From Actinomycetospora cinnamomea (lineage in GTDB: Bacteria; Actinomycetota; Actinomycetes; Mycobacteriales; Pseudonocardiaceae), in contig NZ_QEKW01000011.1 of assembly GCF_003096675.1 (NCBI RefSeq), forward strand, positions 1 to 64,000: a DNA stretch of 64,000 nt, in the 5' to 3' direction. Of the stretch, positions 1 to 64,000 are shown one piece after another; position 1 is the first letter of the stretch; the number at the start of each line of letters is the position of its first letter. A program made the position numbers and the translations under genes. The notes under the pieces are model-generated. The model was not told the DNA's origin. It saw only the letters and a program-made list of their open reading frames with translations, and did no database searches.

Positions 1-2
1 TC

Positions 3-128
3 ATCGAGAAGATCCGCACCTTCATCGACGGCTGGAACGACCGCTGCCACCCCTTCACGTGGACCAAGACCGCCGAAGAGATCCTGCCCCACGCCACGCG
101 TCAACGAACTTCAGACGCGCGACACTAG
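3..128 (+). mobile_element. C-terminal fragment of an IS630-type transposase, cut by the window edge
   Basis: The reading frame is open from base 3 and stops at TAG 126-128. The peptide contains FIDGWNDR followed by FTWTKTAEEIL, which I recognise as the usual C-terminal end of IS630-family DDE transposases, where a Trp-rich FxWxxxA segment follows the catalytic core. The DDE residues themselves lie outside the window, so I cannot tell whether the element is intact. No terminal inverted repeat is evident between this stop and the amidase start at 150, although the element's right end should lie close to here. Confidence 0.72.
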
Positions 129-149
129 GACGACCTCTAGGCTCGCCCG

Positions 150-1349
150 ATGTCCCTCGTCGCCCGGTGGCGGCTCGCCGACGCGCGCCACCCGGCCGCG
201 GTCGAGCAGGCCCGGCGCCGGATCGCCGAGGTCGATGACAGCGTCCGGGCCTGGGTCACGCTCGTCGAGGCGGAGGGCTCCGGCGAGGGGCCCCTGGCCG
301 GTGTGCCGGTCGGGATCAAGGACATCGTCGACGTCGCGGGAGTCCCCACCCGGTGCGGCTCGCGGGCCCTGGCCGACGCCCCGCCGGCGGCAGGAGACGC
401 CGCCGTCGTCCGCCTGCTGCGGGCGGCGGGCGCCGTCGTCGTCGGCAAGACCGTGACCACCGAGTTCGCCTACTTCGACCCCGGCCCCACCCGCAACCCG
501 CACGACCCCGCGCGCACGCCGGGCGGCTCGTCGAGCGGGTCGGCGGCGGCGGTCGCCGCCGGCATGGTGCCGCTGGCCGTGGGCACGCAGACCGCGGGTT
601 CGGTGGTGCGGCCGGCGTCGTACTGCGGGGTCGCGGCGCTCGCCGTGGCGCGCGGGGACCTGCCGACGGCCGGGGTCAACCCGCTCGCGCCGGGTCTCGA
701 CACGCTGGGCCTGTTCGCCGCGTCCGTGGCCGACGTCGCCGGCGCCCGGGCCGCGCTCGACGGCCGTGACGCGGCCCCGGAGCCCCCCGCGCCGCCCCGC
801 CTGCTGACCTGGGACGGGACCGAGGTCGCCGACGTCTCCCCGCCGATGCGCGCCGCCCACGACGCCGCGGTGGCCGGGACCCGGGCCGCCGGCGCCGACG
901 TCGGGCCCCTCGGGCTGGACCTGCGCGCGGCCGCCGCGGACCACCGCACGATCATGGCCGCCGAGGCCGCGGTCACCGTGCCGGACCTGCCCGGGCACGG
1001 CGCGAACCTCACCGCGCTGGTGGCGGAGGGTCGCGCGGTCCCGGCGGACGCGCTCGCCGCGGCGCGCGAGCGCTCGGCGGCGACGCGGTCCGCGGTGCTG
1101 GCGGCGCTGGAGCGGGCCGACGCGGTGCTGGCCCCCGGCGCGCCCGGCGTGGCCCCGGAGGGCCTCGACAGCACCGGCGACCCCGTGCTCAGCCGCCCGT
1201 TCCACGTCCTCGGCCTGCCCGCGCTGGCCGTCCCCGGGGCCCGGGACGCGGCCGGGCTGCCGCTGGGCCTGCAGCTCGTCGGCCACCCCGACCGCGAGGA
1301 GGCCCTGCTCGCCGCCGGCTGCTGGCTCGAGCGCCTCCTCCGTGCGTGA
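150..1349 (+). CDS. Amidase signature family protein (amide hydrolase)
   Basis: The 399-residue protein belongs to the amidase signature family, which hydrolyses carboxamides through a Ser-cisSer-Lys triad. The visible elements are GIKDIVD with the catalytic Lys at about residue 57, the Gly/Ser-rich PGGSSSGSAAAVAAG stretch at 124-138 that supplies the cis-Ser, and TQTAGSVVRP with the nucleophilic Ser at about 151. The protein is short for the family, which is usually 450-500 residues, because the C-terminal part is compact. The substrate cannot be read from the sequence. The stop codon lies inside a near-perfect palindrome that probably terminates transcription. A dedicated partner is not obvious: the gene stands between a transposase remnant and an unrelated membrane hydrolase. 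The Pxp-type cluster, which also handles amide bonds, is about 9 kb away, and I infer no link. Confidence 0.88.
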   Translation: MSLVARWRLADARHPAAVEQARRRIAEVDDSVRAWVTLVEAEGSGEGPLAGVPVGIKDIVDVAGVPTRCGSRALADAPPAAGDAAVVRLLRAAGAVVVGKTVTTEFAYFDPGPTRNPHDPARTPGGSSSGSAAAVAAGMVPLAVGTQTAGSVVRPASYCGVAALAVARGDLPTAGVNPLAPGLDTLGLFAASVADVAGARAALDGRDAAPEPPAPPRLLTWDGTEVADVSPPMRAAHDAAVAGTRAAGADVGPLGLDLRAAAADHRTIMAAEAAVTVPDLPGHGANLTALVAEGRAVPADALAAARERSAATRSAVLAALERADAVLAPGAPGVAPEGLDSTGDPVLSRPFHVLGLPALAVPGARDAAGLPLGLQLVGHPDREEALLAAGCWLERLLRA

Positions 1350-1381
1350 TCTCCTGCGCCATAGCGCAGAAGATCACGCAC
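1342..1381. terminator. 40-bp palindrome overlapping the amidase stop codon
   Basis: The two 18-bp arms begin GTGCGTGATC and end GATCACGCAC, with one mismatch and a 4-base loop, CATA. The palindrome begins within the last two sense codons of the amidase, which end CGT GCG TGA. It has no T-tract, as is common for actinobacterial hairpin terminators. A closely related palindrome sits at 60851-60900 and two more distant relatives at 32100-32215, each also overlapping a stop codon. Because the annotated-looking GTG at 1342 lies inside this hairpin, I placed the start of the next gene downstream. Confidence 0.7.
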
Positions 1382-1434
1382 ATAGGGGTCTCACGACCCG
1401 TGTACCGGCTTGCGCGGCACGGGAAGCTGGAGCC

Positions 1435-3369
1435 GTGGCGGACGGGGAGGGGCAGGGGGCGGCCGCAGGGCGAACCGGGCCCTCGACCGGGACGTCGACC
1501 GCGCGCTCGACCGCGCCCTCGACCGCGCCCTCGACCGGGCCCTCGACCGGGCCCTCGACCGGGCCCTCGACCAGGCCCCGCACCGCGCTGGACACCGAGT
1601 TCCAGGCCGAGTTCGAGGACGATCTCGAGCACCACCACCTGTGGCACCGCGAGGGCGAGCGCCACCACTTCGGCGGCGACTCCCCGCTGCTCCCGCCCCG
1701 CCTGGCGCCCTGGGTGCGCTACGTGCCCCGTGCCCACCCCGCGGGCGTCGTGCTCGGCACCGCGTTCGGGCTCATCTCGCTGACCCCCTCGCTCATCCCG
1801 CGCGACTACCTCTTCCAGGGCCTCGCGACGGGCGTCTCGGGTGCGCTGGGCTACGCCCTCGGTGTCGGGATCGCGTGGCTGCTCGGACGCACCGCCCGCT
1901 GGACCACCCTCACCGACCGCATCCGCGCCGTGCAGCCCGTCTGGCTCACGCCGGGCGCGTGGCTCGTGCTCGTCCTCACCGCGACGGCCGCGCTGCTCGG
2001 CATCCTGCTCGCCGGCGCGCAGTGGCAGCGCCAGGTCGCGGGCCTCATGGGCCTCGCCCAACCCACCACCGACGGCTGGCTGCGCGCCGGGCCCGTGGCG
2101 CTGGTGGTGGCCGGGGTGCTCATCGGCTTCGGCCGCGGCGTGCGGTGGCTCGGGGCGAAGGTCGGCGAGCTGTTGCGCCTCCGCGCCCACGTCCCGCGCC
2201 GGATCGCCGCGGTCGCCGGGACGGTGCTCGCGCTCGTCCTGGTCGTGGTGGTGGTCGACACGGTCGTGCTCCGGGGCGGGCTGCGCGTCGCCGACTCCGT
2301 CTTCCGCGCCACCAACGACCAGCCCTACCCCGGCCTCACCGCCCCGACCTCGCCCCTGCGTTCGGGTTCGCCCGCCAGCCTCGTGCGCTGGGAGAAGATC
2401 GGGCGGGAGGGTCAGGCGTTCGTCACGGGCGGGCGCCCGCTCGGCACGCTGGCGGCGGCGTCGGGCCGCCCGCCGACGGCGCCGATCCGCGCCTACGTGG
2501 GCCTGCTCGCCGCGCCCGGGCCCGCCGAGCGCGCGGCCCTGGCCGTCGCCGAGCTCGAGCGCACCGGCGCCTTCGACCGCGCCGTCCTCGCGGTCGTCAC
2601 CACCACCGGCACCGGGTGGATCGACGCCCCGACGGCCGACTCGTTGGAGATGGTGTGGGGCGGGGACACGGCGATCGTCGCCACCCAGTACTCCTACCTG
2701 CCGAGCTGGCTGTCGTTCGTCGTCGACCGCACGCGCGCCCAGGCCGAGGGCCGTGCGTTGTTCGACGCGGTGCACGCCCGGGTCGAGGCGATGCCCCCGG
2801 ACCGCCGCCCGCGGCTGTTCGCGTTCGGCGAGAGCCTCGGCTCCCAGGGCTCGGAGGCCGCGTTCTCGGGCCTCGAGGACGCGCGGGACCGCACGGACGG
2901 CGTCCTGTGGGTGGGCCCGCCGAACTCGAACCGGCTGCACACCGCGCTCACGGAACGCCGCGACCCCGGCTCGCGGGCCATCCGCCCGGTGGTCGACGGG
3001 GGCCGCGAGGTCCGCTTCGGATCGACCGCCCAGGACCTCGCCCGGCCCCCCGGACCGTGGTCTCCGCCACGTGTCGTCTACCTGCAGCACGCCTCGGACC
3101 CGGTGGTCTGGTGGTCCCCGTCGCTGCTGTGGCACCGCCCCGACTGGCTCGCCGAACCGTCCGGTCCCGACGTCTCGCCGACCATGGACTGGTACCCGGT
3201 CGTGACGTTCTGGCAGGTCACCATCGACCTGACCAACTCGCTGTCGGTGCCCGACGGGCACGGGCACGTCTACCGGAGCGCAGTGCTGGACGGTTGGCTC
3301 GCACTGGGTACACCACCGGGGTGGACCGATGCGGACACCACACGGGCGGCAGGCATGCTGGGAGTGTGA
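1435..3369 (+). CDS. Membrane-anchored alpha/beta-hydrolase family protein (Abhydrolase_9 type)
   Basis: This 644-residue protein has a Ser/Thr/Pro-rich N-terminal tail, several hydrophobic membrane segments between roughly residues 100 and 270, and a C-terminal hydrolase-like domain. That domain contains FGESLGSQGSEAAFSG, a Gly-x-Ser-x-Gly nucleophile elbow. The arrangement matches the actinobacterial Abhydrolase_9 family, an N-terminal transmembrane domain joined to a cytosolic or extracytoplasmic hydrolase domain, whose substrate is unknown. I chose the GTG at 1435 rather than the in-frame GTG at 1342 because the latter sits inside the terminator palindrome; a purine-rich GGAAGCTGGAG precedes 1435. 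The next gene overlaps its stop by 4 bp, so the two are probably co-transcribed. The N-terminal tail carries a short tandem repeat listed separately. Confidence 0.78.
   Translation: MADGEGQGAAAGRTGPSTGTSTARSTAPSTAPSTGPSTGPSTGPSTRPRTALDTEFQAEFEDDLEHHHLWHREGERHHFGGDSPLLPPRLAPWVRYVPRAHPAGVVLGTAFGLISLTPSLIPRDYLFQGLATGVSGALGYALGVGIAWLLGRTARWTTLTDRIRAVQPVWLTPGAWLVLVLTATAALLGILLAGAQWQRQVAGLMGLAQPTTDGWLRAGPVALVVAGVLIGFGRGVRWLGAKVGELLRLRAHVPRRIAAVAGTVLALVLVVVVVDTVVLRGGLRVADSVFRATNDQPYPGLTAPTSPLRSGSPASLVRWEKIGREGQAFVTGGRPLGTLAAASGRPPTAPIRAYVGLLAAPGPAERAALAVAELERTGAFDRAVLAVVTTTGTGWIDAPTADSLEMVWGGDTAIVATQYSYLPSWLSFVVDRTRAQAEGRALFDAVHARVEAMPPDRRPRLFAFGESLGSQGSEAAFSGLEDARDRTDGVLWVGPPNSNRLHTALTERRDPGSRAIRPVVDGGREVRFGSTAQDLARPPGPWSPPRVVYLQHASDPVVWWSPSLLWHRPDWLAEPSGPDVSPTMDWYPVVTFWQVTIDLTNSLSVPDGHGHVYRSAVLDGWLALGTPPGWTDADTTRAAGMLGV
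1482..1572 (+). repeat. 12-bp tandem repeat encoding Pro-Ser-Thr-(Gly/Ala)
   Basis: The unit CTCGACCGGGCC or its GCGCC variant recurs about seven times in frame near the start of the hydrolase gene. It encodes a PSTG/PSTA tail before the first membrane segment. Copy number in such short repeats can vary by slippage. Confidence 0.8.
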
Positions 3370-4112
3370 CCGCTCCCCACACGGTGACGACCTCGCGCCC
3401 CGGGGGCGAGGACACCGCCGAGGCGAGGCCGACGCACTGGCAGCGCCTCGCGCCGCCCCTGGTCGTCGCGGTGGTGCTCCTGGTGTGGAGCAACCTGGTG
3501 CTCCCGGCGCTGCCCGCCGACGCCGTGCTCAAGGCGCTGTTCAACGTCGGCGGCGTCGCCGCGATGATCACCGTCGCCCGCCTGCTCGGCGTCACCTGGG
3601 CCGACCTGGGCATCGGGCGCGGGACGTGGGCCGCCGGCCTGCGCTGGGGTGGCGCGGCGATCGGCGTCGCGGTGCTCGGCTACGGCGCCGTCCTGGCCGT
3701 CGCCCCCGAGCTGCTCGAGAACCCCCAGCTCGCGGGCGCGTCCCCGGGCTCACTGCTGCTGCGCGGGCTCGTGCTCATCCCCCTGGGTACCGTGCTCGCC
3801 GAGGAGCTCGCGTTCCGCGGCGTCCTGCACGGTCACTCGGCGCGGGCGCTGCCGGTCCGGGCGGCGCTGGGCGTCAGCGCCGTCGCGTTCGGGCTCTGGC
3901 ACCTCTCGGTCGCCCTCGGCCCGTCGGCGGTGCCGCTGCCCCCGGCGCTGCACTGGACCTCGGTGCTCCTCGTCCTGGCCGTCACCGTCGTCGGCGGCCT
4001 GGCGCTGGGCTGGCTGCGCCACCGCACGGGCTCCGTGCTCGCCCCGATCGGCCTGCACCTCGGCACCAACGCCGTCGGCCTCGTGGCCGCGGGAGTCGCC
4101 CTCGCCCACTGA
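3366..4112 (+). CDS. CPBP-family intramembrane metalloprotease (CAAX protease/Abi-like)
   Basis: The 248-residue protein is almost entirely hydrophobic, with about six to seven membrane spans. It carries the CPBP (former Abi) motifs: EELAFRG, matching the EExxxR active-site signature; a following FGLWHLS, the FxxxH motif; and HLGTN near the C-terminus. Family members are zinc-dependent or Glu-based intramembrane endopeptidases related to the yeast CAAX protease Rce1, and in bacteria many have unknown substrates or act in bacteriocin self-immunity. The GTG start at 3366 overlaps the stop of the preceding hydrolase by 4 bp, which indicates an operon. Of the possible starts, this is the first with a hydrophilic leader before span 1. 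Confidence 0.87.
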   Translation: MTAPHTVTTSRPGGEDTAEARPTHWQRLAPPLVVAVVLLVWSNLVLPALPADAVLKALFNVGGVAAMITVARLLGVTWADLGIGRGTWAAGLRWGGAAIGVAVLGYGAVLAVAPELLENPQLAGASPGSLLLRGLVLIPLGTVLAEELAFRGVLHGHSARALPVRAALGVSAVAFGLWHLSVALGPSAVPLPPALHWTSVLLVLAVTVVGGLALGWLRHRTGSVLAPIGLHLGTNAVGLVAAGVALAH

Positions 4113-4135
4113 TCCCCGCAGGGGACAATGCGGCG

Positions 4136-5157
<1,022 letters not shown>

Positions 5158-5161
<4 letters not shown>

Positions 5162-5895
5162 GCGGGCGGGCCCGCGCGTTCGGGGCCGCGGCCGACGACT
5201 ACGACCGGCTGCGGCCCGCACCCGCCCCGGAGGCGCTGGGGTGGCTCCTGCCGTCGCCGGACGTCACGATGCTCGACCTGGGCGCGGGGACGGGGCTGCT
5301 GTCCCGCGCGTTGGCCGCCGAGGGCGTCACCGACGTCGTCGCCGTCGAGCCCGACGACCTGATGCGCGCGGTGCTCGCGGCCCGCGGGCCCGGCGTGCGG
5401 GCGCTCGCGGGGACCGCGGAGGAGATCCCGCTGCCGGACCGGTCGGTCGACGCCGTGCTCGTGGCCTCGGCGTGGCACTGGTTCGACCACGAGCGGGCCA
5501 CGGCGGAGGTCGCGCGGGTGCTGCGTCCCGGCGGGGTCCTGGGCCTCCTGTGGAGCGCCGCCGACCCCGGTGTCGGGTGGATCGCGGAGCTCGGCCGCGT
5601 CGGGCGGGTCGAGGCCCCGCGGTCGGCGCCGACGATGACCGGGGAGTTCACGGTGGAGCTGCCCGCGGGTGCGCCGTTCGGCCCGGGGGAGTCGCGGACC
5701 TTCCGGCGCTCGACGTGGATGGCGGCCGAGGACGTCGTGGCCATGGTCGGCACCTACTCGAGCGTGCTGACCCTGCCCGCCGACGCGCAGGCGGAGGTGC
5801 GGCGACGGGCGCGCGAGCACGTCGAGCAGCAGGTCGGCACCGACCCGGTGCTCGTGCCGTTCGTGACCGCGGCGTGGCGCACGGTCCGCGAGTGA
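5158..5895 (+). CDS. Class I SAM-dependent methyltransferase
   Basis: The protein is 245 residues long. It has a Rossmann-type SAM-binding core with LDLGAGTG (motif I) near residues 33-42, an acidic VAVEPD at the end of strand 2, and a DAVLVASAWHWFD segment matching motifs III-IV. This resembles the UbiE/Methyltransf_11 group, and the length is usual for small-molecule methyltransferases of the family. The substrate is unknown. The GTG start overlaps the corA stop (GTGA), giving a hydrolase-protease-corA-methyltransferase run on one strand; I see no functional thread joining them. Downstream lies a 24-bp palindrome that could both end this transcript and act as an operator. Confidence 0.87.
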
Positions 5896-5919
5896 CCGAT
5901 CGCCCCTCGACTTCCGGGG

Positions 5920-5943
5920 TGAGGCGAGGTTAGCCTCGCCTCA
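5920..5943. promoter_or_regulatory. Perfect-arm palindrome resembling an IdeR/DtxR iron box
   Basis: Two 10-bp arms, TGAGGCGAGG and CCTCGCCTCA, flank TTAG. The 19 bases at 5925-5943 match the actinobacterial iron-box consensus (TTAGGTTAGCCTAACCTAA, from established knowledge of IdeR/DtxR/DmdR) at 14 positions, including the core AGGTTAGCCT. It ends 20 bp before the ATG of the small ABC-like gene. That fits an operator for an iron-dependent repressor, but a terminator for the upstream methyltransferase is a competing reading. Confidence 0.5.
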
Positions 5944-5962
5944 CTGAGCGAGGAGGTCGGCG

Positions 5963-6403
5963 ATGACGCTGCGACTGCCCACGGGCGAGGTGACGGTGCT
6001 GCTCGGCGAGCAGATCGTGCGCCGGCGGCTCATGGACATGCTCGACGACACGTCGGGGACGTCGGAGGGCACGCCTGTGGCCGTCCGCCGGGTGCGTGCG
6101 GACGCGGCGGACGGCGTCGCCGCGCGGCGCCGCCGCCTCGAGGACGCCGGCCGTGACGATCGCGCCGCGATCGTGCTCGTGGACCGGGTCACCGACGGGC
6201 TGGACGCCCACGGACGGCGAGCCGTCCTGGGCGCGCTCGCGACGGTGGCCGCGCGGGGTGCCGCGGTGCTGGTGGACGACGACGACTGCGTCGCCGCCCT
6301 CGCCCTGGCCGACGGCACGCTGCGCGCCGACCCGGTGCGCGGGATCGTGCTCGAGCCCGCCACCGCGGTCCCGCTGCTCGAGGAGCTCTACCGCGCCTCG
6401 TAG
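5963..6403 (+). CDS. Degenerate ABC-ATPase-like small protein
   Basis: This 146-residue protein looks like an ABC-transporter ATPase stripped of its nucleotide-binding loop. The start, GEVTVLLGEQ, resembles the run into a Walker A motif, but no GxxGxGKS follows. The middle, IVLVDRVTDGLDAHGRRAVL, aligns with the Walker B and D-loop region of ABC ATPases (LLLDEPTxGLD), with the catalytic Glu changed. An AAVLVDDDD segment replaces the H-loop area. It is about two-thirds the length of a normal ABC domain. It could be a regulatory paralog or a pseudo-enzyme. ATG 5963 has GAGGAGG in front. The gene follows an iron-box-like palindrome and overlaps the end of the convergent DUF1540 gene by 16 bp. Confidence 0.6.
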   Translation: MTLRLPTGEVTVLLGEQIVRRRLMDMLDDTSGTSEGTPVAVRRVRADAADGVAARRRRLEDAGRDDRAAIVLVDRVTDGLDAHGRRAVLGALATVAARGAAVLVDDDDCVAALALADGTLRADPVRGIVLEPATAVPLLEELYRAS

Positions 6404-6678
6404 GTGAGGCAGTCGGCGACGTCCTTGCCCGGCCCGACCTCCACCGAGGGGGCGGTGCACTCGAGCTTGTCGTTGTACTTGCACTCCGAGCGGTGGCAGG
6501 CGCCGACGACGCCGCCCGCGTCCACGCCGCCGCGGAACGAGATCTCCACGAAGGTGCCGCACTTGGCGTTGTCGCCGGCGACCGTGATCGCGCCGGCGTG
6601 GCAGGACGAGCTCTCGTTGTAGGCGCACGAGGTCACCGAACAGCTCCGGACCGAGGGCAGGCTCTGCATCGAGGTCAT
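6388..6678 (-). CDS. DUF1540 domain protein, two Cys-rich repeats
   Basis: The 96-residue protein holds two copies of the DUF1540 pattern: C-x4-C-x-Y-N-x4-C near residues 13-26, and a second Cys cluster around C62, C66 and C73 with KYNDKLEC. An isolated Cys (40) lies between them and a further Cys near the C-terminus. DUF1540 proteins are small and soluble, and are often proposed to bind metal through the conserved Cys residues; none has a firm role that I can cite. There is no signal peptide or membrane segment. The gene runs convergent to the degenerate ABC-like gene with overlapping 3-prime ends. Its upstream side faces the CoxL-like gene across 275 bp that must carry divergent promoters. 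Confidence 0.85.
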   Translation of the reverse strand: MTSMQSLPSVRSCSVTSCAYNESSSCHAGAITVAGDNAKCGTFVEISFRGGVDAGGVVGACHRSECKYNDKLECTAPSVEVGPGKDVADCLTYEAR

Positions 6679-6953
6679 GGCGGAGATGGTGGCGGCGCCG
6701 CATGGGCTGCTGCCAGCCAGCGAAGGCTCTCCTGACCAGGCTGTCCGGGGGCCCGGCGGTGGGCGACCTGGGTCGATCCGGGGCGGTACCGCGCCAAACG
6801 GACCCTGCTGTGGCGCGGATCACAACCCGCCTCCCCCGTTCGGGCCTCGCGGGCTCAGGGTGGCCTGCCCTCACTCGCCGCCCTCTTCCCACGAGGCGCC
6901 GGGCACGCCACGGTGGACTGGATCACACCACCACCGTCGAGGGAGCGCCCCCG

Positions 6954-9341
6954 GTGACCGAGACCGTCCCCCAGCCCACCACCCACGTCGGACGGAGCCT
7001 GCCGCGCCGCGAGGACGCGGCACTGATCACCGGACGCGGCACCTGGACCGACGACATCGCCCCGCTGGGCACCGTGCACCTCGCCCTGGTGCGCAGTCCC
7101 GTCGCCCACGCGCGGGTCACCGGCGTCGACACGTCGGCCGCCCGCGAGCACGACGGCGTGGTCGCGGTGCTCACCGGCGCCGACCTCGCGGGCGAGTTCG
7201 TCGCCGGTATCCCCACCGGCTGGCCCGTCACCGAGGACATCCTCGTCCCCGATCACCAGCCCCTGGCCCGCGACGAGGTCAACCACGTCGGCGACGCCGT
7301 GGCGGTCGTGGTGGCCACCGGCGCGGCGGCGGCCCGCGACGCCGCTGAGCTGGTCGTGGTCGACTACGACGAGCTGCCCGCGGTGGTGGACGTCGAGGCC
7401 GCCCTGGAGCCGGGCGCGCCGCTGGTGCACGAGCAGTTCGGCACCAACCACTGCTACACCTGGCCCCTGGCGGTGGGCGACGTGGACGCGGCGCTCGCCG
7501 AGGCCGACGTCGTGGTCGAGGGCCGCTACGTCCAGCAGCGGGTGCTGGCCTCGCCGATGGAGCCGCGCGCCGTGGTCGTCACGCCGGACGCGGTCGGTGG
7601 CGGGTTCACGATCCACACCTCGACCCAGGTGCCGCACTTCGTCCGCGACATCCTCGCCGCGATCTGCGGCATCTCCGACACCAAGCTGCGCGTCGTCGCC
7701 CCCGACGTCGGCGGCGGCTTCGGCGCGAAGCTCAACGTGTACGCCGAGGAGGCCCTGGCGCTGGTCCTCGCGCGGCGGCTGCGCCGGCCGGTGAAGTGGA
7801 CCGAGACCCGCTCGGAGCACCACCTCGCGACGACGCACGGGCGCGGGCAGGTCCAGCACATGACGGTCGGCGCCACGCGTGACGGGCGGATCGTCGGCAT
7901 GAAGGTGCGGCTCGTCGCCGACATGGGTGCCTACCTGCAGCTGCTCACGCCGGGCATCGCGGTGTTCGGCGCGTTCACCTACTGCGGGCTCTACGACTTC
8001 GGCGCCTACGACTTCGAGTGCCGGGGCGTCTTCACCAACCTCACGCCCACCGACGCCTACCGCGGCGCCGGGCGCTCGGAGGCGGCGTACGCCCACGAGC
8101 GGGTGCTCGACGACCTGGCCCGCGCGCTGCAGATGGACCCCGCCGAGCTGCGGCTGCGCAACCTGCACCCGCCGTTCTCCGAGCCGCGCACGGTCCCGTC
8201 GGGCGTCCAGTACGACTCCGGCGACTACGAGCGCGCGATGCGCCGGGCCCTCGAGCTCGTCGGCTACGACGACCTGCGCGCCGAGCAGACGCGGCGCCGC
8301 GCCGCCGGTGACCCCGTCGAGCTCGGCATCGGGATCGGCAACTTCACCGAGTCCGGCGGGCTCTCGCCGTCCAAGGTGGCCGCCGGCGTGCGGCTGCAGA
8401 GCGGCGGCTGGGAGGCGGCGACGGTGCGGATGACGACGGCGGGGCGGGCCGAGGTCGTCACCGGGACCAGCCCCCACGGCCAGGGCCACGAGACGGCGTG
8501 GGCGCAGATCGCCGCGGACAGCCTGGGCATCGACCCGGCCGACGTCGAGGTGTTCCACTCCGACACGATGATCGCCCCGTTCGGCCGCGACACCTACGGC
8601 TCGCGCAGCCTGGCCGTCGGTGGGACCGCGGTGTACGGGGCCGCCGAGAAGGTGGTGGCCAAGGCCCGGCTGATCGCCGCCCACCTCCTCGAGGCCGCCG
8701 AGTCCGACCTGCAGTTCGTCGACGGCGTGTTCTCGGTGGCGGGCACGTCGGGGCCGTCGGTGACCATCCAGGAGGTCGCGGGCGCCGCGTCGCTCGCCGC
8801 GAACCTCCCCGACGGCATGGAGCCGAACCTCACCGCCGACCACCACTTCGACCCGCCGAACTTCACCTGGCCGTTCGGCACGCACATCGCCGTGGTCGAG
8901 GTCGACACCGAGACCGGGCGGACCACGATCCGGCGGTTCGTCGCCGTCGACGACTGCGGGCGCATCGTCAACCCGCAGATCGTCGACGGGCAGCTGCACG
9001 GCGGGATCGCCCAGGGCATCGCGCAGGCGCTCTACGAGCACGCGACGTTCGACGAGGCGGGCCAGCCGACGGCGGCGACGCTGGCGGACTACGCGGTGCC
9101 CGCCGCGAGCGACCTGCCCGCCTTCGACCTCGACCAGACCGTCACCCCGTCGCCCACCAACCCGCTGGGCGCCAAGGGGATCGGCGAGTCGGGGGCGATC
9201 GGCAGCTCGCCGGCGGTGGTGAACGCGGCGATCGACGCGCTCGCCGCGCGCGGGGTCACCGCGCTGGACATGCCCCTGACCCCGCAGCGGGTGTGGCGCG
9301 CGCTGCAGGGAGAGGCGCCGGTCCCGACCATCGTCAGCTGA
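6954..9341 (+). CDS. Xanthine dehydrogenase-family Mo-hydroxylase large subunit (form II CoxL-like)
   Basis: The 795-residue protein is the molybdenum-binding subunit of the xanthine oxidase/aerobic CO dehydrogenase family. Visible are VGGGFGAK for cofactor binding, the DAYRGAGRSEA loop near residue 367, a SPHGQGHET segment and GIGESG with the catalytic Glu near residue 742. The AYRGAGR loop is that of form II or putative CoxL proteins. True form I CO dehydrogenases have AYxCSFR, so CO oxidation should not be assumed. The enzyme normally works with a FAD subunit and a 2Fe-2S subunit, but neither is adjacent, so partners must be encoded elsewhere. The GTG at 6954 is preceded by GAGGGA and begins the family-typical N-terminus ending GRSLPRREDAALITGRG. 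Confidence 0.9.
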   Translation: MTETVPQPTTHVGRSLPRREDAALITGRGTWTDDIAPLGTVHLALVRSPVAHARVTGVDTSAAREHDGVVAVLTGADLAGEFVAGIPTGWPVTEDILVPDHQPLARDEVNHVGDAVAVVVATGAAAARDAAELVVVDYDELPAVVDVEAALEPGAPLVHEQFGTNHCYTWPLAVGDVDAALAEADVVVEGRYVQQRVLASPMEPRAVVVTPDAVGGGFTIHTSTQVPHFVRDILAAICGISDTKLRVVAPDVGGGFGAKLNVYAEEALALVLARRLRRPVKWTETRSEHHLATTHGRGQVQHMTVGATRDGRIVGMKVRLVADMGAYLQLLTPGIAVFGAFTYCGLYDFGAYDFECRGVFTNLTPTDAYRGAGRSEAAYAHERVLDDLARALQMDPAELRLRNLHPPFSEPRTVPSGVQYDSGDYERAMRRALELVGYDDLRAEQTRRRAAGDPVELGIGIGNFTESGGLSPSKVAAGVRLQSGGWEAATVRMTTAGRAEVVTGTSPHGQGHETAWAQIAADSLGIDPADVEVFHSDTMIAPFGRDTYGSRSLAVGGTAVYGAAEKVVAKARLIAAHLLEAAESDLQFVDGVFSVAGTSGPSVTIQEVAGAASLAANLPDGMEPNLTADHHFDPPNFTWPFGTHIAVVEVDTETGRTTIRRFVAVDDCGRIVNPQIVDGQLHGGIAQGIAQALYEHATFDEAGQPTAATLADYAVPAASDLPAFDLDQTVTPSPTNPLGAKGIGESGAIGSSPAVVNAAIDALAARGVTALDMPLTPQRVWRALQGEAPVPTIVS

Positions 9342-9436
9342 GCGCAAGGTGACGGCGATAACACCGATGCTCGCGGTGAGCGACGGACGGGACGAGGACG
9401 CGCCCGCGTCCCGCTCCCCGATGAGAGGACCATCCG

Positions 9437-9847
9437 TTGACGATGATCCGCCGCACCACCGCGGTCGCCGTGCTCGCCGTGGGCGCCATGGCCCCGCTGT
9501 CCGGGTCCGCGTTCGCCGCTGACCAGTACAACTGCTCCGACTTCGACACCCAGGAGGCCGCTCAGGAGGTCTACGAGCAGGACACGACCGACCCGAACGG
9601 TCTCGACCGCGACGACGACGGCGTCGCCTGCGAGAACAACCCGCGTTCGGGAGGTGGGGACTCCGACGAGTCCGACGACTCCGGTCAGGTCTCGCACGTG
9701 CCGAACGGCGGCGCCGACACCGGCGGCGGCTCGACCGCGGCCGGGGGCGGCGACGCGGCGCTGCTCGCCGGCGGCGGCGCGGTGCTCGCCGCCCTGGGTC
9801 TCGGCGGCTGGTCGGTCGCGCGCGGCCGGGCGCGCCAGGAGGTCTGA
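9437..9847 (+). CDS. Secreted Excalibur (calcium-binding) domain protein with C-terminal anchor
   Basis: The 136-residue protein has a Sec signal peptide (about residues 1-27, ending near AFA-AD). An Excalibur domain follows, with NCSDFDTQEAAQEV and a LDRDDDGVACEN calcium-loop motif at about 56-67. Next come a Gly/Ser/Asp-rich linker and a C-terminal hydrophobic span with a RGRARQ basic tail. The segment VPNGGADTG before the span resembles a diverged LPxTG sorting signal, and the next gene is a sortase, so this is probably its substrate. The start is TTG 9437, which is well spaced from GAGAGGAC; ATG 9443 is the alternative and would remove two residues. The protein should end up on the outer face of the membrane or in the wall. 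Confidence 0.85.
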   Translation: MTMIRRTTAVAVLAVGAMAPLSGSAFAADQYNCSDFDTQEAAQEVYEQDTTDPNGLDRDDDGVACENNPRSGGGDSDESDDSGQVSHVPNGGADTGGGSTAAGGGDAALLAGGGAVLAALGLGGWSVARGRARQEV

Positions 9848-9854
9848 GGCCGCC

Positions 9855-10715
9855 GTGCCGCCGGTGCCGCCCCCTCCGCCCCCGCGCCCCGCGCGCGCCG
9901 GGGGCGGGCGGCACCGTGCCGCGGGCGGGGCCGGGCGACCGCCCCGGGCCGCTGCGCCGCGGGCCACGACCCCTGCGCCGGCCGCGAACCCCGCGACACC
10001 CACGACGGCCCCGAGCGGACGGGTCGCCCCCCGCCCGTCCGGGGTCGCGGCGCTGTGGCTGGGCGCCCTCGGGCTGACGCTCGTCGCGCACGGTGTGGGC
10101 ACCCCCCCGTCCCCGCCGACGCCGGCCGTGGCCGCCGGTGTCACCGCGGCCGACGCCACCGGCTCGGCCGGCGCCGGCTCGGTGCCCGGCGCCGGATCGG
10201 TGCGACCCCTGCCGGCCTCGCCACCCGTGCGGCTGGACGTCCCCGCGGCGGGGGTGCACAGCGACCTGATGAACCTGGGGCTGCGGGCGGACGGAACCGT
10301 GGAGGTCCCGCCGCACGGGGATCGCGAGGCGTCCCGGGCCGGCTGGTACCGGCACTCGCCGACCCCGGGCGAGCGGGGGCCGGCCGTGCTTCTCGGTCAC
10401 GTCGACTCGGCGGAGGACGGGCCCGCCGTGTTCTTCGAGCTCGGCGGCCTGCGCCCGGGCGACACCGCCACCGTGTGGCGCGCGGACGGGCGCGGTGCGG
10501 TCTTCCGGGTGACGGGCGTGGCGGTGCACCCGAAGGACCGCTTCCCGACCGAGGACGTCTACGGCGACACGCCGGGCGCCGAACTGCGTCTCATCACGTG
10601 CGGCGGCGTGTTCGACCCGGAGTCGGGCAGCTACACCGACAACGTCGTCGTGGACGCCGTCCTGATCGCGGTCGACGAGCCCTCTGGACCCGCCGTCGCG
10701 GACGCGCCAAGGTGA
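9855..10715 (+). CDS. Class F sortase
   Basis: The 286-residue protein has a Pro/Ala-rich cytosolic N-terminus, a membrane segment at about residues 62-80 (VAALWLGALGLTLVAHGVG) and an extracellular sortase domain. The catalytic His is in LLGHVDS at about residue 180 and the nucleophilic Cys in LRLITCGG at about 248, followed by a FDPESGSYTDNVVV ending typical of class F enzymes. Sortases cleave a sorting motif and join surface proteins to the wall or to each other. Placement 7 bp after the Excalibur gene suggests a dedicated pair. GTG 9855 was chosen because AGGAGG lies 12 bases upstream at the end of the previous gene; GTG 9864 is possible. The long Pro-rich N-terminus is unusual but common in high-GC genomes. 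Confidence 0.88.
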   Translation: MPPVPPPPPPRPARAGGGRHRAAGGAGRPPRAAAPRATTPAPAANPATPTTAPSGRVAPRPSGVAALWLGALGLTLVAHGVGTPPSPPTPAVAAGVTAADATGSAGAGSVPGAGSVRPLPASPPVRLDVPAAGVHSDLMNLGLRADGTVEVPPHGDREASRAGWYRHSPTPGERGPAVLLGHVDSAEDGPAVFFELGGLRPGDTATVWRADGRGAVFRVTGVAVHPKDRFPTEDVYGDTPGAELRLITCGGVFDPESGSYTDNVVVDAVLIAVDEPSGPAVADAPR

Positions 10716-10720
10716 TCCCC

Positions 10721-11632
10721 ATGACGGCGACCGAGGAGTCCGAGGACACCGAGACCCGGTACGACTTCGGCGGCGACGAGTTCGTCTACGTCGAGCTGTC
10801 GGCGGCGATGAGCCTGCCGGTGCACTTCCGGTCGCTGGCGATCACGCGCCGGCTCGGCGAGGAGGCCATCGCGGGCGTCGAGGAGATCTGCCCGTCGAAC
10901 GCGTCCTACATGGTGCGGGTGGACCCGGACCGGCTGCACCCGCGTGACCTCGTCCGGGAGCTGCAGCGCATCGAGTCCGAGGTCGGCGACCTCTCCGACG
11001 ACCTCACCGTCGCCACGCGCATCGTCGACGTCCCGATCATGCTCAACGACCCGTGGACCCACGAGGTCCTGATGAAGTTCCGCGACCGCCACCAGGACCC
11101 CACCGGCACCGACCTCGACTACGGGGCCCGGATCAACGGCTACGACTCGACCGAGGCGTTCATCGACGCGCTCGCCGCGTCGCCGTACCTGGTGACGATG
11201 ATGGGGTTCGTCCCCGGCCTGCCCTGGTGCTTCCAGCTGGTGCCGCGCGAGCGGCAGGTCGAGGTGCCCAAGTACGTCCGCCCGCGCACCGAGACCCCGG
11301 AGAGGGCCTTCGGGTTCGGCGGCGCGTTCGCCGTGATCTACCCGGTGAAGGGGGCGGGCGGCTACCAGCTCTTCGGCTCGGCGCCCGCGCCGATCTTCGA
11401 CGGGGAGCAGCGCCTGCCCGACTTCGCCGAGAACGACTCGGTGGTGTTCTTCAAGCACGGCGACGTGATCAACTATCGGCGCGTCGACCGGGACGAGTAC
11501 GACGACGTCCGCGCCCAGGTGGACGCGGGCACGTGGCGGTACTCGTACCGCGAGCTGGAGTTCTCGCCGAGCCGTTTCCTCGCCGACCCGGACGGCACCA
11601 ACGCGTCGATGAAGGAGGTGCTGTACGGATGA
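10721..11632 (+). CDS. pxpB: 5-oxoprolinase subunit B-type protein (PxpB/KipI family)
   Basis: The 303-residue protein belongs to the KipI/allophanate hydrolase subunit 1/PxpB family. It carries the family landmark FVPGLPWCFQL (usually GFxPGFPYL) and the PAPIF-type segment near its C-terminus. PxpB with PxpC and PxpA forms an ATP-dependent 5-oxoprolinase that opens pyroglutamate to glutamate in the cytoplasm. It is longer than the usual 210-240 residues because of an acidic 30-residue N-terminal extension and inserts around 110-150. The ATG at 10721 lies 6 bp after the sortase stop. The next gene overlaps it by 4 bp. The same operon encodes a biotin carrier and biotin carboxylase, which PxpABC chemistry does not need, so a carboxylation-coupled amide-cleaving activity is an alternative. 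Confidence 0.85.
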   Translation: MTATEESEDTETRYDFGGDEFVYVELSAAMSLPVHFRSLAITRRLGEEAIAGVEEICPSNASYMVRVDPDRLHPRDLVRELQRIESEVGDLSDDLTVATRIVDVPIMLNDPWTHEVLMKFRDRHQDPTGTDLDYGARINGYDSTEAFIDALAASPYLVTMMGFVPGLPWCFQLVPRERQVEVPKYVRPRTETPERAFGFGGAFAVIYPVKGAGGYQLFGSAPAPIFDGEQRLPDFAENDSVVFFKHGDVINYRRVDRDEYDDVRAQVDAGTWRYSYRELEFSPSRFLADPDGTNASMKEVLYG

Positions 11633-12600
11633 GCGTGATCGTCAAGGATCCCGGACTCGAGACCACCGTCCAGGACACCGGGCGGCTCGGCTACTACAGC
11701 ATCGGCTTCCCGCCCTCGGGCGCGCTGGACTCGTTCGCCTACCACGTCGGCAACGCCCTGGTCGGCAACGAGCCCGGCGCCGCGGCCCTGGAGGCGGTCT
11801 ACCTCGGCCCGACGCTGGAGTTCACCCAGGACACCGTGATCGCGGTGACGGGCGCGGAGATCCCCGCGTTCATCGACGGCGAGGAGATCCCGATCTGGGA
11901 GTCCGTGGCGGTGTCCTCGGGCTCCGTGCTGTCGTTCGGGCAGCTCCGCGCCGGCGCCCGGCCGTACGTCGCGGTGGCCGGCGGGATCGACGTGCCGCTC
12001 TACTACGGCAGCCGCTCGACCTACACGCTGGTGGGCATCGGCGGGTTCGAGGGGCGCGCGCTGCGGGCCGGCGACGAGCTGGCGATCGGCTCCGAGGCCC
12101 GCGACCCGAGGGCGGGCCGGCGCGTCGACCCCGGCGACGTCCCCGAACACCCGGCCACCGCCGAGGTGCATCTCCTCGTGGGTCTGCACAGCTACCGGCT
12201 CACGCCGGAGAGCCTGGAGCGGTTCACCGGCACCGACTGGAAGGTCACCCCGGACGCCAACCGCGTCGGTTACCGCTTCCGCGGTGCCGAGCTGGAGTTC
12301 GTGCCGCGCGAGCAGCCCTTCGGCGCCGGCAGCGACCCCGCCAACGTCACCGACTGCGGCTACCCGGTCGGGTCGGTGCAGGTCCCGGGCGGGGTCGAGC
12401 CGATCGTGCTGCTGCAGGACGCCGTGACCGGGGGCGGCTACGCCACGCTCGGCACCGTCGTCAGTGTCGACCGCGCCAAGCTCGCCCAGACCAAGACGGG
12501 CGACAAGGTCCGGTTCGTGCCCGTCGACCTCGACGGCGCCCTCGCCGTGCGGCAGGAACGTCTCGCCGCGCTCGACCGCATCCGTTCCGCGCTCGCCTGA
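11629..12600 (+). CDS. pxpC: 5-oxoprolinase subunit C-type protein (PxpC/KipA family)
   Basis: The protein is 323 residues long, the family's usual size. It starts with the characteristic SVIVKDPGLETTVQDTGR segment (typically 'v...pGl.ttvQDlGR.g') followed by GFPPSGALDSFAY. Further family signs are a GGIDVP segment and the SDPANVTDCGYPVGSVQVPGG region near residues 228-249, which matches the substrate-site motif of KipA/allophanate hydrolase subunit 2 proteins. It should assemble with PxpB. The ATG overlaps the pxpB stop (ATGA), and the biotin carrier follows after 17 bp. Family members also occur as a domain of urea amidolyase, so the local pairing with biotin carboxylase parts makes a urea-amidolyase-like or other amide-carboxylating role worth weighing. 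Confidence 0.9.
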   Translation: MSVIVKDPGLETTVQDTGRLGYYSIGFPPSGALDSFAYHVGNALVGNEPGAAALEAVYLGPTLEFTQDTVIAVTGAEIPAFIDGEEIPIWESVAVSSGSVLSFGQLRAGARPYVAVAGGIDVPLYYGSRSTYTLVGIGGFEGRALRAGDELAIGSEARDPRAGRRVDPGDVPEHPATAEVHLLVGLHSYRLTPESLERFTGTDWKVTPDANRVGYRFRGAELEFVPREQPFGAGSDPANVTDCGYPVGSVQVPGGVEPIVLLQDAVTGGGYATLGTVVSVDRAKLAQTKTGDKVRFVPVDLDGALAVRQERLAALDRIRSALA

Positions 12601-12617
12601 CCCGGAGGTTCACCGTC

Positions 12618-12860
12618 GTGGGCAGCCACACCATCACGTCCCGGACGCCCGGCGTCTTCTACCACCGGCCCTCGCCCGACGCGGAGCCCTACGTGACGCA
12701 GGGGGCCTCGGTGTCCGAGGGCGACACGGTGGGCCTGGTCGAGGTCATGAAGACGTTCCACGAGGTCAAGGCGGACGCGGCCGGCACCGTCTCCAAGATC
12801 CTCGTCGAGAACGAGGACGAGGTGACGATCGGCCAGGACCTGGTCGAGCTGGAGACGTGA
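12618..12860 (+). CDS. Biotin carboxyl carrier protein (biotinyl/lipoyl domain)
   Basis: This 80-residue protein is essentially a bare biotinyl domain. The biotin-accepting Lys is K45 in VEVMKTFHEV, the EVMK variant of the usual AMKM/EAMK site. The hairpin partner strand ends with GQDLVELE at the C-terminus. Free carriers of 75-90 residues work with separate biotin carboxylase subunits, and the next gene is one, overlapping by 4 bp. The GTG start at 12618 has GGAGG 8-12 bases upstream. This carrier lacks the Ala/Pro-rich N-terminal extension of AccB from fatty-acid synthesis, which fits a specialised catabolic carboxylase in the Pxp operon. Confidence 0.92.
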   Translation: MGSHTITSRTPGVFYHRPSPDAEPYVTQGASVSEGDTVGLVEVMKTFHEVKADAAGTVSKILVENEDEVTIGQDLVELET

Positions 12861-14203
12861 CGCTCAACGGTGTCCTCGTCGCCAACCGCGGCGAGATCGC
12901 GCTGCGGGTCGTGCGGGCCTGCCGGGAGCTGGGCATCCGGGCGGTCGCCGTGTACTCCGACGCCGACGCGTCCGCCGCGCACGTGCGGATGGCCGACGAC
13001 GCCGTGCACCTCGGCAGGTCGGCGGCGTCGAAGAGCTACCTCGACGAGGACAAGGTCGTCGAGGCCGCGCGGTCGGCGGGTGTCGACGCGATCCACCCGG
13101 GCTACGGCTTCCTCTCCGAGCGCCCGTCGTTCGCGAAGGCCGTGGAGTCCGCGGGGCTGACCTTCGTCGGCCCGCCCTCGTCGGTGATCGCGACGATGGG
13201 GGACAAGGCGGCGGCACGGGCGCTGGCCCGGCGGGCGGGCGTGCCGGTGGTGCCGGGCAGCGACGAGGTCGGGTCGGTCGACGAGGCGCTGGCCGCGGCC
13301 GAGGAGGTCGGCTACCCGGTCCTCATCAAGGCCTCCGCGGGCGGCGGGGGGCGGGGCATCCGACCGGCCGGGTCGGCGGACGAGCTGCGCACCGTCGTCG
13401 CCGAGGCGCAGCGGGAGGCGGCGTCGGCGTTCGGGTCGTCCGCGGTGTACCTCGAACGGGCGCTGCAGGGGCCCCGGCACGTCGAGGTGCAGGTACTCGC
13501 CGACACCCACGGGTCGGTGGTGCACTGCTTCGAGCGCGAGTGCTCGCTGCAGCGGCGGCGGCAGAAGATCCTGGAGGAGGCGCCGGCGCCGGGGCTCGAC
13601 GACCGCCTGCGCGAGTCGCTGTGCTCGGCCGCCGTGGACCTGGCGCGGGAGGTCTCCTACGTCGGCGCGGGCACCGTGGAGTTCCTCGTCGAGGGTGAGG
13701 AGTTCTATTTCATCGAGATGAACACCCGCATCCAGGTCGAGCACCCGATCACCGAGTGGATCACCGGGCTCGACCTCGTCGCCGAGCAGCTGCGCATCGC
13801 CGGCGGGGCGCCGCTGTCGGTGGCCCAGGACGACGTGACCCGGCGCGGGGCGTCGATCGAGTTCCGCGTCAATGCCGAGGACCCCGACCAGGACTTCCTG
13901 CCCTCGCCCGGCACCGTGGAGGCCCTCGAGCTGCCCGGCGGCCCGGGCGTCCGCGTCGACACCGCCCTGATGGCCGGCGACGTCGTGCCGCCGTTCTACG
14001 ACTCGCTCGTCGCCAAGCTCGCGGTGTGGGCGCCGACCCGGGACCAGGCCCTGGCCCGGGGCCGGCGGGCGCTCGCGGAGTACCGCGTCGACGGCCTGCC
14101 GACCACCATCGGCCTGCATCGCCGCCTGCTCGACCACCCCGCGGTCGTCGACGGCACCTACGACATCACGACGCTGGAGACCTGGCTGGCGGGCGGGACC
14201 TGA
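12857..14203 (+). CDS. Biotin carboxylase subunit (AccC-like)
   Basis: The 448-residue protein is the ATP- and bicarbonate-dependent biotin carboxylase. It starts VTLNGVLVANRGEIALRV, the family's N-terminal signature. It then shows HPGYGFLSE, the ATP-grasp glycine loop KASAGGGGRGIR near residue 157, CSLQRRRQKILEEAP, and EMNTRIQVEHP with the metal-binding Glu/Asn pair and catalytic Arg. Length is standard for AccC. The GTG start overlaps the carrier gene's stop. Its association with pxpB and pxpC rather than with a carboxyltransferase is the notable point: no carboxyltransferase alpha/beta pair lies nearby. The carboxylated carrier therefore either serves a distant carboxyltransferase or feeds the PxpB-PxpC complex, an inference only. 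Confidence 0.93.
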   Translation: MTLNGVLVANRGEIALRVVRACRELGIRAVAVYSDADASAAHVRMADDAVHLGRSAASKSYLDEDKVVEAARSAGVDAIHPGYGFLSERPSFAKAVESAGLTFVGPPSSVIATMGDKAAARALARRAGVPVVPGSDEVGSVDEALAAAEEVGYPVLIKASAGGGGRGIRPAGSADELRTVVAEAQREAASAFGSSAVYLERALQGPRHVEVQVLADTHGSVVHCFERECSLQRRRQKILEEAPAPGLDDRLRESLCSAAVDLAREVSYVGAGTVEFLVEGEEFYFIEMNTRIQVEHPITEWITGLDLVAEQLRIAGGAPLSVAQDDVTRRGASIEFRVNAEDPDQDFLPSPGTVEALELPGGPGVRVDTALMAGDVVPPFYDSLVAKLAVWAPTRDQALARGRRALAEYRVDGLPTTIGLHRRLLDHPAVVDGTYDITTLETWLAGGT

Positions 14204-14295
14204 CGCAACGAACGCGCTGTTCGCTGCTTCCAGGCGCCCGAACTCCCCGTTCGCGCGAGTGCTCGGCGTCCGCGGAGGGTGTTCGATCGGGGCGC

Positions 14296-15288
14296 ATGAC
14301 GCGGCCGCTCGGGGTGGGGCTCCCTCCGCTGGAGACCCGGCGTGACGTCGTGGTCCACCTCGCGCAGCGGGCCGAGCAGCTGGGCTACGACACGTTCTCC
14401 GTGGCCGAGGCCTGGGGGTGGGACGCGGGGATCGTGCTGGCCGAGATCGCGGCACGGACGACGCGCATCCGGCTGGGCACCGGGGTGATCAACACCTGGG
14501 GTCGCAGCGCCGGCACCCTCGCGATGATGGCCGCGACCCTCGACGCGGCGAGCGCCGGCCGCTTCACCCTCGGCCTGGGAGCGGGCAGCCCGGCGCTGGC
14601 CGAGGGCCTGCACGACGTCTGGTTCGCCGACCCGCTGGCCCACCTCGCCGACCGCACCCGGCAGGTCCGCCGGCTCCTGCGCGGCGAGCGCCTCGAGGCG
14701 ACGACGGGCCACAAGGGCCTTCGCCTCGGCATCCCGCCGTGCCCGGGTCTGCCGATCCACCTGGCCGCCCTCGGCCCGCGCTCGGTGCGGCTCGCGGGCG
14801 AGCTGGCCGACGGCTGGGACCCGTTCCTGCTCCCGGTGTCCGCGTTCGCGGACGTCCGCGACGAGCTGCGAGCCGCGGCCCGCGCGGCCGGCCGAGACAC
14901 CACCCCGACCGTCTGCCCGGCGATTCCGACGGCCGTCGCGCAGGACCCGGACACCGCCCGGTCCGTGGCGTCGTGGTGGGTGGGCTTCTACCTCACCGCC
15001 ATGGGCCCGCTGTACCCGCGCACGCTGCGGCGCCTCGGCCTGGGTGGCGCGGTCGACGAGGTCGTGGCCGCCAACCCCACCGCGCGCACCACCGACGTGC
15101 CGGCGAGCGCGGACGTCCTGCTGGACGAGCTGACGATCCGCGGCGACGCCGGGCACGCGCGGGCGGCGCTCGACCGCTGGTACGCCGCCGGCGCGGAGTG
15201 TCCGGCGATCGTCCTGCCGCCCGGCCGCGACGTCGAGGAGCTCGAGTTCGTCCTCGAGACGCTGGCCCCTCAGCCCCGCAACAGCTGA
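14296..15288 (+). CDS. LLM-class (luciferase-like) flavin- or F420-dependent oxidoreductase
   Basis: The 330-residue protein has the bacterial luciferase-like TIM barrel. Family marks include LGYDTFSVAEAWGWD near the N-terminus, a TTRIRLGTGV segment, and RFTLGLGAGS, the loop that binds the FMN or F420 phosphate. LLM enzymes include monooxygenases and F420-dependent dehydrogenases such as methylene-tetrahydromethanopterin reductase relatives. Actinobacterial members frequently use F420, but the cofactor is not decided by sequence here. ATG 14296 follows the biotin carboxylase by 92 bp, so it may be co-transcribed with the pxp genes or have its own promoter. Its 3-prime end overlaps the convergent pxpA by 19 bp. 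The substrate is unknown. Confidence 0.86.
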   Translation: MTRPLGVGLPPLETRRDVVVHLAQRAEQLGYDTFSVAEAWGWDAGIVLAEIAARTTRIRLGTGVINTWGRSAGTLAMMAATLDAASAGRFTLGLGAGSPALAEGLHDVWFADPLAHLADRTRQVRRLLRGERLEATTGHKGLRLGIPPCPGLPIHLAALGPRSVRLAGELADGWDPFLLPVSAFADVRDELRAAARAAGRDTTPTVCPAIPTAVAQDPDTARSVASWWVGFYLTAMGPLYPRTLRRLGLGGAVDEVVAANPTARTTDVPASADVLLDELTIRGDAGHARAALDRWYAAGAECPAIVLPPGRDVEELEFVLETLAPQPRNS

Positions 15289-16034
15289 GCCGCGGTCACC
15301 CGCTCGACCCCGAGATCGTCGAGGCGGCGCACCAGTGCCTCGCAGATCTCGACCGCGTTGGGTCGGTCGCCGTGCAGGCAGATGGTGTCGACCTCGACGT
15401 CGAGGTGCTTGCCCGTCGTGGAGGTGACGTGCCCGTCGAGCAGGTCGACGGCCTGCTGGGCGACGGCATCGGGGTCCTTCGCCTTCGGCTCGGGCTCGAC
15501 GATGATGTGCCCCTCGTCGGTGTACTCGAGGTCGGCGAAGCCCTCGCGCGCCACCGTCGCGCCCAGCGAGCGGGCGAGGTCGGCGGTCGGCCCCGCGAGC
15601 CAGAAGATCATCAGGTCGGGGTCGAGGCGCAGGACGGCCTCGGTGATCGCCGTCGTGATGTCCGGGTCGGTCAGCGCCATGCCGTAGAGCGCGCCGTGCG
15701 GCTTGACGTGCACGACCTCCGCGCCCTCCGCGCGCGCCGTCGCCTGCAGCGCGCCGGTCTGGTACAGCACGAGCTGCGCGGCCTCGTCGGGGCGCAGCGC
15801 CATCCGCCGCCGGCCGAAGCCGACGAGGTCGGGCAGCCCGGGGTGGGCGCCGATCGCGGTGTTGGTGGCGACGGCGGTGCGCACCGAGTCGCGCATGGTG
15901 ACCGGGTCGCTGGCGTGGTAGCCGCACGCGACGTTCACCGAGGTCACGTGGGTCATCAGCTCGCTGTCGTGCCCGAGCTTCCAGCGCCCCAGGCTCTCGC
16001 CGGCGTCGGCGTTGAGATCGATCCGGGTCGGCAC
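15270..16034 (-). CDS. pxpA: 5-oxoprolinase subunit A (PxpA, LamB/YcsF family)
   Basis: The 254-residue protein matches LamB/YcsF/PxpA throughout. The N-terminal IDLNADAGESLG carries the conserved metal-binding Asp/Asn, followed by SVNVACGYHASD, IGAHPGLPDL.GFGRR and VKPHGALY. With PxpB and PxpC it would complete the ATP-dependent 5-oxoprolinase, which recycles pyroglutamate formed from glutamine and peptides. It lies on the opposite strand from pxpB and pxpC, convergent to the luciferase-like gene and 10 bp downstream of an aminotransferase with which it is surely co-transcribed. The split of the three subunits onto two strands is unusual, as they are normally adjacent and co-directional. Confidence 0.93.
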   Translation of the reverse strand: MPTRIDLNADAGESLGRWKLGHDSELMTHVTSVNVACGYHASDPVTMRDSVRTAVATNTAIGAHPGLPDLVGFGRRRMALRPDEAAQLVLYQTGALQATARAEGAEVVHVKPHGALYGMALTDPDITTAITEAVLRLDPDLMIFWLAGPTADLARSLGATVAREGFADLEYTDEGHIIVEPEPKAKDPDAVAQQAVDLLDGHVTSTTGKHLDVEVDTICLHGDRPNAVEICEALVRRLDDLGVERVTAAQLLRG

Positions 16035-16044
16035 GGTGTCCTCC

Positions 16045-17328
16045 TCAGGCGCCCGGCGCGGCGGGCACCGGGGCGTCGACGGGCAGGGAGTCGAGGCCCG
16101 CGCGGATGGCCTCGGCGAGCAGGCCGAGCTCGTCGGTGGTCACCGTCAGCGGCGGTGACACCGCGACGCCCTTGCCGAGCCCGCGGACGAGCACGCCCGC
16201 CTTGCGCGCCCCCCGCAGCAGCGCGTTCGGCGCGTCGGGGACGCCGTCGAGCACGTCCTGCTCCAGCTCGACCGCGGCCAGCAGGCCGAAGCCGGCCCGG
16301 ACCTCGTGGACGTAGGGGTGCTGCAGGAGCGGGGCGAGCGCCTCGAACAGCGGTGTCTCCAGCTCCTCGCCGCGGGGGATGAGGTTCTCCCGCTCGTACA
16401 CGTCGAGGGTCGCCAGCCCGGCCGCGCAGCAGGTGGGGTGGCCGGAGTAGGTCGGGCCGTGGCGCAGGGTGCGCTCACCCGGCGTGGTCCACCACGGTGC
16501 GGCGACCTCGCCGGAGACGACGACCCCGCCGAGCGGGAGGTAGCCGCTGGTCACGCCCTTGGCAAAGGTGATCATGTCGGGCCGGACGCCGAAGCGCTCG
16601 ATGCCGAACCACCTGCCCAGGCGCCCGAACCCCGCGATCACCGCGTCGATGATCAGCAGCACGCCGTGGCGCCGGCACAGCTCGGCGATGCCCTCGATGT
16701 AGCCCTCGGTGGGCAGGTGCACCCCGCCCGCGCCGGTGACGGGCTCGACGACGAACGCCGCGATCCGCTCCGGGCCGACCTCGGCGAACACCTTCTCGAC
16801 GCCGTCGAGGTCGTGCAGCGGCGCCACCGTGTTCTCCCCGGCGAGCACGCCCCAGCCCTCGCGGTTGGGCGGGATGCCGGTGATCGAGGTCCCGTAGCCG
16901 TGGGTGCCGTGGTAGCCGGTCTCGCGCGAGACGACGTGGACGCGCTGGTGCTCGCCGCGCGCCTGCCAGTAGCCGCGGGCCATCTTGACCGCGGTGTCGA
17001 TCGCGTCCGCGCCACCCGAGCCGAAGAAGATGCGGGCGTCGTCCACGGGGGCGAGCGCGGCGAGACGGTCGGCCAGCTCGAGCGCGGGGCGGTTGGCGAT
17101 GTCGGCGAAGCACGAGTACGCCTCGAGCTTGCTCATCTGCGTCATCGCCGCCTGGACGATCTCCTGCCGCCCGTGCCCCGCGTTCGCGTACCAGAGGCTC
17201 GCGCAGCCGTCGAGGTACCGCCGCCCCTCCTCGTCGTAGACCCAGACGCCCTCGGCGCGGTCGACGACGAACTCGTTGCCGTCCACCGCCGCCATGTCGG
17301 AGAACGGATGCCACAGCCGCGTGTTCAT
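16045..17328 (-). CDS. Class III PLP-dependent aminotransferase
   Basis: The 427-residue protein belongs to the class III (omega-transaminase/ornithine aminotransferase-like) family. N-terminal LWHPFSDM and the GCASLWYANAGHG loop are typical of omega-amino acid:pyruvate and beta-alanine:pyruvate type enzymes. FFGSGGADAIDTAVKMAR binds the PLP phosphate, IIDAVIAGFGRLG contains the Asp that contacts the PLP ring nitrogen, and TFAKGVTSGYLPLGG supplies the Schiff-base Lys. One oddity is the IDAVIAGFG spelling: most family members have a Glu directly after the Asp (DEV), here Ala. The gene precedes pxpA by 10 bp, so the pair may handle an amine or lactam-derived omega-amino acid. A 529-bp region without a supported gene lies upstream. 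Confidence 0.9.
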   Translation of the reverse strand: MNTRLWHPFSDMAAVDGNEFVVDRAEGVWVYDEEGRRYLDGCASLWYANAGHGRQEIVQAAMTQMSKLEAYSCFADIANRPALELADRLAALAPVDDARIFFGSGGADAIDTAVKMARGYWQARGEHQRVHVVSRETGYHGTHGYGTSITGIPPNREGWGVLAGENTVAPLHDLDGVEKVFAEVGPERIAAFVVEPVTGAGGVHLPTEGYIEGIAELCRRHGVLLIIDAVIAGFGRLGRWFGIERFGVRPDMITFAKGVTSGYLPLGGVVVSGEVAAPWWTTPGERTLRHGPTYSGHPTCCAAGLATLDVYERENLIPRGEELETPLFEALAPLLQHPYVHEVRAGFGLLAAVELEQDVLDGVPDAPNALLRGARKAGVLVRGLGKGVAVSPPLTVTTDELGLLAEAIRAGLDSLPVDAPVPAAPGA

Positions 17329-17857
17329 GGTCGTGATTCTCCGGGTCTACCGCCCCGTACGGGAGGGGTCGGGCCGATCGGTGCTGCGGGTTGCTCCGGA
17401 TGTTGTCACGCGCAGTTCCTCCGGATCGAGACGTCGTCGGCGCCGCAGCGCAGCGGCGAAGGGCGCTCACGGAGAGTCGCCGGGCGACGACGAGGCGTGC
17501 GAGTGGACACGCGGTCCGCGGCGCCGTCAGGGCAAGATCGCTCCCACGGCTCCTCCCGCCCGACCCAGTCGGGTCGCCGGAGCACCGGGAGCGATCAATC
17601 CGCGGGTCGGGCCTGGACGACCGGCCCGCACGTGGATGTCGTCGACGGCGGCGCGCGGAGGGCGGGCCACCACGCGACGGCGACGTCCGCGCAGGTCGGC
17701 GGCACCGCGAGCACGCCCCGACGAGGGGTTCGAGCGCGGTGTGGCTCACCGTGAGCAGGTCGTCGAGGTCCACGCTCGTCCTCGTGCGCCCGCCGGCGAG
17801 CTCCTCCGCGACGATCACGCCGTGTCCCCCCGCCCCCCGACGGGGAACCCGGCGCGC
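17329..17857. other. 529-bp intergenic region without a supported gene
   Basis: The region separates the divergent aminotransferase and FAD-oxidoreductase genes. Open frames exist on both strands but are Arg/Pro-rich, lack family motifs and have poor third-position GC bias. A minus-strand stretch near 17740-17830 reads VIVAEELAGGRTRTSVDLDDL, which could be a decayed gene end, but I cannot name it. The octamer CTCCGGAT occurs twice about 25 bp apart near 17395-17425. Promoters for both flanking genes should lie here. Confidence 0.5.
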
Positions 17858-19510
17858 ATGACACGGGCCGACGCGCTGACCACGGGCACCGAGACCGCCG
17901 ACGCGGTGGTCGTCGGCGCGGGGCACAACGGGCTGGTCGCGGCCAACCTGCTCGCCGATCAGGGCTGGTCGGTGCGGGTGCTCGAGGCGTCGGACGGGCC
18001 CGGCGGCGCGACGCGCACCGAGGAGATCACCGCCCCCGGGTACCTCAGCGACCTCGGCAGCGCGTTCCACCCCATGGGCATCGCCTCGCCCGTCCTCCAG
18101 GGGCTGGACCTGGGGAGCTACGGGCTCGAGTGGAGCCACCCCCACGAGCCGCTCGCCCACGTCACCTCCGACGACCGGGGCGTGCTGCTCTCCCGCGACG
18201 TCGACGTCACCGCGGCGTCGGTCGAGCGCTTCGGCGCGGGCGACGGGGACGTCTGGCGCCGGCTCGCCGACGAGTGGCAGCGGCTGGCCGACCCGCTGAT
18301 GCACGCGTTCCTCGGCCCGTTCCCGCCGGTCAAGGAGGCCGCGCGCACGTTGCGGACCCTGGGCGGGCCCGACGCGCTGCGCCTCGCGCGCCGGATGCTC
18401 CTGCCCGCGGTGCGCTTCGGCACCGAGGAGTTCCGCGGCGAGGGCGCGCGCCTCCTGATCGCCGGCAACGCCCTGCACACCGACCTCAACGTCACGCAGA
18501 CCGCGAGCACGGCGTTCGGCTGGCTGCTCTCGATGCTGGCCCAGGACGTCGGCTTCCCCGTGCCGGCCGGCGGGTCCGGGATGATCGCCGAGTCGCTCGC
18601 GGCCCGGCTGCGGGCCCGCGGCGGGACCGTGGAGTGCGACCGGCCCGTGACCCGCGTCCTCGTCGAGAGCGGGCGGGCGACAGGCGTCATCGACGCCGCC
18701 GGGGGCGTGGTCCGCGCGCGCCGCGCGGTGCTGGCCGACGTCCCCGCGCCCCTGCTGCTGCGCGACCTCGTCGGCATCGAGCACCTCCCCGCCCGCCTGG
18801 TCGACGACCTCGCGCGCTTCCAGTGGGACGACGCCATCCTCAAGGTCGACTGGGCGCTGTCGGGGCCGATCCCGTGGACCGCGCCCGAGCCGCGCGCGGC
18901 GGGGACGGTGCACCTGGGCGGCGACATCGCCGACCTCGTCGACTTCGGTGCCGATCTCGACGCCGGCCGCATGCCGCGCAACCCGTTCATGCTGCTCGGG
19001 CAGATGACGCTGGCCGACCCGCGCCGCTCACCGCCGGGCACCGAGTCGGTGTGGGCCTACACCCACCTGCCGCACGACCGCGAGCACACCGACGCCGAGC
19101 TCGACGAGCAGGTGCGGCGGATGACCGCGCTGATCGAGCGCCACGCCCCCGGCTTCGAGGGGCGGGTCGTCGCGCGCCGGGTCTCCCGCCCGCGCGACCT
19201 CCAGGCCCACGACCCCTCGCTCGTGCGGGGCGCGCTCATGGCGGGGACCGCGCAGCTCCACCAGATGCTCGTCTTCCGGCCGACGCCGGGCCTCGGGCGT
19301 CCGGACACCCCCGTCGACGGTCTGTTCTTCTCCGGCGCCACCGCTCACCCGGCCGGTGCGGTGCACGGCGCACCCGGGGCCAACGCGGCGCGGGCGGCGC
19401 TGGCGCGGGCCGGGCGTCTGGGGCGGGTGTACGCCGCCGGCATCCGCGCCGGGCACCGCCTCGTCTACGGCGCGGCCGACGAGCGGGGCAGGGTCCTCGC
19501 CGGCAGGTAG
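17858..19510 (+). CDS. FAD-dependent phytoene-desaturase-like oxidoreductase
   Basis: The 550-residue protein starts with a dinucleotide-binding fold, VVVGAGHNGLVAANLLA at about 18-34, followed by LEASDGPGGATRTEE. It belongs to the NAD(P)/FAD-dependent family related to CrtI phytoene desaturases and Pyr_redox/COG1233 proteins. The C-terminal FFSGATAHPAGAVHGAPGANAARAAL region is the second FAD contact and is typical of this group. Enzymes of the family oxidise or isomerise carotenoids, retinoids and other lipids. No carotenoid synthase is adjacent, so I do not assign a pathway. The 3-prime end overlaps the convergent lipase-maturation-factor-like gene by 46 bp. ATG 17858 directly follows a G/C-rich leader with no clear ribosome binding site. 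Confidence 0.88.
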   Translation: MTRADALTTGTETADAVVVGAGHNGLVAANLLADQGWSVRVLEASDGPGGATRTEEITAPGYLSDLGSAFHPMGIASPVLQGLDLGSYGLEWSHPHEPLAHVTSDDRGVLLSRDVDVTAASVERFGAGDGDVWRRLADEWQRLADPLMHAFLGPFPPVKEAARTLRTLGGPDALRLARRMLLPAVRFGTEEFRGEGARLLIAGNALHTDLNVTQTASTAFGWLLSMLAQDVGFPVPAGGSGMIAESLAARLRARGGTVECDRPVTRVLVESGRATGVIDAAGGVVRARRAVLADVPAPLLLRDLVGIEHLPARLVDDLARFQWDDAILKVDWALSGPIPWTAPEPRAAGTVHLGGDIADLVDFGADLDAGRMPRNPFMLLGQMTLADPRRSPPGTESVWAYTHLPHDREHTDAELDEQVRRMTALIERHAPGFEGRVVARRVSRPRDLQAHDPSLVRGALMAGTAQLHQMLVFRPTPGLGRPDTPVDGLFFSGATAHPAGAVHGAPGANAARAALARAGRLGRVYAAGIRAGHRLVYGAADERGRVLAGR

Positions 19511-20925
19511 TCACCGATCAGCTCGCGGTGCCACCAGGCGCCGGTCTCACGGCGCTCGGCGCGCGTCGTGAAGCGGTAGCGGTAGAGCCGCGCCCGCACC
19601 CACGCCGGACGGTCGCCGTCGAACGGGTCGTGGCGCAGCAGGCGCAGGGTGGGGCGGTCGGCCTCGAGCAGCCGGTCGAGCAGGGTCGGCAACCAGGTCC
19701 GGGCCATCCGCGGCGCCAGCGGCGCGAACCACATCAGCCAGTCGAGGCGCCGGTGGTACGGCGCGGTCTGGGGTGGGCGGCGGTAGGGGTCGCCGGGCTT
19801 GGAGCGGAACTCGTACTCGCGCCACACGGCCGTGTCGGGGGAGTCGCCGCCGTCCGGGTCGTCGGTGCCCTCGAGGACCACCTCGTCGCGTTCCCGCGTC
19901 ACCGAGCCGAACGCGCCGTAGCTGTTGCCCAGGTGCACCGGCGTGATGCCCGCGTTCATCTTCTGGCCCGGGCTGAGCATGTTCGCCACCGGCCAGAACG
20001 ACAGCGCGACCATCAGGACGGTCACCGCCAGCACGACCGCGGCGAACCACGGTGGCAACGGCGCAGGCTCGGGCAGCGGGAGCGGCAGGAGCCACCGCAG
20101 GTGGGGATCGTCGATCGCCGCGAAGGCGAGGGTGATCGTCAGGAGGTTCAGCCACGCGAAGTTGCCACTGCCGACGAGCCACCCCTGCGTGACGATCACG
20201 ACGACCGCGGCGCCGGTCGCGACCGGCTGGGGCGCGAAGAGCAGGAACGGCACGACGAGCTGGGTGACGTGGTTCGCGAGGACCTCGACGCGATGGAGCG
20301 GGCGGGGCAGGTGGTGGAACCACCAGCTCGTCGGGCTCGGCAGCGGCTGGGTCTCATGGTGGTACTCGAGGCAGGTCAGGTCGCGCCAGCAGCGGTCGCC
20401 GCGCAGCTTGATCAGGCCCGCCCCGAACTCGACGCGGAAGAGCAGCCAGACGAGCAGCCAGAGGATCGGCGCGGGCGGGGTGACGTCGGCCGGCCCCAGG
20501 AAGGTGACGAGGAAGCCGGCCTCGAGCAGGAGCGACTCCCAGCCGAAGCCGTACCAGACCTGGCCGACGTTGACGATCGACAGGTAGAGGACCCAGAGCA
20601 GGGCCCAGAGCGCGATGCCGGCGCCCAGCGGGAGGACGTCGGTGGCGCCGGCGAGGGCGGCGACGGCGAGGACCAGGCCCGTGGCCGCCACGACCCGGAA
20701 GACCGTGTCGGAGTAGCGAAGGTGGAACAGGCTCGGGTGGCGGCGGAACGTCGTGCGGGCGAGGAAGCGGGGGATCGGGGTGAGGCCCCGCTCGCCGAGC
20801 AGGGGGCGGAACTGCGCCAGCGCGACCGTGAACGCGATGACGTAGACCAGCGCGACGAGGTGCTGCACGACCCAGCGCGCCAGCGCGTAGTCGGGCGCCG
20901 CGAGCAGATCGAGCACGGACCTCAC
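19465..20925 (-). CDS. Lipase maturation factor family-like membrane protein
   Basis: The 486-residue protein has six to seven membrane segments in its N-terminal two thirds and a soluble C-terminal region. Conserved-looking stretches include the N-terminal hydrophobic block ending in LTPIPRFL, VEFGAGLIKLRGDRCWRDLTCLEYHHETQPLP and WFAPLAPRM. These match the bacterial relatives of the eukaryotic lipase maturation factor (LMF1) family; the bacterial role is not known. The YHHETQP segment, with paired His, is the best fingerprint. The related HTTM/vitamin K-dependent carboxylase-like family is the alternative. The start at 20925 faces the NRPS gene across 341 bp, and the end overlaps the FAD-oxidoreductase gene tail to tail. 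Confidence 0.75.
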   Translation of the reverse strand: MRSVLDLLAAPDYALARWVVQHLVALVYVIAFTVALAQFRPLLGERGLTPIPRFLARTTFRRHPSLFHLRYSDTVFRVVAATGLVLAVAALAGATDVLPLGAGIALWALLWVLYLSIVNVGQVWYGFGWESLLLEAGFLVTFLGPADVTPPAPILWLLVWLLFRVEFGAGLIKLRGDRCWRDLTCLEYHHETQPLPSPTSWWFHHLPRPLHRVEVLANHVTQLVVPFLLFAPQPVATGAAVVVIVTQGWLVGSGNFAWLNLLTITLAFAAIDDPHLRWLLPLPLPEPAPLPPWFAAVVLAVTVLMVALSFWPVANMLSPGQKMNAGITPVHLGNSYGAFGSVTRERDEVVLEGTDDPDGGDSPDTAVWREYEFRSKPGDPYRRPPQTAPYHRRLDWLMWFAPLAPRMARTWLPTLLDRLLEADRPTLRLLRHDPFDGDRPAWVRARLYRYRFTTRAERRETGAWWHRELIGDYLPARTLPRSSAAP

Positions 20926-21266
20926 CTCCTCGACGGTGAAGGGAGTGTTACCCGCTCGACCGCCCGGCCGATGCTCCTCGCCCGGCCGCGGCCGGCATGG
21001 CCGTCGGCCGGTCCTGCGGGGCGACGTGGTGCTGGGCCGAACGGGGAACGCTCATCACTCGATCGAGGACACCACGGCCGGGCGGGGCACGCCTTCCGTA
21101 GCCGGACTTCGGACATTTTTCCTCGGACGAGTGAACGCGCGGGGGCTGCGCCGCGTCCCACGGACGGTGCCCGACCACACGCCGGCGCCGTCCATCCGCA
21201 AGTCCGGACCCCCGGGCCCGGACCACCAGGTGGTTTCCGCAGCCGCCCCCCGTATCGAGGAGGCGC
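20926..21266. other. 341-bp divergent intergenic region
   Basis: The region lies between the divergent lipase-maturation-like gene and the large NRPS gene. It contains no frame with recognisable family sequence. A relatively AT-rich patch around 21112-21124 includes a five-T run (GACATTTTTCC), the most promoter-like stretch. A GAGGAGG ribosome binding site sits immediately before the NRPS ATG at 21258-21264. Confidence 0.5.
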
Positions 21267-24200
21267 ATGACCGGCATCGATGCCGTCACGTTCTCGCGAG
21301 CGCGTCACCGACGTGCCCCGTCGCCCATCCCCCGGCCGCGTCCCGCCGAGACGACCGTCACCGAGCCCGTGCCCCTGACGCGATCCCGTCGCATGGAGCA
21401 CGTCTTCGAACGCTCCGCCGACGCCGTACCGCAGGCCGTGGCCCTCGATCACGACGGTGTCGGGACGACCTACGGGCAGCTGGAGGCTCGGGCCAACCAG
21501 CTCGCCCACCGCCTGCGCCGCGAGGATGTCGCGACCGGCTCCCGCGTCGCCATCCTGCTCGAGCGCTCGCCGCTGACCTATGTCGCGCTGCTGGGCGTGC
21601 TGAAGGCGGGGGCGGCGTTCGTCCCGATCGACCCCGAGGCGCCCGCCGACCGCATCGCCTACATCGCCGACGACGCCGCCGTCGACCTCGTCGTCACGAG
21701 CAGCGACCTCGCCGCGTCCCTGACCGCCACGACCTGCCCGGTCCTCGAGCTCGACACCCGGCGGGCGGAGATCGACGCCGCTCCGACGACGCGCCCGGTC
21801 GCCGCGTACGGCGCCCACTCCGACCCGCCCGCGTACGTGATCTACACCTCGGGGTCGAGCGGGCGCCCGAAGGGCGTGGAGGTCGCCCAGTCGAGCATCG
21901 TCAACTTCCTCGACGTTGTCCCCGACGTCTACGACGTCCGCCCGGACGACCGGGTGTACCAGGGCATGACGATCTCGTTCGACTTCTCGATCGAGGAGAT
22001 CTGGCCGACGTTCGCCCGCGGGGCGACGCTCGTGATCGGCCCGAACGACTCGCGACGCCTCGGCGGCGAGCTCGCCGACTTCCTCGAGCAGGCCCGGGTC
22101 AGCGTCCTCTACTGCGTGCCGACCCTGCTCGCCACGCTGCCGCGCGACCTGCCGGGCCTGCGCAGCGTCCTGGTGGGCGGCGAGGCCTGCCCCGCGGAGC
22201 TCGTCGAGCGCTGGAGCCGCCCCGGGCGGCGGATGCTCAACACGTACGGTCCGACCGAGGCCACCGTCACCGCCACCTGGTGCGAGCTGCTCCCGGGCCG
22301 GCCGGTGACCATCGGTCGGGCGCTGCCGACGTACACGATCGTCCTGCTCGACGAGCACCGCGCGCCGGTGCCCCACGGGGCCGTGGGTGAGATCTGCATC
22401 GGTGGCCCCGGCGTCGCGCGGGGTTACGTGGGGCTGCCGGAGAAGACCGCCGATCGCTTCGTGGTCCACCCGCTCGCCCCCGACGGCGGGCGGCTCTACC
22501 GCACCGGTGACCTCGGGCGCCTCACCGACGAGGGCGAGATCGAGTACCGGGGCCGGGCCGACGCCGAGGTCAAGGTCCGCGGCCACCGCGTCGACCTCGG
22601 CGAGATCGAGAGCGTGCTGCTCACCGACCCCGCCGTGGGCGCGGCCGTGGTGACCCTCGTCGAGGCGACGGGCTCACTCGCGGCCTTCGTCGTCCCGCCC
22701 CACGGCGCGGGCCCGCCGGACGACGCCGAGCTGGCCGCGCGGCTGCACGGCGTGCTGCACGAGCGCCTGCCGGAGTACATGGTCCCCTCGACGCTCGACG
22801 TCCTCGTCGAGCTCCCGACCATGCCCAGCGGCAAGGTCGACCGCACGAGGCTGCCCGAGCCCTCGGGACGCCGGCTCGTCGCGGCCGCCGGCCCGGTGGT
22901 GGAGGCCGAGGGCGGGCTCGAGGAGCGCCTGCGCACGGTGTGGGCCGAGGTGTTCGGCCTGCGCGTCGCGGAGGTCTCGGTGACCGCCGACTTCTTCACC
23001 GACCTGGGTGGGCACTCCCTGCTCGCCGCGACGGCCGTGACCCGCATGCGGGAACGCGACGCGGGCGGCGGGGCGGGTGGGAGTGTGGCGGTGCGCGACC
23101 TCTACGCGCACCCCAGCGTCCGCGCCCTCGCCGCCCACCTGGCGCGGGAGGCCGAGGCGCCGCGCGTGGAGGCCCCGCCCCGCCCGCAGCCCGCGCGGCA
23201 CACCGACCGGCAGGTGGCGCGGGCGGGCCTCGCGCAGGCGGCGCTCGTCTACGGCTTCCTGCTCGCCGTGACCCTGCCGGTGTCGTTCGTCTACACCCGC
23301 AACGACGGCTCCGTGTCGATCGGGGTGCTGCTCCAGCTCATGGGCGCCGTGGTCGCCACCTACCTCGGCACCCGGTGGGTCCTGCCGCTGCTCGTCCGCC
23401 CGCTCACGGCGGGCATCCGTCCCGGGCGCTACCGGCTCTGGGGCGTCACGTACGTGCGGCTGTGGTTCGCCGACCTGCTCCTGGGCGCGAGCCCGCTGCC
23501 GGTGCTGTCCGGGTCGATGGCGGCCGGCCCCTACCTGCGGCTGCTCGGCGCGGACGTCGGCGACCGCACGACGATCGCGACGAGCACGATCTCGATGCCC
23601 CGCCTCGTGCGCCTCGGCGACGACGGCGCCGTCGGCTACGGGGTGCACGTCCGCCCGTGGGAGGTGCGCGACGGGACGGTGACCGTCGGCACGGTCACCG
23701 TCGGGAGGGACGCCTACGTCGGCGCCAACGCCGTGCTCGGGCCGGGGAGCTCCGTCGGCGACGAGGCGGCGCTGGGCGAGCAGTCGGTGCTCGACGAAGG
23801 CGAGGTGGTCCCCGACGGCCACGGCCGCGCCGGCTCCCCGCCCCGGGCGGTCACCGCGCTCGCCCCGGCGGTCGAGGAGATGCTCGCCGCCCCGCCGGCG
23901 CCGGGCTGGCGCTGGTACCACGTGCTCGCGACCGCCGCCGGCGTCGTCGGCCTGGAGGCCGCGGCCGTGGCGATGGTCCTGCCCGCGGTCGGCGTGGTCT
24001 GGGCGGCCCTGCTGACCTGGGGCGTCCTCGCCGGCCTGGCCGCGACCCTGCTCGCCGGCCCGGTGTTCGTCGTGACGGTCTGCGTGGTCGTCGCGACCGG
24101 CAAGCGGCTCGTGCTCCCGCGGCTCCCGCCGGGAATCCACCCCGTGCGGTCCGGTCTCGGCATCCGGAAATGGATCGCCGACACGCTGTTCGAGTTCAGC

Positions 24201-25313
24201 CTGGCGTTCACGAACGCGCTCTACGCGACGCTGTACACCGTGCCGTGGCTGCGCCTGCTCGGCGCCCGCGTCGGACGGGGCTCGGAGGTGTCCACCGCCG
24301 CGCACCTCGATCCCGACCTGCTGGTCCTCGGCCGCGAGAGCTTCGTCGCCGACATGGCGACCGTCGGCAGCGCGTCCTTCGCCCACGGCCGGATCGCCCT
24401 CGCCGCGACCGAGATCGGCGCCCGGTCATTCGTCGGCAACGCCGCCTTCGTTCCGGCGGGCACCCGCACCGGCGAGGGCTCGCTGCTCGGTGTGCAGACC
24501 GTGCCGCCGCCCGGGGGCGTCCCGCAGGACAGCTCCTGGCTGGGGTCCCCGGCGATCCACCTTCCCCGGCGCCAGGACAGCGGCGACTTCGACGAGGCCT
24601 CGACGTTCCGCCCCGAGCGCCGCGTCGTGCGCCAGCGCCTCGCGATCGAGTTCGCCCGCGCGACCCTGCCCGCCTCGGTGATCGCCGTGAGCGTCTACCT
24701 CTACCTCCTGGCGCTCTCCGCACTGGCGCAGGGCCGCACGCTGCCCGAGGTGGCGTTCGGCGCACCGCTGCTCGCCCTGGCCGCGGCGCTGCTCGTCGTG
24801 CTCTACGTCGCCGCCGTCAAACGGCACGTCGTCGGCGTGTACCGGCCGCGGGTCGAGCCGCTGTGGAGCCCGTACGTGCGCCGCACCGAGTTCGTCACCG
24901 GTCTCTACGAGGCGGCCGCGGTCCCGGTGCTGCTCGGCCTGCTCGTCGGCACCCCGGCCCTGCCCCCGATGTTGCGCCTGATGGGCGCGCGGATCGGCCG
25001 GCGCGCGTGGATCGGCACGACGTACCTCACCGAGTTCGACCTCGTCGAGGTCGGCGACGACGCCTGCGTCGGCACGGCCGTGTCGTTGCAGACCCACCTG
25101 TTCGAGGACCGGGTGATGAAGATGTCGTCGCTGCGCGTCGGCGACGGCGCGAGCGTCGGCACGCGCTCGGTCGTGCTCTACGACGCCGTGGTCGGCGAGG
25201 GCGTCGCCCTCGCCCCGCTCTCCCTGCTCATGAAGGGCGAGGAGCTGCCCGCCGGCAGCGACTGGCGCGGCATCCCCGCCCAGGGCGCCACCCCCGCCCT
25301 CGCCACCCGCTGA
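21267..25313 (+). CDS. Pls/PosA-family single-module non-ribosomal peptide synthetase
   Basis: The 1348-residue protein is a single-chain NRPS with three parts. An adenylation domain spans about 40-540, with YTSGSSGRPKG at about 193 and LYRTGDLGR, both A-domain core motifs. A peptidyl carrier domain lies near 550-625, its phosphopantetheine Ser in LGGHSLLAA. A long membrane-embedded C-terminal region follows, with hydrophobic clusters near 650-760, 890-950 and 1135-1200, interspersed with left-handed beta-helix hexapeptide repeats. This A-T-TM/LbH layout is that of Pls (epsilon-poly-L-lysine synthetase) and PosA-type enzymes, which link a monomer into a homopolymer or short peptide at the membrane. 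There is no condensation domain. Which amino acid it activates I cannot say. GAGGAGG before ATG 21267 supports the start. Confidence 0.88.
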   Translation: MTGIDAVTFSRARHRRAPSPIPRPRPAETTVTEPVPLTRSRRMEHVFERSADAVPQAVALDHDGVGTTYGQLEARANQLAHRLRREDVATGSRVAILLERSPLTYVALLGVLKAGAAFVPIDPEAPADRIAYIADDAAVDLVVTSSDLAASLTATTCPVLELDTRRAEIDAAPTTRPVAAYGAHSDPPAYVIYTSGSSGRPKGVEVAQSSIVNFLDVVPDVYDVRPDDRVYQGMTISFDFSIEEIWPTFARGATLVIGPNDSRRLGGELADFLEQARVSVLYCVPTLLATLPRDLPGLRSVLVGGEACPAELVERWSRPGRRMLNTYGPTEATVTATWCELLPGRPVTIGRALPTYTIVLLDEHRAPVPHGAVGEICIGGPGVARGYVGLPEKTADRFVVHPLAPDGGRLYRTGDLGRLTDEGEIEYRGRADAEVKVRGHRVDLGEIESVLLTDPAVGAAVVTLVEATGSLAAFVVPPHGAGPPDDAELAARLHGVLHERLPEYMVPSTLDVLVELPTMPSGKVDRTRLPEPSGRRLVAAAGPVVEAEGGLEERLRTVWAEVFGLRVAEVSVTADFFTDLGGHSLLAATAVTRMRERDAGGGAGGSVAVRDLYAHPSVRALAAHLAREAEAPRVEAPPRPQPARHTDRQVARAGLAQAALVYGFLLAVTLPVSFVYTRNDGSVSIGVLLQLMGAVVATYLGTRWVLPLLVRPLTAGIRPGRYRLWGVTYVRLWFADLLLGASPLPVLSGSMAAGPYLRLLGADVGDRTTIATSTISMPRLVRLGDDGAVGYGVHVRPWEVRDGTVTVGTVTVGRDAYVGANAVLGPGSSVGDEAALGEQSVLDEGEVVPDGHGRAGSPPRAVTALAPAVEEMLAAPPAPGWRWYHVLATAAGVVGLEAAAVAMVLPAVGVVWAALLTWGVLAGLAATLLAGPVFVVTVCVVVATGKRLVLPRLPPGIHPVRSGLGIRKWIADTLFEFSLAFTNALYATLYTVPWLRLLGARVGRGSEVSTAAHLDPDLLVLGRESFVADMATVGSASFAHGRIALAATEIGARSFVGNAAFVPAGTRTGEGSLLGVQTVPPPGGVPQDSSWLGSPAIHLPRRQDSGDFDEASTFRPERRVVRQRLAIEFARATLPASVIAVSVYLYLLALSALAQGRTLPEVAFGAPLLALAAALLVVLYVAAVKRHVVGVYRPRVEPLWSPYVRRTEFVTGLYEAAAVPVLLGLLVGTPALPPMLRLMGARIGRRAWIGTTYLTEFDLVEVGDDACVGTAVSLQTHLFEDRVMKMSSLRVGDGASVGTRSVVLYDAVVGEGVALAPLSLLMKGEELPAGSDWRGIPAQGATPALATR

Positions 25314-25346
25314 TCTCCACCAGCCCCCGCTCCCCGAGGGAGACCT

Positions 25347-26237
25347 GTGCTCACCACGCACCTGCTGGTGTCGGACGCCCGGCACTTCCGCATCGACTAC
25401 GTGATCAACCCCTACATGGACACCGCCGACCAGCCCGACCCGTCGGCCGCCGCCGCGGAGCACGAGGCGCTCGTCGACGCCCACGTGCGCGCCGCGCGGA
25501 CCGTCGAGCGCATGCCCACCGTCGCCGAGCACCCCGACATGGTCTACACCGCCAACGGCGCGGTCGTCGTCGACGGCGTCGCCGTGCTCGGCGACCCGCC
25601 CCCGCCCCGCCGCGGCGAGATCCCCCACCACCGGCGGGCCCTCGGCGCGTTGGGGTTGCAGGTGCTCGACGCCCCGTTCCCGTTCAGCGGGCAGGGCGAC
25701 GCCCTGGCCTGCGGCGACCTGCTGCTCGCCGGGCACGGGCGCCGCACCGACCCGCGCATGCTCCCCTTCCTCGCCGAGCACCTGGAGCGGGAGGTGGTGC
25801 CGCTGCGCACCGCCGGTCCCGAGTGGTACGACCTGGACCTTGCGGTGGGCGTCCTCGACGCGGCGACGGTGGCATGGTTCCCCGACGCGCTCGACGGGCC
25901 CAGCCGTCGCCGTCTGGACTGCATGGCCGGCCTCGCAGGCGTCGACCTCGTCGAGGTGTCCCGCGCCGAGGCCGAGGCGTTCGCGCTCAACCTCGTCAGC
26001 GACGGCCGGACGGTCACGATGACCACCGGCGCGCCCCGGCTGGCCGACCGGCTGCGGGACCGCGGCTACACGGTGGACGAGGTCGCCACCGACCAGCTGC
26101 GCAAGGGTGGCGGTGGCGTCCGGTGCACCGCGCTGACCCTGGACGGCGTGCCGGGGGAGACGACCGACCCGGCGGCCGACGTCGACGCGGTCGCCCGGCC
26201 CGACCTCGACGCGGTCCTGGCGGCGGGCTCGCGGTGA
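25347..26237 (+). CDS. Amidinotransferase-fold (dimethylargininase-like) protein with altered active site
   Basis: The 296-residue protein belongs to the DDAH/arginine deiminase-like amidinotransferase fold. HPDMVYTANGAVV near 62 and FSGQGDALACGDLLLAGHGRRTD near 113 are family signatures, and the nucleophilic Cys is C260 in GGGGVRCTAL. In related enzymes a catalytic His follows an aromatic residue in a motif like YHLD; here the segment is EWYDLDLAVGVLD, with Asp at 162 in the His position. Codons 25831-25842 read tac gac ctg gac, so the change is explicit. This may mean an inactive or repurposed enzyme. GTG 25347 follows GAGGGA. The gene stands 33 bp after the NRPS and overlaps the next gene by 4 bp, so a role in supplying or modifying a guanidino amino acid for the NRPS product is a reasonable inference. 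Confidence 0.8.
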   Translation: MLTTHLLVSDARHFRIDYVINPYMDTADQPDPSAAAAEHEALVDAHVRAARTVERMPTVAEHPDMVYTANGAVVVDGVAVLGDPPPPRRGEIPHHRRALGALGLQVLDAPFPFSGQGDALACGDLLLAGHGRRTDPRMLPFLAEHLEREVVPLRTAGPEWYDLDLAVGVLDAATVAWFPDALDGPSRRRLDCMAGLAGVDLVEVSRAEAEAFALNLVSDGRTVTMTTGAPRLADRLRDRGYTVDEVATDQLRKGGGGVRCTALTLDGVPGETTDPAADVDAVARPDLDAVLAAGSR

Positions 26238-27715
26238 CCGGATCCGTCCCCCGGCGCTCCTCGAACGGACACGGCCCCGACGGTCCGACCGTCGTCCTGC
26301 CGCGTCCGTCGCCCCGACCCCAGCCCCCTCCCGCACCCCGCCCGCGCTCGGCGCCCCCGCCGAGTCGGCCCGCACCCCGACGCCACTCCGGCCCGGAACG
26401 GCGCAGCCTCGTGCGGCTCGACACGGTCGCCGACTCCCGCCGGCCGGACCCGGCGCCGCCCGCTCCCGCGACCGAGCCGGCCGACAGGGCAGCGAGCGCG
26501 CCGGGCGGCGAGGCGGCTCGGCCCCGCTCCCGCAGCGCCGGGCTGGACGCCGCGCGCGGGGTGGCGCTGGCCGGAATGGTCGCGGTCCACTCGCTGGTCG
26601 TGGTCGACGCGGTCGGGAACCCGACCGTCGTGGGCCAGATCGCCCAGGGTCGCTCGGCGGCCCTGTTCGCGGTGCTGGCCGGCGTCGGGATCGCGTTCAT
26701 GACCGGCCGCCGACCGGTCCGGGGCGTCGCGGCCGGCGCCTCCGCCGCGACCACGCTGCTCACCCGGGCGCTCCTGCTCGGTGCGCTCGGACTGGCCCTC
26801 GGCGGCCTCGAGGCCGAGGTCGCGGCCGTGATCCTTCCGTACTACGCGGCGCTGTTCGTGCTCGCGGTGCCCCTGGTGTTCCTCGGGCGCTGGACACTGC
26901 TCGCGCTCGGGGTGGTCGGCGCGGGAGCGATCCCCGTCGCCAGCCACGTCCTGCGCGGGCTGGTGCCGCCGCCGGCGCTCCAGAACGTGACCCTCGGCTC
27001 GTTCGTCGCCGATCCCCCTGCCGTGCTCCTCGAGCTCGCCGTCACCGGGTACTACCCCGCCGTGTCGTGGTTGCCCTACCTGTGCGTCGGGATGGCGGTC
27101 GGGCGGATGCGCCTGTCGTCGGCGCGGGTCGCCGGCGGCCTGATCGTCGGCGGGACGGCCGCGGCGGCCGCGGCCTGGGTGGGCTCCTGGCTCGCGCTCC
27201 AGCGCTTCGGCGGGCTCGCCGCACTGCAGGCGGACGCGGCGTCCCGGGGCCTGTCGCCGGCGGCGCTGGACGCCGCCCTGACCGTCGGGCCCGACGGCAC
27301 CACCCCGGCCACGTCGTGGTGGTGGCTGGCCAGCGTCGCCCCGCACTCCTCGACCCCGCCGGACCTCGTCCACACCGCCGGTGTGGCCCTGGCGCTGCTC
27401 GGGTCGATGCTGCTGCTCGACCACCTCACCCGACCGGTCCCGCGGGCGGCCGTCGCGCTGCTCCGGGGCCCGCTCGCGGCCGTCGGCGGCCTGGCGCTGA
27501 CCCTCTACACCGCGCACATCCTGTTCGTCGGGTCCCCCTGGGACGGGTTCACGCCGGTGACCGGCTACGTCGTCCAGGCCGTCGTCGGCGTGCTGTTCGC
27601 CCTCGGCTGGCGGGCCACGGCCGGGCGTGGGCCGATCGAGTCGGTCGTCACCGTGTTCTCCCGGGGCGCCGCCCGCGCCGTCGGCCGACGCGTGACCGGA
27701 CGGGGCCCGGCGTGA
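26234..27715 (+). CDS. Membrane acyltransferase-like protein (DUF1624/heparan-alpha-glucosaminide N-acetyltransferase type)
   Basis: The 493-residue protein has about 95 residues of Pro/Arg/Ser-rich cytosolic N-terminus, then GLDAARGVALAGMVAVHS, the N-terminal fingerprint of DUF1624/DUF418 multi-span proteins. About ten hydrophobic helices follow. These proteins are related to heparan-alpha-glucosaminide N-acetyltransferase and the OafA-type acyltransferases, which move acyl groups across the membrane; bacterial substrates are mostly unknown. A His in MVAVHSLVV at the first membrane helix is the likely catalytic-type His of the group. The gene overlaps the preceding amidinotransferase-like gene (GTGA) and the following peptidase (GTGA), so all three sit in one operon with the NRPS. 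An acyl or export modification of the NRPS product is an inference from position. Confidence 0.82.
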   Translation: MTGSVPRRSSNGHGPDGPTVVLPRPSPRPQPPPAPRPRSAPPPSRPAPRRHSGPERRSLVRLDTVADSRRPDPAPPAPATEPADRAASAPGGEAARPRSRSAGLDAARGVALAGMVAVHSLVVVDAVGNPTVVGQIAQGRSAALFAVLAGVGIAFMTGRRPVRGVAAGASAATTLLTRALLLGALGLALGGLEAEVAAVILPYYAALFVLAVPLVFLGRWTLLALGVVGAGAIPVASHVLRGLVPPPALQNVTLGSFVADPPAVLLELAVTGYYPAVSWLPYLCVGMAVGRMRLSSARVAGGLIVGGTAAAAAAWVGSWLALQRFGGLAALQADAASRGLSPAALDAALTVGPDGTTPATSWWWLASVAPHSSTPPDLVHTAGVALALLGSMLLLDHLTRPVPRAAVALLRGPLAAVGGLALTLYTAHILFVGSPWDGFTPVTGYVVQAVVGVLFALGWRATAGRGPIESVVTVFSRGAARAVGRRVTGRGPA

Positions 27716-29133
27716 CCGGTGTGCCGCGCCGCCGAGCGGGGCGGCGCGTCGCCGCCCTGGTCGGGGCCCTGCTCCTGCTGGCCCTCGCCGCCTGCGGGTC
27801 GGAGGGCCCGCCGCCGCGCCCCGACGAGGGCGCGTGGGATCGGCGGCCGGTCGTGGACCTCGCGTTCGACGTCCCGTCCGACCTCGAGACCGTGACCGGG
27901 CGGGAGACCGTCGCGTTCACCCCCGACCTGGCGGTGTGCGAGCTGGTGTTCCGGGCCTGGCCCAACTCGCCCTCCCCGGCGCGGCAGGGCAACTCGCTCA
28001 CCGTCACGGGAGCGAGCGTGGACGGCCGGCCGGTGGCTCCCGTGGTCCGCCGGGCCGGGGCGGCCGAGAACGCTCCGGGCACGCTCGTCGAGCTCCCGCT
28101 CCCCGCGTGCGTCCCGGCCGGCACGACGGTGCGCGCCGAGCTCGCGTTCACGCTGCGCCTCGGCGAGGACGCCGACGAGCGCCTGGGGACCTCGCCCTCC
28201 ACCCGCACCGCGTGGTGGGGCAGCGGCTACCCGCTGCTCGCATGGGTCCGGGGCGAGGGCTGGGCGCGGGAGGACGCGGTCGACATCGCCGGTGAGACCG
28301 CGACCAGCGAGGACTTCCGACTGGCGTCGCTGCGGGTCACGACCCCCAACGGTGTCGAGGTCGCCGGCACCGGGCAGCCGGCCGGCGCCGAGCCCGGGCC
28401 GCGCCCCGGCACGACCACCCACCGCTTCACCGCGGAGGCCGTGCGCGACGTCGCCGTCGCTGTCGGGCGCTACCAGGTGCTCGAGCGTGACCTCGGCGGG
28501 ACGCGGCTGCACCTCTTCACCCCGGTCGACGGCACTCGGGTGCCGCCCGAGCAGTGGGCGGACATCGTCGCGACCGCGACCGAGCGCCTCGTGGAACGGT
28601 TCGGGCCGTTCCCCTACCCCGACCTGTGGGTGGCCGTCGCGCCCGCCCAGTCGTCGGGCATCGAGTTCCCCACCGCGCTGCAGTTCGGCGACACCGGCGA
28701 GGACGCCCTGCCCGCCCTGGCCACCCACGAGCTGGCCCACCAGTGGTTCTACGGGCTGGTCGGCAACAACCAGGCCCGCGACCCGTGGATCGACGAGGCG
28801 TTCGCGACCTACGCCGAGGAGCTGATCGCCGGGGACGGCGACGGCCCGCAGGACGTCCCCGACCGCCTCGACGGGGACCTCGGGGAGAGCATGGCGTTCT
28901 GGGGTGAGCGCAGCTTCGGCGCCTACTACCGCGGCGTCTACCAGCAGGGGGCGGCGGCGCTGCTCGCGGCGCGCGAGGACGCCGGGCCGGAGCGGTTCGA
29001 CGCCGCCGTGCGCGACTACCTCGCGGCGAACGCCCACCAGGTCGTGTCGCCCGCCGAGGTGGCGGCGGCCTTCCGCGACCTGCCCGAGGTGACCGACCGG
29101 CTCCGTGACGCGGGGGCGCTCCCGGCCCGCTGA
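27712..29133 (+). CDS. M1-family metallopeptidase lipoprotein
   Basis: The 473-residue protein begins with a signal peptide ending in a lipobox, LLLLALAAC (about 19-27), so it should be lipid-anchored outside the membrane. It is a gluzincin of the M1 aminopeptidase type: HELAHQW at about 338-344 gives the two His zinc ligands and catalytic Glu, and WIDEAFATYAEE supplies the third ligand Glu about 18 residues later. A beta-rich N-terminal domain precedes it, as in M1 enzymes, but the long C-terminal helical domain is absent, giving about half the usual length. The GTG start overlaps the previous gene's stop by 4 bp, making it the last gene of the NRPS operon. It may process or degrade peptides at the cell surface. 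Confidence 0.88.
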   Translation: MTGVPRRRAGRRVAALVGALLLLALAACGSEGPPPRPDEGAWDRRPVVDLAFDVPSDLETVTGRETVAFTPDLAVCELVFRAWPNSPSPARQGNSLTVTGASVDGRPVAPVVRRAGAAENAPGTLVELPLPACVPAGTTVRAELAFTLRLGEDADERLGTSPSTRTAWWGSGYPLLAWVRGEGWAREDAVDIAGETATSEDFRLASLRVTTPNGVEVAGTGQPAGAEPGPRPGTTTHRFTAEAVRDVAVAVGRYQVLERDLGGTRLHLFTPVDGTRVPPEQWADIVATATERLVERFGPFPYPDLWVAVAPAQSSGIEFPTALQFGDTGEDALPALATHELAHQWFYGLVGNNQARDPWIDEAFATYAEELIAGDGDGPQDVPDRLDGDLGESMAFWGERSFGAYYRGVYQQGAAALLAAREDAGPERFDAAVRDYLAANAHQVVSPAEVAAAFRDLPEVTDRLRDAGALPAR

Positions 29134-29147
29134 GCCGGTTGGCCGGA

Positions 29148-31484
29148 TCAGGCCAGCGCTGCGGCGACGATGGCGTCGGCGTCGAGGTGGTGGTGCGCCC
29201 AGGCGTCGGCGAGGTCGGAGGAGCGGCCGAAGTCGGTGACGCCGAGATGGGAGGCGCGCACCGAGTGGACGCCGGCGAGGAAGGCCAGCGTGTGGGGGTG
29301 GCCGTCGAGGACCGTCACCAGGCGCGCCGCCCGGTCGGCGGGGAAGGCCGCGTCGAGGATCCAGGTCGGGTGCTCGGCGTCGGCGCCCGTCGCGCCGGAG
29401 CGGGCGCGCAGCGCGCGGAAGAGGCGGTCGGGGCTCGTGACCACGACGACGTCGGCGTCCACGCCCAGCTCGCCGAGTCGCTCGGCCGCGGCCAGGGCCT
29501 GGCCGACCAGCGGGCCCATGACCGCGATCGTCACCGCGGGTGTGCGGGGCGCGCGGCGCAGCAGGTAGGCGCCGGCGGTGACCTCGCGGCGGCGCCGGGC
29601 CCGGGCGGCGGGGTCGGTGGGCACGGCGGCGAGGCTCTGGTCGACGGGCACGGTCGACAGGCGCAGGTAGGTCGACGAGCCGCCGGGACGCCCGAGCCGG
29701 GAGAGCCCGTCGAGCAGGCACCAGCCCACCTCGACGCCGAACGCCGGCTCGAAGGCGACGCAGCCGGGCTGCTCGAGGCCGATCGAGGGCGTGGTGATCG
29801 ACTGGTGCGCGCCGCCCTCCGGCGCCAGCGACACCCCCGAGGGCGTCCCGACGAGGATCGACTGCCCGCCCGCGTACATCCCGAACGCCCACGGCTCCAG
29901 CGCCCGGGCGACGAACGGGTCGTAGAGCACCCCGATCGGCAGCAGCGGCTCGCCCCACCGCGACCACGTCGCGCCCAGCTCGCCGATCAGGCCGACGAGG
30001 TTGGTCTCGGCGATGCCCAGCTCGATGTGCTGGCCGCTGGGCAGCTCGTGCCAGTGCAGGATCGTCTCGGCGTCGTCGGCGAACCAGTCGCGGCGCTCGT
30101 GGGGCGACCACGAGCCGACCTTGTTCAGCCAGCCGCCCAGGTTGGTCGACGAGGTGACGTCCGGGCTCACCGTGACGACGCGGCGGGCGGCCTCGGGCGC
30201 CGAGCGGGTCAGGTCGAGCAGCGCTCGGCCCAACGCCTGCTGCGTGTGGCCGGTGCCGGTGGGGGTGCGCTCGAGGTCGTCGGGGACGGCCGGCGGCGAC
30301 GCGGGCGGCGCCGGCGAGCGGCGCAGGCGGGCGGCGGTGGAGCGGCACAGCTCGGCGGCCGTCGAGTCGGCGGGCAGCGGGGCCCAGGGGTCGTCGAGGT
30401 CGGCGCCCAGGCCCGTGGCCAGGGCGCGCATCTGCGTCTCGGTGAGCAGCGACGAGTGGTTCTGCGGGTGGCCCTGCGTCGCGAGCCCGTAGCCCTTGAC
30501 GGTGTAGGCGAAGATCACCGTCGGCCGGCTGTCGTCGATGGCGTCGTAGGCGTCGGCCAGCGCGCCCAGGTCGTGCCCACCGAGGTTGCGGATCGCCGCG
30601 TGCACCGCGCCGTCGTCGACCTCGCGCAGGAGCGCGGCGATCGCGTCGGCGTCGGGCCCGTCGCCCGGCAGGCGCTCGCGCAGCTGCAGCGGGGTGCAGC
30701 GCAGCAGCCGCTGGTACTCGGGGTTGGTCATCTCGTCGATGCGCCGGCGCAGGGCGTCGCCGCCGGGCTTGGCGTACAGCTCGGCGAGCAGCCGCCCGTA
30801 CTTGACGGTGATCACCTGCCAGCCCGCGGCGGTGAACAGCCCGTGCAGACGGGTGGCGGAGATGTCGGGGACGACGCGGTCGAGGCTCTGGCGGTTGAAG
30901 TCGACGATCCAGCAGACCTCGCCGAGCTCGCGCACGATCGGGTCGAGCACGGCTTCCCAGACCGCGCCCTCGTCGAGCTCGGCGTCGCCGACCAGCGAGA
31001 ACTGGCGGCCGGACCCCGCACGCTCGCCGAGCCCGTCGGCGTAGCGCCGCGCGATCGTGCCCCAGATCGGCGCCGTGGCGCCGATGCCGACCGAGCCGGT
31101 GGAGTAGTCGACGGGGTCGGGGTCCTTCGACCGCGACGGGTAGGACTGCAGACCGCCCGCCGCGCGCAGCGTCGTCAGGTACGACGCGTCGAGCTCGCCG
31201 AGCAGGTGGTTGATCGCGTGCAGCACGGGCGAGGCGTGCGGCTTGACCGAGACCCGGTCCTCCGGGCGCAGCGTGTGGAACCACAGCGCGGTCATGATCG
31301 AGACGATCGACGCCGACGACGCCTGGTGCCCGCCGACCTTGAGGCCGCTGGGGTTGGGCCGGACGCGGTTGGCGTGGTCGACGATCGCCGTCGCCAGCCA
31401 GAGCACCCGGTCCTCCACCGCCCGGAGGGCCTCGAGCTCGGCCGCGCGGTCGGGCAGCGAGGGGGCGGGACGCGTGGATGTCAT
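29148..31484 (-). CDS. Homodimeric E1-type (pyruvate dehydrogenase/transketolase-like) thiamine diphosphate enzyme
   Basis: The 778-residue protein resembles AceE-type homodimeric 2-oxoacid dehydrogenase E1 and transketolases. The thiamine motif begins GDAELDEGAVWEA and ends in DFNRQSLD; GGHQASSASIVSI near residue 51 and TVKGYGLATQGHPQNHSSLL match the E1 family, and the C-terminal transketolase-like half begins near 440. It is shorter than E. coli AceE (887 residues). Neither E2 nor E3 genes are adjacent, so it may use shared lipoyl partners or act as a specialised transketolase. The divergent gene is an Lrp/AsnC regulator, the usual arrangement for amino-acid or 2-oxoacid catabolism under Lrp control. 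Which 2-oxoacid it uses is not determined. The 3-prime end faces the M1 peptidase at 14 bp. Confidence 0.83.
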   Translation of the reverse strand: MTSTRPAPSLPDRAAELEALRAVEDRVLWLATAIVDHANRVRPNPSGLKVGGHQASSASIVSIMTALWFHTLRPEDRVSVKPHASPVLHAINHLLGELDASYLTTLRAAGGLQSYPSRSKDPDPVDYSTGSVGIGATAPIWGTIARRYADGLGERAGSGRQFSLVGDAELDEGAVWEAVLDPIVRELGEVCWIVDFNRQSLDRVVPDISATRLHGLFTAAGWQVITVKYGRLLAELYAKPGGDALRRRIDEMTNPEYQRLLRCTPLQLRERLPGDGPDADAIAALLREVDDGAVHAAIRNLGGHDLGALADAYDAIDDSRPTVIFAYTVKGYGLATQGHPQNHSSLLTETQMRALATGLGADLDDPWAPLPADSTAAELCRSTAARLRRSPAPPASPPAVPDDLERTPTGTGHTQQALGRALLDLTRSAPEAARRVVTVSPDVTSSTNLGGWLNKVGSWSPHERRDWFADDAETILHWHELPSGQHIELGIAETNLVGLIGELGATWSRWGEPLLPIGVLYDPFVARALEPWAFGMYAGGQSILVGTPSGVSLAPEGGAHQSITTPSIGLEQPGCVAFEPAFGVEVGWCLLDGLSRLGRPGGSSTYLRLSTVPVDQSLAAVPTDPAARARRRREVTAGAYLLRRAPRTPAVTIAVMGPLVGQALAAAERLGELGVDADVVVVTSPDRLFRALRARSGATGADAEHPTWILDAAFPADRAARLVTVLDGHPHTLAFLAGVHSVRASHLGVTDFGRSSDLADAWAHHHLDADAIVAAALA

Positions 31485-31611
31485 CGGTGGCCTCCGGGTT
31501 CACATCGACGCGCAGAGCGTTCGTCACCGGGACGAACTGCGCAAGTGACCGACACGGGAATGAGCACTATGGTCGGCACGGCCGTGTCGACCCCGGGGAG
31601 GAGTGAGCAGG

Positions 31612-32103
31612 ATGGCGCCTCCGGACCCGGTCGAGCCCGTCGACGCGGTCGACGCCCGGCTGCTCGAGGCGCTGGGCGCGGAGCCGCGAGCCACCGTCGT
31701 CGCGCTCGCCGAACGCCTCGGGCTCGCACGCAACACCGTGCAGGCGCGCCTGGCCCGGCTGGAGAGCCGCGGGGTGCTCGGCGACTTCGCCCGGCGCATC
31801 GACCCCGCCGCGCTCGGCCACCCGCTGCGCGCCTACGTCACCACGCGCGTCGACCAGCGGCGCCTCGACGAGGTGTCCGCGGCGCTCGCGCGCATCCCCG
31901 AGGTGGTCGAGGTCGTCGGGCTGGCGGGCGACGACGACCTGCTCGTGCAGGTGGTCGCCCGCGACGCCGACGCCCTCTACACCGTCGCGGGCAGCGTCCT
32001 CGCCGTCCCGGGCGTCGAGCGCACCTCCACCGCGCTGGTCATGCGCCAGCTCGTGCCCTTCCGCCTCGCGCCGCTGCTGGCCCTTTGCGCTGCGCGCTCG
32101 TGA
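31612..32103 (+). CDS. Lrp/AsnC-family transcriptional regulator
   Basis: The 163-residue protein has an N-terminal winged helix (LLEALGAEPRATVVALAERLGLARNTVQARLARLESRGVL split across 14-55) and a C-terminal RAM/ASNC effector domain starting around residue 70. Lrp proteins bind amino acids and usually control a neighbouring divergent catabolic gene, here the E1/transketolase-like enzyme. I prefer ATG 31612, which has GGAGG about ten bases upstream; the in-frame GTG 31603 would place the ribosome binding site directly against the start. The promoters of both genes share the 127 bp between them, where an Lrp operator is likely. The last codon and stop lie at the first edge of the following palindromes. 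Confidence 0.9.
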   Translation: MAPPDPVEPVDAVDARLLEALGAEPRATVVALAERLGLARNTVQARLARLESRGVLGDFARRIDPAALGHPLRAYVTTRVDQRRLDEVSAALARIPEVVEVVGLAGDDDLLVQVVARDADALYTVAGSVLAVPGVERTSTALVMRQLVPFRLAPLLALCAARS

Positions 32104-32139
32104 GTGCTTGCCCGTGCCCTGGCACGGACAAGCGCTCAC
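32100..32139. terminator. 40-bp palindrome overlapping the Lrp stop codon
   Basis: Arms begin GTGAGTGCTTGCCC and end GGACAAGCGCTCAC, 19 bp each with two mismatches and a two-base loop. The TGA stop of the Lrp gene is inside it. It belongs to the same family as the palindromes at 1342 and 60851, sharing GTG at one end and CAC at the other and the overlap with a stop codon. Confidence 0.65.
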
Positions 32140-32175
32140 AGGTGCGCTCGGCTGGACACCGGACCCTCTTGGGGT

Positions 32176-32215
32176 GTGAGCGCTTGTCCGTGTCCTGGTA
32201 CGGGCAAGCACTCAC
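32176..32215. terminator. Second 40-bp palindrome, inverted relative to the first
   Basis: Begins GTGAGCGCTTGTCC and ends GGGCAAGCACTCAC. It is nearly the reverse complement of the palindrome at 32100-32139, so the two form a large interrupted inverted repeat of about 116 bp between convergent genes. It ends 7 bp before the stop of the HMG-CoA-lyase-family gene and probably terminates that transcript. Confidence 0.65.
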
Positions 32216-32221
32216 GAGGCG

Positions 32222-33106
32222 CTAGCCAAACGCGCCCGCCCGCGGCAGCAGGGCCGGGACCCGGTAGCCCAGTGCGTCGGAGAGGAACCCGGCGATGGGC
32301 AGCAGCGCGTCGAGGTCGAGGCCGGTGGGGTGGCCCATGCGGTGCAACAGGTAGACGAGGTCCTCGGTGGCGATGTTGCCCGTGGCCGCCGGGGCGAAGG
32401 GACACCCCCCGATGCCGCCGTTGGACGAGTCGAGCCAGTCCACGCCCCACTCGAGGGCGGCGACGGCGTTGGCGAAGCCGGTGTTGCGGGTGTTGTGGAA
32501 GTGCGCGCGCATCCGCGCCTCCGGGGCCACCGCGCGCACCCCGTCGAGCAGCGTGCGGACCTGGGTCGGCACCCCCACCCCGATCGTGTCGGCGATCGCG
32601 ATCTCCTTCGCACCCGCCGCGGCGCCCCGACGGGCCACCTCGACCACGCGCTCGGGGTCGACCTCGCCGTCGAACGGGCAGCCGAACGAGGTCGCGATCG
32701 TCAGCGACGCGAACAGGTCCCGCCCGGCGGCCTCGGCGAGCACCTCCTCGGCCACCTCGGTCAGCGCCGCCGTGGTCGAGTTCTGATTGGCCTTGGCGAA
32801 GCCGTCCGAGGCCGGCACGACGACGTTGACCTCGTCGACCCCGGCCGCGACCGCCCGGTCGAAGCCCCGGCGGTTGAGCACCAGCCCGATGTAGGAGACG
32901 CCGGGTGCGCGGGTCAGCCCCTCCATCACCGCCTCGGCGTCGGCCATCGCCGGCACCAGCTTCGGGTGCACGAACGACACCGCCTCGATCCGGCGCACTC
33001 CGGCGGCGACCGCGCGCTCGATCAGCTCGATCTTCGCGCCGGTCTCCAGCAGCTCCCGCTCGTTCTGCAGCCCGTCGCGCGGGCTGACCTCCACGATCCC
33101 GACCAC
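32222..33106 (-). CDS. Hydroxymethylglutaryl-CoA lyase-family protein
   Basis: The 294-residue protein is a TIM-barrel lyase of the HMG-CoA lyase family, which cleaves 3-hydroxy-3-methylglutaryl-CoA into acetyl-CoA and acetoacetate. GIVEVSPRDGLQNE at the N-terminus supplies the metal-binding Asp and catalytic Arg, VPASDGFAKANQNST is a family signature, and GGIGGCPFAPAATGNIATED contains the catalytic Cys loop. The usual spelling is GLGGCPYAPGATGN; here PAATG replaces PGATG. Related family members act in leucine or other branched-chain catabolism. GTG 33106 was chosen because homology begins right there and AGGA precedes it; longer versions would add Arg/Pro-rich sequence without homology. It stands alone in its transcription unit, convergent with the Lrp gene. 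Confidence 0.88.
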   Translation of the reverse strand: MVGIVEVSPRDGLQNERELLETGAKIELIERAVAAGVRRIEAVSFVHPKLVPAMADAEAVMEGLTRAPGVSYIGLVLNRRGFDRAVAAGVDEVNVVVPASDGFAKANQNSTTAALTEVAEEVLAEAAGRDLFASLTIATSFGCPFDGEVDPERVVEVARRGAAAGAKEIAIADTIGVGVPTQVRTLLDGVRAVAPEARMRAHFHNTRNTGFANAVAALEWGVDWLDSSNGGIGGCPFAPAATGNIATEDLVYLLHRMGHPTGLDLDALLPIAGFLSDALGYRVPALLPRAGAFG

Positions 33107-33408
33107 ACGGTCGATCCTGCCCCGCCACGGACGGCCAGGCCACCACGCCGGGCCACCACCGGCCACACCGCCGGCCACACCGCCTCGGCCCCGGGCGACC
33201 CGCCGTCGGCGGGCACACACGGTCCGGCAGCATGGTCGTCGCCGGTTCGGCCGGTGCCCGGTCACCGATGTCACCCCTGGAGGAGCCGTCGGGGACCGCC
33301 CGGCGCGTCCACAGCTCCGTCCGGGTGACGGCGGGGCCACACCACGCGTCGAGCGACGGGAGAATGGTCACCCGGAGGTGACGTTCCGGGCAGGAGGACA
33401 GTGGAGGG
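33107..33408. other. 302-bp divergent intergenic region
   Basis: It lies between the HMG-CoA-lyase-like gene and the flippase-domain gene. The sequence contains short imperfect repeats of CACACCGCCGGCCACACCGCC type near 33155-33185, and a CCGGGTGACGG/CCCGGAGGTGACG pair near 33320 and 33373. Nothing resembles a gene. Promoters for the two flanking genes must be here. Confidence 0.45.
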
Positions 33409-34530
33409 ATGGGCGCGATCGTGACCACCGCGGCGACGGGCACGACACGCGTCACCCCGCGCACCCGGCGCCTGCTGCGCGTCGTGACCGGGGTGGTGGT
33501 CGCCGCCGCCGTCACCACGGGCGTGGTCGTCGTGTTCCCGACGCTCGAGGGTGCGCGGGCCGCGCTGTTCGACGCCGACCCCGGGTGGGTCCTGGTGGCC
33601 GTGGCGTGCGAGGCGGGCGCGCTGCTGGCGTTCTCCGCGCTGCAGCACCGCCTGCTCGTCGCCGCCGCCGTCCGCGTCACGTTGCGGGCGGTCACGCTCG
33701 CGACGCTCGCCGCGAACGCGCTGCACCTCACCGTCCCCGGAGGCCCCGCGCTCGCGACGGCCTACGCGTTCCGGCGCCGCCGCGTCTGGGGGGCCAGCAC
33801 GCCGACGGCCACGTGGACGATGGTCGCCGGCGGGGTCGCCGTGAGCCTCGCGCTCGCCGCCATCACGCTCGGGTCGGCGCTCACCATCAGCGGCCGGCCC
33901 ACCTCGCTGCCCTGGCTGATCGTGCAGATCCTCGGCGTCGCGGCTCTCGGCGCAGGCGTCGTGTTCGTGGCCCGACGTCCCCAGGTGCTCGTCGGTGCCG
34001 GCTCCTGGGGGCTGCGGCTCGTCAACCGCGTGCGCTCGCGGCCCCGCGAGTCCGGTGTCGCCGAGCTCACGGAACAGATCGCCGGCCTGCAGCTCATCGA
34101 GCTCCGCGCCGGCGGCCGCGTGTTCGTCGGGACGGCCGCGCTGGGGAAGTGGGTCCTCGACATCGCGACCCTCGCGGCCTGCTGCGCGGCCGTGGGCGCC
34201 GAGGGCATGACGCTCGCCCTGGTCGTCGTCGCCTTCGCCGCGGCCACCGCCGCCTCCAGCGCCTCGTTCCTGCCCGGCGGTCTCGGGCTGGTGGACGGCG
34301 CGCTGCTCGCCGCCCTCGTCGCGGGCGGGGTGCCCTCGCACCCGGCCCTCGCCGCCGTCGTGCTCTACCGGCTCATCAGCTTCATCGGTGTCGCCGCGGC
34401 GGGCTGGGTCGCGTGGTTCGTCGTGCACGCGCGGGAGACGCCCTCGGCCACCGACGCCGAGGACGACGACGCCGCTCCCGAGGCGGAGGACGGCGAGCTG
34501 TCCACGCGCGGGCACCGCGGCGAGCGGTAG
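33409..34530 (+). CDS. Lysylphosphatidylglycerol synthase/flippase-type integral membrane protein (UPF0104)
   Basis: The 373-residue protein has about eight hydrophobic helices and the LPG_synthase_TM/UPF0104 layout seen in the flippase half of MprF and in YbhN. FLPGGLGLVDGALLAALVAGGV near residue 285 and VLYRLISFIGVAAAGWVAW near 322 are the family's C-terminal signatures. No lysyltransferase domain is present, so it would be a stand-alone lipid flippase or membrane protein of that fold, and its lipid substrate is not known. An Asp/Glu-rich tail ends the protein. ATG 33409 is preceded by GGAGG. It immediately precedes the first ini-like module, but a 223-bp gap with operator-like sequence separates them. 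Confidence 0.85.
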   Translation: MGAIVTTAATGTTRVTPRTRRLLRVVTGVVVAAAVTTGVVVVFPTLEGARAALFDADPGWVLVAVACEAGALLAFSALQHRLLVAAAVRVTLRAVTLATLAANALHLTVPGGPALATAYAFRRRRVWGASTPTATWTMVAGGVAVSLALAAITLGSALTISGRPTSLPWLIVQILGVAALGAGVVFVARRPQVLVGAGSWGLRLVNRVRSRPRESGVAELTEQIAGLQLIELRAGGRVFVGTAALGKWVLDIATLAACCAAVGAEGMTLALVVVAFAAATAASSASFLPGGLGLVDGALLAALVAGGVPSHPALAAVVLYRLISFIGVAAAGWVAWFVVHARETPSATDAEDDDAAPEAEDGELSTRGHRGER

Positions 34531-34609
34531 GCGCGGCCCGGGTGGGGCCCGCCCCACCGCCGGGGCGGGGGTGCTCCCCCGGGACCACTGTGGGTGTCCC
34601 CGATCACGT

Positions 34610-34663
34610 GAGTACTCGGTGGGTCCGCGATGCCCGCGGTCGAGTACCCGTGTGCTCATGACC
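34610..34663 (+). promoter_or_regulatory. Candidate operator in front of module 1 (tandem GAGTA sites)
   Basis: Two GAGTAC half-sites start at 34610 and 34642, 32 bp apart, which is close to three helical turns. The second is part of a 22-base stretch, GAGTACCCG followed by TGCTCATGAC, that recurs with 19 of 22 matches at 40079-40100 and in weaker form at 45122-45143. It ends about 90 bp before the first gene of module 1. Binding by the LuxR-type regulators of this locus is an inference. Confidence 0.5.
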
Positions 34664-34753
34664 GGCGTCCCGCCGGCCCCCAGGCTCGGTGCCACCACCG
34701 ACGAGCACCTCGGTCGGACCCCCGGTCCGCACCCGAGCCGAAGGGACACCGAG

Positions 34754-35911
34754 ATGAGCACCCCGACCCAGGACCCGGCCGCGACGGCCGCGGGCAGCAC
34801 CGGGACCGAGGCCCCCACCACGCGGGAGGAGACCGTCCCCGGGACCACGACGGAGGGCGAGGGCACCGCGACCACCCCGGAGGGCGAGGCCCTCACGACG
34901 CCGGAGGGCGAGGTCGTCCCCGAGCCCGAGCCCGAGGAGCAGTGGGAGCTGGCGCAGAACTACCACTGCCCGGCCCACCAGCAGGCCTGCACCGTCGACT
35001 GTCAGTTCCTCATCGACTTCCGCCACCAGCACGGTCTCGGCGACCACTGGTCGCCCCAGTACTGCTGGCACCCCACCGAGAACCCGCACTGCTACGAGCC
35101 GGTCCACAACGAGTGGGGCTACAGCCCGTCCCACAACCCGCACTGCTACCACCCGGACGAGAACCCCTACGGCTACCACCCGGAGGACCAGCCCTACTGC
35201 TTCCACCCGACCGCCCAGCCCCACTGCTGGAACCCGGTCTACCAGCCCTACTGCTGGCACCCGGTCTACTGCCCCAACGGCTGGAACGACGTCCACAACC
35301 CCGGCGGCTACCACCCCATCTGGTGCCCCGACGGCACGCCGGATCCGAACGGGTGCTGGTGGCCCGAGGAGCTGGGGGAGCGCCCCGAGGGCTGGCCCGA
35401 GCACACGCCCGAGCCCTACACGCCCCCGGAGCCGGGCACGGGGGAGACCACGGAGCCGGGCACGGGGGAGACCACGGAGCCGGGCACGGGGGAGACGACG
35501 GAGCCGGGCACGGGGGAGACCACGGAGCCGGGCACGGGCGAGACGACCGAGCCGGGCACGGGCGAGACGACGGAGCCGGGCACGGGCGAGAACCCCGAGG
35601 AGCCGACCGGCGAGAACCCTGAGGAGCCGGCGGGCGAGAGCGGCGAGACCGAGCCCGCGGAGCCCGTCTCCTTCACCGGCGGCCGGGCGCCCGAGGCCGA
35701 GGAGGACGGCGCCGACGCCCAGGACGACGCCCAGGACGACGTGCCGGTGGCCCAGGACGAGAACGACTACCCCGACACGTCCTCGTCCGGGCCCGAGTAC
35801 GAGCCCGCGTCGACGGCCCCGGCCTCCGACGACTACTCCGCCGGCGACGACGGCGGCGCCAGCAGCCACGAGTCCGCCGGGGAGGACAGCGGGCTGGTGG
35901 GCGCGGGCTGA
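34754..35911 (+). CDS. Low-complexity protein with nine-residue Cys/His/aromatic repeats, IniB position of module 1
   Basis: I recognise no named family in this 385-residue protein. Residues 1-65 are Thr/Glu-rich. Residues 72-83 form a Cys/His cluster, CPAHQQACTVDC. From about 102 to 191 come ten tandem copies of a nine-residue unit with consensus P-(H/Y)-C-(Y/W/F)-H-P-x-x-(N/Q), for example PHCYHPDEN and PYCWHPVYC. Seven EPGTGETT repeats follow at about 226-280, then an acidic Ser/Asp tail. It has 12 Cys in total, no signal peptide and no membrane span. It sits where iniB stands in iniBAC, upstream of two dynamin-like GTPases. The Cys/His cluster and tail are shared with the repeat protein at 45272. 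Metal binding and self-assembly are suggestions only. ATG 34754 follows GGGACACCGAG. Confidence 0.82.
   Translation: MSTPTQDPAATAAGSTGTEAPTTREETVPGTTTEGEGTATTPEGEALTTPEGEVVPEPEPEEQWELAQNYHCPAHQQACTVDCQFLIDFRHQHGLGDHWSPQYCWHPTENPHCYEPVHNEWGYSPSHNPHCYHPDENPYGYHPEDQPYCFHPTAQPHCWNPVYQPYCWHPVYCPNGWNDVHNPGGYHPIWCPDGTPDPNGCWWPEELGERPEGWPEHTPEPYTPPEPGTGETTEPGTGETTEPGTGETTEPGTGETTEPGTGETTEPGTGETTEPGTGENPEEPTGENPEEPAGESGETEPAEPVSFTGGRAPEAEEDGADAQDDAQDDVPVAQDENDYPDTSSSGPEYEPASTAPASDDYSAGDDGGASSHESAGEDSGLVGAG
35057..35326 (+). repeat. 27-bp tandem repeat (nine residues, about ten copies)
   Basis: In-frame units encode P-x-(C/G)-aromatic-(H/E/N)-P-x-x-(N/Q). Units at 129-137, 147-155 and 165-173 are the most regular; some carry Gly in place of Cys (PYGYHPEDQ, PGGYHPIWC). 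The last units decay into PDGTPDPNG. Confidence 0.85.
35429..35593 (+). repeat. 24-bp tandem repeat encoding EPGTGETT, about seven copies
   Basis: Seven in-frame units, most differing only at silent positions (GGG/GGC, ACC/ACG), so the array is likely recent. The final copy breaks into EPGTGENP. Confidence 0.9.
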
Positions 35912-36002
35912 CCCCCGCTGCTCACGCGCGGTGGCCCCGACCGGGACCGACCCGGCCGGGGCCACCCGTCTGCTCTCGTCACCGCTGCTGCGAGGAGGAC
36001 CG

Positions 36003-36229
36003 GTGACCCGCACCGGCGCCGAGGGCACGCCGCCCCACCCCATCGACGGCCGTCGATCTTCCGGCCCGATCCGGACGAGGCCGCGCCGTCCGAGGCCACC
36101 CCGCCGCGTGACGAGCGCCCCCGACCGTCCGCGCCCGCCGTGCCGGCACCGGAGCGGCCGCGGGCGGGCCGGGACCGCCGCTCCATCTTCCGGCCGGAGA
36201 CCGACGATCACGAGGGGCCGCCGCGATGA
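36003..36229 (+). pseudogene. Small RRSIFRP-repeat protein, apparently frameshifted
   Basis: A strong GAGGAGGA at 35992-35999 precedes GTG 36003 (VTRTGAEGTPPH). From about 36053 the coding signal moves to the next frame, where it reads SIFRPDPDEAAPSEATPP, ..., and a second RRSIFRPETDDHEG before TGA 36227-36229. That frame has mainly G/C third positions, unlike the GTG-initiated frame over the same bases. One missing base near 36052 would join them into a protein of about 75 residues with two RRSIFRP motifs. The stop overlaps the next gene's ATG (ATGA), as throughout this operon. Alternatively the GTG frame runs on uninterrupted into the GTPase and gives an Arg-rich N-terminus. I know of no family. 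Confidence 0.45.
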
Positions 36230-38288
36230 GCGCCGGGTCCGCCGCGGGGGCGATGGACGAACGGGCCCGCGCCGCCGCCGCCGAGCGCGAGAGGGTCGCC
36301 CAACGCGCCGCCCGACGTGCCAGCCGGAAGGCCGCGGGGACGGGGACCCCCGCCACCCCGCAGACGCCCGCGACCACGAGGACCCGCCCCCGAACACCCC
36401 CGCGGCTCGGACGGCGACACCGAAGTCGACCGCGCCGGCGACCAAGGCGCCGAGCGCCGCGGTCAAGCACGCCGCGGACACCGTCGACATGACGATCAAG
36501 GCGGCGACGGCCTACGAGCGCGAGGACCTCGTCGCGCGGCTGCGGACGGCCCGGAAGCTGCTCACCGACGCCGCGGTCCGCATCCCGGTGGTGGGCGAGT
36601 TCAAGCAGGGCAAGAGCTCGCTGGTCAACGCCCTCGTCGAGGCCGACGTCTGTCCCGTCGACGACGACATCGCCACGGCCGTGCCCACCGAGGTCCGGCA
36701 CGCGCCGGGCCTGACGGCCAGCGCGCACTTCGAGGCCCTGCCCGGGTCGAAGGGCGCCGGCTGGACCGAGACGATCACGCCGGACGAGGTGGCGGCCTAC
36801 GCGTCGGAGTCCGGCAACCCCGGCAACACGCGTCGCCTGGTGTCGGTGTCGATCGGGATCGACCGGGCGCTGCTGGCGGGTGGGCTCGTGCTGGTGGACA
36901 CCCCGGGCGTCGGCGGCCTGGGCGGAGCGCACCAGAGCGCGGTGGCCGACCTGCCCCGTGCGCACGCGTGCCTGTTCGTCAGCGACGCCTCGCGCGAGCT
37001 CACCGACGCCGAGGTCCGCTTCCTGCACGCGGTTGTCGAGCTCTGCCCGACGGTGGTCATGGTCCTGACCAAGACCGACCTGACGCCGCGCTGGCCCCGC
37101 ATCCTCGAGCGCAACCAGGCGCACCTGCACCGGGCCGGGGTCCGCATCGAGATCCACGGCTTCTCCGCCGAGCTGTGCCGGATCGCCTCGGACGAGGGCG
37201 ACGAGGAGCTCCGGGCCGAGTCCGGCGCGCCGGAGCTGCTCGCCCGCCTCGACCGGGTGCGCGAGGAAGCCGCGCACCTCGCGGTGCGGTCGGTGATGAT
37301 CCAGGTGGGCTCGGTGCTCGGGCAGCTGGAGTCGGCGGCCCGGGCCCGCCGCGACGCCCTCGTCCACCCGGCCCGCCAGGAGGCGCTGGTGGCCGAGCTG
37401 GCCGCCGCCAAGGAGCGCGCCGAGGCGCTGCGGGACCGGGGCGCGAAGTGGCAGGCGGTCCTGAACGACGGCTTCGCGGACATCTCCTCGGACACGGAGT
37501 TCGACCTCCGCGCGCGGGCGCGGGCCGTGCAGAAGGAGGCCGACGAGGCCATCGAGGCCGGGGACCCGGCGAATAACTGGGAGGAGTTCTCGGACTGGCT
37601 GCGCCGACGACTCGCCGCGGAGGCCATGGAGAACTACGCCCTGTTCGTCCGCCGGACCAAGGACGTGGCGATCGCCGTCGAGCAGCACCTCGACCTGGCC
37701 GAGGCCCGCATCACCGCACGCTCGGTGAGCGCCCCCGCCGACGTCATGGCCCGCCTGGCCCTCGACGTCGCGTTCGCCCCGTCAGGGCTGCGCCAGGCCG
37801 TCAAGCTGCCCCTCCTGCAGAAGGTGTTCGGCGGGGTCGTGATGCTGACGATGATCTCCAACATGGCCGGGCTGGGGCTCCCGATGGCGGCCGGCCTGGT
37901 GCTCGGCGGCGTCCTCGGCGTCGCCGGGATCCGGGAGGAGCGCAAGAAGGCGCTCGAGAAGCGCCGCACCGACGCCAAGGCCGGCGTGCGCAAGTACGTC
38001 GACGAGTTCATCAACCAGGTCGGCAAGGACTCCCGCGACGCCATCCGCCACGTCCAGCGCGAACTGCGGGGCGCCTGGACCGAGCGGGTCTCCGAGCTGC
38101 AGCGCGCGGCGACGGCCGCGATGACCGCCGCGCAGGCCGCGGTGGCCGCCGGCAAGACCGACACCGGCGCCCGGGAACGCATCGAGAAGGATCTCGAGTC
38201 CCTGCGCCTGGTCCGGGCGCGGGTGGACGACCTGAGCGAGCACCTGCGCCGCACCGCGCCCCCGCCCGTTGCGGCGAGGGCATCGTGA
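36226..38288 (+). CDS. IniA-like dynamin-family GTPase, module 1 (apparent frameshift near the N-terminus)
   Basis: The body, in frame from about 36400, is a bacterial dynamin-like protein. It has VVGEFKQGKSSLVNAL (G1) starting at 36586, DTPGVGG (G3), LTKTD (G4), a long helical region, a hydrophobic paddle-like segment (VVMLTMISNMAGLGLPMAAGLVLGG) and a C-terminal helical bundle. It is paralogous to the protein at 47875 throughout. ATG 36226 begins an Ala-rich leader (MSAGSAAGAMDERARAAA) in another frame; adding one C in the five-C run at 36387-36391 or 36397-36401 would join it to the body, giving about 687 residues. IniA-like dynamins bind and remodel membranes, and in mycobacteria they respond to cell-wall stress. 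Next to it, overlapping by 4 bp, is an IniC-like partner. If the frameshift is real, the protein is truncated or absent. Confidence 0.8.
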
Positions 38289-40048
38289 ACCGGCGGTCGG
38301 GACCGCCCCGGTCGCCGGGGGAGCCACCGTCCGGACCCCCGCCCCACCAGCCGCCCCACCAGCCGGCCCGGGGGCCCGGGCCTGCGCCGCGGACCCCACC
38401 GCCGACCGGGTGGCCCACCCCGGCCGCGCCGCCCCCGCCCGGTCCGCCGCCGGGCCGCCCCACGCCCGCCTGCGGGGTGCGCACCGGCCCGCCCACCGGG
38501 CCGCCGCGCCACGCCCCACCGGGTCGGGCGGGCCGGCCCTGGGCCCCGCCGGCCCCTCCGCCGCCGGACTCGCCCCTGCGGCACCGGGTGCGTGCCCTCC
38601 TGACCCGCGTCGTGCCCCTCTACCGCGGGGGTCCCGCGGCGCCGATCCTCGACCGGGCGACCCGCCGGCTCGACGAGCCGCTGCGGGTGGCCATCGCCGG
38701 CCGGCTCAAGGCCGGCAAGTCCACCCTGCTCAACGCCCTCGTCGGGCAGGAGCTGGCCGCGACCGACGCGGGCGAGTGCACGCGGATCGTCACCTGGTTC
38801 CGCGACGGTCACACCTACCGCGTGCAGGCGCTCCTGCGTGACGGCTCCGCGCGGCAGCTGCCGCCCGGTCCGACGGGAGGGCTGCTCGACCTCGACCTGG
38901 GGCGGCTCGGGGCCGACGACGTCGACCGCCTCCTCGTCGACTGGCCGTCGCGCGCGCTGCAGACGATGACCCTGATCGACACGCCCGGTCTCGACTCGCT
39001 GAGCGCCGAGCTCTCGCGCCGGACCGAGGCCGCCCTCGTCCCCGGGGCCGCCGGCTCCTCCGAGGCCGACGCGGTCCTCTACCTCATGCGCCACGTGCAC
39101 GCCTCGGACATGCGCTTCCTCGAGGCGTTCCGCGACGACCCCGCCAAGCGCTGGCCGATCACCGCGGTCGGGGTGCTGGCGCGGGCCGACGAGGTGGGCC
39201 ACGCCCGTCCCGACGCGTTGGAGAGCGCCGGCGCCATCGCCGCCCGCTACCGCGCCGACGAGCGCGTGCGCGGCCTGTGCCAGACGGTGATGCCGGTGGC
39301 CGGGCTGCTCGCGGCGAGCGCGGCCACCCTGCGGGAGGACGAGTTCCGCGCTCTCGGCCGCCTCGCCGCGGGACCCGTGGGGGAGGTCGACCGGCTCCTG
39401 CTCACGGCGTCGCGGTTCGCGAACGCCGAGATCGACGTCGACGTCGAGGCCCGCCGGCGCGCGGCCCTGCTCGACCGCTACGGCCTGTTCGGGGTGCGGC
39501 TCTCGGTGCGCCTCCTGCGCGAGGGCACGGTCACGACGGCCGGCGAGCTCTCCCGGGAGCTCGTGCGCCACAGCGGGCTGGGACCCCTGCGCGACGTGCT
39601 GGCCACGCGCTTCGCCGGCCGGGCGGACGTGCTGCGCGCCCAGTCGGCGCTCACCGCGCTGGAGGGCGTCATCCGGCGCTGGCCGTTGCCGGGCGCCCAC
39701 GGTCTGCGCCACGACATCGAACAGATCACCGCCGGCGCGCACGAGTTCGTGGAGGTCCGCCTGCTCGACCGGCTCCAGACGGGGGCGCTCGCCCTGTCCG
39801 GGGACGAGCGCGTCGAGGCCGAGCAGCTGCTCGGCGGGGACGGGCTGGCGCCCTCGGCCCGGCTGGGCCTGCCCGAGGACGCCCGCGGCGAGGAGGTGGC
39901 GCGGGCCGCCTCCGCGGTGCTCGGGCGCTGGCAGCGCCGCGCCGAGCACCCCGGGTCGCCGCGCGAGGTCCGGGACGCCGCGCGGGCGGTGGTGCGGACC
40001 TGCGAGGGGCTGCTGGACGCCGGCCGCGGGCCGGGACGGGCCGGGTGA
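38285..40048 (+). CDS. IniC-like dynamin-family GTPase, module 1
   Basis: The 587-residue protein has a Pro/Gly/Ala-rich N-terminal tail of about 95 residues, then a dynamin-type GTPase domain. The G1 motif is GRLKAGKS at 139-146, threonines for G2 lie near CTRIVTWF, and DTPGLDS is G3 at about 235. The remainder is helical, with ALDRYGLFGVRLS-type segments shared with the paralog at 49755. It lacks the obvious hydrophobic paddle of its IniA-like partner. Bacterial dynamins commonly work as adjacent pairs, one membrane-binding and one assisting, which fits the order here. GTG 38285 overlaps the previous stop by 4 bp. The Pro-rich tail is missing in copy 2, so the modules have diverged at their N-termini. 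Confidence 0.85.
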   Translation: MNRRSGPPRSPGEPPSGPPPHQPPHQPARGPGPAPRTPPPTGWPTPAAPPPPGPPPGRPTPACGVRTGPPTGPPRHAPPGRAGRPWAPPAPPPPDSPLRHRVRALLTRVVPLYRGGPAAPILDRATRRLDEPLRVAIAGRLKAGKSTLLNALVGQELAATDAGECTRIVTWFRDGHTYRVQALLRDGSARQLPPGPTGGLLDLDLGRLGADDVDRLLVDWPSRALQTMTLIDTPGLDSLSAELSRRTEAALVPGAAGSSEADAVLYLMRHVHASDMRFLEAFRDDPAKRWPITAVGVLARADEVGHARPDALESAGAIAARYRADERVRGLCQTVMPVAGLLAASAATLREDEFRALGRLAAGPVGEVDRLLLTASRFANAEIDVDVEARRRAALLDRYGLFGVRLSVRLLREGTVTTAGELSRELVRHSGLGPLRDVLATRFAGRADVLRAQSALTALEGVIRRWPLPGAHGLRHDIEQITAGAHEFVEVRLLDRLQTGALALSGDERVEAEQLLGGDGLAPSARLGLPEDARGEEVARAASAVLGRWQRRAEHPGSPREVRDAARAVVRTCEGLLDAGRGPGRAG

Positions 40049-40100
40049 GCAACGCCGAGGGGTTCTCGAGCGATGGGTGAGTACCCGGCTGCTCATGACG
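40047..40100 (+). promoter_or_regulatory. Candidate operator in front of the module 1 Hsp70 gene
   Basis: A GAGCA half-site at 40047, at the extreme 3-prime end of the IniC-like gene, is followed 32 bp later by GAGTACCCG and TGCTCATGAC at 40079-40100. This matches the site at 34642-34663 at 19 of 22 positions. It ends 50 bp before the GTG of the Hsp70-like gene, so that gene may have its own regulated promoter although the operon continues into it. Confidence 0.5.
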
Positions 40101-40149
40101 GTCGCGTCCCGCGCGCGCGACAGTGGGACGGGACGGACGAGGAGGAACG

Positions 40150-42162
40150 GTGGCGTACGGGCTCGGTGTGGACCTCGGCACGACGTTCACGGCGGCGGCC
40201 GTCGTGCGGGACGGGCATGTCGAGATGGCGCCGCTGGGCGACCGCTCGACGGCGACGCCGTCGGTCGTCCTGGTGCGTCCCGGCGGCGGGGTGCTCACCG
40301 GCGACGCCGCGGTCCGCCGCGCCGCCGGCGAGCCCGACCGGGTGGCGCGCGAGGTCAAGCGCCGGCTCGGCGACCCGACACCCCTCCTGCTGGGCGGGAC
40401 GCCGTACTCGGCGGCCGACCTCCTCGCGATGCAGCTGCGCGAGGTGGTCGCGCAGATCGCCGAGCGGGAGGGCGGGGCGCCCACCGCGGTCCGCCTGACC
40501 CACCCGGCGAACTGGGGGCCCTACAAGCGCGAGCTGTTCGACCAGGTGCCGCGCCTGGCCGGGCTGCACGACGTCACCATGATCACCGAGCCGGAGGCCG
40601 CCGCCGCGCACTACGCCGCGAGCGAGCGCATCGGTGAGGGCCGCACGGTCGCCGTCTACGACCTCGGCGGCGGCACGTTCGACGCCACCGTCCTGCGCAC
40701 CACAGGGGGCGGCTTCGAGATCCTCGGGGTGCCGGAGGGCGTCGAGGGTCTCGGCGGCGTCGACTTCGACGAGGCCGTGTTCGCCCACGTCGACCGGGTC
40801 CTCGACGGGGCGGTGTCCGCGCTCGACCCATCCGACGCCGCCGCCACCAGCGCGGTCGTCCGGCTGCGCCAGGACTGTGTGCTCGCCAAGGAGGCCCTGT
40901 CGGCCGACACCGACGCCACGATCCCGGTCCTGCTGCCCTCGCAGCAGACCGAGGTGCGGCTCACGCGCGGCGAGTTCGAGGAGATGATCCGCCCGTCGAT
41001 CAGCGCGACGATCTCGGCGCTGGGGCGCGCGCTGGAGTCGGCGGACGTCGCCCCGGACCAGCTCGACACGGTCCTGCTGGTCGGCGGGTCCTCGCGGATC
41101 CCGCTCGTCTCCCGGATGGTGTCCGCCCAGCTCGGACGCCCGACCGCGGTCGACGCGCACCCCAAGCACGCGATCGTCCTCGGCGCAGCGATGCTGGTCG
41201 AGCCGCCGGCCCGGGTGGGCGGCGCGGCGAGCGCCGCGCACACGGCGGTCTTCCCGAGCTCCGGGGCGCCCTACCGCCGGCCGGTGCCTCCGGTCGCGAC
41301 GCGCACCCCGTCGGGCGGCGTCCCGCTGGTCCGGCCGGCAGCGGCGTCCGCATCCGGACCGCCGACGGGACCGCGGACCGGCCCGGACACCGGCCCGCGC
41401 TCCGGGACGATCCCGACCGTCGCGTCGTCCCGGCCGACGACCGGCGGTACCGGCACCACGCGGTGGGTCAATCCGGGCCGCACGCCTGCGGGCGGGTTCC
41501 CGGCAGCCGGCGGAGCCACGACCTGGGCCGACCCGGCTCGGGCCGGGAGCGGCTCGACCAGCGGCTCGACGACGGGAGCGACCGCGTGGGTCAACCCTGG
41601 GCGGGGCACCCACAGCCCGGCCACGGGCGGGCAGGCGACGGCGAACCACGGCGCCGCGGGCGCGGAGGCGGCGCCGGTCGGCGGGTCGCGGCGGCGCACA
41701 CCGCTGGTGGTCGCCGGCGTGGTGCTCGCGGCGCTGCTGGCCGGCGGCGGGGCGCTCGCCTACACCGCGCTCGCGTCCGACGCGCCTGCGGTGCCGGCGC
41801 CGTCGGCCGTCGTGGCGCCGACGCCGCTGCCCACGACCACCCCCGCGCCGGTCACGGCCGACCCCGGCATCGGGTCGGCGGGCGGCGACGGGGGTGCCGG
41901 CGGGAGCTCGGCCACGGGCGGGTCCGGCGGGTCCGGCGGCTCGAGTGGGTCGGGCGGCGCGGGCGGCTCCGGTGGTGGCACCGGCGGCGGCACCACCAGA
42001 GGCGGTGGTGGTGGCGGCGGTGGTGGTCAGGGCGGCACGACCTGGCGGCCCACCACCACCGCGCACCACGGGGGCGGCGACACCGACGGCGGCGGGTCCA
42101 CCGGGGACGGCGGCACCGACGGCGGCGGGGACACCTCGGGGACCACCGGGTCGGGGTGGTGA
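40150..42162 (+). CDS. Membrane-anchored Hsp70-like (actin-fold) protein, module 1
   Basis: The 670-residue protein begins with an Hsp70 nucleotide-binding domain of about 365 residues: GVDLGTTFTAAAV (phosphate 1), AVYDLGGGTFDATVL (phosphate 2), and LLVGGSSRIPLV (adenosine). The DnaK substrate-binding domain is absent. In its place are a Pro/Thr/Gly-rich linker, one hydrophobic span (PLVVAGVVLAALLAGGGALAY) preceded by basic GSRRRT, and an extracytoplasmic Gly/Ser/Thr tail. This topology puts the ATPase in the cytosol and the tail outside. The protein may act as a switch or scaffold rather than a folding chaperone. GTG 40150 was chosen because GGAGGAAC precedes it and because the paralog starts at the same place. 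It faces the LuxR gene at 20 bp. Confidence 0.86.
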   Translation: MAYGLGVDLGTTFTAAAVVRDGHVEMAPLGDRSTATPSVVLVRPGGGVLTGDAAVRRAAGEPDRVAREVKRRLGDPTPLLLGGTPYSAADLLAMQLREVVAQIAEREGGAPTAVRLTHPANWGPYKRELFDQVPRLAGLHDVTMITEPEAAAAHYAASERIGEGRTVAVYDLGGGTFDATVLRTTGGGFEILGVPEGVEGLGGVDFDEAVFAHVDRVLDGAVSALDPSDAAATSAVVRLRQDCVLAKEALSADTDATIPVLLPSQQTEVRLTRGEFEEMIRPSISATISALGRALESADVAPDQLDTVLLVGGSSRIPLVSRMVSAQLGRPTAVDAHPKHAIVLGAAMLVEPPARVGGAASAAHTAVFPSSGAPYRRPVPPVATRTPSGGVPLVRPAAASASGPPTGPRTGPDTGPRSGTIPTVASSRPTTGGTGTTRWVNPGRTPAGGFPAAGGATTWADPARAGSGSTSGSTTGATAWVNPGRGTHSPATGGQATANHGAAGAEAAPVGGSRRRTPLVVAGVVLAALLAGGGALAYTALASDAPAVPAPSAVVAPTPLPTTTPAPVTADPGIGSAGGDGGAGGSSATGGSGGSGGSSGSGGAGGSGGGTGGGTTRGGGGGGGGGQGGTTWRPTTTAHHGGGDTDGGGSTGDGGTDGGGDTSGTTGSGW

Positions 42163-42181
42163 GCCCGGGCCGTCCCCGGCG

Positions 42182-44804
42182 TCAGCGGGCCCGCAGGCCG
42201 AGTGCCTCGGCCAGCTCCCCGCGCCCCGACACACTGAGCTTGGCGTACACCGAGCGCAGGACGTTGTTGACGGTGCGCACCGAGATCACCAGTTGCGCGG
42301 CGATGGTGCGGCTGGTCAGGCCGCCGGCCGCGAGCGCGGCGATCTCGGCCTCGCGCGGGGTGAGCTCGCCGGTGCGCCCCAACAGCCCGGCAGCCGGCGT
42401 CTCGGCGCCCTCGCACGCCTGGGCGGCCGTGCGGCTGCGCGATGCGGACCATCCGGCGGCCCCGGTGTGACCGGCGGCCCGGTGGGCGGAGCACGCCTGA
42501 GCCCAGGCCTCGGAGGCGAGCAGCAGGTGGCCGAGGTCGGCGAATCCCCGGGCCACCTCGTCCAGATCGGCGCCGTGCCCGTCGGCCAGCGCCCGGGCCT
42601 GCGCGGCACAGAGCGCGGTGAGCGCCCCGTCGCCACGGGTCGCGAGGGCGTCCAGCGCGTCGACGACCGGGCGCCCGACGCCGAGACGGACCGCGGCGTG
42701 CAGCGCCTGCACCCGCTGGGCGTGCGTGGCGGCGGCGCGCTCGTCGAGGGCGAGCTCGGTGGCCCGGGTCGTGCGCCCCTCCACCCCGGCGAGCCACACC
42801 TGGGCACCCTGGAGCCACCCGGTCAGCGGGCCGCCGGCGGGCCCCTGCGCCTCGGCCAGGACGTCCTGCGCCTCGGTGGTGCGCCCGAGCCCGGCCAGCG
42901 CGACGGCGAGCTCGCTGACCAGCGGCACCGTGAACGGGAACCGGCGCGCGGCGACCCCGGAGGCGGCCTCGTGCAGCAGCCGGACGGCCGTCTCCAGCCG
43001 TCCGCGGCGCGCGGCGACGATGCCCAGCCACGTCAGGTAGAGCGCGACCTCCTCCCCGACCCCGCCCGGCCCGGCCTCGGCGTGCCACCGGCGGGCGAGC
43101 TCCTCGGCCTCGTCGAGACGGCCGGCGTCGAGCAGCGCGCACCACTGCGCGATCCGCAGCTCGACGGCCACCCAGCCGCCGGGCTCGATGGCGAGGCCCC
43201 GCCGCGCGAGGGCCCTCGCCTGCGCGTGGTCGCCGAGTGCGAGCCGCGCCAGGGCTCCGACGGCGAGGGCGGTGACCGTGTCGGGGGCGTCGTCCGGCCC
43301 GCCGAGCTGCGGCGCGACCTCGGCGAGCGCCGCATCGGGCCGGTGGTCGAGCAGGCACACGAAGCCGCGCAGGGCGGTGGCTGCGGGTCCGTCTCCCGCG
43401 CCGTGCGACGCGGCCGCCGCCAGCGCCGAGCACGCCGCCGCGCGCGCACCGGTCTCGTCCGCGCAGCCCCCAGTAGAGGTTGCGGCAACGGACGGTGGCC
43501 ACCAGCAACGGGTCGGGGGCCGCCTCGACGGGGTCGCTGGCCTCGGCGAGCTTGGCGGCGCTGGCGAAGGCCGTCTCGGCGGGGTCGTAGAGGCCCAGGT
43601 CGACGCGCAACAGCCCGAGCCGCCACAGCACGTCGAAGCCGGCGCCGTGGTCGGCCGCGGCGCGCAGCAGCCGCTCGGCGGTGCGCGGCTCGCGGGCGGA
43701 GACGCCGGCGGCGGCGTCGAGCAGCTCGGTGGGGTCGACGGGCAGGCCCTCGGCGACCTTCCACGCCAGCAGGCGGTGGCGGTCCTCCGCCCGCCGGGAG
43801 CCCGAGGTCTCCAGCGCGGTCCGCAGCCGCCGGTACGCCTCGCGCTCCTGCAGCGGCGTGGCGCGGCTGCGCAGGAGCTCGGTGTAGAGCGGGTGCGCCA
43901 ACGACACGTCGAGGCGCCGACCGTCGCGCGTCGAGGTGATGAGGCCCTCGGACTCCAGGGCGGACAGGGGGCTGTCGGGGAAGGCGGCGGCGAGGACCTC
44001 GGAGCCCAGGGGCTGACCGAAGGCGAGCGTGCGCACCAGGTCCTGCTCCGCCGGTGACAGGATCCCGAGCCGGTCGGCGAGCAGCTCGACGAGGCGACGC
44101 GGCGGGTGGCGGGGCGCGTCCCAGCGCCACACCGACCCCGACGGGCGCAGCGCCCCTTCCTCCTGCGCGCCCTCGACGAGCTCGCAGAGGAAGCGGGGGT
44201 TGCCCAGCGACAGCTCCCAGAGGCGGTCCAGCGTCACGCCGTCGACGTGGGCCCCGAGGGTCGCGGTGACGAGCTGGTCGGACTGGGGGCGGTCGAGCTC
44301 GGCGAGCTCGAGGCGCGTGGCGTAGCCGTCGCGGTAGAGCGCGTGCAACGGCTCCGGCGCGACCGAGCCGGTGGGCAGTGCCAGCAGCAGGAACGCCTGC
44401 CCGGCGCGGGCCACCTGGGCGAGGAGCACCGCCGAGGTGGCGTCGAGCAGGTGCACGTCGTCGACGACGACGAGGCGTCGGGGGCTGTCCCCGCTCAGTC
44501 GGCGACGCGCCTCGCGCAGGAGGGCGGCGGTGTCGGTGATCGTGGGCTCGACGTCGCCCAGCAGATCGCCGAGCGCGCCGAGGGGGACGTCGCTGGTCAC
44601 GCGGCTCGTCATGACGTGGGTCGGACGCCAGCGTCCGGGGTCGGACCCGTGGGTGATCGCCGTGACAGCCGTGCGGAGGAGCCGGGTCCGGCCGATCCCG
44701 CGCGGCCCGCCGACGACGACCGCGGCCAGACGCTCGTTGCGGGCCGCGGCGACGACGGCCGCGACCGTGTCGGACCGCCCGACCAACGGCCGGCTCTCGA
44801 GCAT
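42182..44804 (-). pseudogene. LAL-type LuxR-family regulator of module 1, frameshifted
   Basis: The gene encodes a large ATP-binding LuxR regulator. GGPRGIGRTRLL is a P-loop with the canonical Lys replaced by Arg. A LVVVDDVHLLD Walker B and a long TPR-like region follow, and the C-terminal HTH is GELTPREAEIAALAAGGLTSRTIAAQL. Two frames are needed: one from ATG 44804 to about 43470, the other from about 43460 to the stop at 42182. Dropping one C from the five-C run at 43467-43471 joins them in a protein of about 873 residues, close to the intact paralog of 880. The position and direction recall the LuxR-type regulator next to iniBAC in mycobacteria. If the frameshift is real, the N-terminal fragment lacks the DNA-binding domain and the module may depend on the second regulator. 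Confidence 0.8.
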
Positions 44805-45271
44805 CAGCCGCCCCCCTCCACGCACGGCGCCTCTGTGACGGCTCCGTTCGTCGATCAGGGACGGAGTCTTACGAAGGGTGAGTAGGAGGGGAAGGGTGCA
44901 CGCCCCACTGACGTCGTAGTGCCGGGGTTTTGAGGTAACTCGCGGTCACACCAAACGGGTCGACTCCGATACTCGCGTCCGATTCGTCCGTGATCTGCCG
45001 CCGGGTTCGGCAGACGCGTCGGTGCTGGTGGGTCAGCGCATGACCCGTGTCCGCACCATGCCGGCGGCGCGCCGCCCCGCAGGGGAGGAGCGAGTAGTGC
45101 GGCGGGCGGCACGACCCCCGTGAGTAGAGGCCTACTCATGACTCCACTCCCGATGATCACCACGCTGGGTCACATCACCGCAGACCTCGGCCGGGCGGCG
45201 CTCCACGCGGGACGTGTCGACGCCGAGCCGTCATCGCGAGGCCTGCGGCCCCCACGACGAGAGGACGGGAG
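44805..45271. other. 467-bp divergent regulatory region between modules 1 and 2
   Basis: It separates the module 1 regulator (leftward) from the module 2 repeat-protein gene (rightward). A GAGTAGG half-site lies at 44880, 76 bp in front of the regulator. A comparatively AT-rich stretch at 44920-45000 (TTTTGAGGTAACTCG onward) is the most promoter-like part. The operator-like pair at 45092 and 45122 lies at the right end. I see no gene with family features here. Confidence 0.55.
45092..45143 (+). promoter_or_regulatory. Candidate operator in front of module 2 (GAGTA pair plus palindrome)
   Basis: GAGTAG half-sites start at 45092 and 45122, 30 bp apart. The second is a dyad, GAGTAG-AGGC-CTACTC, directly followed by ATGAC. 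Over 22 bases it matches 15 positions of the site at 34642. It lies about 130-150 bp before the first gene of module 2. Confidence 0.48.
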
Positions 45272-47839
45272 ATGTCGGAGACGATCGAGCCGGCCACCGG
45301 TGCCGCGCAGTTCAACCAGCAGGGGCTCGCCGAGGGCGGCGGTGGTCCCGGCGGCGGCGGGACGCTGTTCCAGAACCAGCAGGGCGCCGTGACCGCACCC
45401 CCGTACATCTGCCCCGCCCACGGTGAGCGGGCAGCCTGCCCCGGGGAGTGCGACTACCTGCAGGACTACACCGCCTCCTACGGCGACCCGGCCGCTCAGT
45501 TCAACCAGCAGGGCCTGGCGGGCGGCGGCGGTGACGGCGGGGACGGCGGCACCTTGTTCCAGAACCAGCAGGGCGCCGGTGGCGGCGGGGCGCAGTTCAA
45601 CCAGCAGGGCCTGGCCGAGGGCGGCGGCGGCACCGGCGGCGGTGGCACCGCGTTCCAGAACCAGCAGGGCGCCGGTGGCGGCGATGGCGGTGCGCAGTTC
45701 AACCAGCAGGGTCTCGCCGAGGGCGGGGGCTCTGGTGGTGGCGGCGGGAACCTGTTCCAGAACCAGCAGGGCGCCGGCGGCGGCGGGGGTGCGCAGTTCA
45801 ACCAGCAGGGCCTGGCCGGCGGTGGGACCGGTGGCGGCGGGAACCTGTTCCAGAACCAGCAGGGTGCCGGCGGCGGCGGGGCGCAGTTCAACCAGCAGGG
45901 CCTGGCCGAGGGCGGCGGGGGCACCGGCGGCGGTGGCACCGCGTTCCAGAACCAGCAGGGTGCCGGCGGCGGGGGAGCCCAGTTCAACCAGCAGGGCCTG
46001 GCCGAAGGTGGCGGGGGCACCGGTGGTGGCGGCGGGAACCTGTTCCAGAACCAGCAGGGTGCCGGCGGCGGCGGGGCGCAGTTCAACCAGCAGGGCCTGG
46101 CCGAAGGTGGCGGGGGCACCGGTGGTGGCGGCGGGAACCTGTTCCAGAACCAGCAGGGTGCCGGCGGCGGCGGGGCGCAGTTCAACCAGCAGGGCCTGGC
46201 CGAGGGCGGCGGGGGCACCGGTGGCGGCGGCGGGAACCTGTTCCAGAACCAGCAGGGTGCCGGCGGCGGCGGGGCGCAGTTCAACCAGCAGGGCCTGGCC
46301 GAGGGCGGCGGGGGCACCGGTGGTGGCGGCGGGAACCTGTTCCAGAACCAGCAGGGTGCCGGCGGCGGGGGTGCCCAGTTCAACCAGCAGGGCCTGGCCG
46401 AAGGCGGCGGGGGCACCGGTGGTGGCGGCGGGAACCTGTTCCAGAACCAGCAGGGTGCCGGCGGCGGGGGTGCGCAGTTCAACCAGCAGGGTCTGGCCGA
46501 GGGCGGCGGTTCTGGTGGTGGCGGCGGGAACCTGTTCCAGAACCAGCAGGGTGCTGGTGGCGGCGGGGGAGCCCAGTTCAACCAGCAGGGTCTCGCCGAG
46601 GGCGGCGGGGGCACCGGCGGCGGTGGCACCGCGTTCCAGAACCAGCAGGGTGCCGGCGGCGGGGGAGCCCAGTTCAACCAGCAGGGTCTCGCCGAGGGCG
46701 GCGGCTCTGGTGGTGGCGGCGGGAACCTGTTCCAGAACCAGCAGGGTGCCGGTGGCGGCGGGGGTGCGCAGTTCAACCAGCAGGGCCTGGCCGAGGGCGG
46801 CGGCTCTGGTGGTGGCGGCGGGAACCTGTTCCAGAACCAGCAGGGTGCCGGCGGCGGTGACGGTGGCGCGCAGTTCAACCAGCAGGGCCTGGCCGAGGGC
46901 GGCGGCGGCTGGGGTGGCGACGGCGGGACGCTGTTCCAGAACCAGCAGGGTGCCGGCGGCAGCGGAGGTGCGCAGTTCAACCAGCAGGGTCTCGCCGGCG
47001 GCGGTGGAGGCACCGGCGGAGGCGGTGGCACCGCGTTCCAGAACCAGCAGGGTGCCGGCGGTGGCGGCGCGGCCCAGTTCAACCAGCAGGGTCTTGCGGC
47101 GGGCGCCAGTGGCGCCGCGCCCGGCGTAGCACCGGGCGTCGTGCCCGGTGACGGTGGCACCGGCGGTGGCGGGACGCTGTTCCAGAACCAGCAGGGTGCC
47201 GGTGGCGGCGATGGCGGTGCGCAGTTCAATCAGCAGGGTCTCGCCGAGGGTGGCGGGGGCACTGGTGGTGGTGGCGGGACGCTGTTCCAGAACCAGCAGG
47301 GTGCCGGCGGCGACGGCGGTGCGCAGTTCAACCAGCAGGGTCTCGCCGAGGGCGGCGGGGGCACCGGTGGCGACGGCGGGACGCTGTTCCAGAACCAGCA
47401 GGGTGCCGGCGGCAGCGGAGGTGCGCAGTTCAACCAGCAGGGTCTCGCCGAAGGCGGGTCCGGTGGGGGCTCCGGCGACGGCGGGGGCACCGCGTTCCAG
47501 AACCAGCAGGGCGCTGGTGACGGCGGGGCGCAGTTCAACCAGCAGGGCCTGGCCGAGGGCAGCGACGAGTTCTACGGCACCGCGCCGAGCTCCTCGGAGT
47601 CGTCGAGCTCGTCGGAGTCGTCCGGGTCGGGCGAGGAGGAGTCCTCCTCGTCGCTGTTCCAGAGCGAGTCCGGCGACGACGGCGGTTCCGGCTGGTCCGG
47701 CGAGTCGGAGTCGTCGAGCAGCAGCTCGACGGGCTCGGACTACGAGTCCGCGAGCGCGGCGAGCGACTCGGGCGGCGGGTCCGACTCCGGCGGGTCCGAC
47801 TCCGGCGGAGACAGCTCCGCCGAGTTCGCCGGCGGCTGA
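45272..47839 (+). CDS. QFNQQG/FQNQQG tandem-repeat protein, IniB position of module 2
   Basis: I know no family for this 855-residue protein. It is built from about 22 copies of a unit of roughly 33 residues, each with two related Gln/Asn motifs: QFNQQGLA then Gly-rich spacer, then (L/A)FQNQQGA and spacer. The first two copies are split by a Cys/His segment (CPAHGERAACPGEC at 47-60) matching the one in the module 1 protein. The C-terminus (about 765-855) is a Ser/Asp/Glu tail with SDYESAS, again like the module 1 tail (PEYEPAS). There is no signal peptide or membrane span. Regularly spaced Gln/Asn in Gly-rich repeats resemble functional amyloids or phase-separating scaffolds, but no such function is shown. 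ATG 45272 follows GAGAGGACGGGAG; the GTPase gene follows after 35 bp. Confidence 0.88.
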   Translation: MSETIEPATGAAQFNQQGLAEGGGGPGGGGTLFQNQQGAVTAPPYICPAHGERAACPGECDYLQDYTASYGDPAAQFNQQGLAGGGGDGGDGGTLFQNQQGAGGGGAQFNQQGLAEGGGGTGGGGTAFQNQQGAGGGDGGAQFNQQGLAEGGGSGGGGGNLFQNQQGAGGGGGAQFNQQGLAGGGTGGGGNLFQNQQGAGGGGAQFNQQGLAEGGGGTGGGGTAFQNQQGAGGGGAQFNQQGLAEGGGGTGGGGGNLFQNQQGAGGGGAQFNQQGLAEGGGGTGGGGGNLFQNQQGAGGGGAQFNQQGLAEGGGGTGGGGGNLFQNQQGAGGGGAQFNQQGLAEGGGGTGGGGGNLFQNQQGAGGGGAQFNQQGLAEGGGGTGGGGGNLFQNQQGAGGGGAQFNQQGLAEGGGSGGGGGNLFQNQQGAGGGGGAQFNQQGLAEGGGGTGGGGTAFQNQQGAGGGGAQFNQQGLAEGGGSGGGGGNLFQNQQGAGGGGGAQFNQQGLAEGGGSGGGGGNLFQNQQGAGGGDGGAQFNQQGLAEGGGGWGGDGGTLFQNQQGAGGSGGAQFNQQGLAGGGGGTGGGGGTAFQNQQGAGGGGAAQFNQQGLAAGASGAAPGVAPGVVPGDGGTGGGGTLFQNQQGAGGGDGGAQFNQQGLAEGGGGTGGGGGTLFQNQQGAGGDGGAQFNQQGLAEGGGGTGGDGGTLFQNQQGAGGSGGAQFNQQGLAEGGSGGGSGDGGGTAFQNQQGAGDGGAQFNQQGLAEGSDEFYGTAPSSSESSSSSESSGSGEEESSSSLFQSESGDDGGSGWSGESESSSSSSTGSDYESASAASDSGGGSDSGGSDSGGDSSAEFAGG
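45308..47553 (+). repeat. About 22 tandem repeats of roughly 99 bp
   Basis: The in-frame units each encode the QFNQQGLA and FQNQQGA pair. The copies around 46000-46480 are nearly identical at the DNA level, and the outer copies diverge in the Gly/Ser/Asp spacers. One copy near 47090-47150 has an inserted AAPGVAPGVVPG stretch. The pattern indicates recent array expansion and should vary in length between strains. Confidence 0.92.
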
Positions 47840-47874
47840 CCGGTACCGCCCCGCACCGTCCACCGAGGAGAACC

Positions 47875-49758
47875 ATGTCCGGGAAGCAGGCGCCGAGCGC
47901 CGCGGCACGCCACGCGGTCGAGACGCTCGACCTGGCCGTCAAGGGCGCCAAGGCCTACGAGCGCGACGACCTCGTGCAGAGGCTGTCCAGCGCTCGGCGC
48001 CTGCTGACCGACTCCACGGTGACGGTGCACGTGGTCGGCGAGTTCAAGCAGGGCAAGAGCTCGCTGGTCAACGGGTTGCTGACGGCCCCGGTCTGCCCGG
48101 TCGACGACGACGTCGCCACCTGCGTGCCCACGGAGGTGCGCTACTCACCGCACGTCACGGCGAGCGCGACCTTCGAGTCGATGCCGGGATCGGGCGGATC
48201 GGGCTGGACCGAGACGATCCCGCCCGGCGAGATCGCCACCTACGCGTCCGAGGCCGGCAACCCGGACAACAAGCGCCGCCTCACCGCGGTCACCGTCGGC
48301 CTGGACCGCCCGCTGCTGTCCAGCGGGCTGGTCCTGGTCGACACGCCCGGCGTGGGCGGCATCGGCTCGGTACACCACGCGACCACCGTCGGCAGCCTCC
48401 CGCAGTCGCACGCGGTCCTGTTCGTCACCGATGCCTCCCAGGAGCTGACCGCCGCCGAGCTGCGCTTCCTGCGGACCGTGCAGGAGCTCTGCCCGACCGT
48501 CGTCCTCGTCCTGACGAAGATCGATCTCTACCCGCACTGGATGCGCATCGCGGAGCTCGACCACGCCCACCTCCAGCGGGCCGGTGTGGACATCGAGATG
48601 ATCGCGGTCTCCTCCGAGCTGCGGTCCCTGGCCGCCACGGCGGGCGACCAGGCCCTCAACGCGGAATCCGGGTACCCCGCGCTCGTCGGACGGCTGGGCC
48701 GGGTGGTGGCCGAGGCCGAGCGGCTGGCCCTCGACGCGGTGGTGGTCCACGTCGTCTCCGCGATCGACCAGATGGAGGCGACGGCCACCGCGCGGCGTGA
48801 CGCCCTGGTCGACCCGGCCAACGCCGCCGCCCTCCTCGCGCGGCTGAGCGCGACCAAGGAGCGTGCCGACGCGCTGCGCGAGCGGTCCTCGAAGTGGCAG
48901 GTCCTGTTGCAGGACGGCTTCGCCGACATCGCCTCGGACGTCGAGTTCGACCTTCGCCAGCGCTCGCGCGCGGTGCTGCACGAGGCGGAGGCCGCCATCG
49001 ACGACGGCGACCCGGCGAAGAACTGGGAGCAGTTCGAGGAGTGGCTGCGCGAGCGGCTGGCGGGCGAGGCGATGGAGAACTACGCGCTGTTCGTCCGGCG
49101 CGCCAAGGAGGTCGCCGCCACGGTCGGTGAGCACTTCGAGCTCGCCGAGTCCGAGATCGTCACCGCGCGGACGGTCGCCGCCCCCGTGGACCTCGTGGGC
49201 GGGCTCTCTCTCGACGCCGGCTTCACCAACAAGAAGGCCAAGGGCGCCCTCGGAGCCGCGTTCAACAAGACCTACGGCGGCGTCCTCATGTTCACGATGC
49301 TGCCCGCGATCGTGGGCCTGGCCGTACCGTTGCCCGTCGGCCTGCTCGGCGGCGCGCTGCTCGGCGGACACGGGTACCGCGAGGAGCGCAAGCGCCAGCT
49401 CGAGCGCCGGCGCCAGGAGGCCAAGACCGCGGTGCGGCGGGTCATCGACGACTTCAACCTCCAGGTCGGCAAGGACTCCCGCGACGCGATCCGCCACGTG
49501 CAGCGTGAACTGCGCACGTCGTGGGGCGAGCGGGTCGCCGAGCTCCAGCGCTCCGCCGCCGCCGCGCTGTCCGCGGCCCAGGCGGAGGCCAAGGGCGGGG
49601 AGTCCGACGCGGGGACGCGCGAACGCATCGAGTCGGACCTCGCCACGCTCCAGCGGCTGCGGGCGCGCATCGAGGACCTGCGGGGCCACCTCGCCCGCAT
49701 CCGCACGGCGGAGGCTCCGGCGGCGGCGCCGGCGGCCGAGGCGGGGGTGCCGGCATGA
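47875..49758 (+). CDS. IniA-like dynamin-family GTPase, module 2
   Basis: The 627-residue protein is a bacterial dynamin-like GTPase. G1 is GEFKQGKS at 55-62, the threonine-rich CVPTEVR loop is G2, DTPGVGG is G3 at about 155 and LTKID is G4 at about 211. A long helical trunk follows, and a hydrophobic paddle (MLPAIVGLAVPLPVGLLGGALLGG) lies near 475-500. The C-terminal bundle ends in an Ala/Glu-rich tail. The length is close to mycobacterial IniA (about 640). ATG 47875 has GAGGAG upstream and begins MSGKQAPSAAARHAVETLDL, which anchors where homology with the module 1 copy starts. It precedes the IniC-like gene with an ATGA overlap. It likely binds the inner membrane face and remodels membrane or helps it under stress. 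Confidence 0.9.
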   Translation: MSGKQAPSAAARHAVETLDLAVKGAKAYERDDLVQRLSSARRLLTDSTVTVHVVGEFKQGKSSLVNGLLTAPVCPVDDDVATCVPTEVRYSPHVTASATFESMPGSGGSGWTETIPPGEIATYASEAGNPDNKRRLTAVTVGLDRPLLSSGLVLVDTPGVGGIGSVHHATTVGSLPQSHAVLFVTDASQELTAAELRFLRTVQELCPTVVLVLTKIDLYPHWMRIAELDHAHLQRAGVDIEMIAVSSELRSLAATAGDQALNAESGYPALVGRLGRVVAEAERLALDAVVVHVVSAIDQMEATATARRDALVDPANAAALLARLSATKERADALRERSSKWQVLLQDGFADIASDVEFDLRQRSRAVLHEAEAAIDDGDPAKNWEQFEEWLRERLAGEAMENYALFVRRAKEVAATVGEHFELAESEIVTARTVAAPVDLVGGLSLDAGFTNKKAKGALGAAFNKTYGGVLMFTMLPAIVGLAVPLPVGLLGGALLGGHGYREERKRQLERRRQEAKTAVRRVIDDFNLQVGKDSRDAIRHVQRELRTSWGERVAELQRSAAAALSAAQAEAKGGESDAGTRERIESDLATLQRLRARIEDLRGHLARIRTAEAPAAAPAAEAGVPA

Positions 49759-51320
49759 CCGGCCCGGTCGCGTCCGCACCGCCGCTGCTCGCCCGGGTGC
49801 GGATGCTGCTCGGGCGCGCGCTGCAGGTCTACGGCGGCGGCCCGCCGGCGCACGCGCTGCGCGACGCCGCGGTCCGGCTCGACGAGCCGTTGCGGGTCGC
49901 GATCGCCGGACGCCTCAAGGCCGGCAAGTCGACGCTGCTCAACGCCCTGGTGGGCCAGGAGCTCGCGGCCACCGACGCGGGCGAGTGCACGCGGATCGTC
50001 ACCTGGTTCCGCGACGGCCACACCTACCGCGTGATGGCCCACCCCCGGCACGGTCCGCCACGGCAGCTCCCACCCGGCCCGTCGGGCAGCCTGCTCGACG
50101 TCGACCTCGGCGGCTGGCGGGCCGAGGACGTCGACCGTCTCGTCGTCGACTGGCCCTCGGCGGCCCTGCGAACCCTGACCCTCGTCGACACGCCGGGCAT
50201 GGACTCCCTCAGCACCGAGATCTCCGGACGGTCGGAGACCGCGCTGGGCACCGACGAGGGCGCCGGGTCGCAGGTGGACGCCGTCGTCTACCTGATGCGC
50301 CACGTGCACACGTCGGACATCCGCTTCCTCGAGGCCTTCCGCGACGACCCCGCCGAGCGGCGCCCCATCAACACGATCGGCGTCCTCGGACGGGCCGACG
50401 AGGTCGGCCACGGACGGCCCGAGGCGCTCGAGAGCGCGGCGCGGGTGGCGCGCCGCTACAGCGAGGACCCCCGGGTGCGCGGCCTGTGCCAGACGGTGCT
50501 CCCCGTCGCCGGCCTGCTCGCCGTCACCGCGGCCACGCTGCGCGAGGACGAGTTCCGGGCGCTCGGCGCGGTCGCGGCGGCCCCGGAGGTCGACCGCGAA
50601 CGGCTGCTGCTCACCGCCGGGCGCTTCGTCGGGGCCGACGACGCCTTCGGGCTGTCGCACGAGCAGCGGGCGGCGCTGCTCGACCGGTTCGGCCTGTTCG
50701 GGGTCCGCCTCGGCACCCGCCTGGTGGTCAGCGGCGTCGCGACCACCGCCGGCGCGCTTTCCCGCGAGCTGCTCGACCGTTCCGGGCTCGTGCCCCTGCG
50801 TGAGGCCCTGGCGACGCGGTTCGCGGCGCGGGCCGAGGTGCTCAAGGCACGGTCGGCGCTGCTGACCGCCGAGGCCGTGCTGCGGCGCCACCCGGTGGAC
50901 CCCGCCAGCGGCCTCGACCGCGAGCTCGAGCAGATCTCCGCGTCCGCCCACGAGTTCGCCGAGGTCCGGCTGCTCGACCGGCTGCGCGCCGGGGAACTGA
51001 TGCTGACCGACCAGGAGCGCCGCGACGCCGAATGCCTCCTGGGGGCCGAGGGGGTCGACCCCGCGTCGCGGCTCGCGCTGCCCGCCGAGGCCCCGTCCGC
51101 CGATCACGTCCGGGCGGCACAGGCGGCCCTGACGCGGTGGCAGCGCCGTGCCGAGCACCCGACCTCGGTGCGCGAGGTGCGCGACGCCGCTCGTGTGCTC
51201 GTGCGGACCTGCGAGGGCCTCCTGCTCGGGGCGACGGGATGGTCGCCCCCGCGGCCGGCGCCCGCCGGCCCCGTCGCGCCGGTGCACCCGGCGCGGCCGG
51301 GCGCAGGGGTCCGGCGGTGA
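49755..51320 (+). CDS. IniC-like dynamin-family GTPase, module 2
   Basis: The 521-residue protein pairs with the preceding GTPase. G1 is GRLKAGKS at 52-59, CTRIVTWF supplies the G2 region and DTPGMDS is G3. LGRADEVG stands where the G4 specificity motif should be, though it is not a canonical N/TKxD. The rest is helical with no strong membrane paddle, and a Pro/Ala/Arg tail ends the chain. It aligns with the module 1 IniC-like protein from residue 10 on but lacks that protein's Pro-rich N-terminal tail. ATG 49755 overlaps the previous stop, and the next gene overlaps its stop, so four genes are translationally coupled. The length matches mycobacterial IniC (about 490) better than the copy 1 protein does. 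Confidence 0.88.
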   Translation: MTGPVASAPPLLARVRMLLGRALQVYGGGPPAHALRDAAVRLDEPLRVAIAGRLKAGKSTLLNALVGQELAATDAGECTRIVTWFRDGHTYRVMAHPRHGPPRQLPPGPSGSLLDVDLGGWRAEDVDRLVVDWPSAALRTLTLVDTPGMDSLSTEISGRSETALGTDEGAGSQVDAVVYLMRHVHTSDIRFLEAFRDDPAERRPINTIGVLGRADEVGHGRPEALESAARVARRYSEDPRVRGLCQTVLPVAGLLAVTAATLREDEFRALGAVAAAPEVDRERLLLTAGRFVGADDAFGLSHEQRAALLDRFGLFGVRLGTRLVVSGVATTAGALSRELLDRSGLVPLREALATRFAARAEVLKARSALLTAEAVLRRHPVDPASGLDRELEQISASAHEFAEVRLLDRLRAGELMLTDQERRDAECLLGAEGVDPASRLALPAEAPSADHVRAAQAALTRWQRRAEHPTSVREVRDAARVLVRTCEGLLLGATGWSPPRPAPAGPVAPVHPARPGAGVRR

Positions 51321-53161
51321 GCCGGCCCGGCGGCGCGCCGCCCGGGATGCCCCCGCACCTCTGGGAGCTGGCCAAGCGCGACGTCCGCACCGCGATCCCC
51401 GAACGGCTCCGCCGGGCCCGGACCTCGGGTGCCGAGGCTCCGGCCCGCGTGCGGCAGCTCGCCCGGCGCGCGGCCGGCGTCGCCGCGTCGGCCGGCGCCG
51501 TGGCCGCCGCGGTGGTCATCGGCCAGGGCTTCGCGGGTGCCGGGGACGTCACGCTGGCGGGCGGCACGACCCCGCTCGGACCGGCGGGCCCGGGGGGCGC
51601 CGAGGGGTTCGACGGGCTGGGTGGCGGCTCCGGCGGAGGATTCGGCGGAGGGTTCGGCGGAGGGTCCGGCGGCGGCTCCGCGGGCGGCTCCGCAGGCGCG
51701 GGTGGCACCGCGGGGACGGGCGGGGCCGGCGCGGGCGGGTCGTCGGCGACCGGCGGGCCTGACGGCCCCGGGGGCCCCGACGTCGTCGGCGGCGCCGCCA
51801 GCTCGACCGGCGGGTCGCTGGCCGACGGGCCGGTCGAGTCGGGTCTGGGCACCAGCTTCCGGGTGCAGGAGAGCGCCGAGCCGGGCAGCGAGGACTGGCT
51901 CGAGGTCGAGATCTTCCAGGACGTGTCGGTCACCGAGACCGCCGACGGGATGTTCCTGGTCCAGGCCGTCCAGGTCATCGTGATCCGGGACGACGACGGC
52001 AACGAGTACGTGTTCCGGGAGATCCATCAGGTCACGGTCCCCGACCCGCCGGGACAGGAGACCGACCTGTTCATCACCCAGTCCGGCTACGTGCACGTCA
52101 TCGAGAACCCCGACGGGTCGTTCACCCCCGTCACGACGGACTACGAGCTCGACGTCGCGTTCGGCTCCGACGGCGACGGGTTCGACGAGGTCACCATCGA
52201 CCAGGACGCCGTGGTCCGCCTGACCGACCGGGAGCAGGTGCCCGACGACGACGTCGGGGTCGTGCTGAGCTCGCGTGCGGTGTCGACCAGCGACGACACC
52301 GGCGACGAGGCCACGAGCACGATCTTCCAGGACCAGGTGCTGCTCGACGGGGAGGCCCCGCCCGGCGAGGTGACGACGGTGGTCGTCCACGACGACGACC
52401 CCTTCGGCCCGCCGGCGCTCACCGAGGTCGACGGCCGCTCCCAGGGCACGGGCACCTCCGGTACCGGCGGGTCACCCGCGACGACGGGCACGCCGGCCGG
52501 TGCCGCGACGCTCCCGGCCCCCGGTGGCGCCGCCGGGGCGGGCACGACCACCGCAGCGCCGCTGGCGAGCTCGATCGCGGCGCCCGCGGCCGCGGCGGTG
52601 ACCGCGCCGGTGTGGTCGTCGGGTACGCGGGAGGGCGGCCCGCGGGACCTCGACGATCTCGCGTGGGGAGGTGGCGGCGAGGGCACGGCCCCTGGCGGCT
52701 CCGTCCCCGCCGACACGTCCGACCCGTCCGACCCGTCCGACACGTCCGACCCGTCCGACTCGTCCGGCGCGTCGGGTCTGGCGGGCACGCCCGACACGAC
52801 CGACCCGGCCGGCACCCCCGGCACCCCCGCCGTGACCGAGGACCCCGCGGAGACCGTCGACCCCGGCCTGACGTTCGAGGGGGCCGCACCCGCCGACCGT
52901 TCGGGGGGACGGGGGGACGGCGCCGACGTCACGGGCCGCGAACCGGGCGGAGCCGCCACGGACGCGACGGGGACGACCGACGACCTGCGGGAGGACCCGG
53001 GCGCCGACACCGAGGCGGGGGACACCGTCGGATCGAGCGACACCGTCGCGTCGGCGGAGCCGGCGGGGTCGACGGAGCCGGCGGGGGCGAGCGAGGACAC
53101 GGGCCTCGTGGAGGACACCGACACCGGCGGGGTCGACGACACGTCGGCGTTGCTGGGCTGA
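51317..53161 (+). CDS. Single-span membrane protein with beta-rich extracytoplasmic domain, only in module 2
   Basis: This 614-residue protein has no family I recognise. A basic cytosolic segment of about 45 residues precedes a hydrophobic stretch (AAGVAASAGAVAAAVVIGQGFAGAG). A Gly/Ser-rich stalk of about 100 residues follows, then a domain at about 175-350 with strand-like, acidic sequence (VEIFQDVSVTETADGMFLVQA; VIVIRDDDGNEYVF). The last 230 residues are Thr/Pro/Gly/Asp low complexity, including TSDPSDPSD repeats. By the positive-inside rule the domain and tail are outside the cell. The GTG start overlaps the IniC-like stop (GTGA), and the Hsp70-like gene follows 27 bp later. Module 1 has nothing in this slot. 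It could be an anchor or sensor linking the cytosolic GTPases to the wall, an inference from position. Confidence 0.8.
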   Translation: MSRPGGAPPGMPPHLWELAKRDVRTAIPERLRRARTSGAEAPARVRQLARRAAGVAASAGAVAAAVVIGQGFAGAGDVTLAGGTTPLGPAGPGGAEGFDGLGGGSGGGFGGGFGGGSGGGSAGGSAGAGGTAGTGGAGAGGSSATGGPDGPGGPDVVGGAASSTGGSLADGPVESGLGTSFRVQESAEPGSEDWLEVEIFQDVSVTETADGMFLVQAVQVIVIRDDDGNEYVFREIHQVTVPDPPGQETDLFITQSGYVHVIENPDGSFTPVTTDYELDVAFGSDGDGFDEVTIDQDAVVRLTDREQVPDDDVGVVLSSRAVSTSDDTGDEATSTIFQDQVLLDGEAPPGEVTTVVVHDDDPFGPPALTEVDGRSQGTGTSGTGGSPATTGTPAGAATLPAPGGAAGAGTTTAAPLASSIAAPAAAAVTAPVWSSGTREGGPRDLDDLAWGGGGEGTAPGGSVPADTSDPSDPSDTSDPSDSSGASGLAGTPDTTDPAGTPGTPAVTEDPAETVDPGLTFEGAAPADRSGGRGDGADVTGREPGGAATDATGTTDDLREDPGADTEAGDTVGSSDTVASAEPAGSTEPAGASEDTGLVEDTDTGGVDDTSALLG

Positions 53162-53188
53162 CCGGCGCGGGACGGAGAGGAGAACGCG

Positions 53189-55009
53189 GTGGGTTACGGA
53201 CTCGGTGTCGATCTCGGCACCACCTTCACCGCGGCGGCGGTCGAGCACGACGGCCACGTCGAGATGGCCCCGCTCGGCGACCGCGCGGCCGCGGTCCCCT
53301 CGGTGGTGCTCGTCCGCGAGGACGGCACCACCCTGACCGGCGACGCCGCCGACCGGCGATCCGCCACCGATCCCGACCGCGTCGCCCGCGAGGTCAAACG
53401 CCGTCTCGGCGACCCGACGCCCCTCGTCCTCGGCGGCTCCCCCTACTCGCCGGCGGACCTCATGGCGCGCCAGCTCGCCGACGTCGTCCGTCTCGTGGCG
53501 GAGCGGCAGGGTGGGCGGCCCGACCGCGTGACGCTGACTCACCCCGCCAACTGGGGTCCGTACAAGCGCGAGCTGTTCGGCCAGATCCCCCGTCTGGCCG
53601 GCCTGGACCACGTCCGGATGATCACCGAGCCGGAGGCGGCCGCCGCCCACTACGCCTCCGGAGAGCGTCTCGAGGAGGGCGCGCTGGTCGCCGTCTACGA
53701 CCTCGGCGGCGGCACCTTCGACGCGACCGTGCTGCGGACCGTCCGCGGCGGCTTCCGGATCCTGGGTACGCCCGAGGGCGTCGAGAACCTCGGCGGGGTC
53801 GACTTCGACGAGGCGGTGGTCGCGCACGTCGACCGTTCCCTGGACGGGGCGGTGAGCGCGCTCGACCCGGCCGATCCCCGGGCGACCGCGTCGATGGTCC
53901 GGCTGCGTCAGGACTGCGTGCTCGCCAAGGAGACCCTCTCGGCCGACACCGAGACGACGATCCCGGTGATGCTGCCCGAGCTGCAGACCGAGGTGCGGCT
54001 CACCCGCGCCGAGTTCGAGGGCATGGTGCAGCCGTCGATCACCGCGACCATCGCGTCGCTGCGCCGCGCGCTGGACTCCGCCGAGGTGACCCCCGACCAG
54101 CTCGACGCCGTGCTGCTCGTCGGAGGGTCCTCGCGGATCCCGATGGTGGCGCGTATGGTGTCCGCGGAGCTCGGGCGCCCGACGGCCGTGGACGCCCACC
54201 CGAAGCACGCGATCGTGCTCGGCGCGGCCCTGCTCTCGCGGCCCCCCGCCGAGCGCCCACCGGCCGGCGCACCCGCCCCGGCCGTGCCGCGCCCCCGGGG
54301 ACCCGTGTCCGCGCCCCCCGCGCGGCCGGAGGGGAGGCCGGCGCGCGCGGCCGGCGTGGGTGGGGCCGCCGCCGCCGGCGCCGCGGTGGGCGGGGCCGCC
54401 GCGGGGCCCGCGAGCACCCGCGCGCTGCCCCACGCCCCGGGGGGCCGGGCGCCGTCGTCGGGTCCGTTCCCCCGCGTGGCCGGGCCGCCCTCGGGGCCGA
54501 TCGGACGGCCGGGCCCGCCCGGCGGCCCCCGGTCCACGCCGGCCGCGGGCATGCCCGCCCCGGGGTTGACGAGCCCGGGCGACACCGGGGCACCGCCACG
54601 ACACCCGCGGCGGATGCCGATCGTGGCCGCGGCGATCGTGGCTCTGGTCGTGCTCGGCGGCGGGGGCGCGTGGGCCTACACCGCGCTGTCCGGCAGCAGC
54701 CCGACCCCGCCGCCGGCATCCGTCGCCCCGGCCACGCCCGTCGCCCCGAGCACGGAGCCCGGGGACGTGGTGTCGGCCGAGCCGGCGGAGAGCAGCGCGG
54801 CCCGGCCCCCCGCGACGGAGGCGCCGACGCGTCAGCGCACCACCGCGCCCCCGACCACGCGGGCGACGACCACGACGACCCGCCCCGATGCCGGGCAGGG
54901 CAACGAGGAGCGGACCGCCGACACGGGTGCCACCGACGGCGGCGACTCGGGTGGTGGCACCGGCGCCGGCGGGAACGCCGACGGCGGCGGCAGCGGGGGC
55001 TCGGGCTGA
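53189..55009 (+). CDS. Membrane-anchored Hsp70-like (actin-fold) protein, module 2
   Basis: The 606-residue protein repeats the design of its module 1 paralog. The nucleotide-binding domain has GVDLGTTFTAAAV, AVYDLGGGTFDATVL and LLVGGSSRIPMV and covers the first 365 residues. A Pro/Ala/Gly-rich linker follows, then a basic HPRRMP stop, one membrane span (IVAAAIVALVVLGGGGAWAY) and a Thr/Pro/Gly-rich extracytoplasmic tail. The DnaK substrate-binding domain is missing. GTG 53189 is preceded by GGAGAGGAGA and starts the protein with GYGLGVDLG directly. The 3-prime end is 13 bp from the convergent regulator. The high similarity of the first 365 residues to copy 1, with tails of different composition, suggests conserved cytosolic and divergent outer parts. 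Confidence 0.89.
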   Translation: MGYGLGVDLGTTFTAAAVEHDGHVEMAPLGDRAAAVPSVVLVREDGTTLTGDAADRRSATDPDRVAREVKRRLGDPTPLVLGGSPYSPADLMARQLADVVRLVAERQGGRPDRVTLTHPANWGPYKRELFGQIPRLAGLDHVRMITEPEAAAAHYASGERLEEGALVAVYDLGGGTFDATVLRTVRGGFRILGTPEGVENLGGVDFDEAVVAHVDRSLDGAVSALDPADPRATASMVRLRQDCVLAKETLSADTETTIPVMLPELQTEVRLTRAEFEGMVQPSITATIASLRRALDSAEVTPDQLDAVLLVGGSSRIPMVARMVSAELGRPTAVDAHPKHAIVLGAALLSRPPAERPPAGAPAPAVPRPRGPVSAPPARPEGRPARAAGVGGAAAAGAAVGGAAAGPASTRALPHAPGGRAPSSGPFPRVAGPPSGPIGRPGPPGGPRSTPAAGMPAPGLTSPGDTGAPPRHPRRMPIVAAAIVALVVLGGGGAWAYTALSGSSPTPPPASVAPATPVAPSTEPGDVVSAEPAESSAARPPATEAPTRQRTTAPPTTRATTTTTRPDAGQGNEERTADTGATDGGDSGGGTGAGGNADGGGSGGSG

Positions 55010-55022
55010 GCGCCGGCCGCGC

Positions 55023-57665
55023 TCAGCGGGTGGTCGGCAGGCCGACCACGTCCGGGAGCTCCGCGCGCCCGGTGATCCCGAGCTTCTGGTAGACCGACGC
55101 CAGCACGTTGTCCACGGTGCGCACCGACACCACGAGCTGGGAGGCGATGGCCCGGCTCGTGAGGCCGCCGGCGGCGAGGGAGGCGATCTCGGTCTCCCGC
55201 GGCGTCAGCTCGTCGGCGCCGTCGAGCAGCGCGAGCGCCGGGGTGACTGCGGCCGCCGGGGCCCAGCCGCGGGCCCGCACGGCGGAGGCGCGGGCGGACG
55301 AGGGACGGCCCGCGGCGCGGTGCGCCGCGCACGCCTGCGCCGCGGCCTCCGCGGCGAGCAGCAGCATCCCGCGGTCGGCGAACGCCTGGGCCGCCGTGTC
55401 GAGCGCCCGGGGGTCGGCGTCGGCCACCGCCCGCGCGTGCGCGGCGTAGAGGTCGTGCAGGCGCCCCGTGCCCCGGGCGGCCAGGCGGTCGAGCTCCGCG
55501 ACGACGGCCGGGGGCGCCTCCCCGATCCGCACCACGGCGTGCAGCGACTGCAGCACCGCGAGGCGCCCCGCACGGGCCGGCGTGTCGAGGGCCATCCGCA
55601 CGGCCTCGCCGCGGCGTCCTCCCAGCCCGGCGAGCCACACGCGCGCGGTCCAGGTCCAGGCGCTGAACAGGACCTCGTCACCGAGCGGTTCGGCCTCGGC
55701 GAGCGCCGCCCGGGCCCGATCGAGGCCCCCGAGCGAAGCCAGGGCCACCGCGATCTCGCTGACGAGCGGCAGAGTGAACGGGAAGCGGGAGGCTCGCACG
55801 GCGGCCGCCGCCTCCTGCAGCCACCGGACGGCCTCGGGGAGCCGGCCGCGCCGGGCCGCGACGATCCCCAGCCACGTCGCCGCCAGCGAGGCCGGCTCGG
55901 GGGCCGACTCGAGCAGCGCCTCCTCGCGCAGCCGCTGGGCCACCGCCTCGGCGGCCGGGAGGTCGGCGTCGAGGAGGTGGGCGTACCAGCGGGCGGTGCG
56001 CGCCTCGTAGCCCGTCCAGCTCCGGGGGCGCCCGGGCGGTGCCGCGGCCTCGGCCCGCTCGGCCAGGGCCAGCGCCCGCGCGTGGTCCCCGGCGAGCGCC
56101 GCCGCGAGCGCGGCCACGGCGAGACCGTGGTCCGCGGCGTCGGGGTCGAGGAGGTCCGGGTCGGGGTGGGCCCCGCTCTCGAGCGCCGGATCCGGTCCGA
56201 CCGGGCAGCCGGTCATCAGTCTCCGGTAGGCCCGCAGCACGGCGACGCCGGGCTCGACCGTGCCCGTGCCGTCGCCGCCGGTCGGCGGGTCGATCTCGTC
56301 GACGACGCGGAGGGCGGTGCGCAGGTCGTGGAGGCCCCAGCACAGGTTCGGCACCCGCAGGAGCGCGAGGGCACGGTGCGCGCGGGCGTCGTGTCCGGTG
56401 GCGTCGCGGTCCGCCATCGCGGCGGCGAGGACGCGCTCGGCGTCGTCGGCGAGCGCCAGCGCGACCAGGACGCGCCCCAGGCGCAGCGTCGTCGCCGTGC
56501 TCGCGGACCGGCCGATGGCCGCCCGGGCGAGCTGGGTGGCGAGCCGGCGGTCGGACGCCAGGACGGCTTCGGCGGTGGAGACCAGGTCGTCGGCGCCGGC
56601 GGCGATGCCCTGCTCCTCGCGCCACCACAGGAGGCGGGCGCGGTCGAGGCCGCGGCGCGCCCCGGTGCGCTCGAGCGCCTCGGTCAGCCGTCGGAAGGCC
56701 TGGCGCGTCTGCCACGGGCTGGCCTGGCGCCGCAGCACCTCGGCGTGCAGGGGGTGGGTCAACGAGACGTCCACCCGCCGGCCGCGCTGCACCGAGGAGA
56801 GCAGGCCGTCGTGCTCGAGCCGGGTCAGGGTCTCCGGCGCGACCGTGCCCGCGAGCAGCTCGCTGCCGAGGGGCTCGCCGAAGGCGATGAGCGTCAGCAG
56901 CTCGAGGTCCTCGGGCGAGCGCCGGCCCATCTGGCGTTCCACCAGCTCGACCAGCCGGGGGGTCGGTTCCACCGGTCCGTCCCAGCGCCAGACCTGCCCC
57001 ACGCGGCGCAGGGTGCCGGCGGCGCGCGCGGCGTCGACGAGCTCGCGCAGGAACAGCGGGTTGCCGCGCGAGAGGTCCCAGAGGCGGCGCAGGGTCGCCT
57101 CGTCCACGTGGTCGCCCAGCGCCGAGCGCAGGAGGGTGTCATGGTCGGCCCGCTCGAGGTCACCGATGTCCAGCCGGTCGGCCAGGCCCTCCTTCCACAG
57201 CGCGAACACCGCGTCGCGCACCGGGGTCCCGGAGGGGACGGTCACGATGACGAAGGCCTCGTCGGCGGCGGCGAGCTGCTGCACGAGCGCGGCGCTCGTG
57301 CCGTCGAGCCAGTGCGCGTCGTCGACCGCCAGCAGCAGCCGGGCACCACCCGCGTCGGCGACCAGCCGGCGTCGCGCGGCGAACAGGGGGTTCTCCCCGA
57401 GGTCCGCGCCCTGCCCCGAGAGCAGGTGGCTGACCGCCCCGAGCGGGAACGGCGCGGTCGCGCTCGTGGCGATCAGCCACCGCGGGGCCCACGTCGGGCC
57501 CTCCGCGTCGCCGGCCACGGCGGCGAGCGCCGCGCGCGCCAGCCGCGTCCGTCCGCACCCCGGCGGCCCGACGATCACGACGCCGGCGCGACGTCCCGTC
57601 CGGGCCAGCCGCGTGACCGTGGACAGCACCTCGCCCCGACCCACGAGGGGCCAGCTGTCGGGCAT
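55023..57665 (-). CDS. LAL-type LuxR-family transcriptional regulator, module 2 (intact)
   Basis: The 880-residue protein starts MPDSWPLVGRGEVLSTV and has a P-loop-like GPPGCGRTRL, with Arg where Lys is expected, as in copy 1. A LLLAVDDAHWLDG Walker B and a long helical region of TPR-like repeats follow. The C-terminal LuxR helix-turn-helix reads ELTPRETEIASLAAGGLTSRAIASQL and ends VRTVDNVLASVYQKL. This is the STAND/LAL class that includes MalT; such proteins bind a ligand and ATP, then activate promoters. I chose ATG 57665 because homology starts there and GGAGG lies upstream; longer starts would add unrelated sequence. The gene is convergent with the Hsp70-like gene, mirroring module 1. It probably activates one or both modules through the GAGTA sites. 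Confidence 0.9.
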   Translation of the reverse strand: MPDSWPLVGRGEVLSTVTRLARTGRRAGVVIVGPPGCGRTRLARAALAAVAGDAEGPTWAPRWLIATSATAPFPLGAVSHLLSGQGADLGENPLFAARRRLVADAGGARLLLAVDDAHWLDGTSAALVQQLAAADEAFVIVTVPSGTPVRDAVFALWKEGLADRLDIGDLERADHDTLLRSALGDHVDEATLRRLWDLSRGNPLFLRELVDAARAAGTLRRVGQVWRWDGPVEPTPRLVELVERQMGRRSPEDLELLTLIAFGEPLGSELLAGTVAPETLTRLEHDGLLSSVQRGRRVDVSLTHPLHAEVLRRQASPWQTRQAFRRLTEALERTGARRGLDRARLLWWREEQGIAAGADDLVSTAEAVLASDRRLATQLARAAIGRSASTATTLRLGRVLVALALADDAERVLAAAMADRDATGHDARAHRALALLRVPNLCWGLHDLRTALRVVDEIDPPTGGDGTGTVEPGVAVLRAYRRLMTGCPVGPDPALESGAHPDPDLLDPDAADHGLAVAALAAALAGDHARALALAERAEAAAPPGRPRSWTGYEARTARWYAHLLDADLPAAEAVAQRLREEALLESAPEPASLAATWLGIVAARRGRLPEAVRWLQEAAAAVRASRFPFTLPLVSEIAVALASLGGLDRARAALAEAEPLGDEVLFSAWTWTARVWLAGLGGRRGEAVRMALDTPARAGRLAVLQSLHAVVRIGEAPPAVVAELDRLAARGTGRLHDLYAAHARAVADADPRALDTAAQAFADRGMLLLAAEAAAQACAAHRAAGRPSSARASAVRARGWAPAAAVTPALALLDGADELTPRETEIASLAAGGLTSRAIASQLVVSVRTVDNVLASVYQKLGITGRAELPDVVGLPTTR

Positions 57666-57955
57666 GGGACGGGCCACCTCCCCGGAGGCACGGGCGGCGC
57701 CGTGTGCATGGCGTGTCCGAAAGATGCTGTCGTGGCCTCGTCCAGTGGACAAGCCTGCGGGAGTGTCGGCTACTCCTCGTTGAGCACCGGCTCCTCGCGG
57801 TGAGCAGGTCGTTGCGTCGGCTTCCGCCGTCCGGACCAGTCGCGGCTCGGCGAGGACCCGCGGCGCGGTGTCGGCGCGGGCGGGGCGGCGCTGCGTGGCC
57901 CCTCGTCGCCGGGAGACACTGCCGTCACCACCACCCGTCCGAGAGGACATCGCCG
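57666..57955. other. 290-bp divergent region between the module 2 regulator and lutA
   Basis: It contains GAGTGTCGGC-TACTC at 57761-57775, similar to the dyad at 45122 with a slightly different spacer, and GAGCA sequences at 57782 and 57802. These may be weaker copies of the module operator in front of the regulator's own promoter. GAGAGGAC before the lutA TTG is the only clear ribosome binding site. No gene is evident. Confidence 0.45.
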
Positions 57956-58756
57956 TTGAGGATCGCCCTCGTCGCCACGTGTCTGGGCGACGCGATGTTC
58001 CCGCAGGCCCTGAAGGCCACCGTCGAGATCCTGGAGCGCCTCGGGCACGAGGTCGTCTTCCCCTCCGACCAGACCTGCTGCGGGCAGATGCACGTCAACA
58101 CCGGCTACCTCGACATGGCGCTGCCGCTGGTGCGCCACCACGTCGAGGTGTTCGCCGACGCCGCCGAGGTCGCGGTGGCGCCGTCGGGCTCCTGCGTCGG
58201 CTGCGTGCGCCACCAGCACGCGATGGTCGCCCGCCGCGGGGGCGACGAGGACCTGGCGCGGGCGGCCGAGGACCTCGCGGGGCGCACCTACGAGCTCTCC
58301 GAGTTGCTGGTCGACGTCCTCGGCGTCACCGACGTCGGCGCGTACTACCCGCACCGCGTCACCTACCACCCGACGTGCCACTCGCTGCGGATGCTGCGCG
58401 TCGGGGACAAGCCGCTGCGGCTGCTGCGGGCGGTCCGCGGGCTGCACCTCGTCGAGCTGCCCGACGCCGAGGTGTGCTGCGGGTTCGGCGGCACGTTCGC
58501 GGTCAAGAACGCGGAGGTCTCGACGGCGATGCTCGCCGACAAGATGGCGAACGTGCTGACCTCGGGCGCCGAGGTGTGCACCGCCGGCGACTCCTCGTGC
58601 CTGATGCACATCGGCGGCGGGCTGTCGCGCCTGCGCTCGGGCGTGCGGACGGTGCACCTGGCGGAGATCCTGGCCAGCACCGAGGACGGGACGCCGGCCC
58701 GGGACATCGTGTTCGACACCACCGAGGTGGGGGAGGGCAAGGGGGTGCACCCGTGA
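57956..58756 (+). CDS. lutA: Lactate utilization protein LutA (CCG-domain (Fe-S) oxidoreductase)
   Basis: The 266-residue protein has two CCG domains: TCCGQMHVN near residue 40 and VCCGFGGTFAVKN near 180, which bind a Fe-S cluster in heterodisulfide-reductase-like proteins. LutA (YkgE) works with LutB and LutC to oxidise L-lactate to pyruvate. The start is TTG 57956 with GAGAGGAC eight bases upstream; no ATG or GTG lies in frame nearby, and the N-terminus MRIALVATCLGDAMFPQAL is family-typical. The length is normal (about 240-265). Its stop overlaps the GTG of lutB by 4 bp, and lutC overlaps lutB the same way, so lutABC is one unit. No lactate permease or LldR regulator lies next to it. Confidence 0.92.
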   Translation: MRIALVATCLGDAMFPQALKATVEILERLGHEVVFPSDQTCCGQMHVNTGYLDMALPLVRHHVEVFADAAEVAVAPSGSCVGCVRHQHAMVARRGGDEDLARAAEDLAGRTYELSELLVDVLGVTDVGAYYPHRVTYHPTCHSLRMLRVGDKPLRLLRAVRGLHLVELPDAEVCCGFGGTFAVKNAEVSTAMLADKMANVLTSGAEVCTAGDSSCLMHIGGGLSRLRSGVRTVHLAEILASTEDGTPARDIVFDTTEVGEGKGVHP

Positions 58757-60219
58757 GCTCGACCGATCTGGGGATGCCCACCACCGCGCCCGACGGCGTC
58801 GGCTTCCTGCGCGGCAGCGAGCCCTTCCCCGCCGCGGCGCACCGCGCGCTCGCCGACACCCAGCTGCGCCGCAACCTCGGCCACGCGACGCGCACCATCC
58901 GCGCGAAGCGGGCGGGCGTCGTGGCCGAGGTGCCCGACTGGGAGGAGCTGCGCCGCGCCGGGGAGGCGATCAAGGCCGACACCATGGCGCGGCTGCCCGA
59001 GCTGCTGGAGCAGCTCGAGGCCTCGGTGACCGCCCGCGGCGGCGTCGTGCACTGGGCCCGCGACGCGACCGAGGCGAACGCGATCGTGGCCGGCCTGGTG
59101 CGCGACACCGGTGCCGACGAGGTCGTCAAGGTCAAGTCGATCGCGACGCAGGAGATCGGGCTCAACGAGGCGCTCGCGGAGCAGGGCATCACCGCGACCG
59201 AGACCGATCTCGCCGAGCTCATCGTCCAGCTCTCCGACGACCGGCCGTCGCACTTCCTCGTCCCGGCCATCCATCGCAACCGCTCCGAGATCCGCGACAT
59301 CTTCCTGCGCGCGATGCCGGGGGTGGACCCGGACCTCACCGACGACCCGCGCCGGCTCGCGATGGCCGCCCGGGCCCACCTGCGCCGCAAGTTCCTGTCG
59401 GCGCGGGTCGCGATCTCCGGCGCGAACTTCGCGGCCGCCGACACCGGGACGATCTCGGTGGTCGAGTCCGAGGGCAACGGGCGGATGTGCCTGACCCTGC
59501 CGGACACGCTGATCACGGTGATGGGCGTCGAGAAGGTCGTGCCGCGGTGGTCGGACATGGAGGTGTTCCTCCAGCTGCTGCCGCGCAGCTCCACCGGGGA
59601 GCGCATGAACCCCTACACCTCGACGTGGAGCGGGGTGACGCCCGGCGACGGGCCGCAGACGTTCCACCTGGTGCTGCTCGACAACGGCCGGTCGAACGTC
59701 CTCGCCTCGGAGGACGGGCGGTCCGCGCTGCACTGCATCCGCTGCTCGGCGTGCCTCAACGTCTGCCCGGTCTACGAGCGGACCGGCGGGCACGCGTACG
59801 GCTCGGTCTACCCCGGACCCATCGGGGCGGTGCTCTCGCCGCAGCTCACGGGCATCTCGGGGCCCGACGACCCCAACGCCTCGCTGCCGTACGCGTCGTC
59901 GCTGTGCGGGGCGTGCTTCGACGCGTGCCCGGTCCGCATCGACATCCCGAACCTGCTGGTGCAGCAGCGCGCGGCCTCGATCGCCGCGCACCGGACGCCG
60001 ACCGCGCAGGACCTCGCGATGCGGACGGTGGCCGCGGCGATGGTGTCGCCGGGCCGGTTCCGGGCCGCCGAGCGGGTGCTGGGCCTCGGGCGCTTCGCCG
60101 GGCGCTCCGGGCGCATCCGCTTCCTGCCCTACCCGGGCTCGCAGTGGACCTCGGCGCGCGACGCGCCCGCCCCGCCGGCGGAGACGTTCCGGCAGTGGTG
60201 GAAGCGGACGCGCTCGTGA
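58753..60219 (+). CDS. lutB: Lactate utilization protein LutB (4Fe-4S)
   Basis: The 488-residue protein is the large Fe-S subunit of the LutABC complex. It has an N-terminal LUD domain, with ATDTGTISVVESEGNG-type sequence near residue 240. Two ferredoxin-like Cys sets follow: CIRCSACLNVCPVY at about 330 and CGACFDACPVRI at about 385, which together hold two 4Fe-4S clusters. Electrons from lactate probably go through it to the respiratory chain, with LutA and LutC as partners in the cytoplasm. The length is normal for the family. GTG 58753 overlaps the lutA stop. The C-terminal WKRTRS region is the expected DUF3390-type extension. Confidence 0.93.
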   Translation: MSSTDLGMPTTAPDGVGFLRGSEPFPAAAHRALADTQLRRNLGHATRTIRAKRAGVVAEVPDWEELRRAGEAIKADTMARLPELLEQLEASVTARGGVVHWARDATEANAIVAGLVRDTGADEVVKVKSIATQEIGLNEALAEQGITATETDLAELIVQLSDDRPSHFLVPAIHRNRSEIRDIFLRAMPGVDPDLTDDPRRLAMAARAHLRRKFLSARVAISGANFAAADTGTISVVESEGNGRMCLTLPDTLITVMGVEKVVPRWSDMEVFLQLLPRSSTGERMNPYTSTWSGVTPGDGPQTFHLVLLDNGRSNVLASEDGRSALHCIRCSACLNVCPVYERTGGHAYGSVYPGPIGAVLSPQLTGISGPDDPNASLPYASSLCGACFDACPVRIDIPNLLVQQRAASIAAHRTPTAQDLAMRTVAAAMVSPGRFRAAERVLGLGRFAGRSGRIRFLPYPGSQWTSARDAPAPPAETFRQWWKRTRS

Positions 60220-60863
60220 GCGCCCGCGAGGAGGTCCTGGCGCGGCTGCGGGCGGCGCGTGACGCGGGGGCGCCGCGGGGCGGGGTGCCGCCGACGCCGC
60301 GGGAGTACCGGCGCGTCGGGGCGCTGGCGGCGGGCAGTGCCGAGGTCGTCGACCGGCTCGAGGAGACCGTCACCGAGTACCGGGCGGTGGTGTTCCGGGC
60401 CGCGGGCCCGGGCGACGTGCCGGCGGTCCTGGCGTCGGTGCTGGAGGGCGTCGGGTCGGTCGTCGTGCCGCCCGGGCTCCCCACGACGTGGACCGACGGG
60501 CTGGCCGTGACGGTGCGCCGCGACGACCCGCCGCTGTCGGTGCCCGAGCTCGACGGCCTCGACGCGGTGCTCACCGGAGCGTCGGTGGCGATCGCCGACA
60601 CCGGCACGCTCGTGCTGGCCGCGGGCGAGCCCGACCAGGGCCGCCGCGCGATCACCCTCGTCCCCGATCACCACGTGTGCGTGGTGGACGCGGCGGCAGT
60701 GGTGTCGTCGGTGCCCGAGGCGCTGGCGCGCCTCGATCCCACCCGCCCGCTGACCTTCGTCTCCGGCCCCTCGGCGACCAGCGACATCGAGCTGGACCGC
60801 GTCGAGGGCGTCCACGGCCCCCGCCGCCTCGACGTGGTGCTCGTCGGCCCCCCACGTGCGTGA
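60216..60863 (+). CDS. lutC: Lactate utilization protein LutC (LUD domain)
   Basis: The 215-residue protein is the small LUD-domain subunit. The segment GLDAVLTGASVAIADTGTLVLAAGEPDQGRRAIT, broken here into its parts, is the LUD fingerprint also seen in LutB, and the C-terminal FVSGPSATSDIELDRVEGVHGPRRL is typical of LutC. It completes LutABC. GTG 60216 overlaps the lutB stop by 4 bp. The last codons, CGT GCG TGA, lie inside a perfect 50-bp palindrome that separates this operon from the convergent acyl-CoA synthetase. The gene's N-terminus is short compared with YkgG proteins but within the family's range. Confidence 0.9.
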   Translation: MSAREEVLARLRAARDAGAPRGGVPPTPREYRRVGALAAGSAEVVDRLEETVTEYRAVVFRAAGPGDVPAVLASVLEGVGSVVVPPGLPTTWTDGLAVTVRRDDPPLSVPELDGLDAVLTGASVAIADTGTLVLAAGEPDQGRRAITLVPDHHVCVVDAAAVVSSVPEALARLDPTRPLTFVSGPSATSDIELDRVEGVHGPRRLDVVLVGPPRA

Positions 60864-60900
60864 TCTTCTGAGCTATAGCTCAGAAGATCACGCACGTGGG
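60851..60900. terminator. Perfect 50-bp palindrome between convergent genes (bidirectional terminator)
   Basis: CCCACGTGCGTGATCTTCTG leads to the centre AGCTATAGCT, and the second half is its exact reverse complement. It contains the lutC stop and ends one base before the stop of the convergent acyl-CoA synthetase gene, so it can end both transcripts. The GTGCGTGATCT arm is shared with the palindrome at 1342-1381, 59 kb away. Confidence 0.8.
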
Positions 60901-62427
60901 TCAGCGGCCCCGGACCGGCCGCCCCCACGTCGTGCCCTCGCGGATCGTGCGCTTGAGCAGTTTCCCGCCGGGGTTGCGGGGCAGGGGGTCGCCGGTCACG
61001 ACCACGTACTGCGGCACCTTGAAGTCGGCGAGACGCTGCTCCAGGTGGGACAGCACGGCGTCCACGTCGATCCCCGAGCCGACGAGGACCGCGCCGACCT
61101 TCTCGCCCATGACGTCGTCGGGCACGGCGACGACGGCCGCGTCGGTGACGCCGGGAGCGCCGGCGAGGGCGTTCTCGACCTCGACCGAGTAGACGTTCTC
61201 GCCGCCGCGGTTGATCACGTCCTTGGCCCGGTCGACGATCCGGACGATGCCGTCGTCGACGCGCGCGAGATCGCCGCTGTGCAACCAGCCGTCGACGAAG
61301 GTCGCCGCCGTCGCCTCCGGGGCGCGCCAGTAGCCGTCGACGACGTTGGGGCCCCGGATGAGCAGCTCCCCCACCCCGGCCTCGTCGGGGTCGGCGAGGG
61401 CCAGGTCGACGACCGGAGCCGCGAAGCCCACCGCGTCCGCGTGCTCCGCGGCCCACTCGTGCGGCAGGAAGGTGGCGATGGAGGAGGTCTCGGTGAGCCC
61501 GAAGCCGTTCCCCAACCGGGCCCGCGGCAGCTGCTCCCGCAGCCGCCGGACCAGGGCCGGAGCGATCGGGGCACCGCCGTAGCTGACCCGCCGGACGTGC
61601 GAGAGGTCGACGTCGAGGTCGTCCCGCGCCAGCGTCAGGCCGTAGACGGCCGGGACGCTGACAAGGGTGTCGATGCGCTCCTCCACGATCGTCCGGACGA
61701 ACGCGGCGCCGTCGAACGTCGGCAGCACGACGGTCGTGCCGCCCAGGCCGAGCTGCACGAGCAGCTGGGAGTTGCACCCGGTGACGTGGAACAGCGGTAC
61801 CGAGACGAGGTTGCGCAGGGACGGCCCCTCGGTCCGGTCGATCCCGGTCACGCGGATCGCGGTCTCGACGTTGGACAGGAAGTTGCGGTGCGTGGTCCGC
61901 GCGCCCTTGGGTCGTCCGGTCGTGCCGCTCGTGTAGAAGATCGCCGCGAGGTCGCCGGGCACCAGGTCGTCGAGGGCCTCGGGGTTCCCCGACGGCAGCG
62001 GCGACCCGGGACGCAGCGCGGCCCTCGCCCCGCTGTCGGTGAGGACGTGCTCGACCTCGGGCGGGGCGAAGCGGGTGTTCACGGGGACGGCGACGGCCCC
62101 GGCCATGAGCGTGCCGAGGAAACCGACGACCCAGTCCAGCCCGGCCGGCAGCAGCGACGCCACGCGGTCGCCGCGGCCGACGCCGTCGAGGACCAGCCCG
62201 CCGGCCACCCGCGCCGCGCGCTCCCACAGCTCGGCGTAGGAGACCCGCTCGCCGCCGACCTCGACCAGGGCCTCGATTTCGGGATGGCGCTCGACCGAGG
62301 CCCGCACCATGGCCACCACGGACGGCGGGAGGTGGTCGTACCGGGCGATGCCGTCGGGGCCGCGGGTGACGCCGGAGGCGTCGAACGGGTCGTCGCCGCG
62401 CGGGAGCGGTTCGGGCACGGATCTCAC
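60901..62427 (-). CDS. AMP-dependent (class I) acyl-CoA synthetase/ligase
   Basis: The 508-residue protein is an acyl- or aryl-CoA ligase of the ANL superfamily. IFYTSGTTGRPKGA is the P-loop-like core, and NGFGLTETSS, GWLHSGDLARVDDG and DRAKDVINRGGENVYSVEVE are the A5-A8 motifs. GKLLKR near the C-terminus contains the catalytic Lys. It activates a carboxylic acid to an acyl-AMP and then a thioester with CoA. The substrate cannot be read from the motifs. GTG 62427 overlaps the stop of the upstream phosphotriesterase-family gene (GTGA), and GTG 62418 is an alternative. The two are one operon, so hydrolysis by the second enzyme may supply or consume the acid used here. The gene is convergent with lutC. 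Confidence 0.9.
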   Translation of the reverse strand: MRSVPEPLPRGDDPFDASGVTRGPDGIARYDHLPPSVVAMVRASVERHPEIEALVEVGGERVSYAELWERAARVAGGLVLDGVGRGDRVASLLPAGLDWVVGFLGTLMAGAVAVPVNTRFAPPEVEHVLTDSGARAALRPGSPLPSGNPEALDDLVPGDLAAIFYTSGTTGRPKGARTTHRNFLSNVETAIRVTGIDRTEGPSLRNLVSVPLFHVTGCNSQLLVQLGLGGTTVVLPTFDGAAFVRTIVEERIDTLVSVPAVYGLTLARDDLDVDLSHVRRVSYGGAPIAPALVRRLREQLPRARLGNGFGLTETSSIATFLPHEWAAEHADAVGFAAPVVDLALADPDEAGVGELLIRGPNVVDGYWRAPEATAATFVDGWLHSGDLARVDDGIVRIVDRAKDVINRGGENVYSVEVENALAGAPGVTDAAVVAVPDDVMGEKVGAVLVGSGIDVDAVLSHLEQRLADFKVPQYVVVTGDPLPRNPGGKLLKRTIREGTTWGRPVRGR

Positions 62428-63401
62428 CCCACCGTGAAGTAGCGCCGCGGGTTGTCGACGAGCATCGTCGTGATCTGCTCGTCGGTGACGCCCCGGTCGC
62501 GCAGGGCGGGCAGCACGTCGTGGTGGATGTGCTCGAAGTGCCAGTTGGGCAGCATCTGCTCCTTCGTCGCCTGGCTCTCGCCGGAGAAGAAGTCGATGTA
62601 GCACGACGCGTCGTGGGACAGCACGATCTTCTCGGCGTACCCCTCGGCGCAGAGGGCGGCGATGGTGGCCACCCGCTGGTCGGTGGGGTTGAAGACGTCG
62701 ATCCCGAAGCGGTCGGCGCCGATCGTGGCGCCTCGGTCGGCGATCTCGCGCAGGTAGTCGAGGTCGTTGCTGTCGCCCGCGTGCCCGATCACGACCTTCG
62801 TGAGGTCGACGCCCGCCTTCTCGTAGAGGTCGAGCGCCAGGCGACCGGTCTGGTGCGCGGCGTTGGTGTGCACGGTGATCGGCACGCCCGTCTCGACGTG
62901 CGCGGCCGCGATCGCGTGCTGGATGCGGGTCTGGTCGGGCGTCAGGCCGCGCTCCTCGACGACGCCCTTGAGGAACGCCGCCTTGATCCCCGTGCCCCCG
63001 ATGCCCTCGCGGATGTCGCGCAGGAACATCGCGGTCATGGGCTCCTCGCCGCCGAGCACGGTGCCCGGACCGCGGTAGTGCAGGAAGTGCGGGATCTCGT
63101 CGAACGTGTAGAGCCCGGTGGCGACGACGATGTGGAGGTCGACCTCCGCGTTGATCCTCGCGACGCGCGGGACGTAGCGGCCGAGCCCGACGACGGTGGG
63201 GTCGACGATCGTCGTCACGCCGAGGTCGCGGAGCCGCCGCAGCTTCTCGATCGCGTCGGCGACCCGGACCTCCTCGTCCCAGTACTCGTCGCCGTAGTTC
63301 TGCATGATGTCCGGGCTCAGCACGAACACGTGCTCGTGCATGAGCGTCGTGCCGAGATCGTCGACGTCCACCGGACCACGCACCGTCTCCACCGTGGGCA
63401 T
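62424..63401 (-). CDS. Phosphotriesterase-family metal-dependent hydrolase
   Basis: The 325-residue protein is a TIM-barrel amidohydrolase of the phosphotriesterase family. TLMHEHVF gives the first HxH metal pair, GIKAAFLKG contains the Lys expected to be carboxylated as bridging ligand, and further His residues follow in VHTNAAHQT, VIGHAGDSND and VLSHDAS. Family members are lactonases, phosphotriesterases or phosphotriesterase-like deacetylases; which one applies is not clear. I chose ATG 63401, with GGAGG upstream, over a start at 63446 because the shorter form begins with the family-typical TVRGPVDVDDLG. Its stop overlaps the acyl-CoA synthetase start, so they are co-transcribed. Confidence 0.88.
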   Translation of the reverse strand: MPTVETVRGPVDVDDLGTTLMHEHVFVLSPDIMQNYGDEYWDEEVRVADAIEKLRRLRDLGVTTIVDPTVVGLGRYVPRVARINAEVDLHIVVATGLYTFDEIPHFLHYRGPGTVLGGEEPMTAMFLRDIREGIGGTGIKAAFLKGVVEERGLTPDQTRIQHAIAAAHVETGVPITVHTNAAHQTGRLALDLYEKAGVDLTKVVIGHAGDSNDLDYLREIADRGATIGADRFGIDVFNPTDQRVATIAALCAEGYAEKIVLSHDASCYIDFFSGESQATKEQMLPNWHFEHIHHDVLPALRDRGVTDEQITTMLVDNPRRYFTVG

Positions 63402-63517
63402 CGCCCCGCACCTCCGCCGCGCCGCTCGGCCTGTGACCGGCACCACCCTACGGAGCCCCGCGCGGACCGCATGTCCGTCTCGTCCCGGCGAGGCAGCTCG
63501 GTGGCACAGTGCGGGTC

Positions 63518-64000
63518 GTGCAGGTCCCGCCCCGCCTCGCCGCCGCGGTCGCCCTCGCCGACCCGGCGCCGGACGCGCGGGTGCTCGAGGTGGGCTGCGG
63601 GCGCGGGGTGGCGGCGGCGCTGCTGGTCGAGCGCCTGTCCGCCGGCCACTACACGGGGATCGACCGCTCGGCCACGGCCACCGCCGCGACCGCTGCGCGG
63701 ATCACCGACGCCGTCGCCGCCGGGCGGGCGACGGTGCGGACGGAAGAGCTGGCCGACCACGTCCCGACACCGACCGACGTCGCGCTCGCGGTGAACGTCA
63801 ACGCGTTCTGGACGGGGCCGGCGCGCCGCGAGCTGGCGGTGCTGGCGTCGGCGTTGGGCGCCGAGGGCGTGCTGCACCTCGTCTACGGCGACGACGGGGG
63901 CAAGGCGCCGCGCACGGACGTCGTCGACCGGTTGCGGGGACACCTCGACGCGGCCGGCTTCGTGGCCGACGTCGCGACGCCCGAGCTCCGCGGCGTGCAC
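63518..64000 (+). CDS. Class I SAM-dependent methyltransferase, cut by the window edge
   Basis: GTG 63518 opens a frame that is still open at the window end (161 codons). The fragment has the SAM-binding motif I, VLEVGCGRGVAAALL, near residue 27, and the acidic YTGIDRSATA at the end of strand 2. The remaining strands, including LAVNVNAFW and VLHLVYGDDGG, fit a small Rossmann-fold methyltransferase. The C-terminus and stop are outside. It diverges from the phosphotriesterase-family gene across about 116 bp. The substrate is unknown. Confidence 0.8.
   Translation, partial: MQVPPRLAAAVALADPAPDARVLEVGCGRGVAAALLVERLSAGHYTGIDRSATATAATAARITDAVAAGRATVRTEELADHVPTPTDVALAVNVNAFWTGPARRELAVLASALGAEGVLHLVYGDDGGKAPRTDVVDRLRGHLDAAGFVADVATPELRGVH

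Follow-up and report, generated by a model that had tools for sequence, protein, structure and literature searches.

The iniBAC genes are the classical mycobacterial marker of cell-wall damage, and to our knowledge the Mycobacterium tuberculosis iniBAC locus has been described without an Hsp70. The Leo dynamins (LeoA/B/C) are likewise bacterial dynamins encoded together; we know of no Hsp70 and no AAA-GerE regulator in that set. IniA of M. smegmatis is described as a dynamin with membrane-cutting activity in vitro (PMC6715688), and one sentence in Boot 2017 (PMC5760070) records that a dnaK-like gene adjoins iniR in M. smegmatis, the only species among those compared for which the available passages of that paper give it. 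Besides this sentence, the accessible portions of the literature yielded no prior mention of an Hsp70-like gene at ini loci. According to excerpts of a further paper (PMC7159879), GAP1-N2 systems encode GTPases beside HSP70 and GrpE, the actinobacterial Hsp70 being devoid of the peptide-binding domain; the word 'dynamin' is absent from its text.

Here, we compare these systems with two gene modules in a 64-kb stretch of DNA, the whole of which we refer to as the window; its named kin place it in the actinobacterial genus Actinomycetospora. With mycobacterial iniBAC and IniR, the modules share IniA over its length, an IniC, a repeat protein in first place and a nearby AAA-GerE regulator, but the N-terminal domain of IniB is missing from their repeat proteins and each module has an Hsp70-like gene. 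The juxtaposition of GTPases with an Hsp70 lacking a peptide-binding domain recalls GAP1-N2 systems, yet the FNIII, tubulin and zinc-ribbon GTPase components of the latter had no Pfam match among ten window proteins (E 0.01).

Two diverged ini-type modules in one window

Each module comprises genes for a repeat protein, IniA, IniC, an Hsp70-like ATPase and a convergent IniR-type regulator, and the two successive blocks of identical order and orientation proposed in the initial annotation were borne out where it had placed them. A Pfam scan at the same threshold, covering the ten proteins and leaving out the regulator LAL1, returned Dynamin_N in all four GTPases, HSP70 in both ATPases, and AAA_16 plus GerE in the regulator LAL2.

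Module 1 lies downstream of a gene of the lysylphosphatidylglycerol-synthase transmembrane family (33409..34530, plus strand; PF03706, E 2e-26). On the same strand, the RPT1 gene (34754..35911) occupies the place of iniB and is followed by a small gene that has two SIFR motifs and a broken frame (36003..36229; open in three sister species) and by an N-terminal extension of IniA1 that is frame-broken relative to the core (36226..36430; open in four sister species). Next come the dynamin-like GTPases IniA1 (36432..38288, first in-frame ATG at 36489; PF00350, with G1, G3 and G4 motifs) and IniC1 (38285..40048, conserved part from 38588; PF00350), then Hsp70-like 1 (40150..42162; PF00012) and, on the minus strand, the IniR-type regulator LAL1 (42182..44804), which changes frame at ~43461-43468.

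Module 2 encodes, on the plus strand, RPT2 in the IniB place (45272..47839), the dynamin-like GTPases IniA2 (47875..49758; PF00350) and IniC2 (49755..51320; PF00350), and Hsp70-like 2 (53189..55009; PF00012), with the open IniR-type regulator LAL2 on the minus strand (55023..57665). In both modules, iniC starts directly downstream of iniA and overlaps its end. IniA2 matches the M. smegmatis IniA structure 6j72 over almost its full length (residues 15-593, E 2e-100); a pattern search found no G4 motif in IniC2.

Between IniC2 and Hsp70-like 2, module 2 carries a sixth gene, X2 (51347..53161, plus strand), which the five-gene description had missed. X2 has no Pfam or NCBIfam match and consists of a conserved core (~51863-52258; dN/dS high, at 1.4) and a variable tail, the core having no credible relative among solved structures (best E 0.065). 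An X2 profile matched eight proteins, the very ones it had been built from. The protein is possibly membrane-anchored near its N-terminus, where a hydrophobic stretch scores 1.74, just below the cut-off of 1.75.

IniA matches of at least 59% identity occur in 11 same-genus genomes, and only that of the window has two copies. IniA1 and IniA2 are themselves 59% identical, and in a tree computed without L059 (same genome as L024) IniA1 falls among the single-copy modules found in four sister species, while IniA2 forms a separate branch (profiles and trees did not include L035 and L057). A recent tandem duplication was rejected because of this low identity and the separate branches. The initial idea of two specialised versions is a conjecture.

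Repeat proteins, putative operator sites and frame breaks

The two repeat proteins had been called very different. Their sequences do differ, but they are not wholly unrelated, as each has a small N-terminal Cys/His unit in which Y, C, H, C, C and L are invariant. In RPT1, this unit precedes P-x-[CG]-[YWF]-x-P repeats and then EPGTGETT repeats, without a hydrophobic helix; RPT2 continues with 22 QFNQQG and 21 FQNQQG motifs, Gly-rich spacers and an acidic, Ser-rich C-terminus. RPT1 falls into no Pfam or NCBIfam family. A hidden IniB N-terminal domain was rejected, since NF038175 matched neither RPT1 nor RPT2 while all five same-place proteins from related loci matched it, three above the cut-off. 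The dN/dS of RPT1 is high (0.81), and self-assembly of these proteins is a guess from composition.

A putative inverted-repeat-like site on the plus strand precedes the first gene of both modules: site 1 (34642..34661; GAGTA-N7-RCTCATGA) lies ~90 bases before the RPT1 gene and site 3 (45122..45141; a GAGTAG-N4-CTACTC inverted repeat) before RPT2. Site 2 (40079..40098, plus strand) precedes the gene for Hsp70-like 1; in module 2, no site was found before X2 or Hsp70-like 2. The pattern, itself drawn from these three sites, occurs three times in the window and not once in 100 shuffles, and across 11 module-bearing genomes 27 of 43 matches fall within the module locus. When two mismatches are allowed, the site is no commoner in the genome than its reversed control (50 versus 47). 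An earlier operator pattern with the wrong spacing gave one match in 61 genomes and none at the genus' ini loci, and was replaced.

The three frame breaks in module 1 (LAL1, the small gene and the IniA1 extension), with none noticed in module 2, could reflect decay or an assembly error. They would fit module 1 being a decaying relic, with module 2 alone in use, a scenario we consider unlikely. Both parts of LAL1 remain 78-80% identical to a sister-species regulator at a dN/dS of ~0.3 against the nearest kin, the cores of the module 1 dynamins and ATPase stand at ~0.1-0.2 in the same comparison (IniA1 ~0.20 and IniC1 ~0.21 against L025), and putative sites 1 and 2 are still present. The low ratios speak for an assembly error or else a break that happened recently. 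LAL2, for its part, has a high dN/dS of 0.68.

Hsp70-family ATPases at dynamin loci

In both Hsp70-like proteins, the similarity to Hsp70 is confined to the ATPase domain (best stretch PF00012 105-371 of 599), and residues 5-348 of Hsp70-like 2 match the DnaK structure 2v7y (E 7e-47). As in DnaK/Hsp70 chaperones, the domain carries catalytic motifs, all five checked being present. Unlike those chaperones, the window ATPases bear no substrate-domain signature and have a predicted membrane helix and a low-complexity tail instead: Hsp70-like 1 proceeds from the ATPase domain through a Pro-rich linker to a hydrophobic helix from residue 519 and a Gly/Ser/Thr-rich tail, Hsp70-like 2 through a linker to one hydrophobic helix from residue 478 and a tail. 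The DnaK substrate-domain linker signature was found in none of 94 Hsp70-like homologues and in all six DnaK-like controls, and a membrane helix behind the ATPase domain was predicted in 69 of the homologues and in no control. A membrane-sensor role therefore cannot hold for the whole family, as the remaining 25 show no helix. Neither a J-domain nor GrpE was matched by Pfam among the ten window proteins; a GrpE-like gene (PF01025) is present in four distant dynamin-Hsp70 loci tested, of a third type that includes one on contig C5 of this genome.

At least 70 of 95 IniA-like matches, in 41 genomes, have an Hsp70-ATPase match no more than 10 kb away; this is a lower bound, computed from 141 of the 150 matches listed out of a larger Hsp70 set, with the last nine, weak ones left out. 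Rates were taken from a scan with IniA alone (at least 76 named loci, L059-L134), because L019-L058 had partly been picked for a nearby Hsp70 match. Among the matches listed, 69 of these loci have IniA plus IniC, and an Hsp70-ATPase gene accompanies the pair in 57 of them, including 10 of 11 mycobacterial loci; five of the 12 listed loci without one sit on short or cut contigs. Locus-content and regulator-proximity counts depend on score thresholds we set, and distances are those between matched stretches; L059 is included in the locus-content counts just given and out of the distance correlation and the proximity counts. These figures contradict the initial view of the Hsp70 as an addition beyond mycobacterial iniBAC; the gene is not peculiar to this organism. 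As to whether gene order is conserved elsewhere, the gene set is, and the exact order differs between families.

Might the Hsp70-like gene merely have hitch-hiked beside ini, by chance or through general chromosome conservation? Other neighbors are indeed conserved within the genus, the lysylphosphatidylglycerol-synthase-like gene adjoining the module in eight same-genus loci (L019-L025 and L028; cluster c4). However, the pair is kept despite reshuffling (25 linked pairs have the ATPase gene downstream on the same strand, 35 divergent upstream and 10 are arranged otherwise), and by a rough estimate, from 2-7 Hsp70 matches per 6-Mb genome, chance would link only ~1-3% of loci. IniA and Hsp70 distances correlate as well, both over 79 loci (Spearman 0.676, reached by none of 500 permutations) and within 18 same-genus loci (Spearman 0.945, none of 1000). 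Pure chance was rejected given the widely recurring linkage and this correlation, and hitch-hiking is extremely improbable. Hsp70-like relatives with no IniA match nearby do occur: L039-L042 belong to this genome, and three others (G008, G010, G011) have such relatives at 75-79% identity.

A Leo-like, dynamin-based anti-phage system is very unlikely, too. The PADLOC LeoBC and LeoA profiles match the window dynamins (E 9e-17 and 1e-11 for IniA2), but the similarity between Leo and window dynamins is at the domain level only and explainable by the common dynamin domain; PADLOC had no match for the Hsp70-like proteins or X2 and a single one for the regulator, at its GerE end. IniA-like matches, moreover, occur in 48 of 61 relatives' genomes, commoner than we expect of a defence system. 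The anti-phage assignment was dropped because the PADLOC matches are domain-level.

A proposed ATP switch and its biological meaning

The initial suggestion of a membrane-stress or remodelling machine is a sensible one, as the gene set is conserved and IniA2 matches the IniA described as a fission dynamin. From sequence, the best reading is an ini-locus variant whose core would include an Hsp70 switch without a substrate domain, with either the dynamin pair or its regulator as the target. In the version with the dynamins as target, envelope damage would activate the IniR-type regulator, which would bind the putative site and induce the module; the repeat protein may self-assemble as a scaffold, and IniA and IniC would use GTP to cut or reshape the membrane. 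The Hsp70-like protein, a presumptive nucleotide switch of the Hsp70 fold rather than a folding chaperone, would read the envelope through its outer tail, its ATP/ADP switch governing whether the dynamin-scaffold complex assembles or is released. We consider this whole scheme evenly poised between right and wrong, an even chance that covers it together with the reading of the window as two diverged ini-type envelope-stress modules in tandem.

The Hsp70-like protein could instead serve the IniR-type regulator as its membrane receptor or anti-activator, with the outer tail sensing the envelope and the ATPase domain holding or releasing the regulator, and would then act on transcription rather than on dynamins. 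Hsp70 and regulator matches lie at most 1.5 kb apart in 54 of 69 loci having both, 44 of them on the same strand, and the gene calls overlap in five loci; this proximity therefore points to the regulator as much as to the dynamins. Yet in 22 loci, some on short contigs, Hsp70 accompanies dynamins without an IniR-type gene above threshold, the homologues devoid of a helix do not fit a membrane receptor, and in the window the two genes are convergent and share no operon. We regard control of the regulator as possible, and are inclined to doubt it.

Extending the dynamin-switch scheme, a distinct family of actinobacterial membrane-anchored Hsp70s without a substrate domain might serve as ATP switches for dynamin pairs, M. 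tuberculosis iniBAC being a reduced form and the sequence in the scaffold place having been repeatedly replaced; we lean slightly against this generalization and offer it tentatively.

Beyond the dnaK-like gene already known next to M. smegmatis iniR, what is new here is the breadth of the Hsp70 link, its co-inheritance, the GrpE-bearing kin, the turnover of the repeat proteins and the common putative site. Together, the comparisons suggest that a known cell-envelope stress system has long included an Hsp70 relative that has drawn little notice. For control of the ini dynamins, the conserved Hsp70-family ATPase beside them in many actinobacteria, including mycobacteria, offers a concrete candidate and, if the proposal is true, would be a clear case in which an Hsp70 ATPase domain serves as a switch in the absence of its chaperone half.

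Gene content of the two modules

Two tandem ini-like blocks had been claimed in the initial annotation, and re-reading of the window confirmed both as real (module 1, 34754..44804; module 2, 45272..57665). Pfam assigned Dynamin_N to all four GTPases of the modules, an HSP70 domain to both ATPases, and AAA_16 plus GerE to regulator 2; the repeat proteins RPT1 and RPT2 and the extra protein X2 returned no Pfam or NCBIfam match at E 0.01. The solved IniA of M. smegmatis aligns with IniA2 residues 15-593 (E 2e-100). At the G4 GTPase motif, TKxD occurs in both IniA1 and IniA2, ARAD is the sole candidate in IniC1, and the pattern used found no canonical form in IniC2 (49755-51320). Elsewhere in the window, the start of a large open frame (21393-25313) resembles, by eye, a nonribosomal peptide synthetase adenylation domain.

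The proposed set of five genes is present in both blocks, except that the second also contains X2 (51347-53161, plus strand) between IniC2 and Hsp2, the Hsp70-like protein of module 2. Using a profile built from the same eight proteins that it then matched, the X2 core was found, among the 61 genomes covered, in 8 belonging to two genera, adjoining an Hsp70-like gene every time. The helix of X2 is weak. A rough pairwise estimate for the X2 core (window 51863-52258) against the compared locus L020 gave a pN of 0.38 and a pS of 0.30, i.e. more amino-acid than silent change, unlike the neighbouring genes.

The description of the repeat proteins as very different applies to their bulk—aromatic/Cys/His repeats in RPT1; 22 QFNQQG and 21 FQNQQG motifs separated by glycine spacers in RPT2—but not to a common unit in which Y, C, H, C, C and L are invariant and which the RPT1 relative at L028 contains three times. 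Two loci of the same genus (L026, L027) carry different repeat proteins in this place, and an IniB N-terminal domain was detected in 48 of 69 named IniA+IniC loci among the matches listed. Between the repeat gene and IniA, three sister species encode a small protein that contains two SIFR motifs. The reading frame of its window counterpart is broken, and so are those of the IniA1 extension and of regulator 1. These three breaks span some 8 kb of module 1 (36003-36430 and 43461-43468), with none noticed in module 2; they reflect either decay or assembly error.

Spread and co-inheritance of the dynamin-Hsp70 linkage

IniA-like matches, 95 in total, were obtained in 48 of 61 relatives (own genome included). 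At least 70 of the 95, in 41 genomes, lie within 10 kb of an Hsp70-ATPase match, with the Hsp70 divergent upstream in 35, on the same strand downstream in 25, and otherwise placed in 5 + 5. Scanning named genomes with IniA alone returned at least 76 loci. Among the matches listed, 69 contained IniA and IniC, 57 of them with an Hsp70-ATPase gene and 49 with an IniR-type gene; Hsp70-bearing loci came from Pseudonocardiaceae, Mycobacteriaceae (10 of 11 loci), Micromonosporaceae, Micrococcaceae and Microbacteriaceae, and in the 60 Hsp70 placements the gene lay upstream 30 times on the other strand and 10 times on the same strand, and downstream 11 times on the same strand and 9 times on the opposite one. 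Of the conserved gene order anticipated, the dynamin-Hsp70 set recurs across families, whereas the position and strand of the Hsp70 vary. One locus titled Planococcus (Bacillota) groups among Microbacterium, and we take its title for a mislabel. In the literature searched, which was mostly open-access, the only earlier statement found on an Hsp70 beside ini was in Boot 2017.

The main groups agree between Hsp70 and IniA trees, both built by a quick method and containing some long branches and weak forks: the canonical ini group (55 Hsp70 and 59 IniA rows), the window lineage (18 Hsp70 rows, unlinked relatives included, against 13 for IniA) and a distant type (14 against 10). L061 and L104 are among the exceptions. 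IniA and Hsp70 distances correlated at 0.676 over 79 loci (reached in 0 of 500 permutations), owing part to species history, and at 0.945 within a single genus (18 loci; 0 of 1000), owing less to it, so paralogous modules retain their own Hsp70. IniA1 clusters with L025, L028, L023 and L024. Adding IniA2 and the group L019-L022 gives a set of ten rows (SH-aLRT 99), within which IniA2 has no firm place; the rows closest to IniA2 are L019 and L020, where the module also carries X2. Single-copy loci of the IniA1-like and IniA2-like kinds have upstream neighbours in common. From these sequence comparisons, we infer that the tandem may be old, one copy having since been lost in most species.

A shared upstream site and the regulator

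The pattern GAGTA-N7-RCTCATGA, derived from the window's own three sites, matched three times in the window and never in 100 shuffles. With G at the R place, exact matches in the whole genome numbered two and lay in module 1, while three sites, site 3 among them, differed from the pattern at one position; at two mismatches, there was no genome excess over the reversed control (50 vs 47). Similar sites in loci of the genus lie about 34 to 260 bases upstream of the repeat gene, IniA, X2 or Hsp70, and form a perfect inverted repeat in seven upstream regions. Across 18 genomes, a relaxed pattern gave 48 matches (reversed control, 38 in all 18); the 11 genomes with a module accounted for 43, of which 27 fell in the module locus, two of these inside the IniC frame. 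The IniR-type regulator probably binds this putative site. In M. tuberculosis, ChIP was used to examine IniR at the iniBAC promoter (PMC5760070), but a different regulator, HpoR, is reported to bind a different palindrome at this promoter in M. bovis BCG (PMC13413693).

As a rival to a role on the dynamins, the Hsp70-like protein could be a receptor for the IniR-type regulator. Their genes lie no more than 1.5 kb apart in 54 of 69 loci holding both (44 on one strand), counts that take in loci picked for Hsp70 and some short contigs, but 22 loci have an Hsp70 and no regulator above the threshold set here.

Hsp70-like proteins and a proposed dynamin-scaffold assembly

DnaK aligns with Hsp2 residues 5-348 (E 7e-47), and both module proteins contain the phosphate, adenosine and catalytic motifs. 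In each, the ATPase domain leads through a Pro-rich linker to a single hydrophobic helix, beyond which lies a low-complexity tail. The DnaK linker/substrate-domain pattern was absent from all 94 Hsp70-like proteins compared; a hydrophobic helix behind the ATPase was seen in 69 and lacking in 25, and all six DnaK-like control proteins (six relatives) showed the DnaK pattern without the helix. Judged by sequence, the module proteins are probably not folding chaperones.

Three Hsp70-like proteins carry, by eye, a YVTN-type beta-propeller past the membrane helix in place of the low-complexity tail (L040:7976-10303, L038:7085-9358, L029:3626-6169). Three others (G008:C25:171118, G010:C1:82875, G011:C62:87845), with 75-79% identity to Hsp2, have no IniA-like match within 10 kb. 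An unlinked Hsp70-like ATPase of the own genome (L039:7162-10329, contig C15), whose chain runs on, by eye, into a Ser/Thr protein kinase domain and next a hydrophobic helix, clusters with those of the window.

The distant type is also present in the own genome, as a third dynamin-Hsp70 locus (L037:5522-13241, contig C5) that encodes a GrpE-like protein (PF01025, E 6e-10), a protein kinase and, by eye, a sigma-factor-like protein and one with Asp-Gly-Asp repeats. GrpE-like genes were also identified by Pfam at L053, L054 and L058, and by a custom profile at L115, L122, L130 and L132. GrpE being the exchange factor of Hsp70, its presence points to a likely active ATPase cycle in the distant type. 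At L115 (Glycomyces), a profile search of the locus found no Hsp70 gene in the flank; a J-domain-like protein with an HPD motif by eye (12687-13952) lies behind IniC-GrpE-IniA. A GTPase-HSP70-GrpE system already described is likewise actinobacterial, yet different from the ini-type modules (PMC7159879).

IniA is reported to cut membranes in vitro (PMC6715688), and vesicle release in M. tuberculosis is linked to iniAC (PMC11832169, citing others). In the modules, the Hsp70-like ATPase would be a switch for the putative assembly of dynamins with scaffold.
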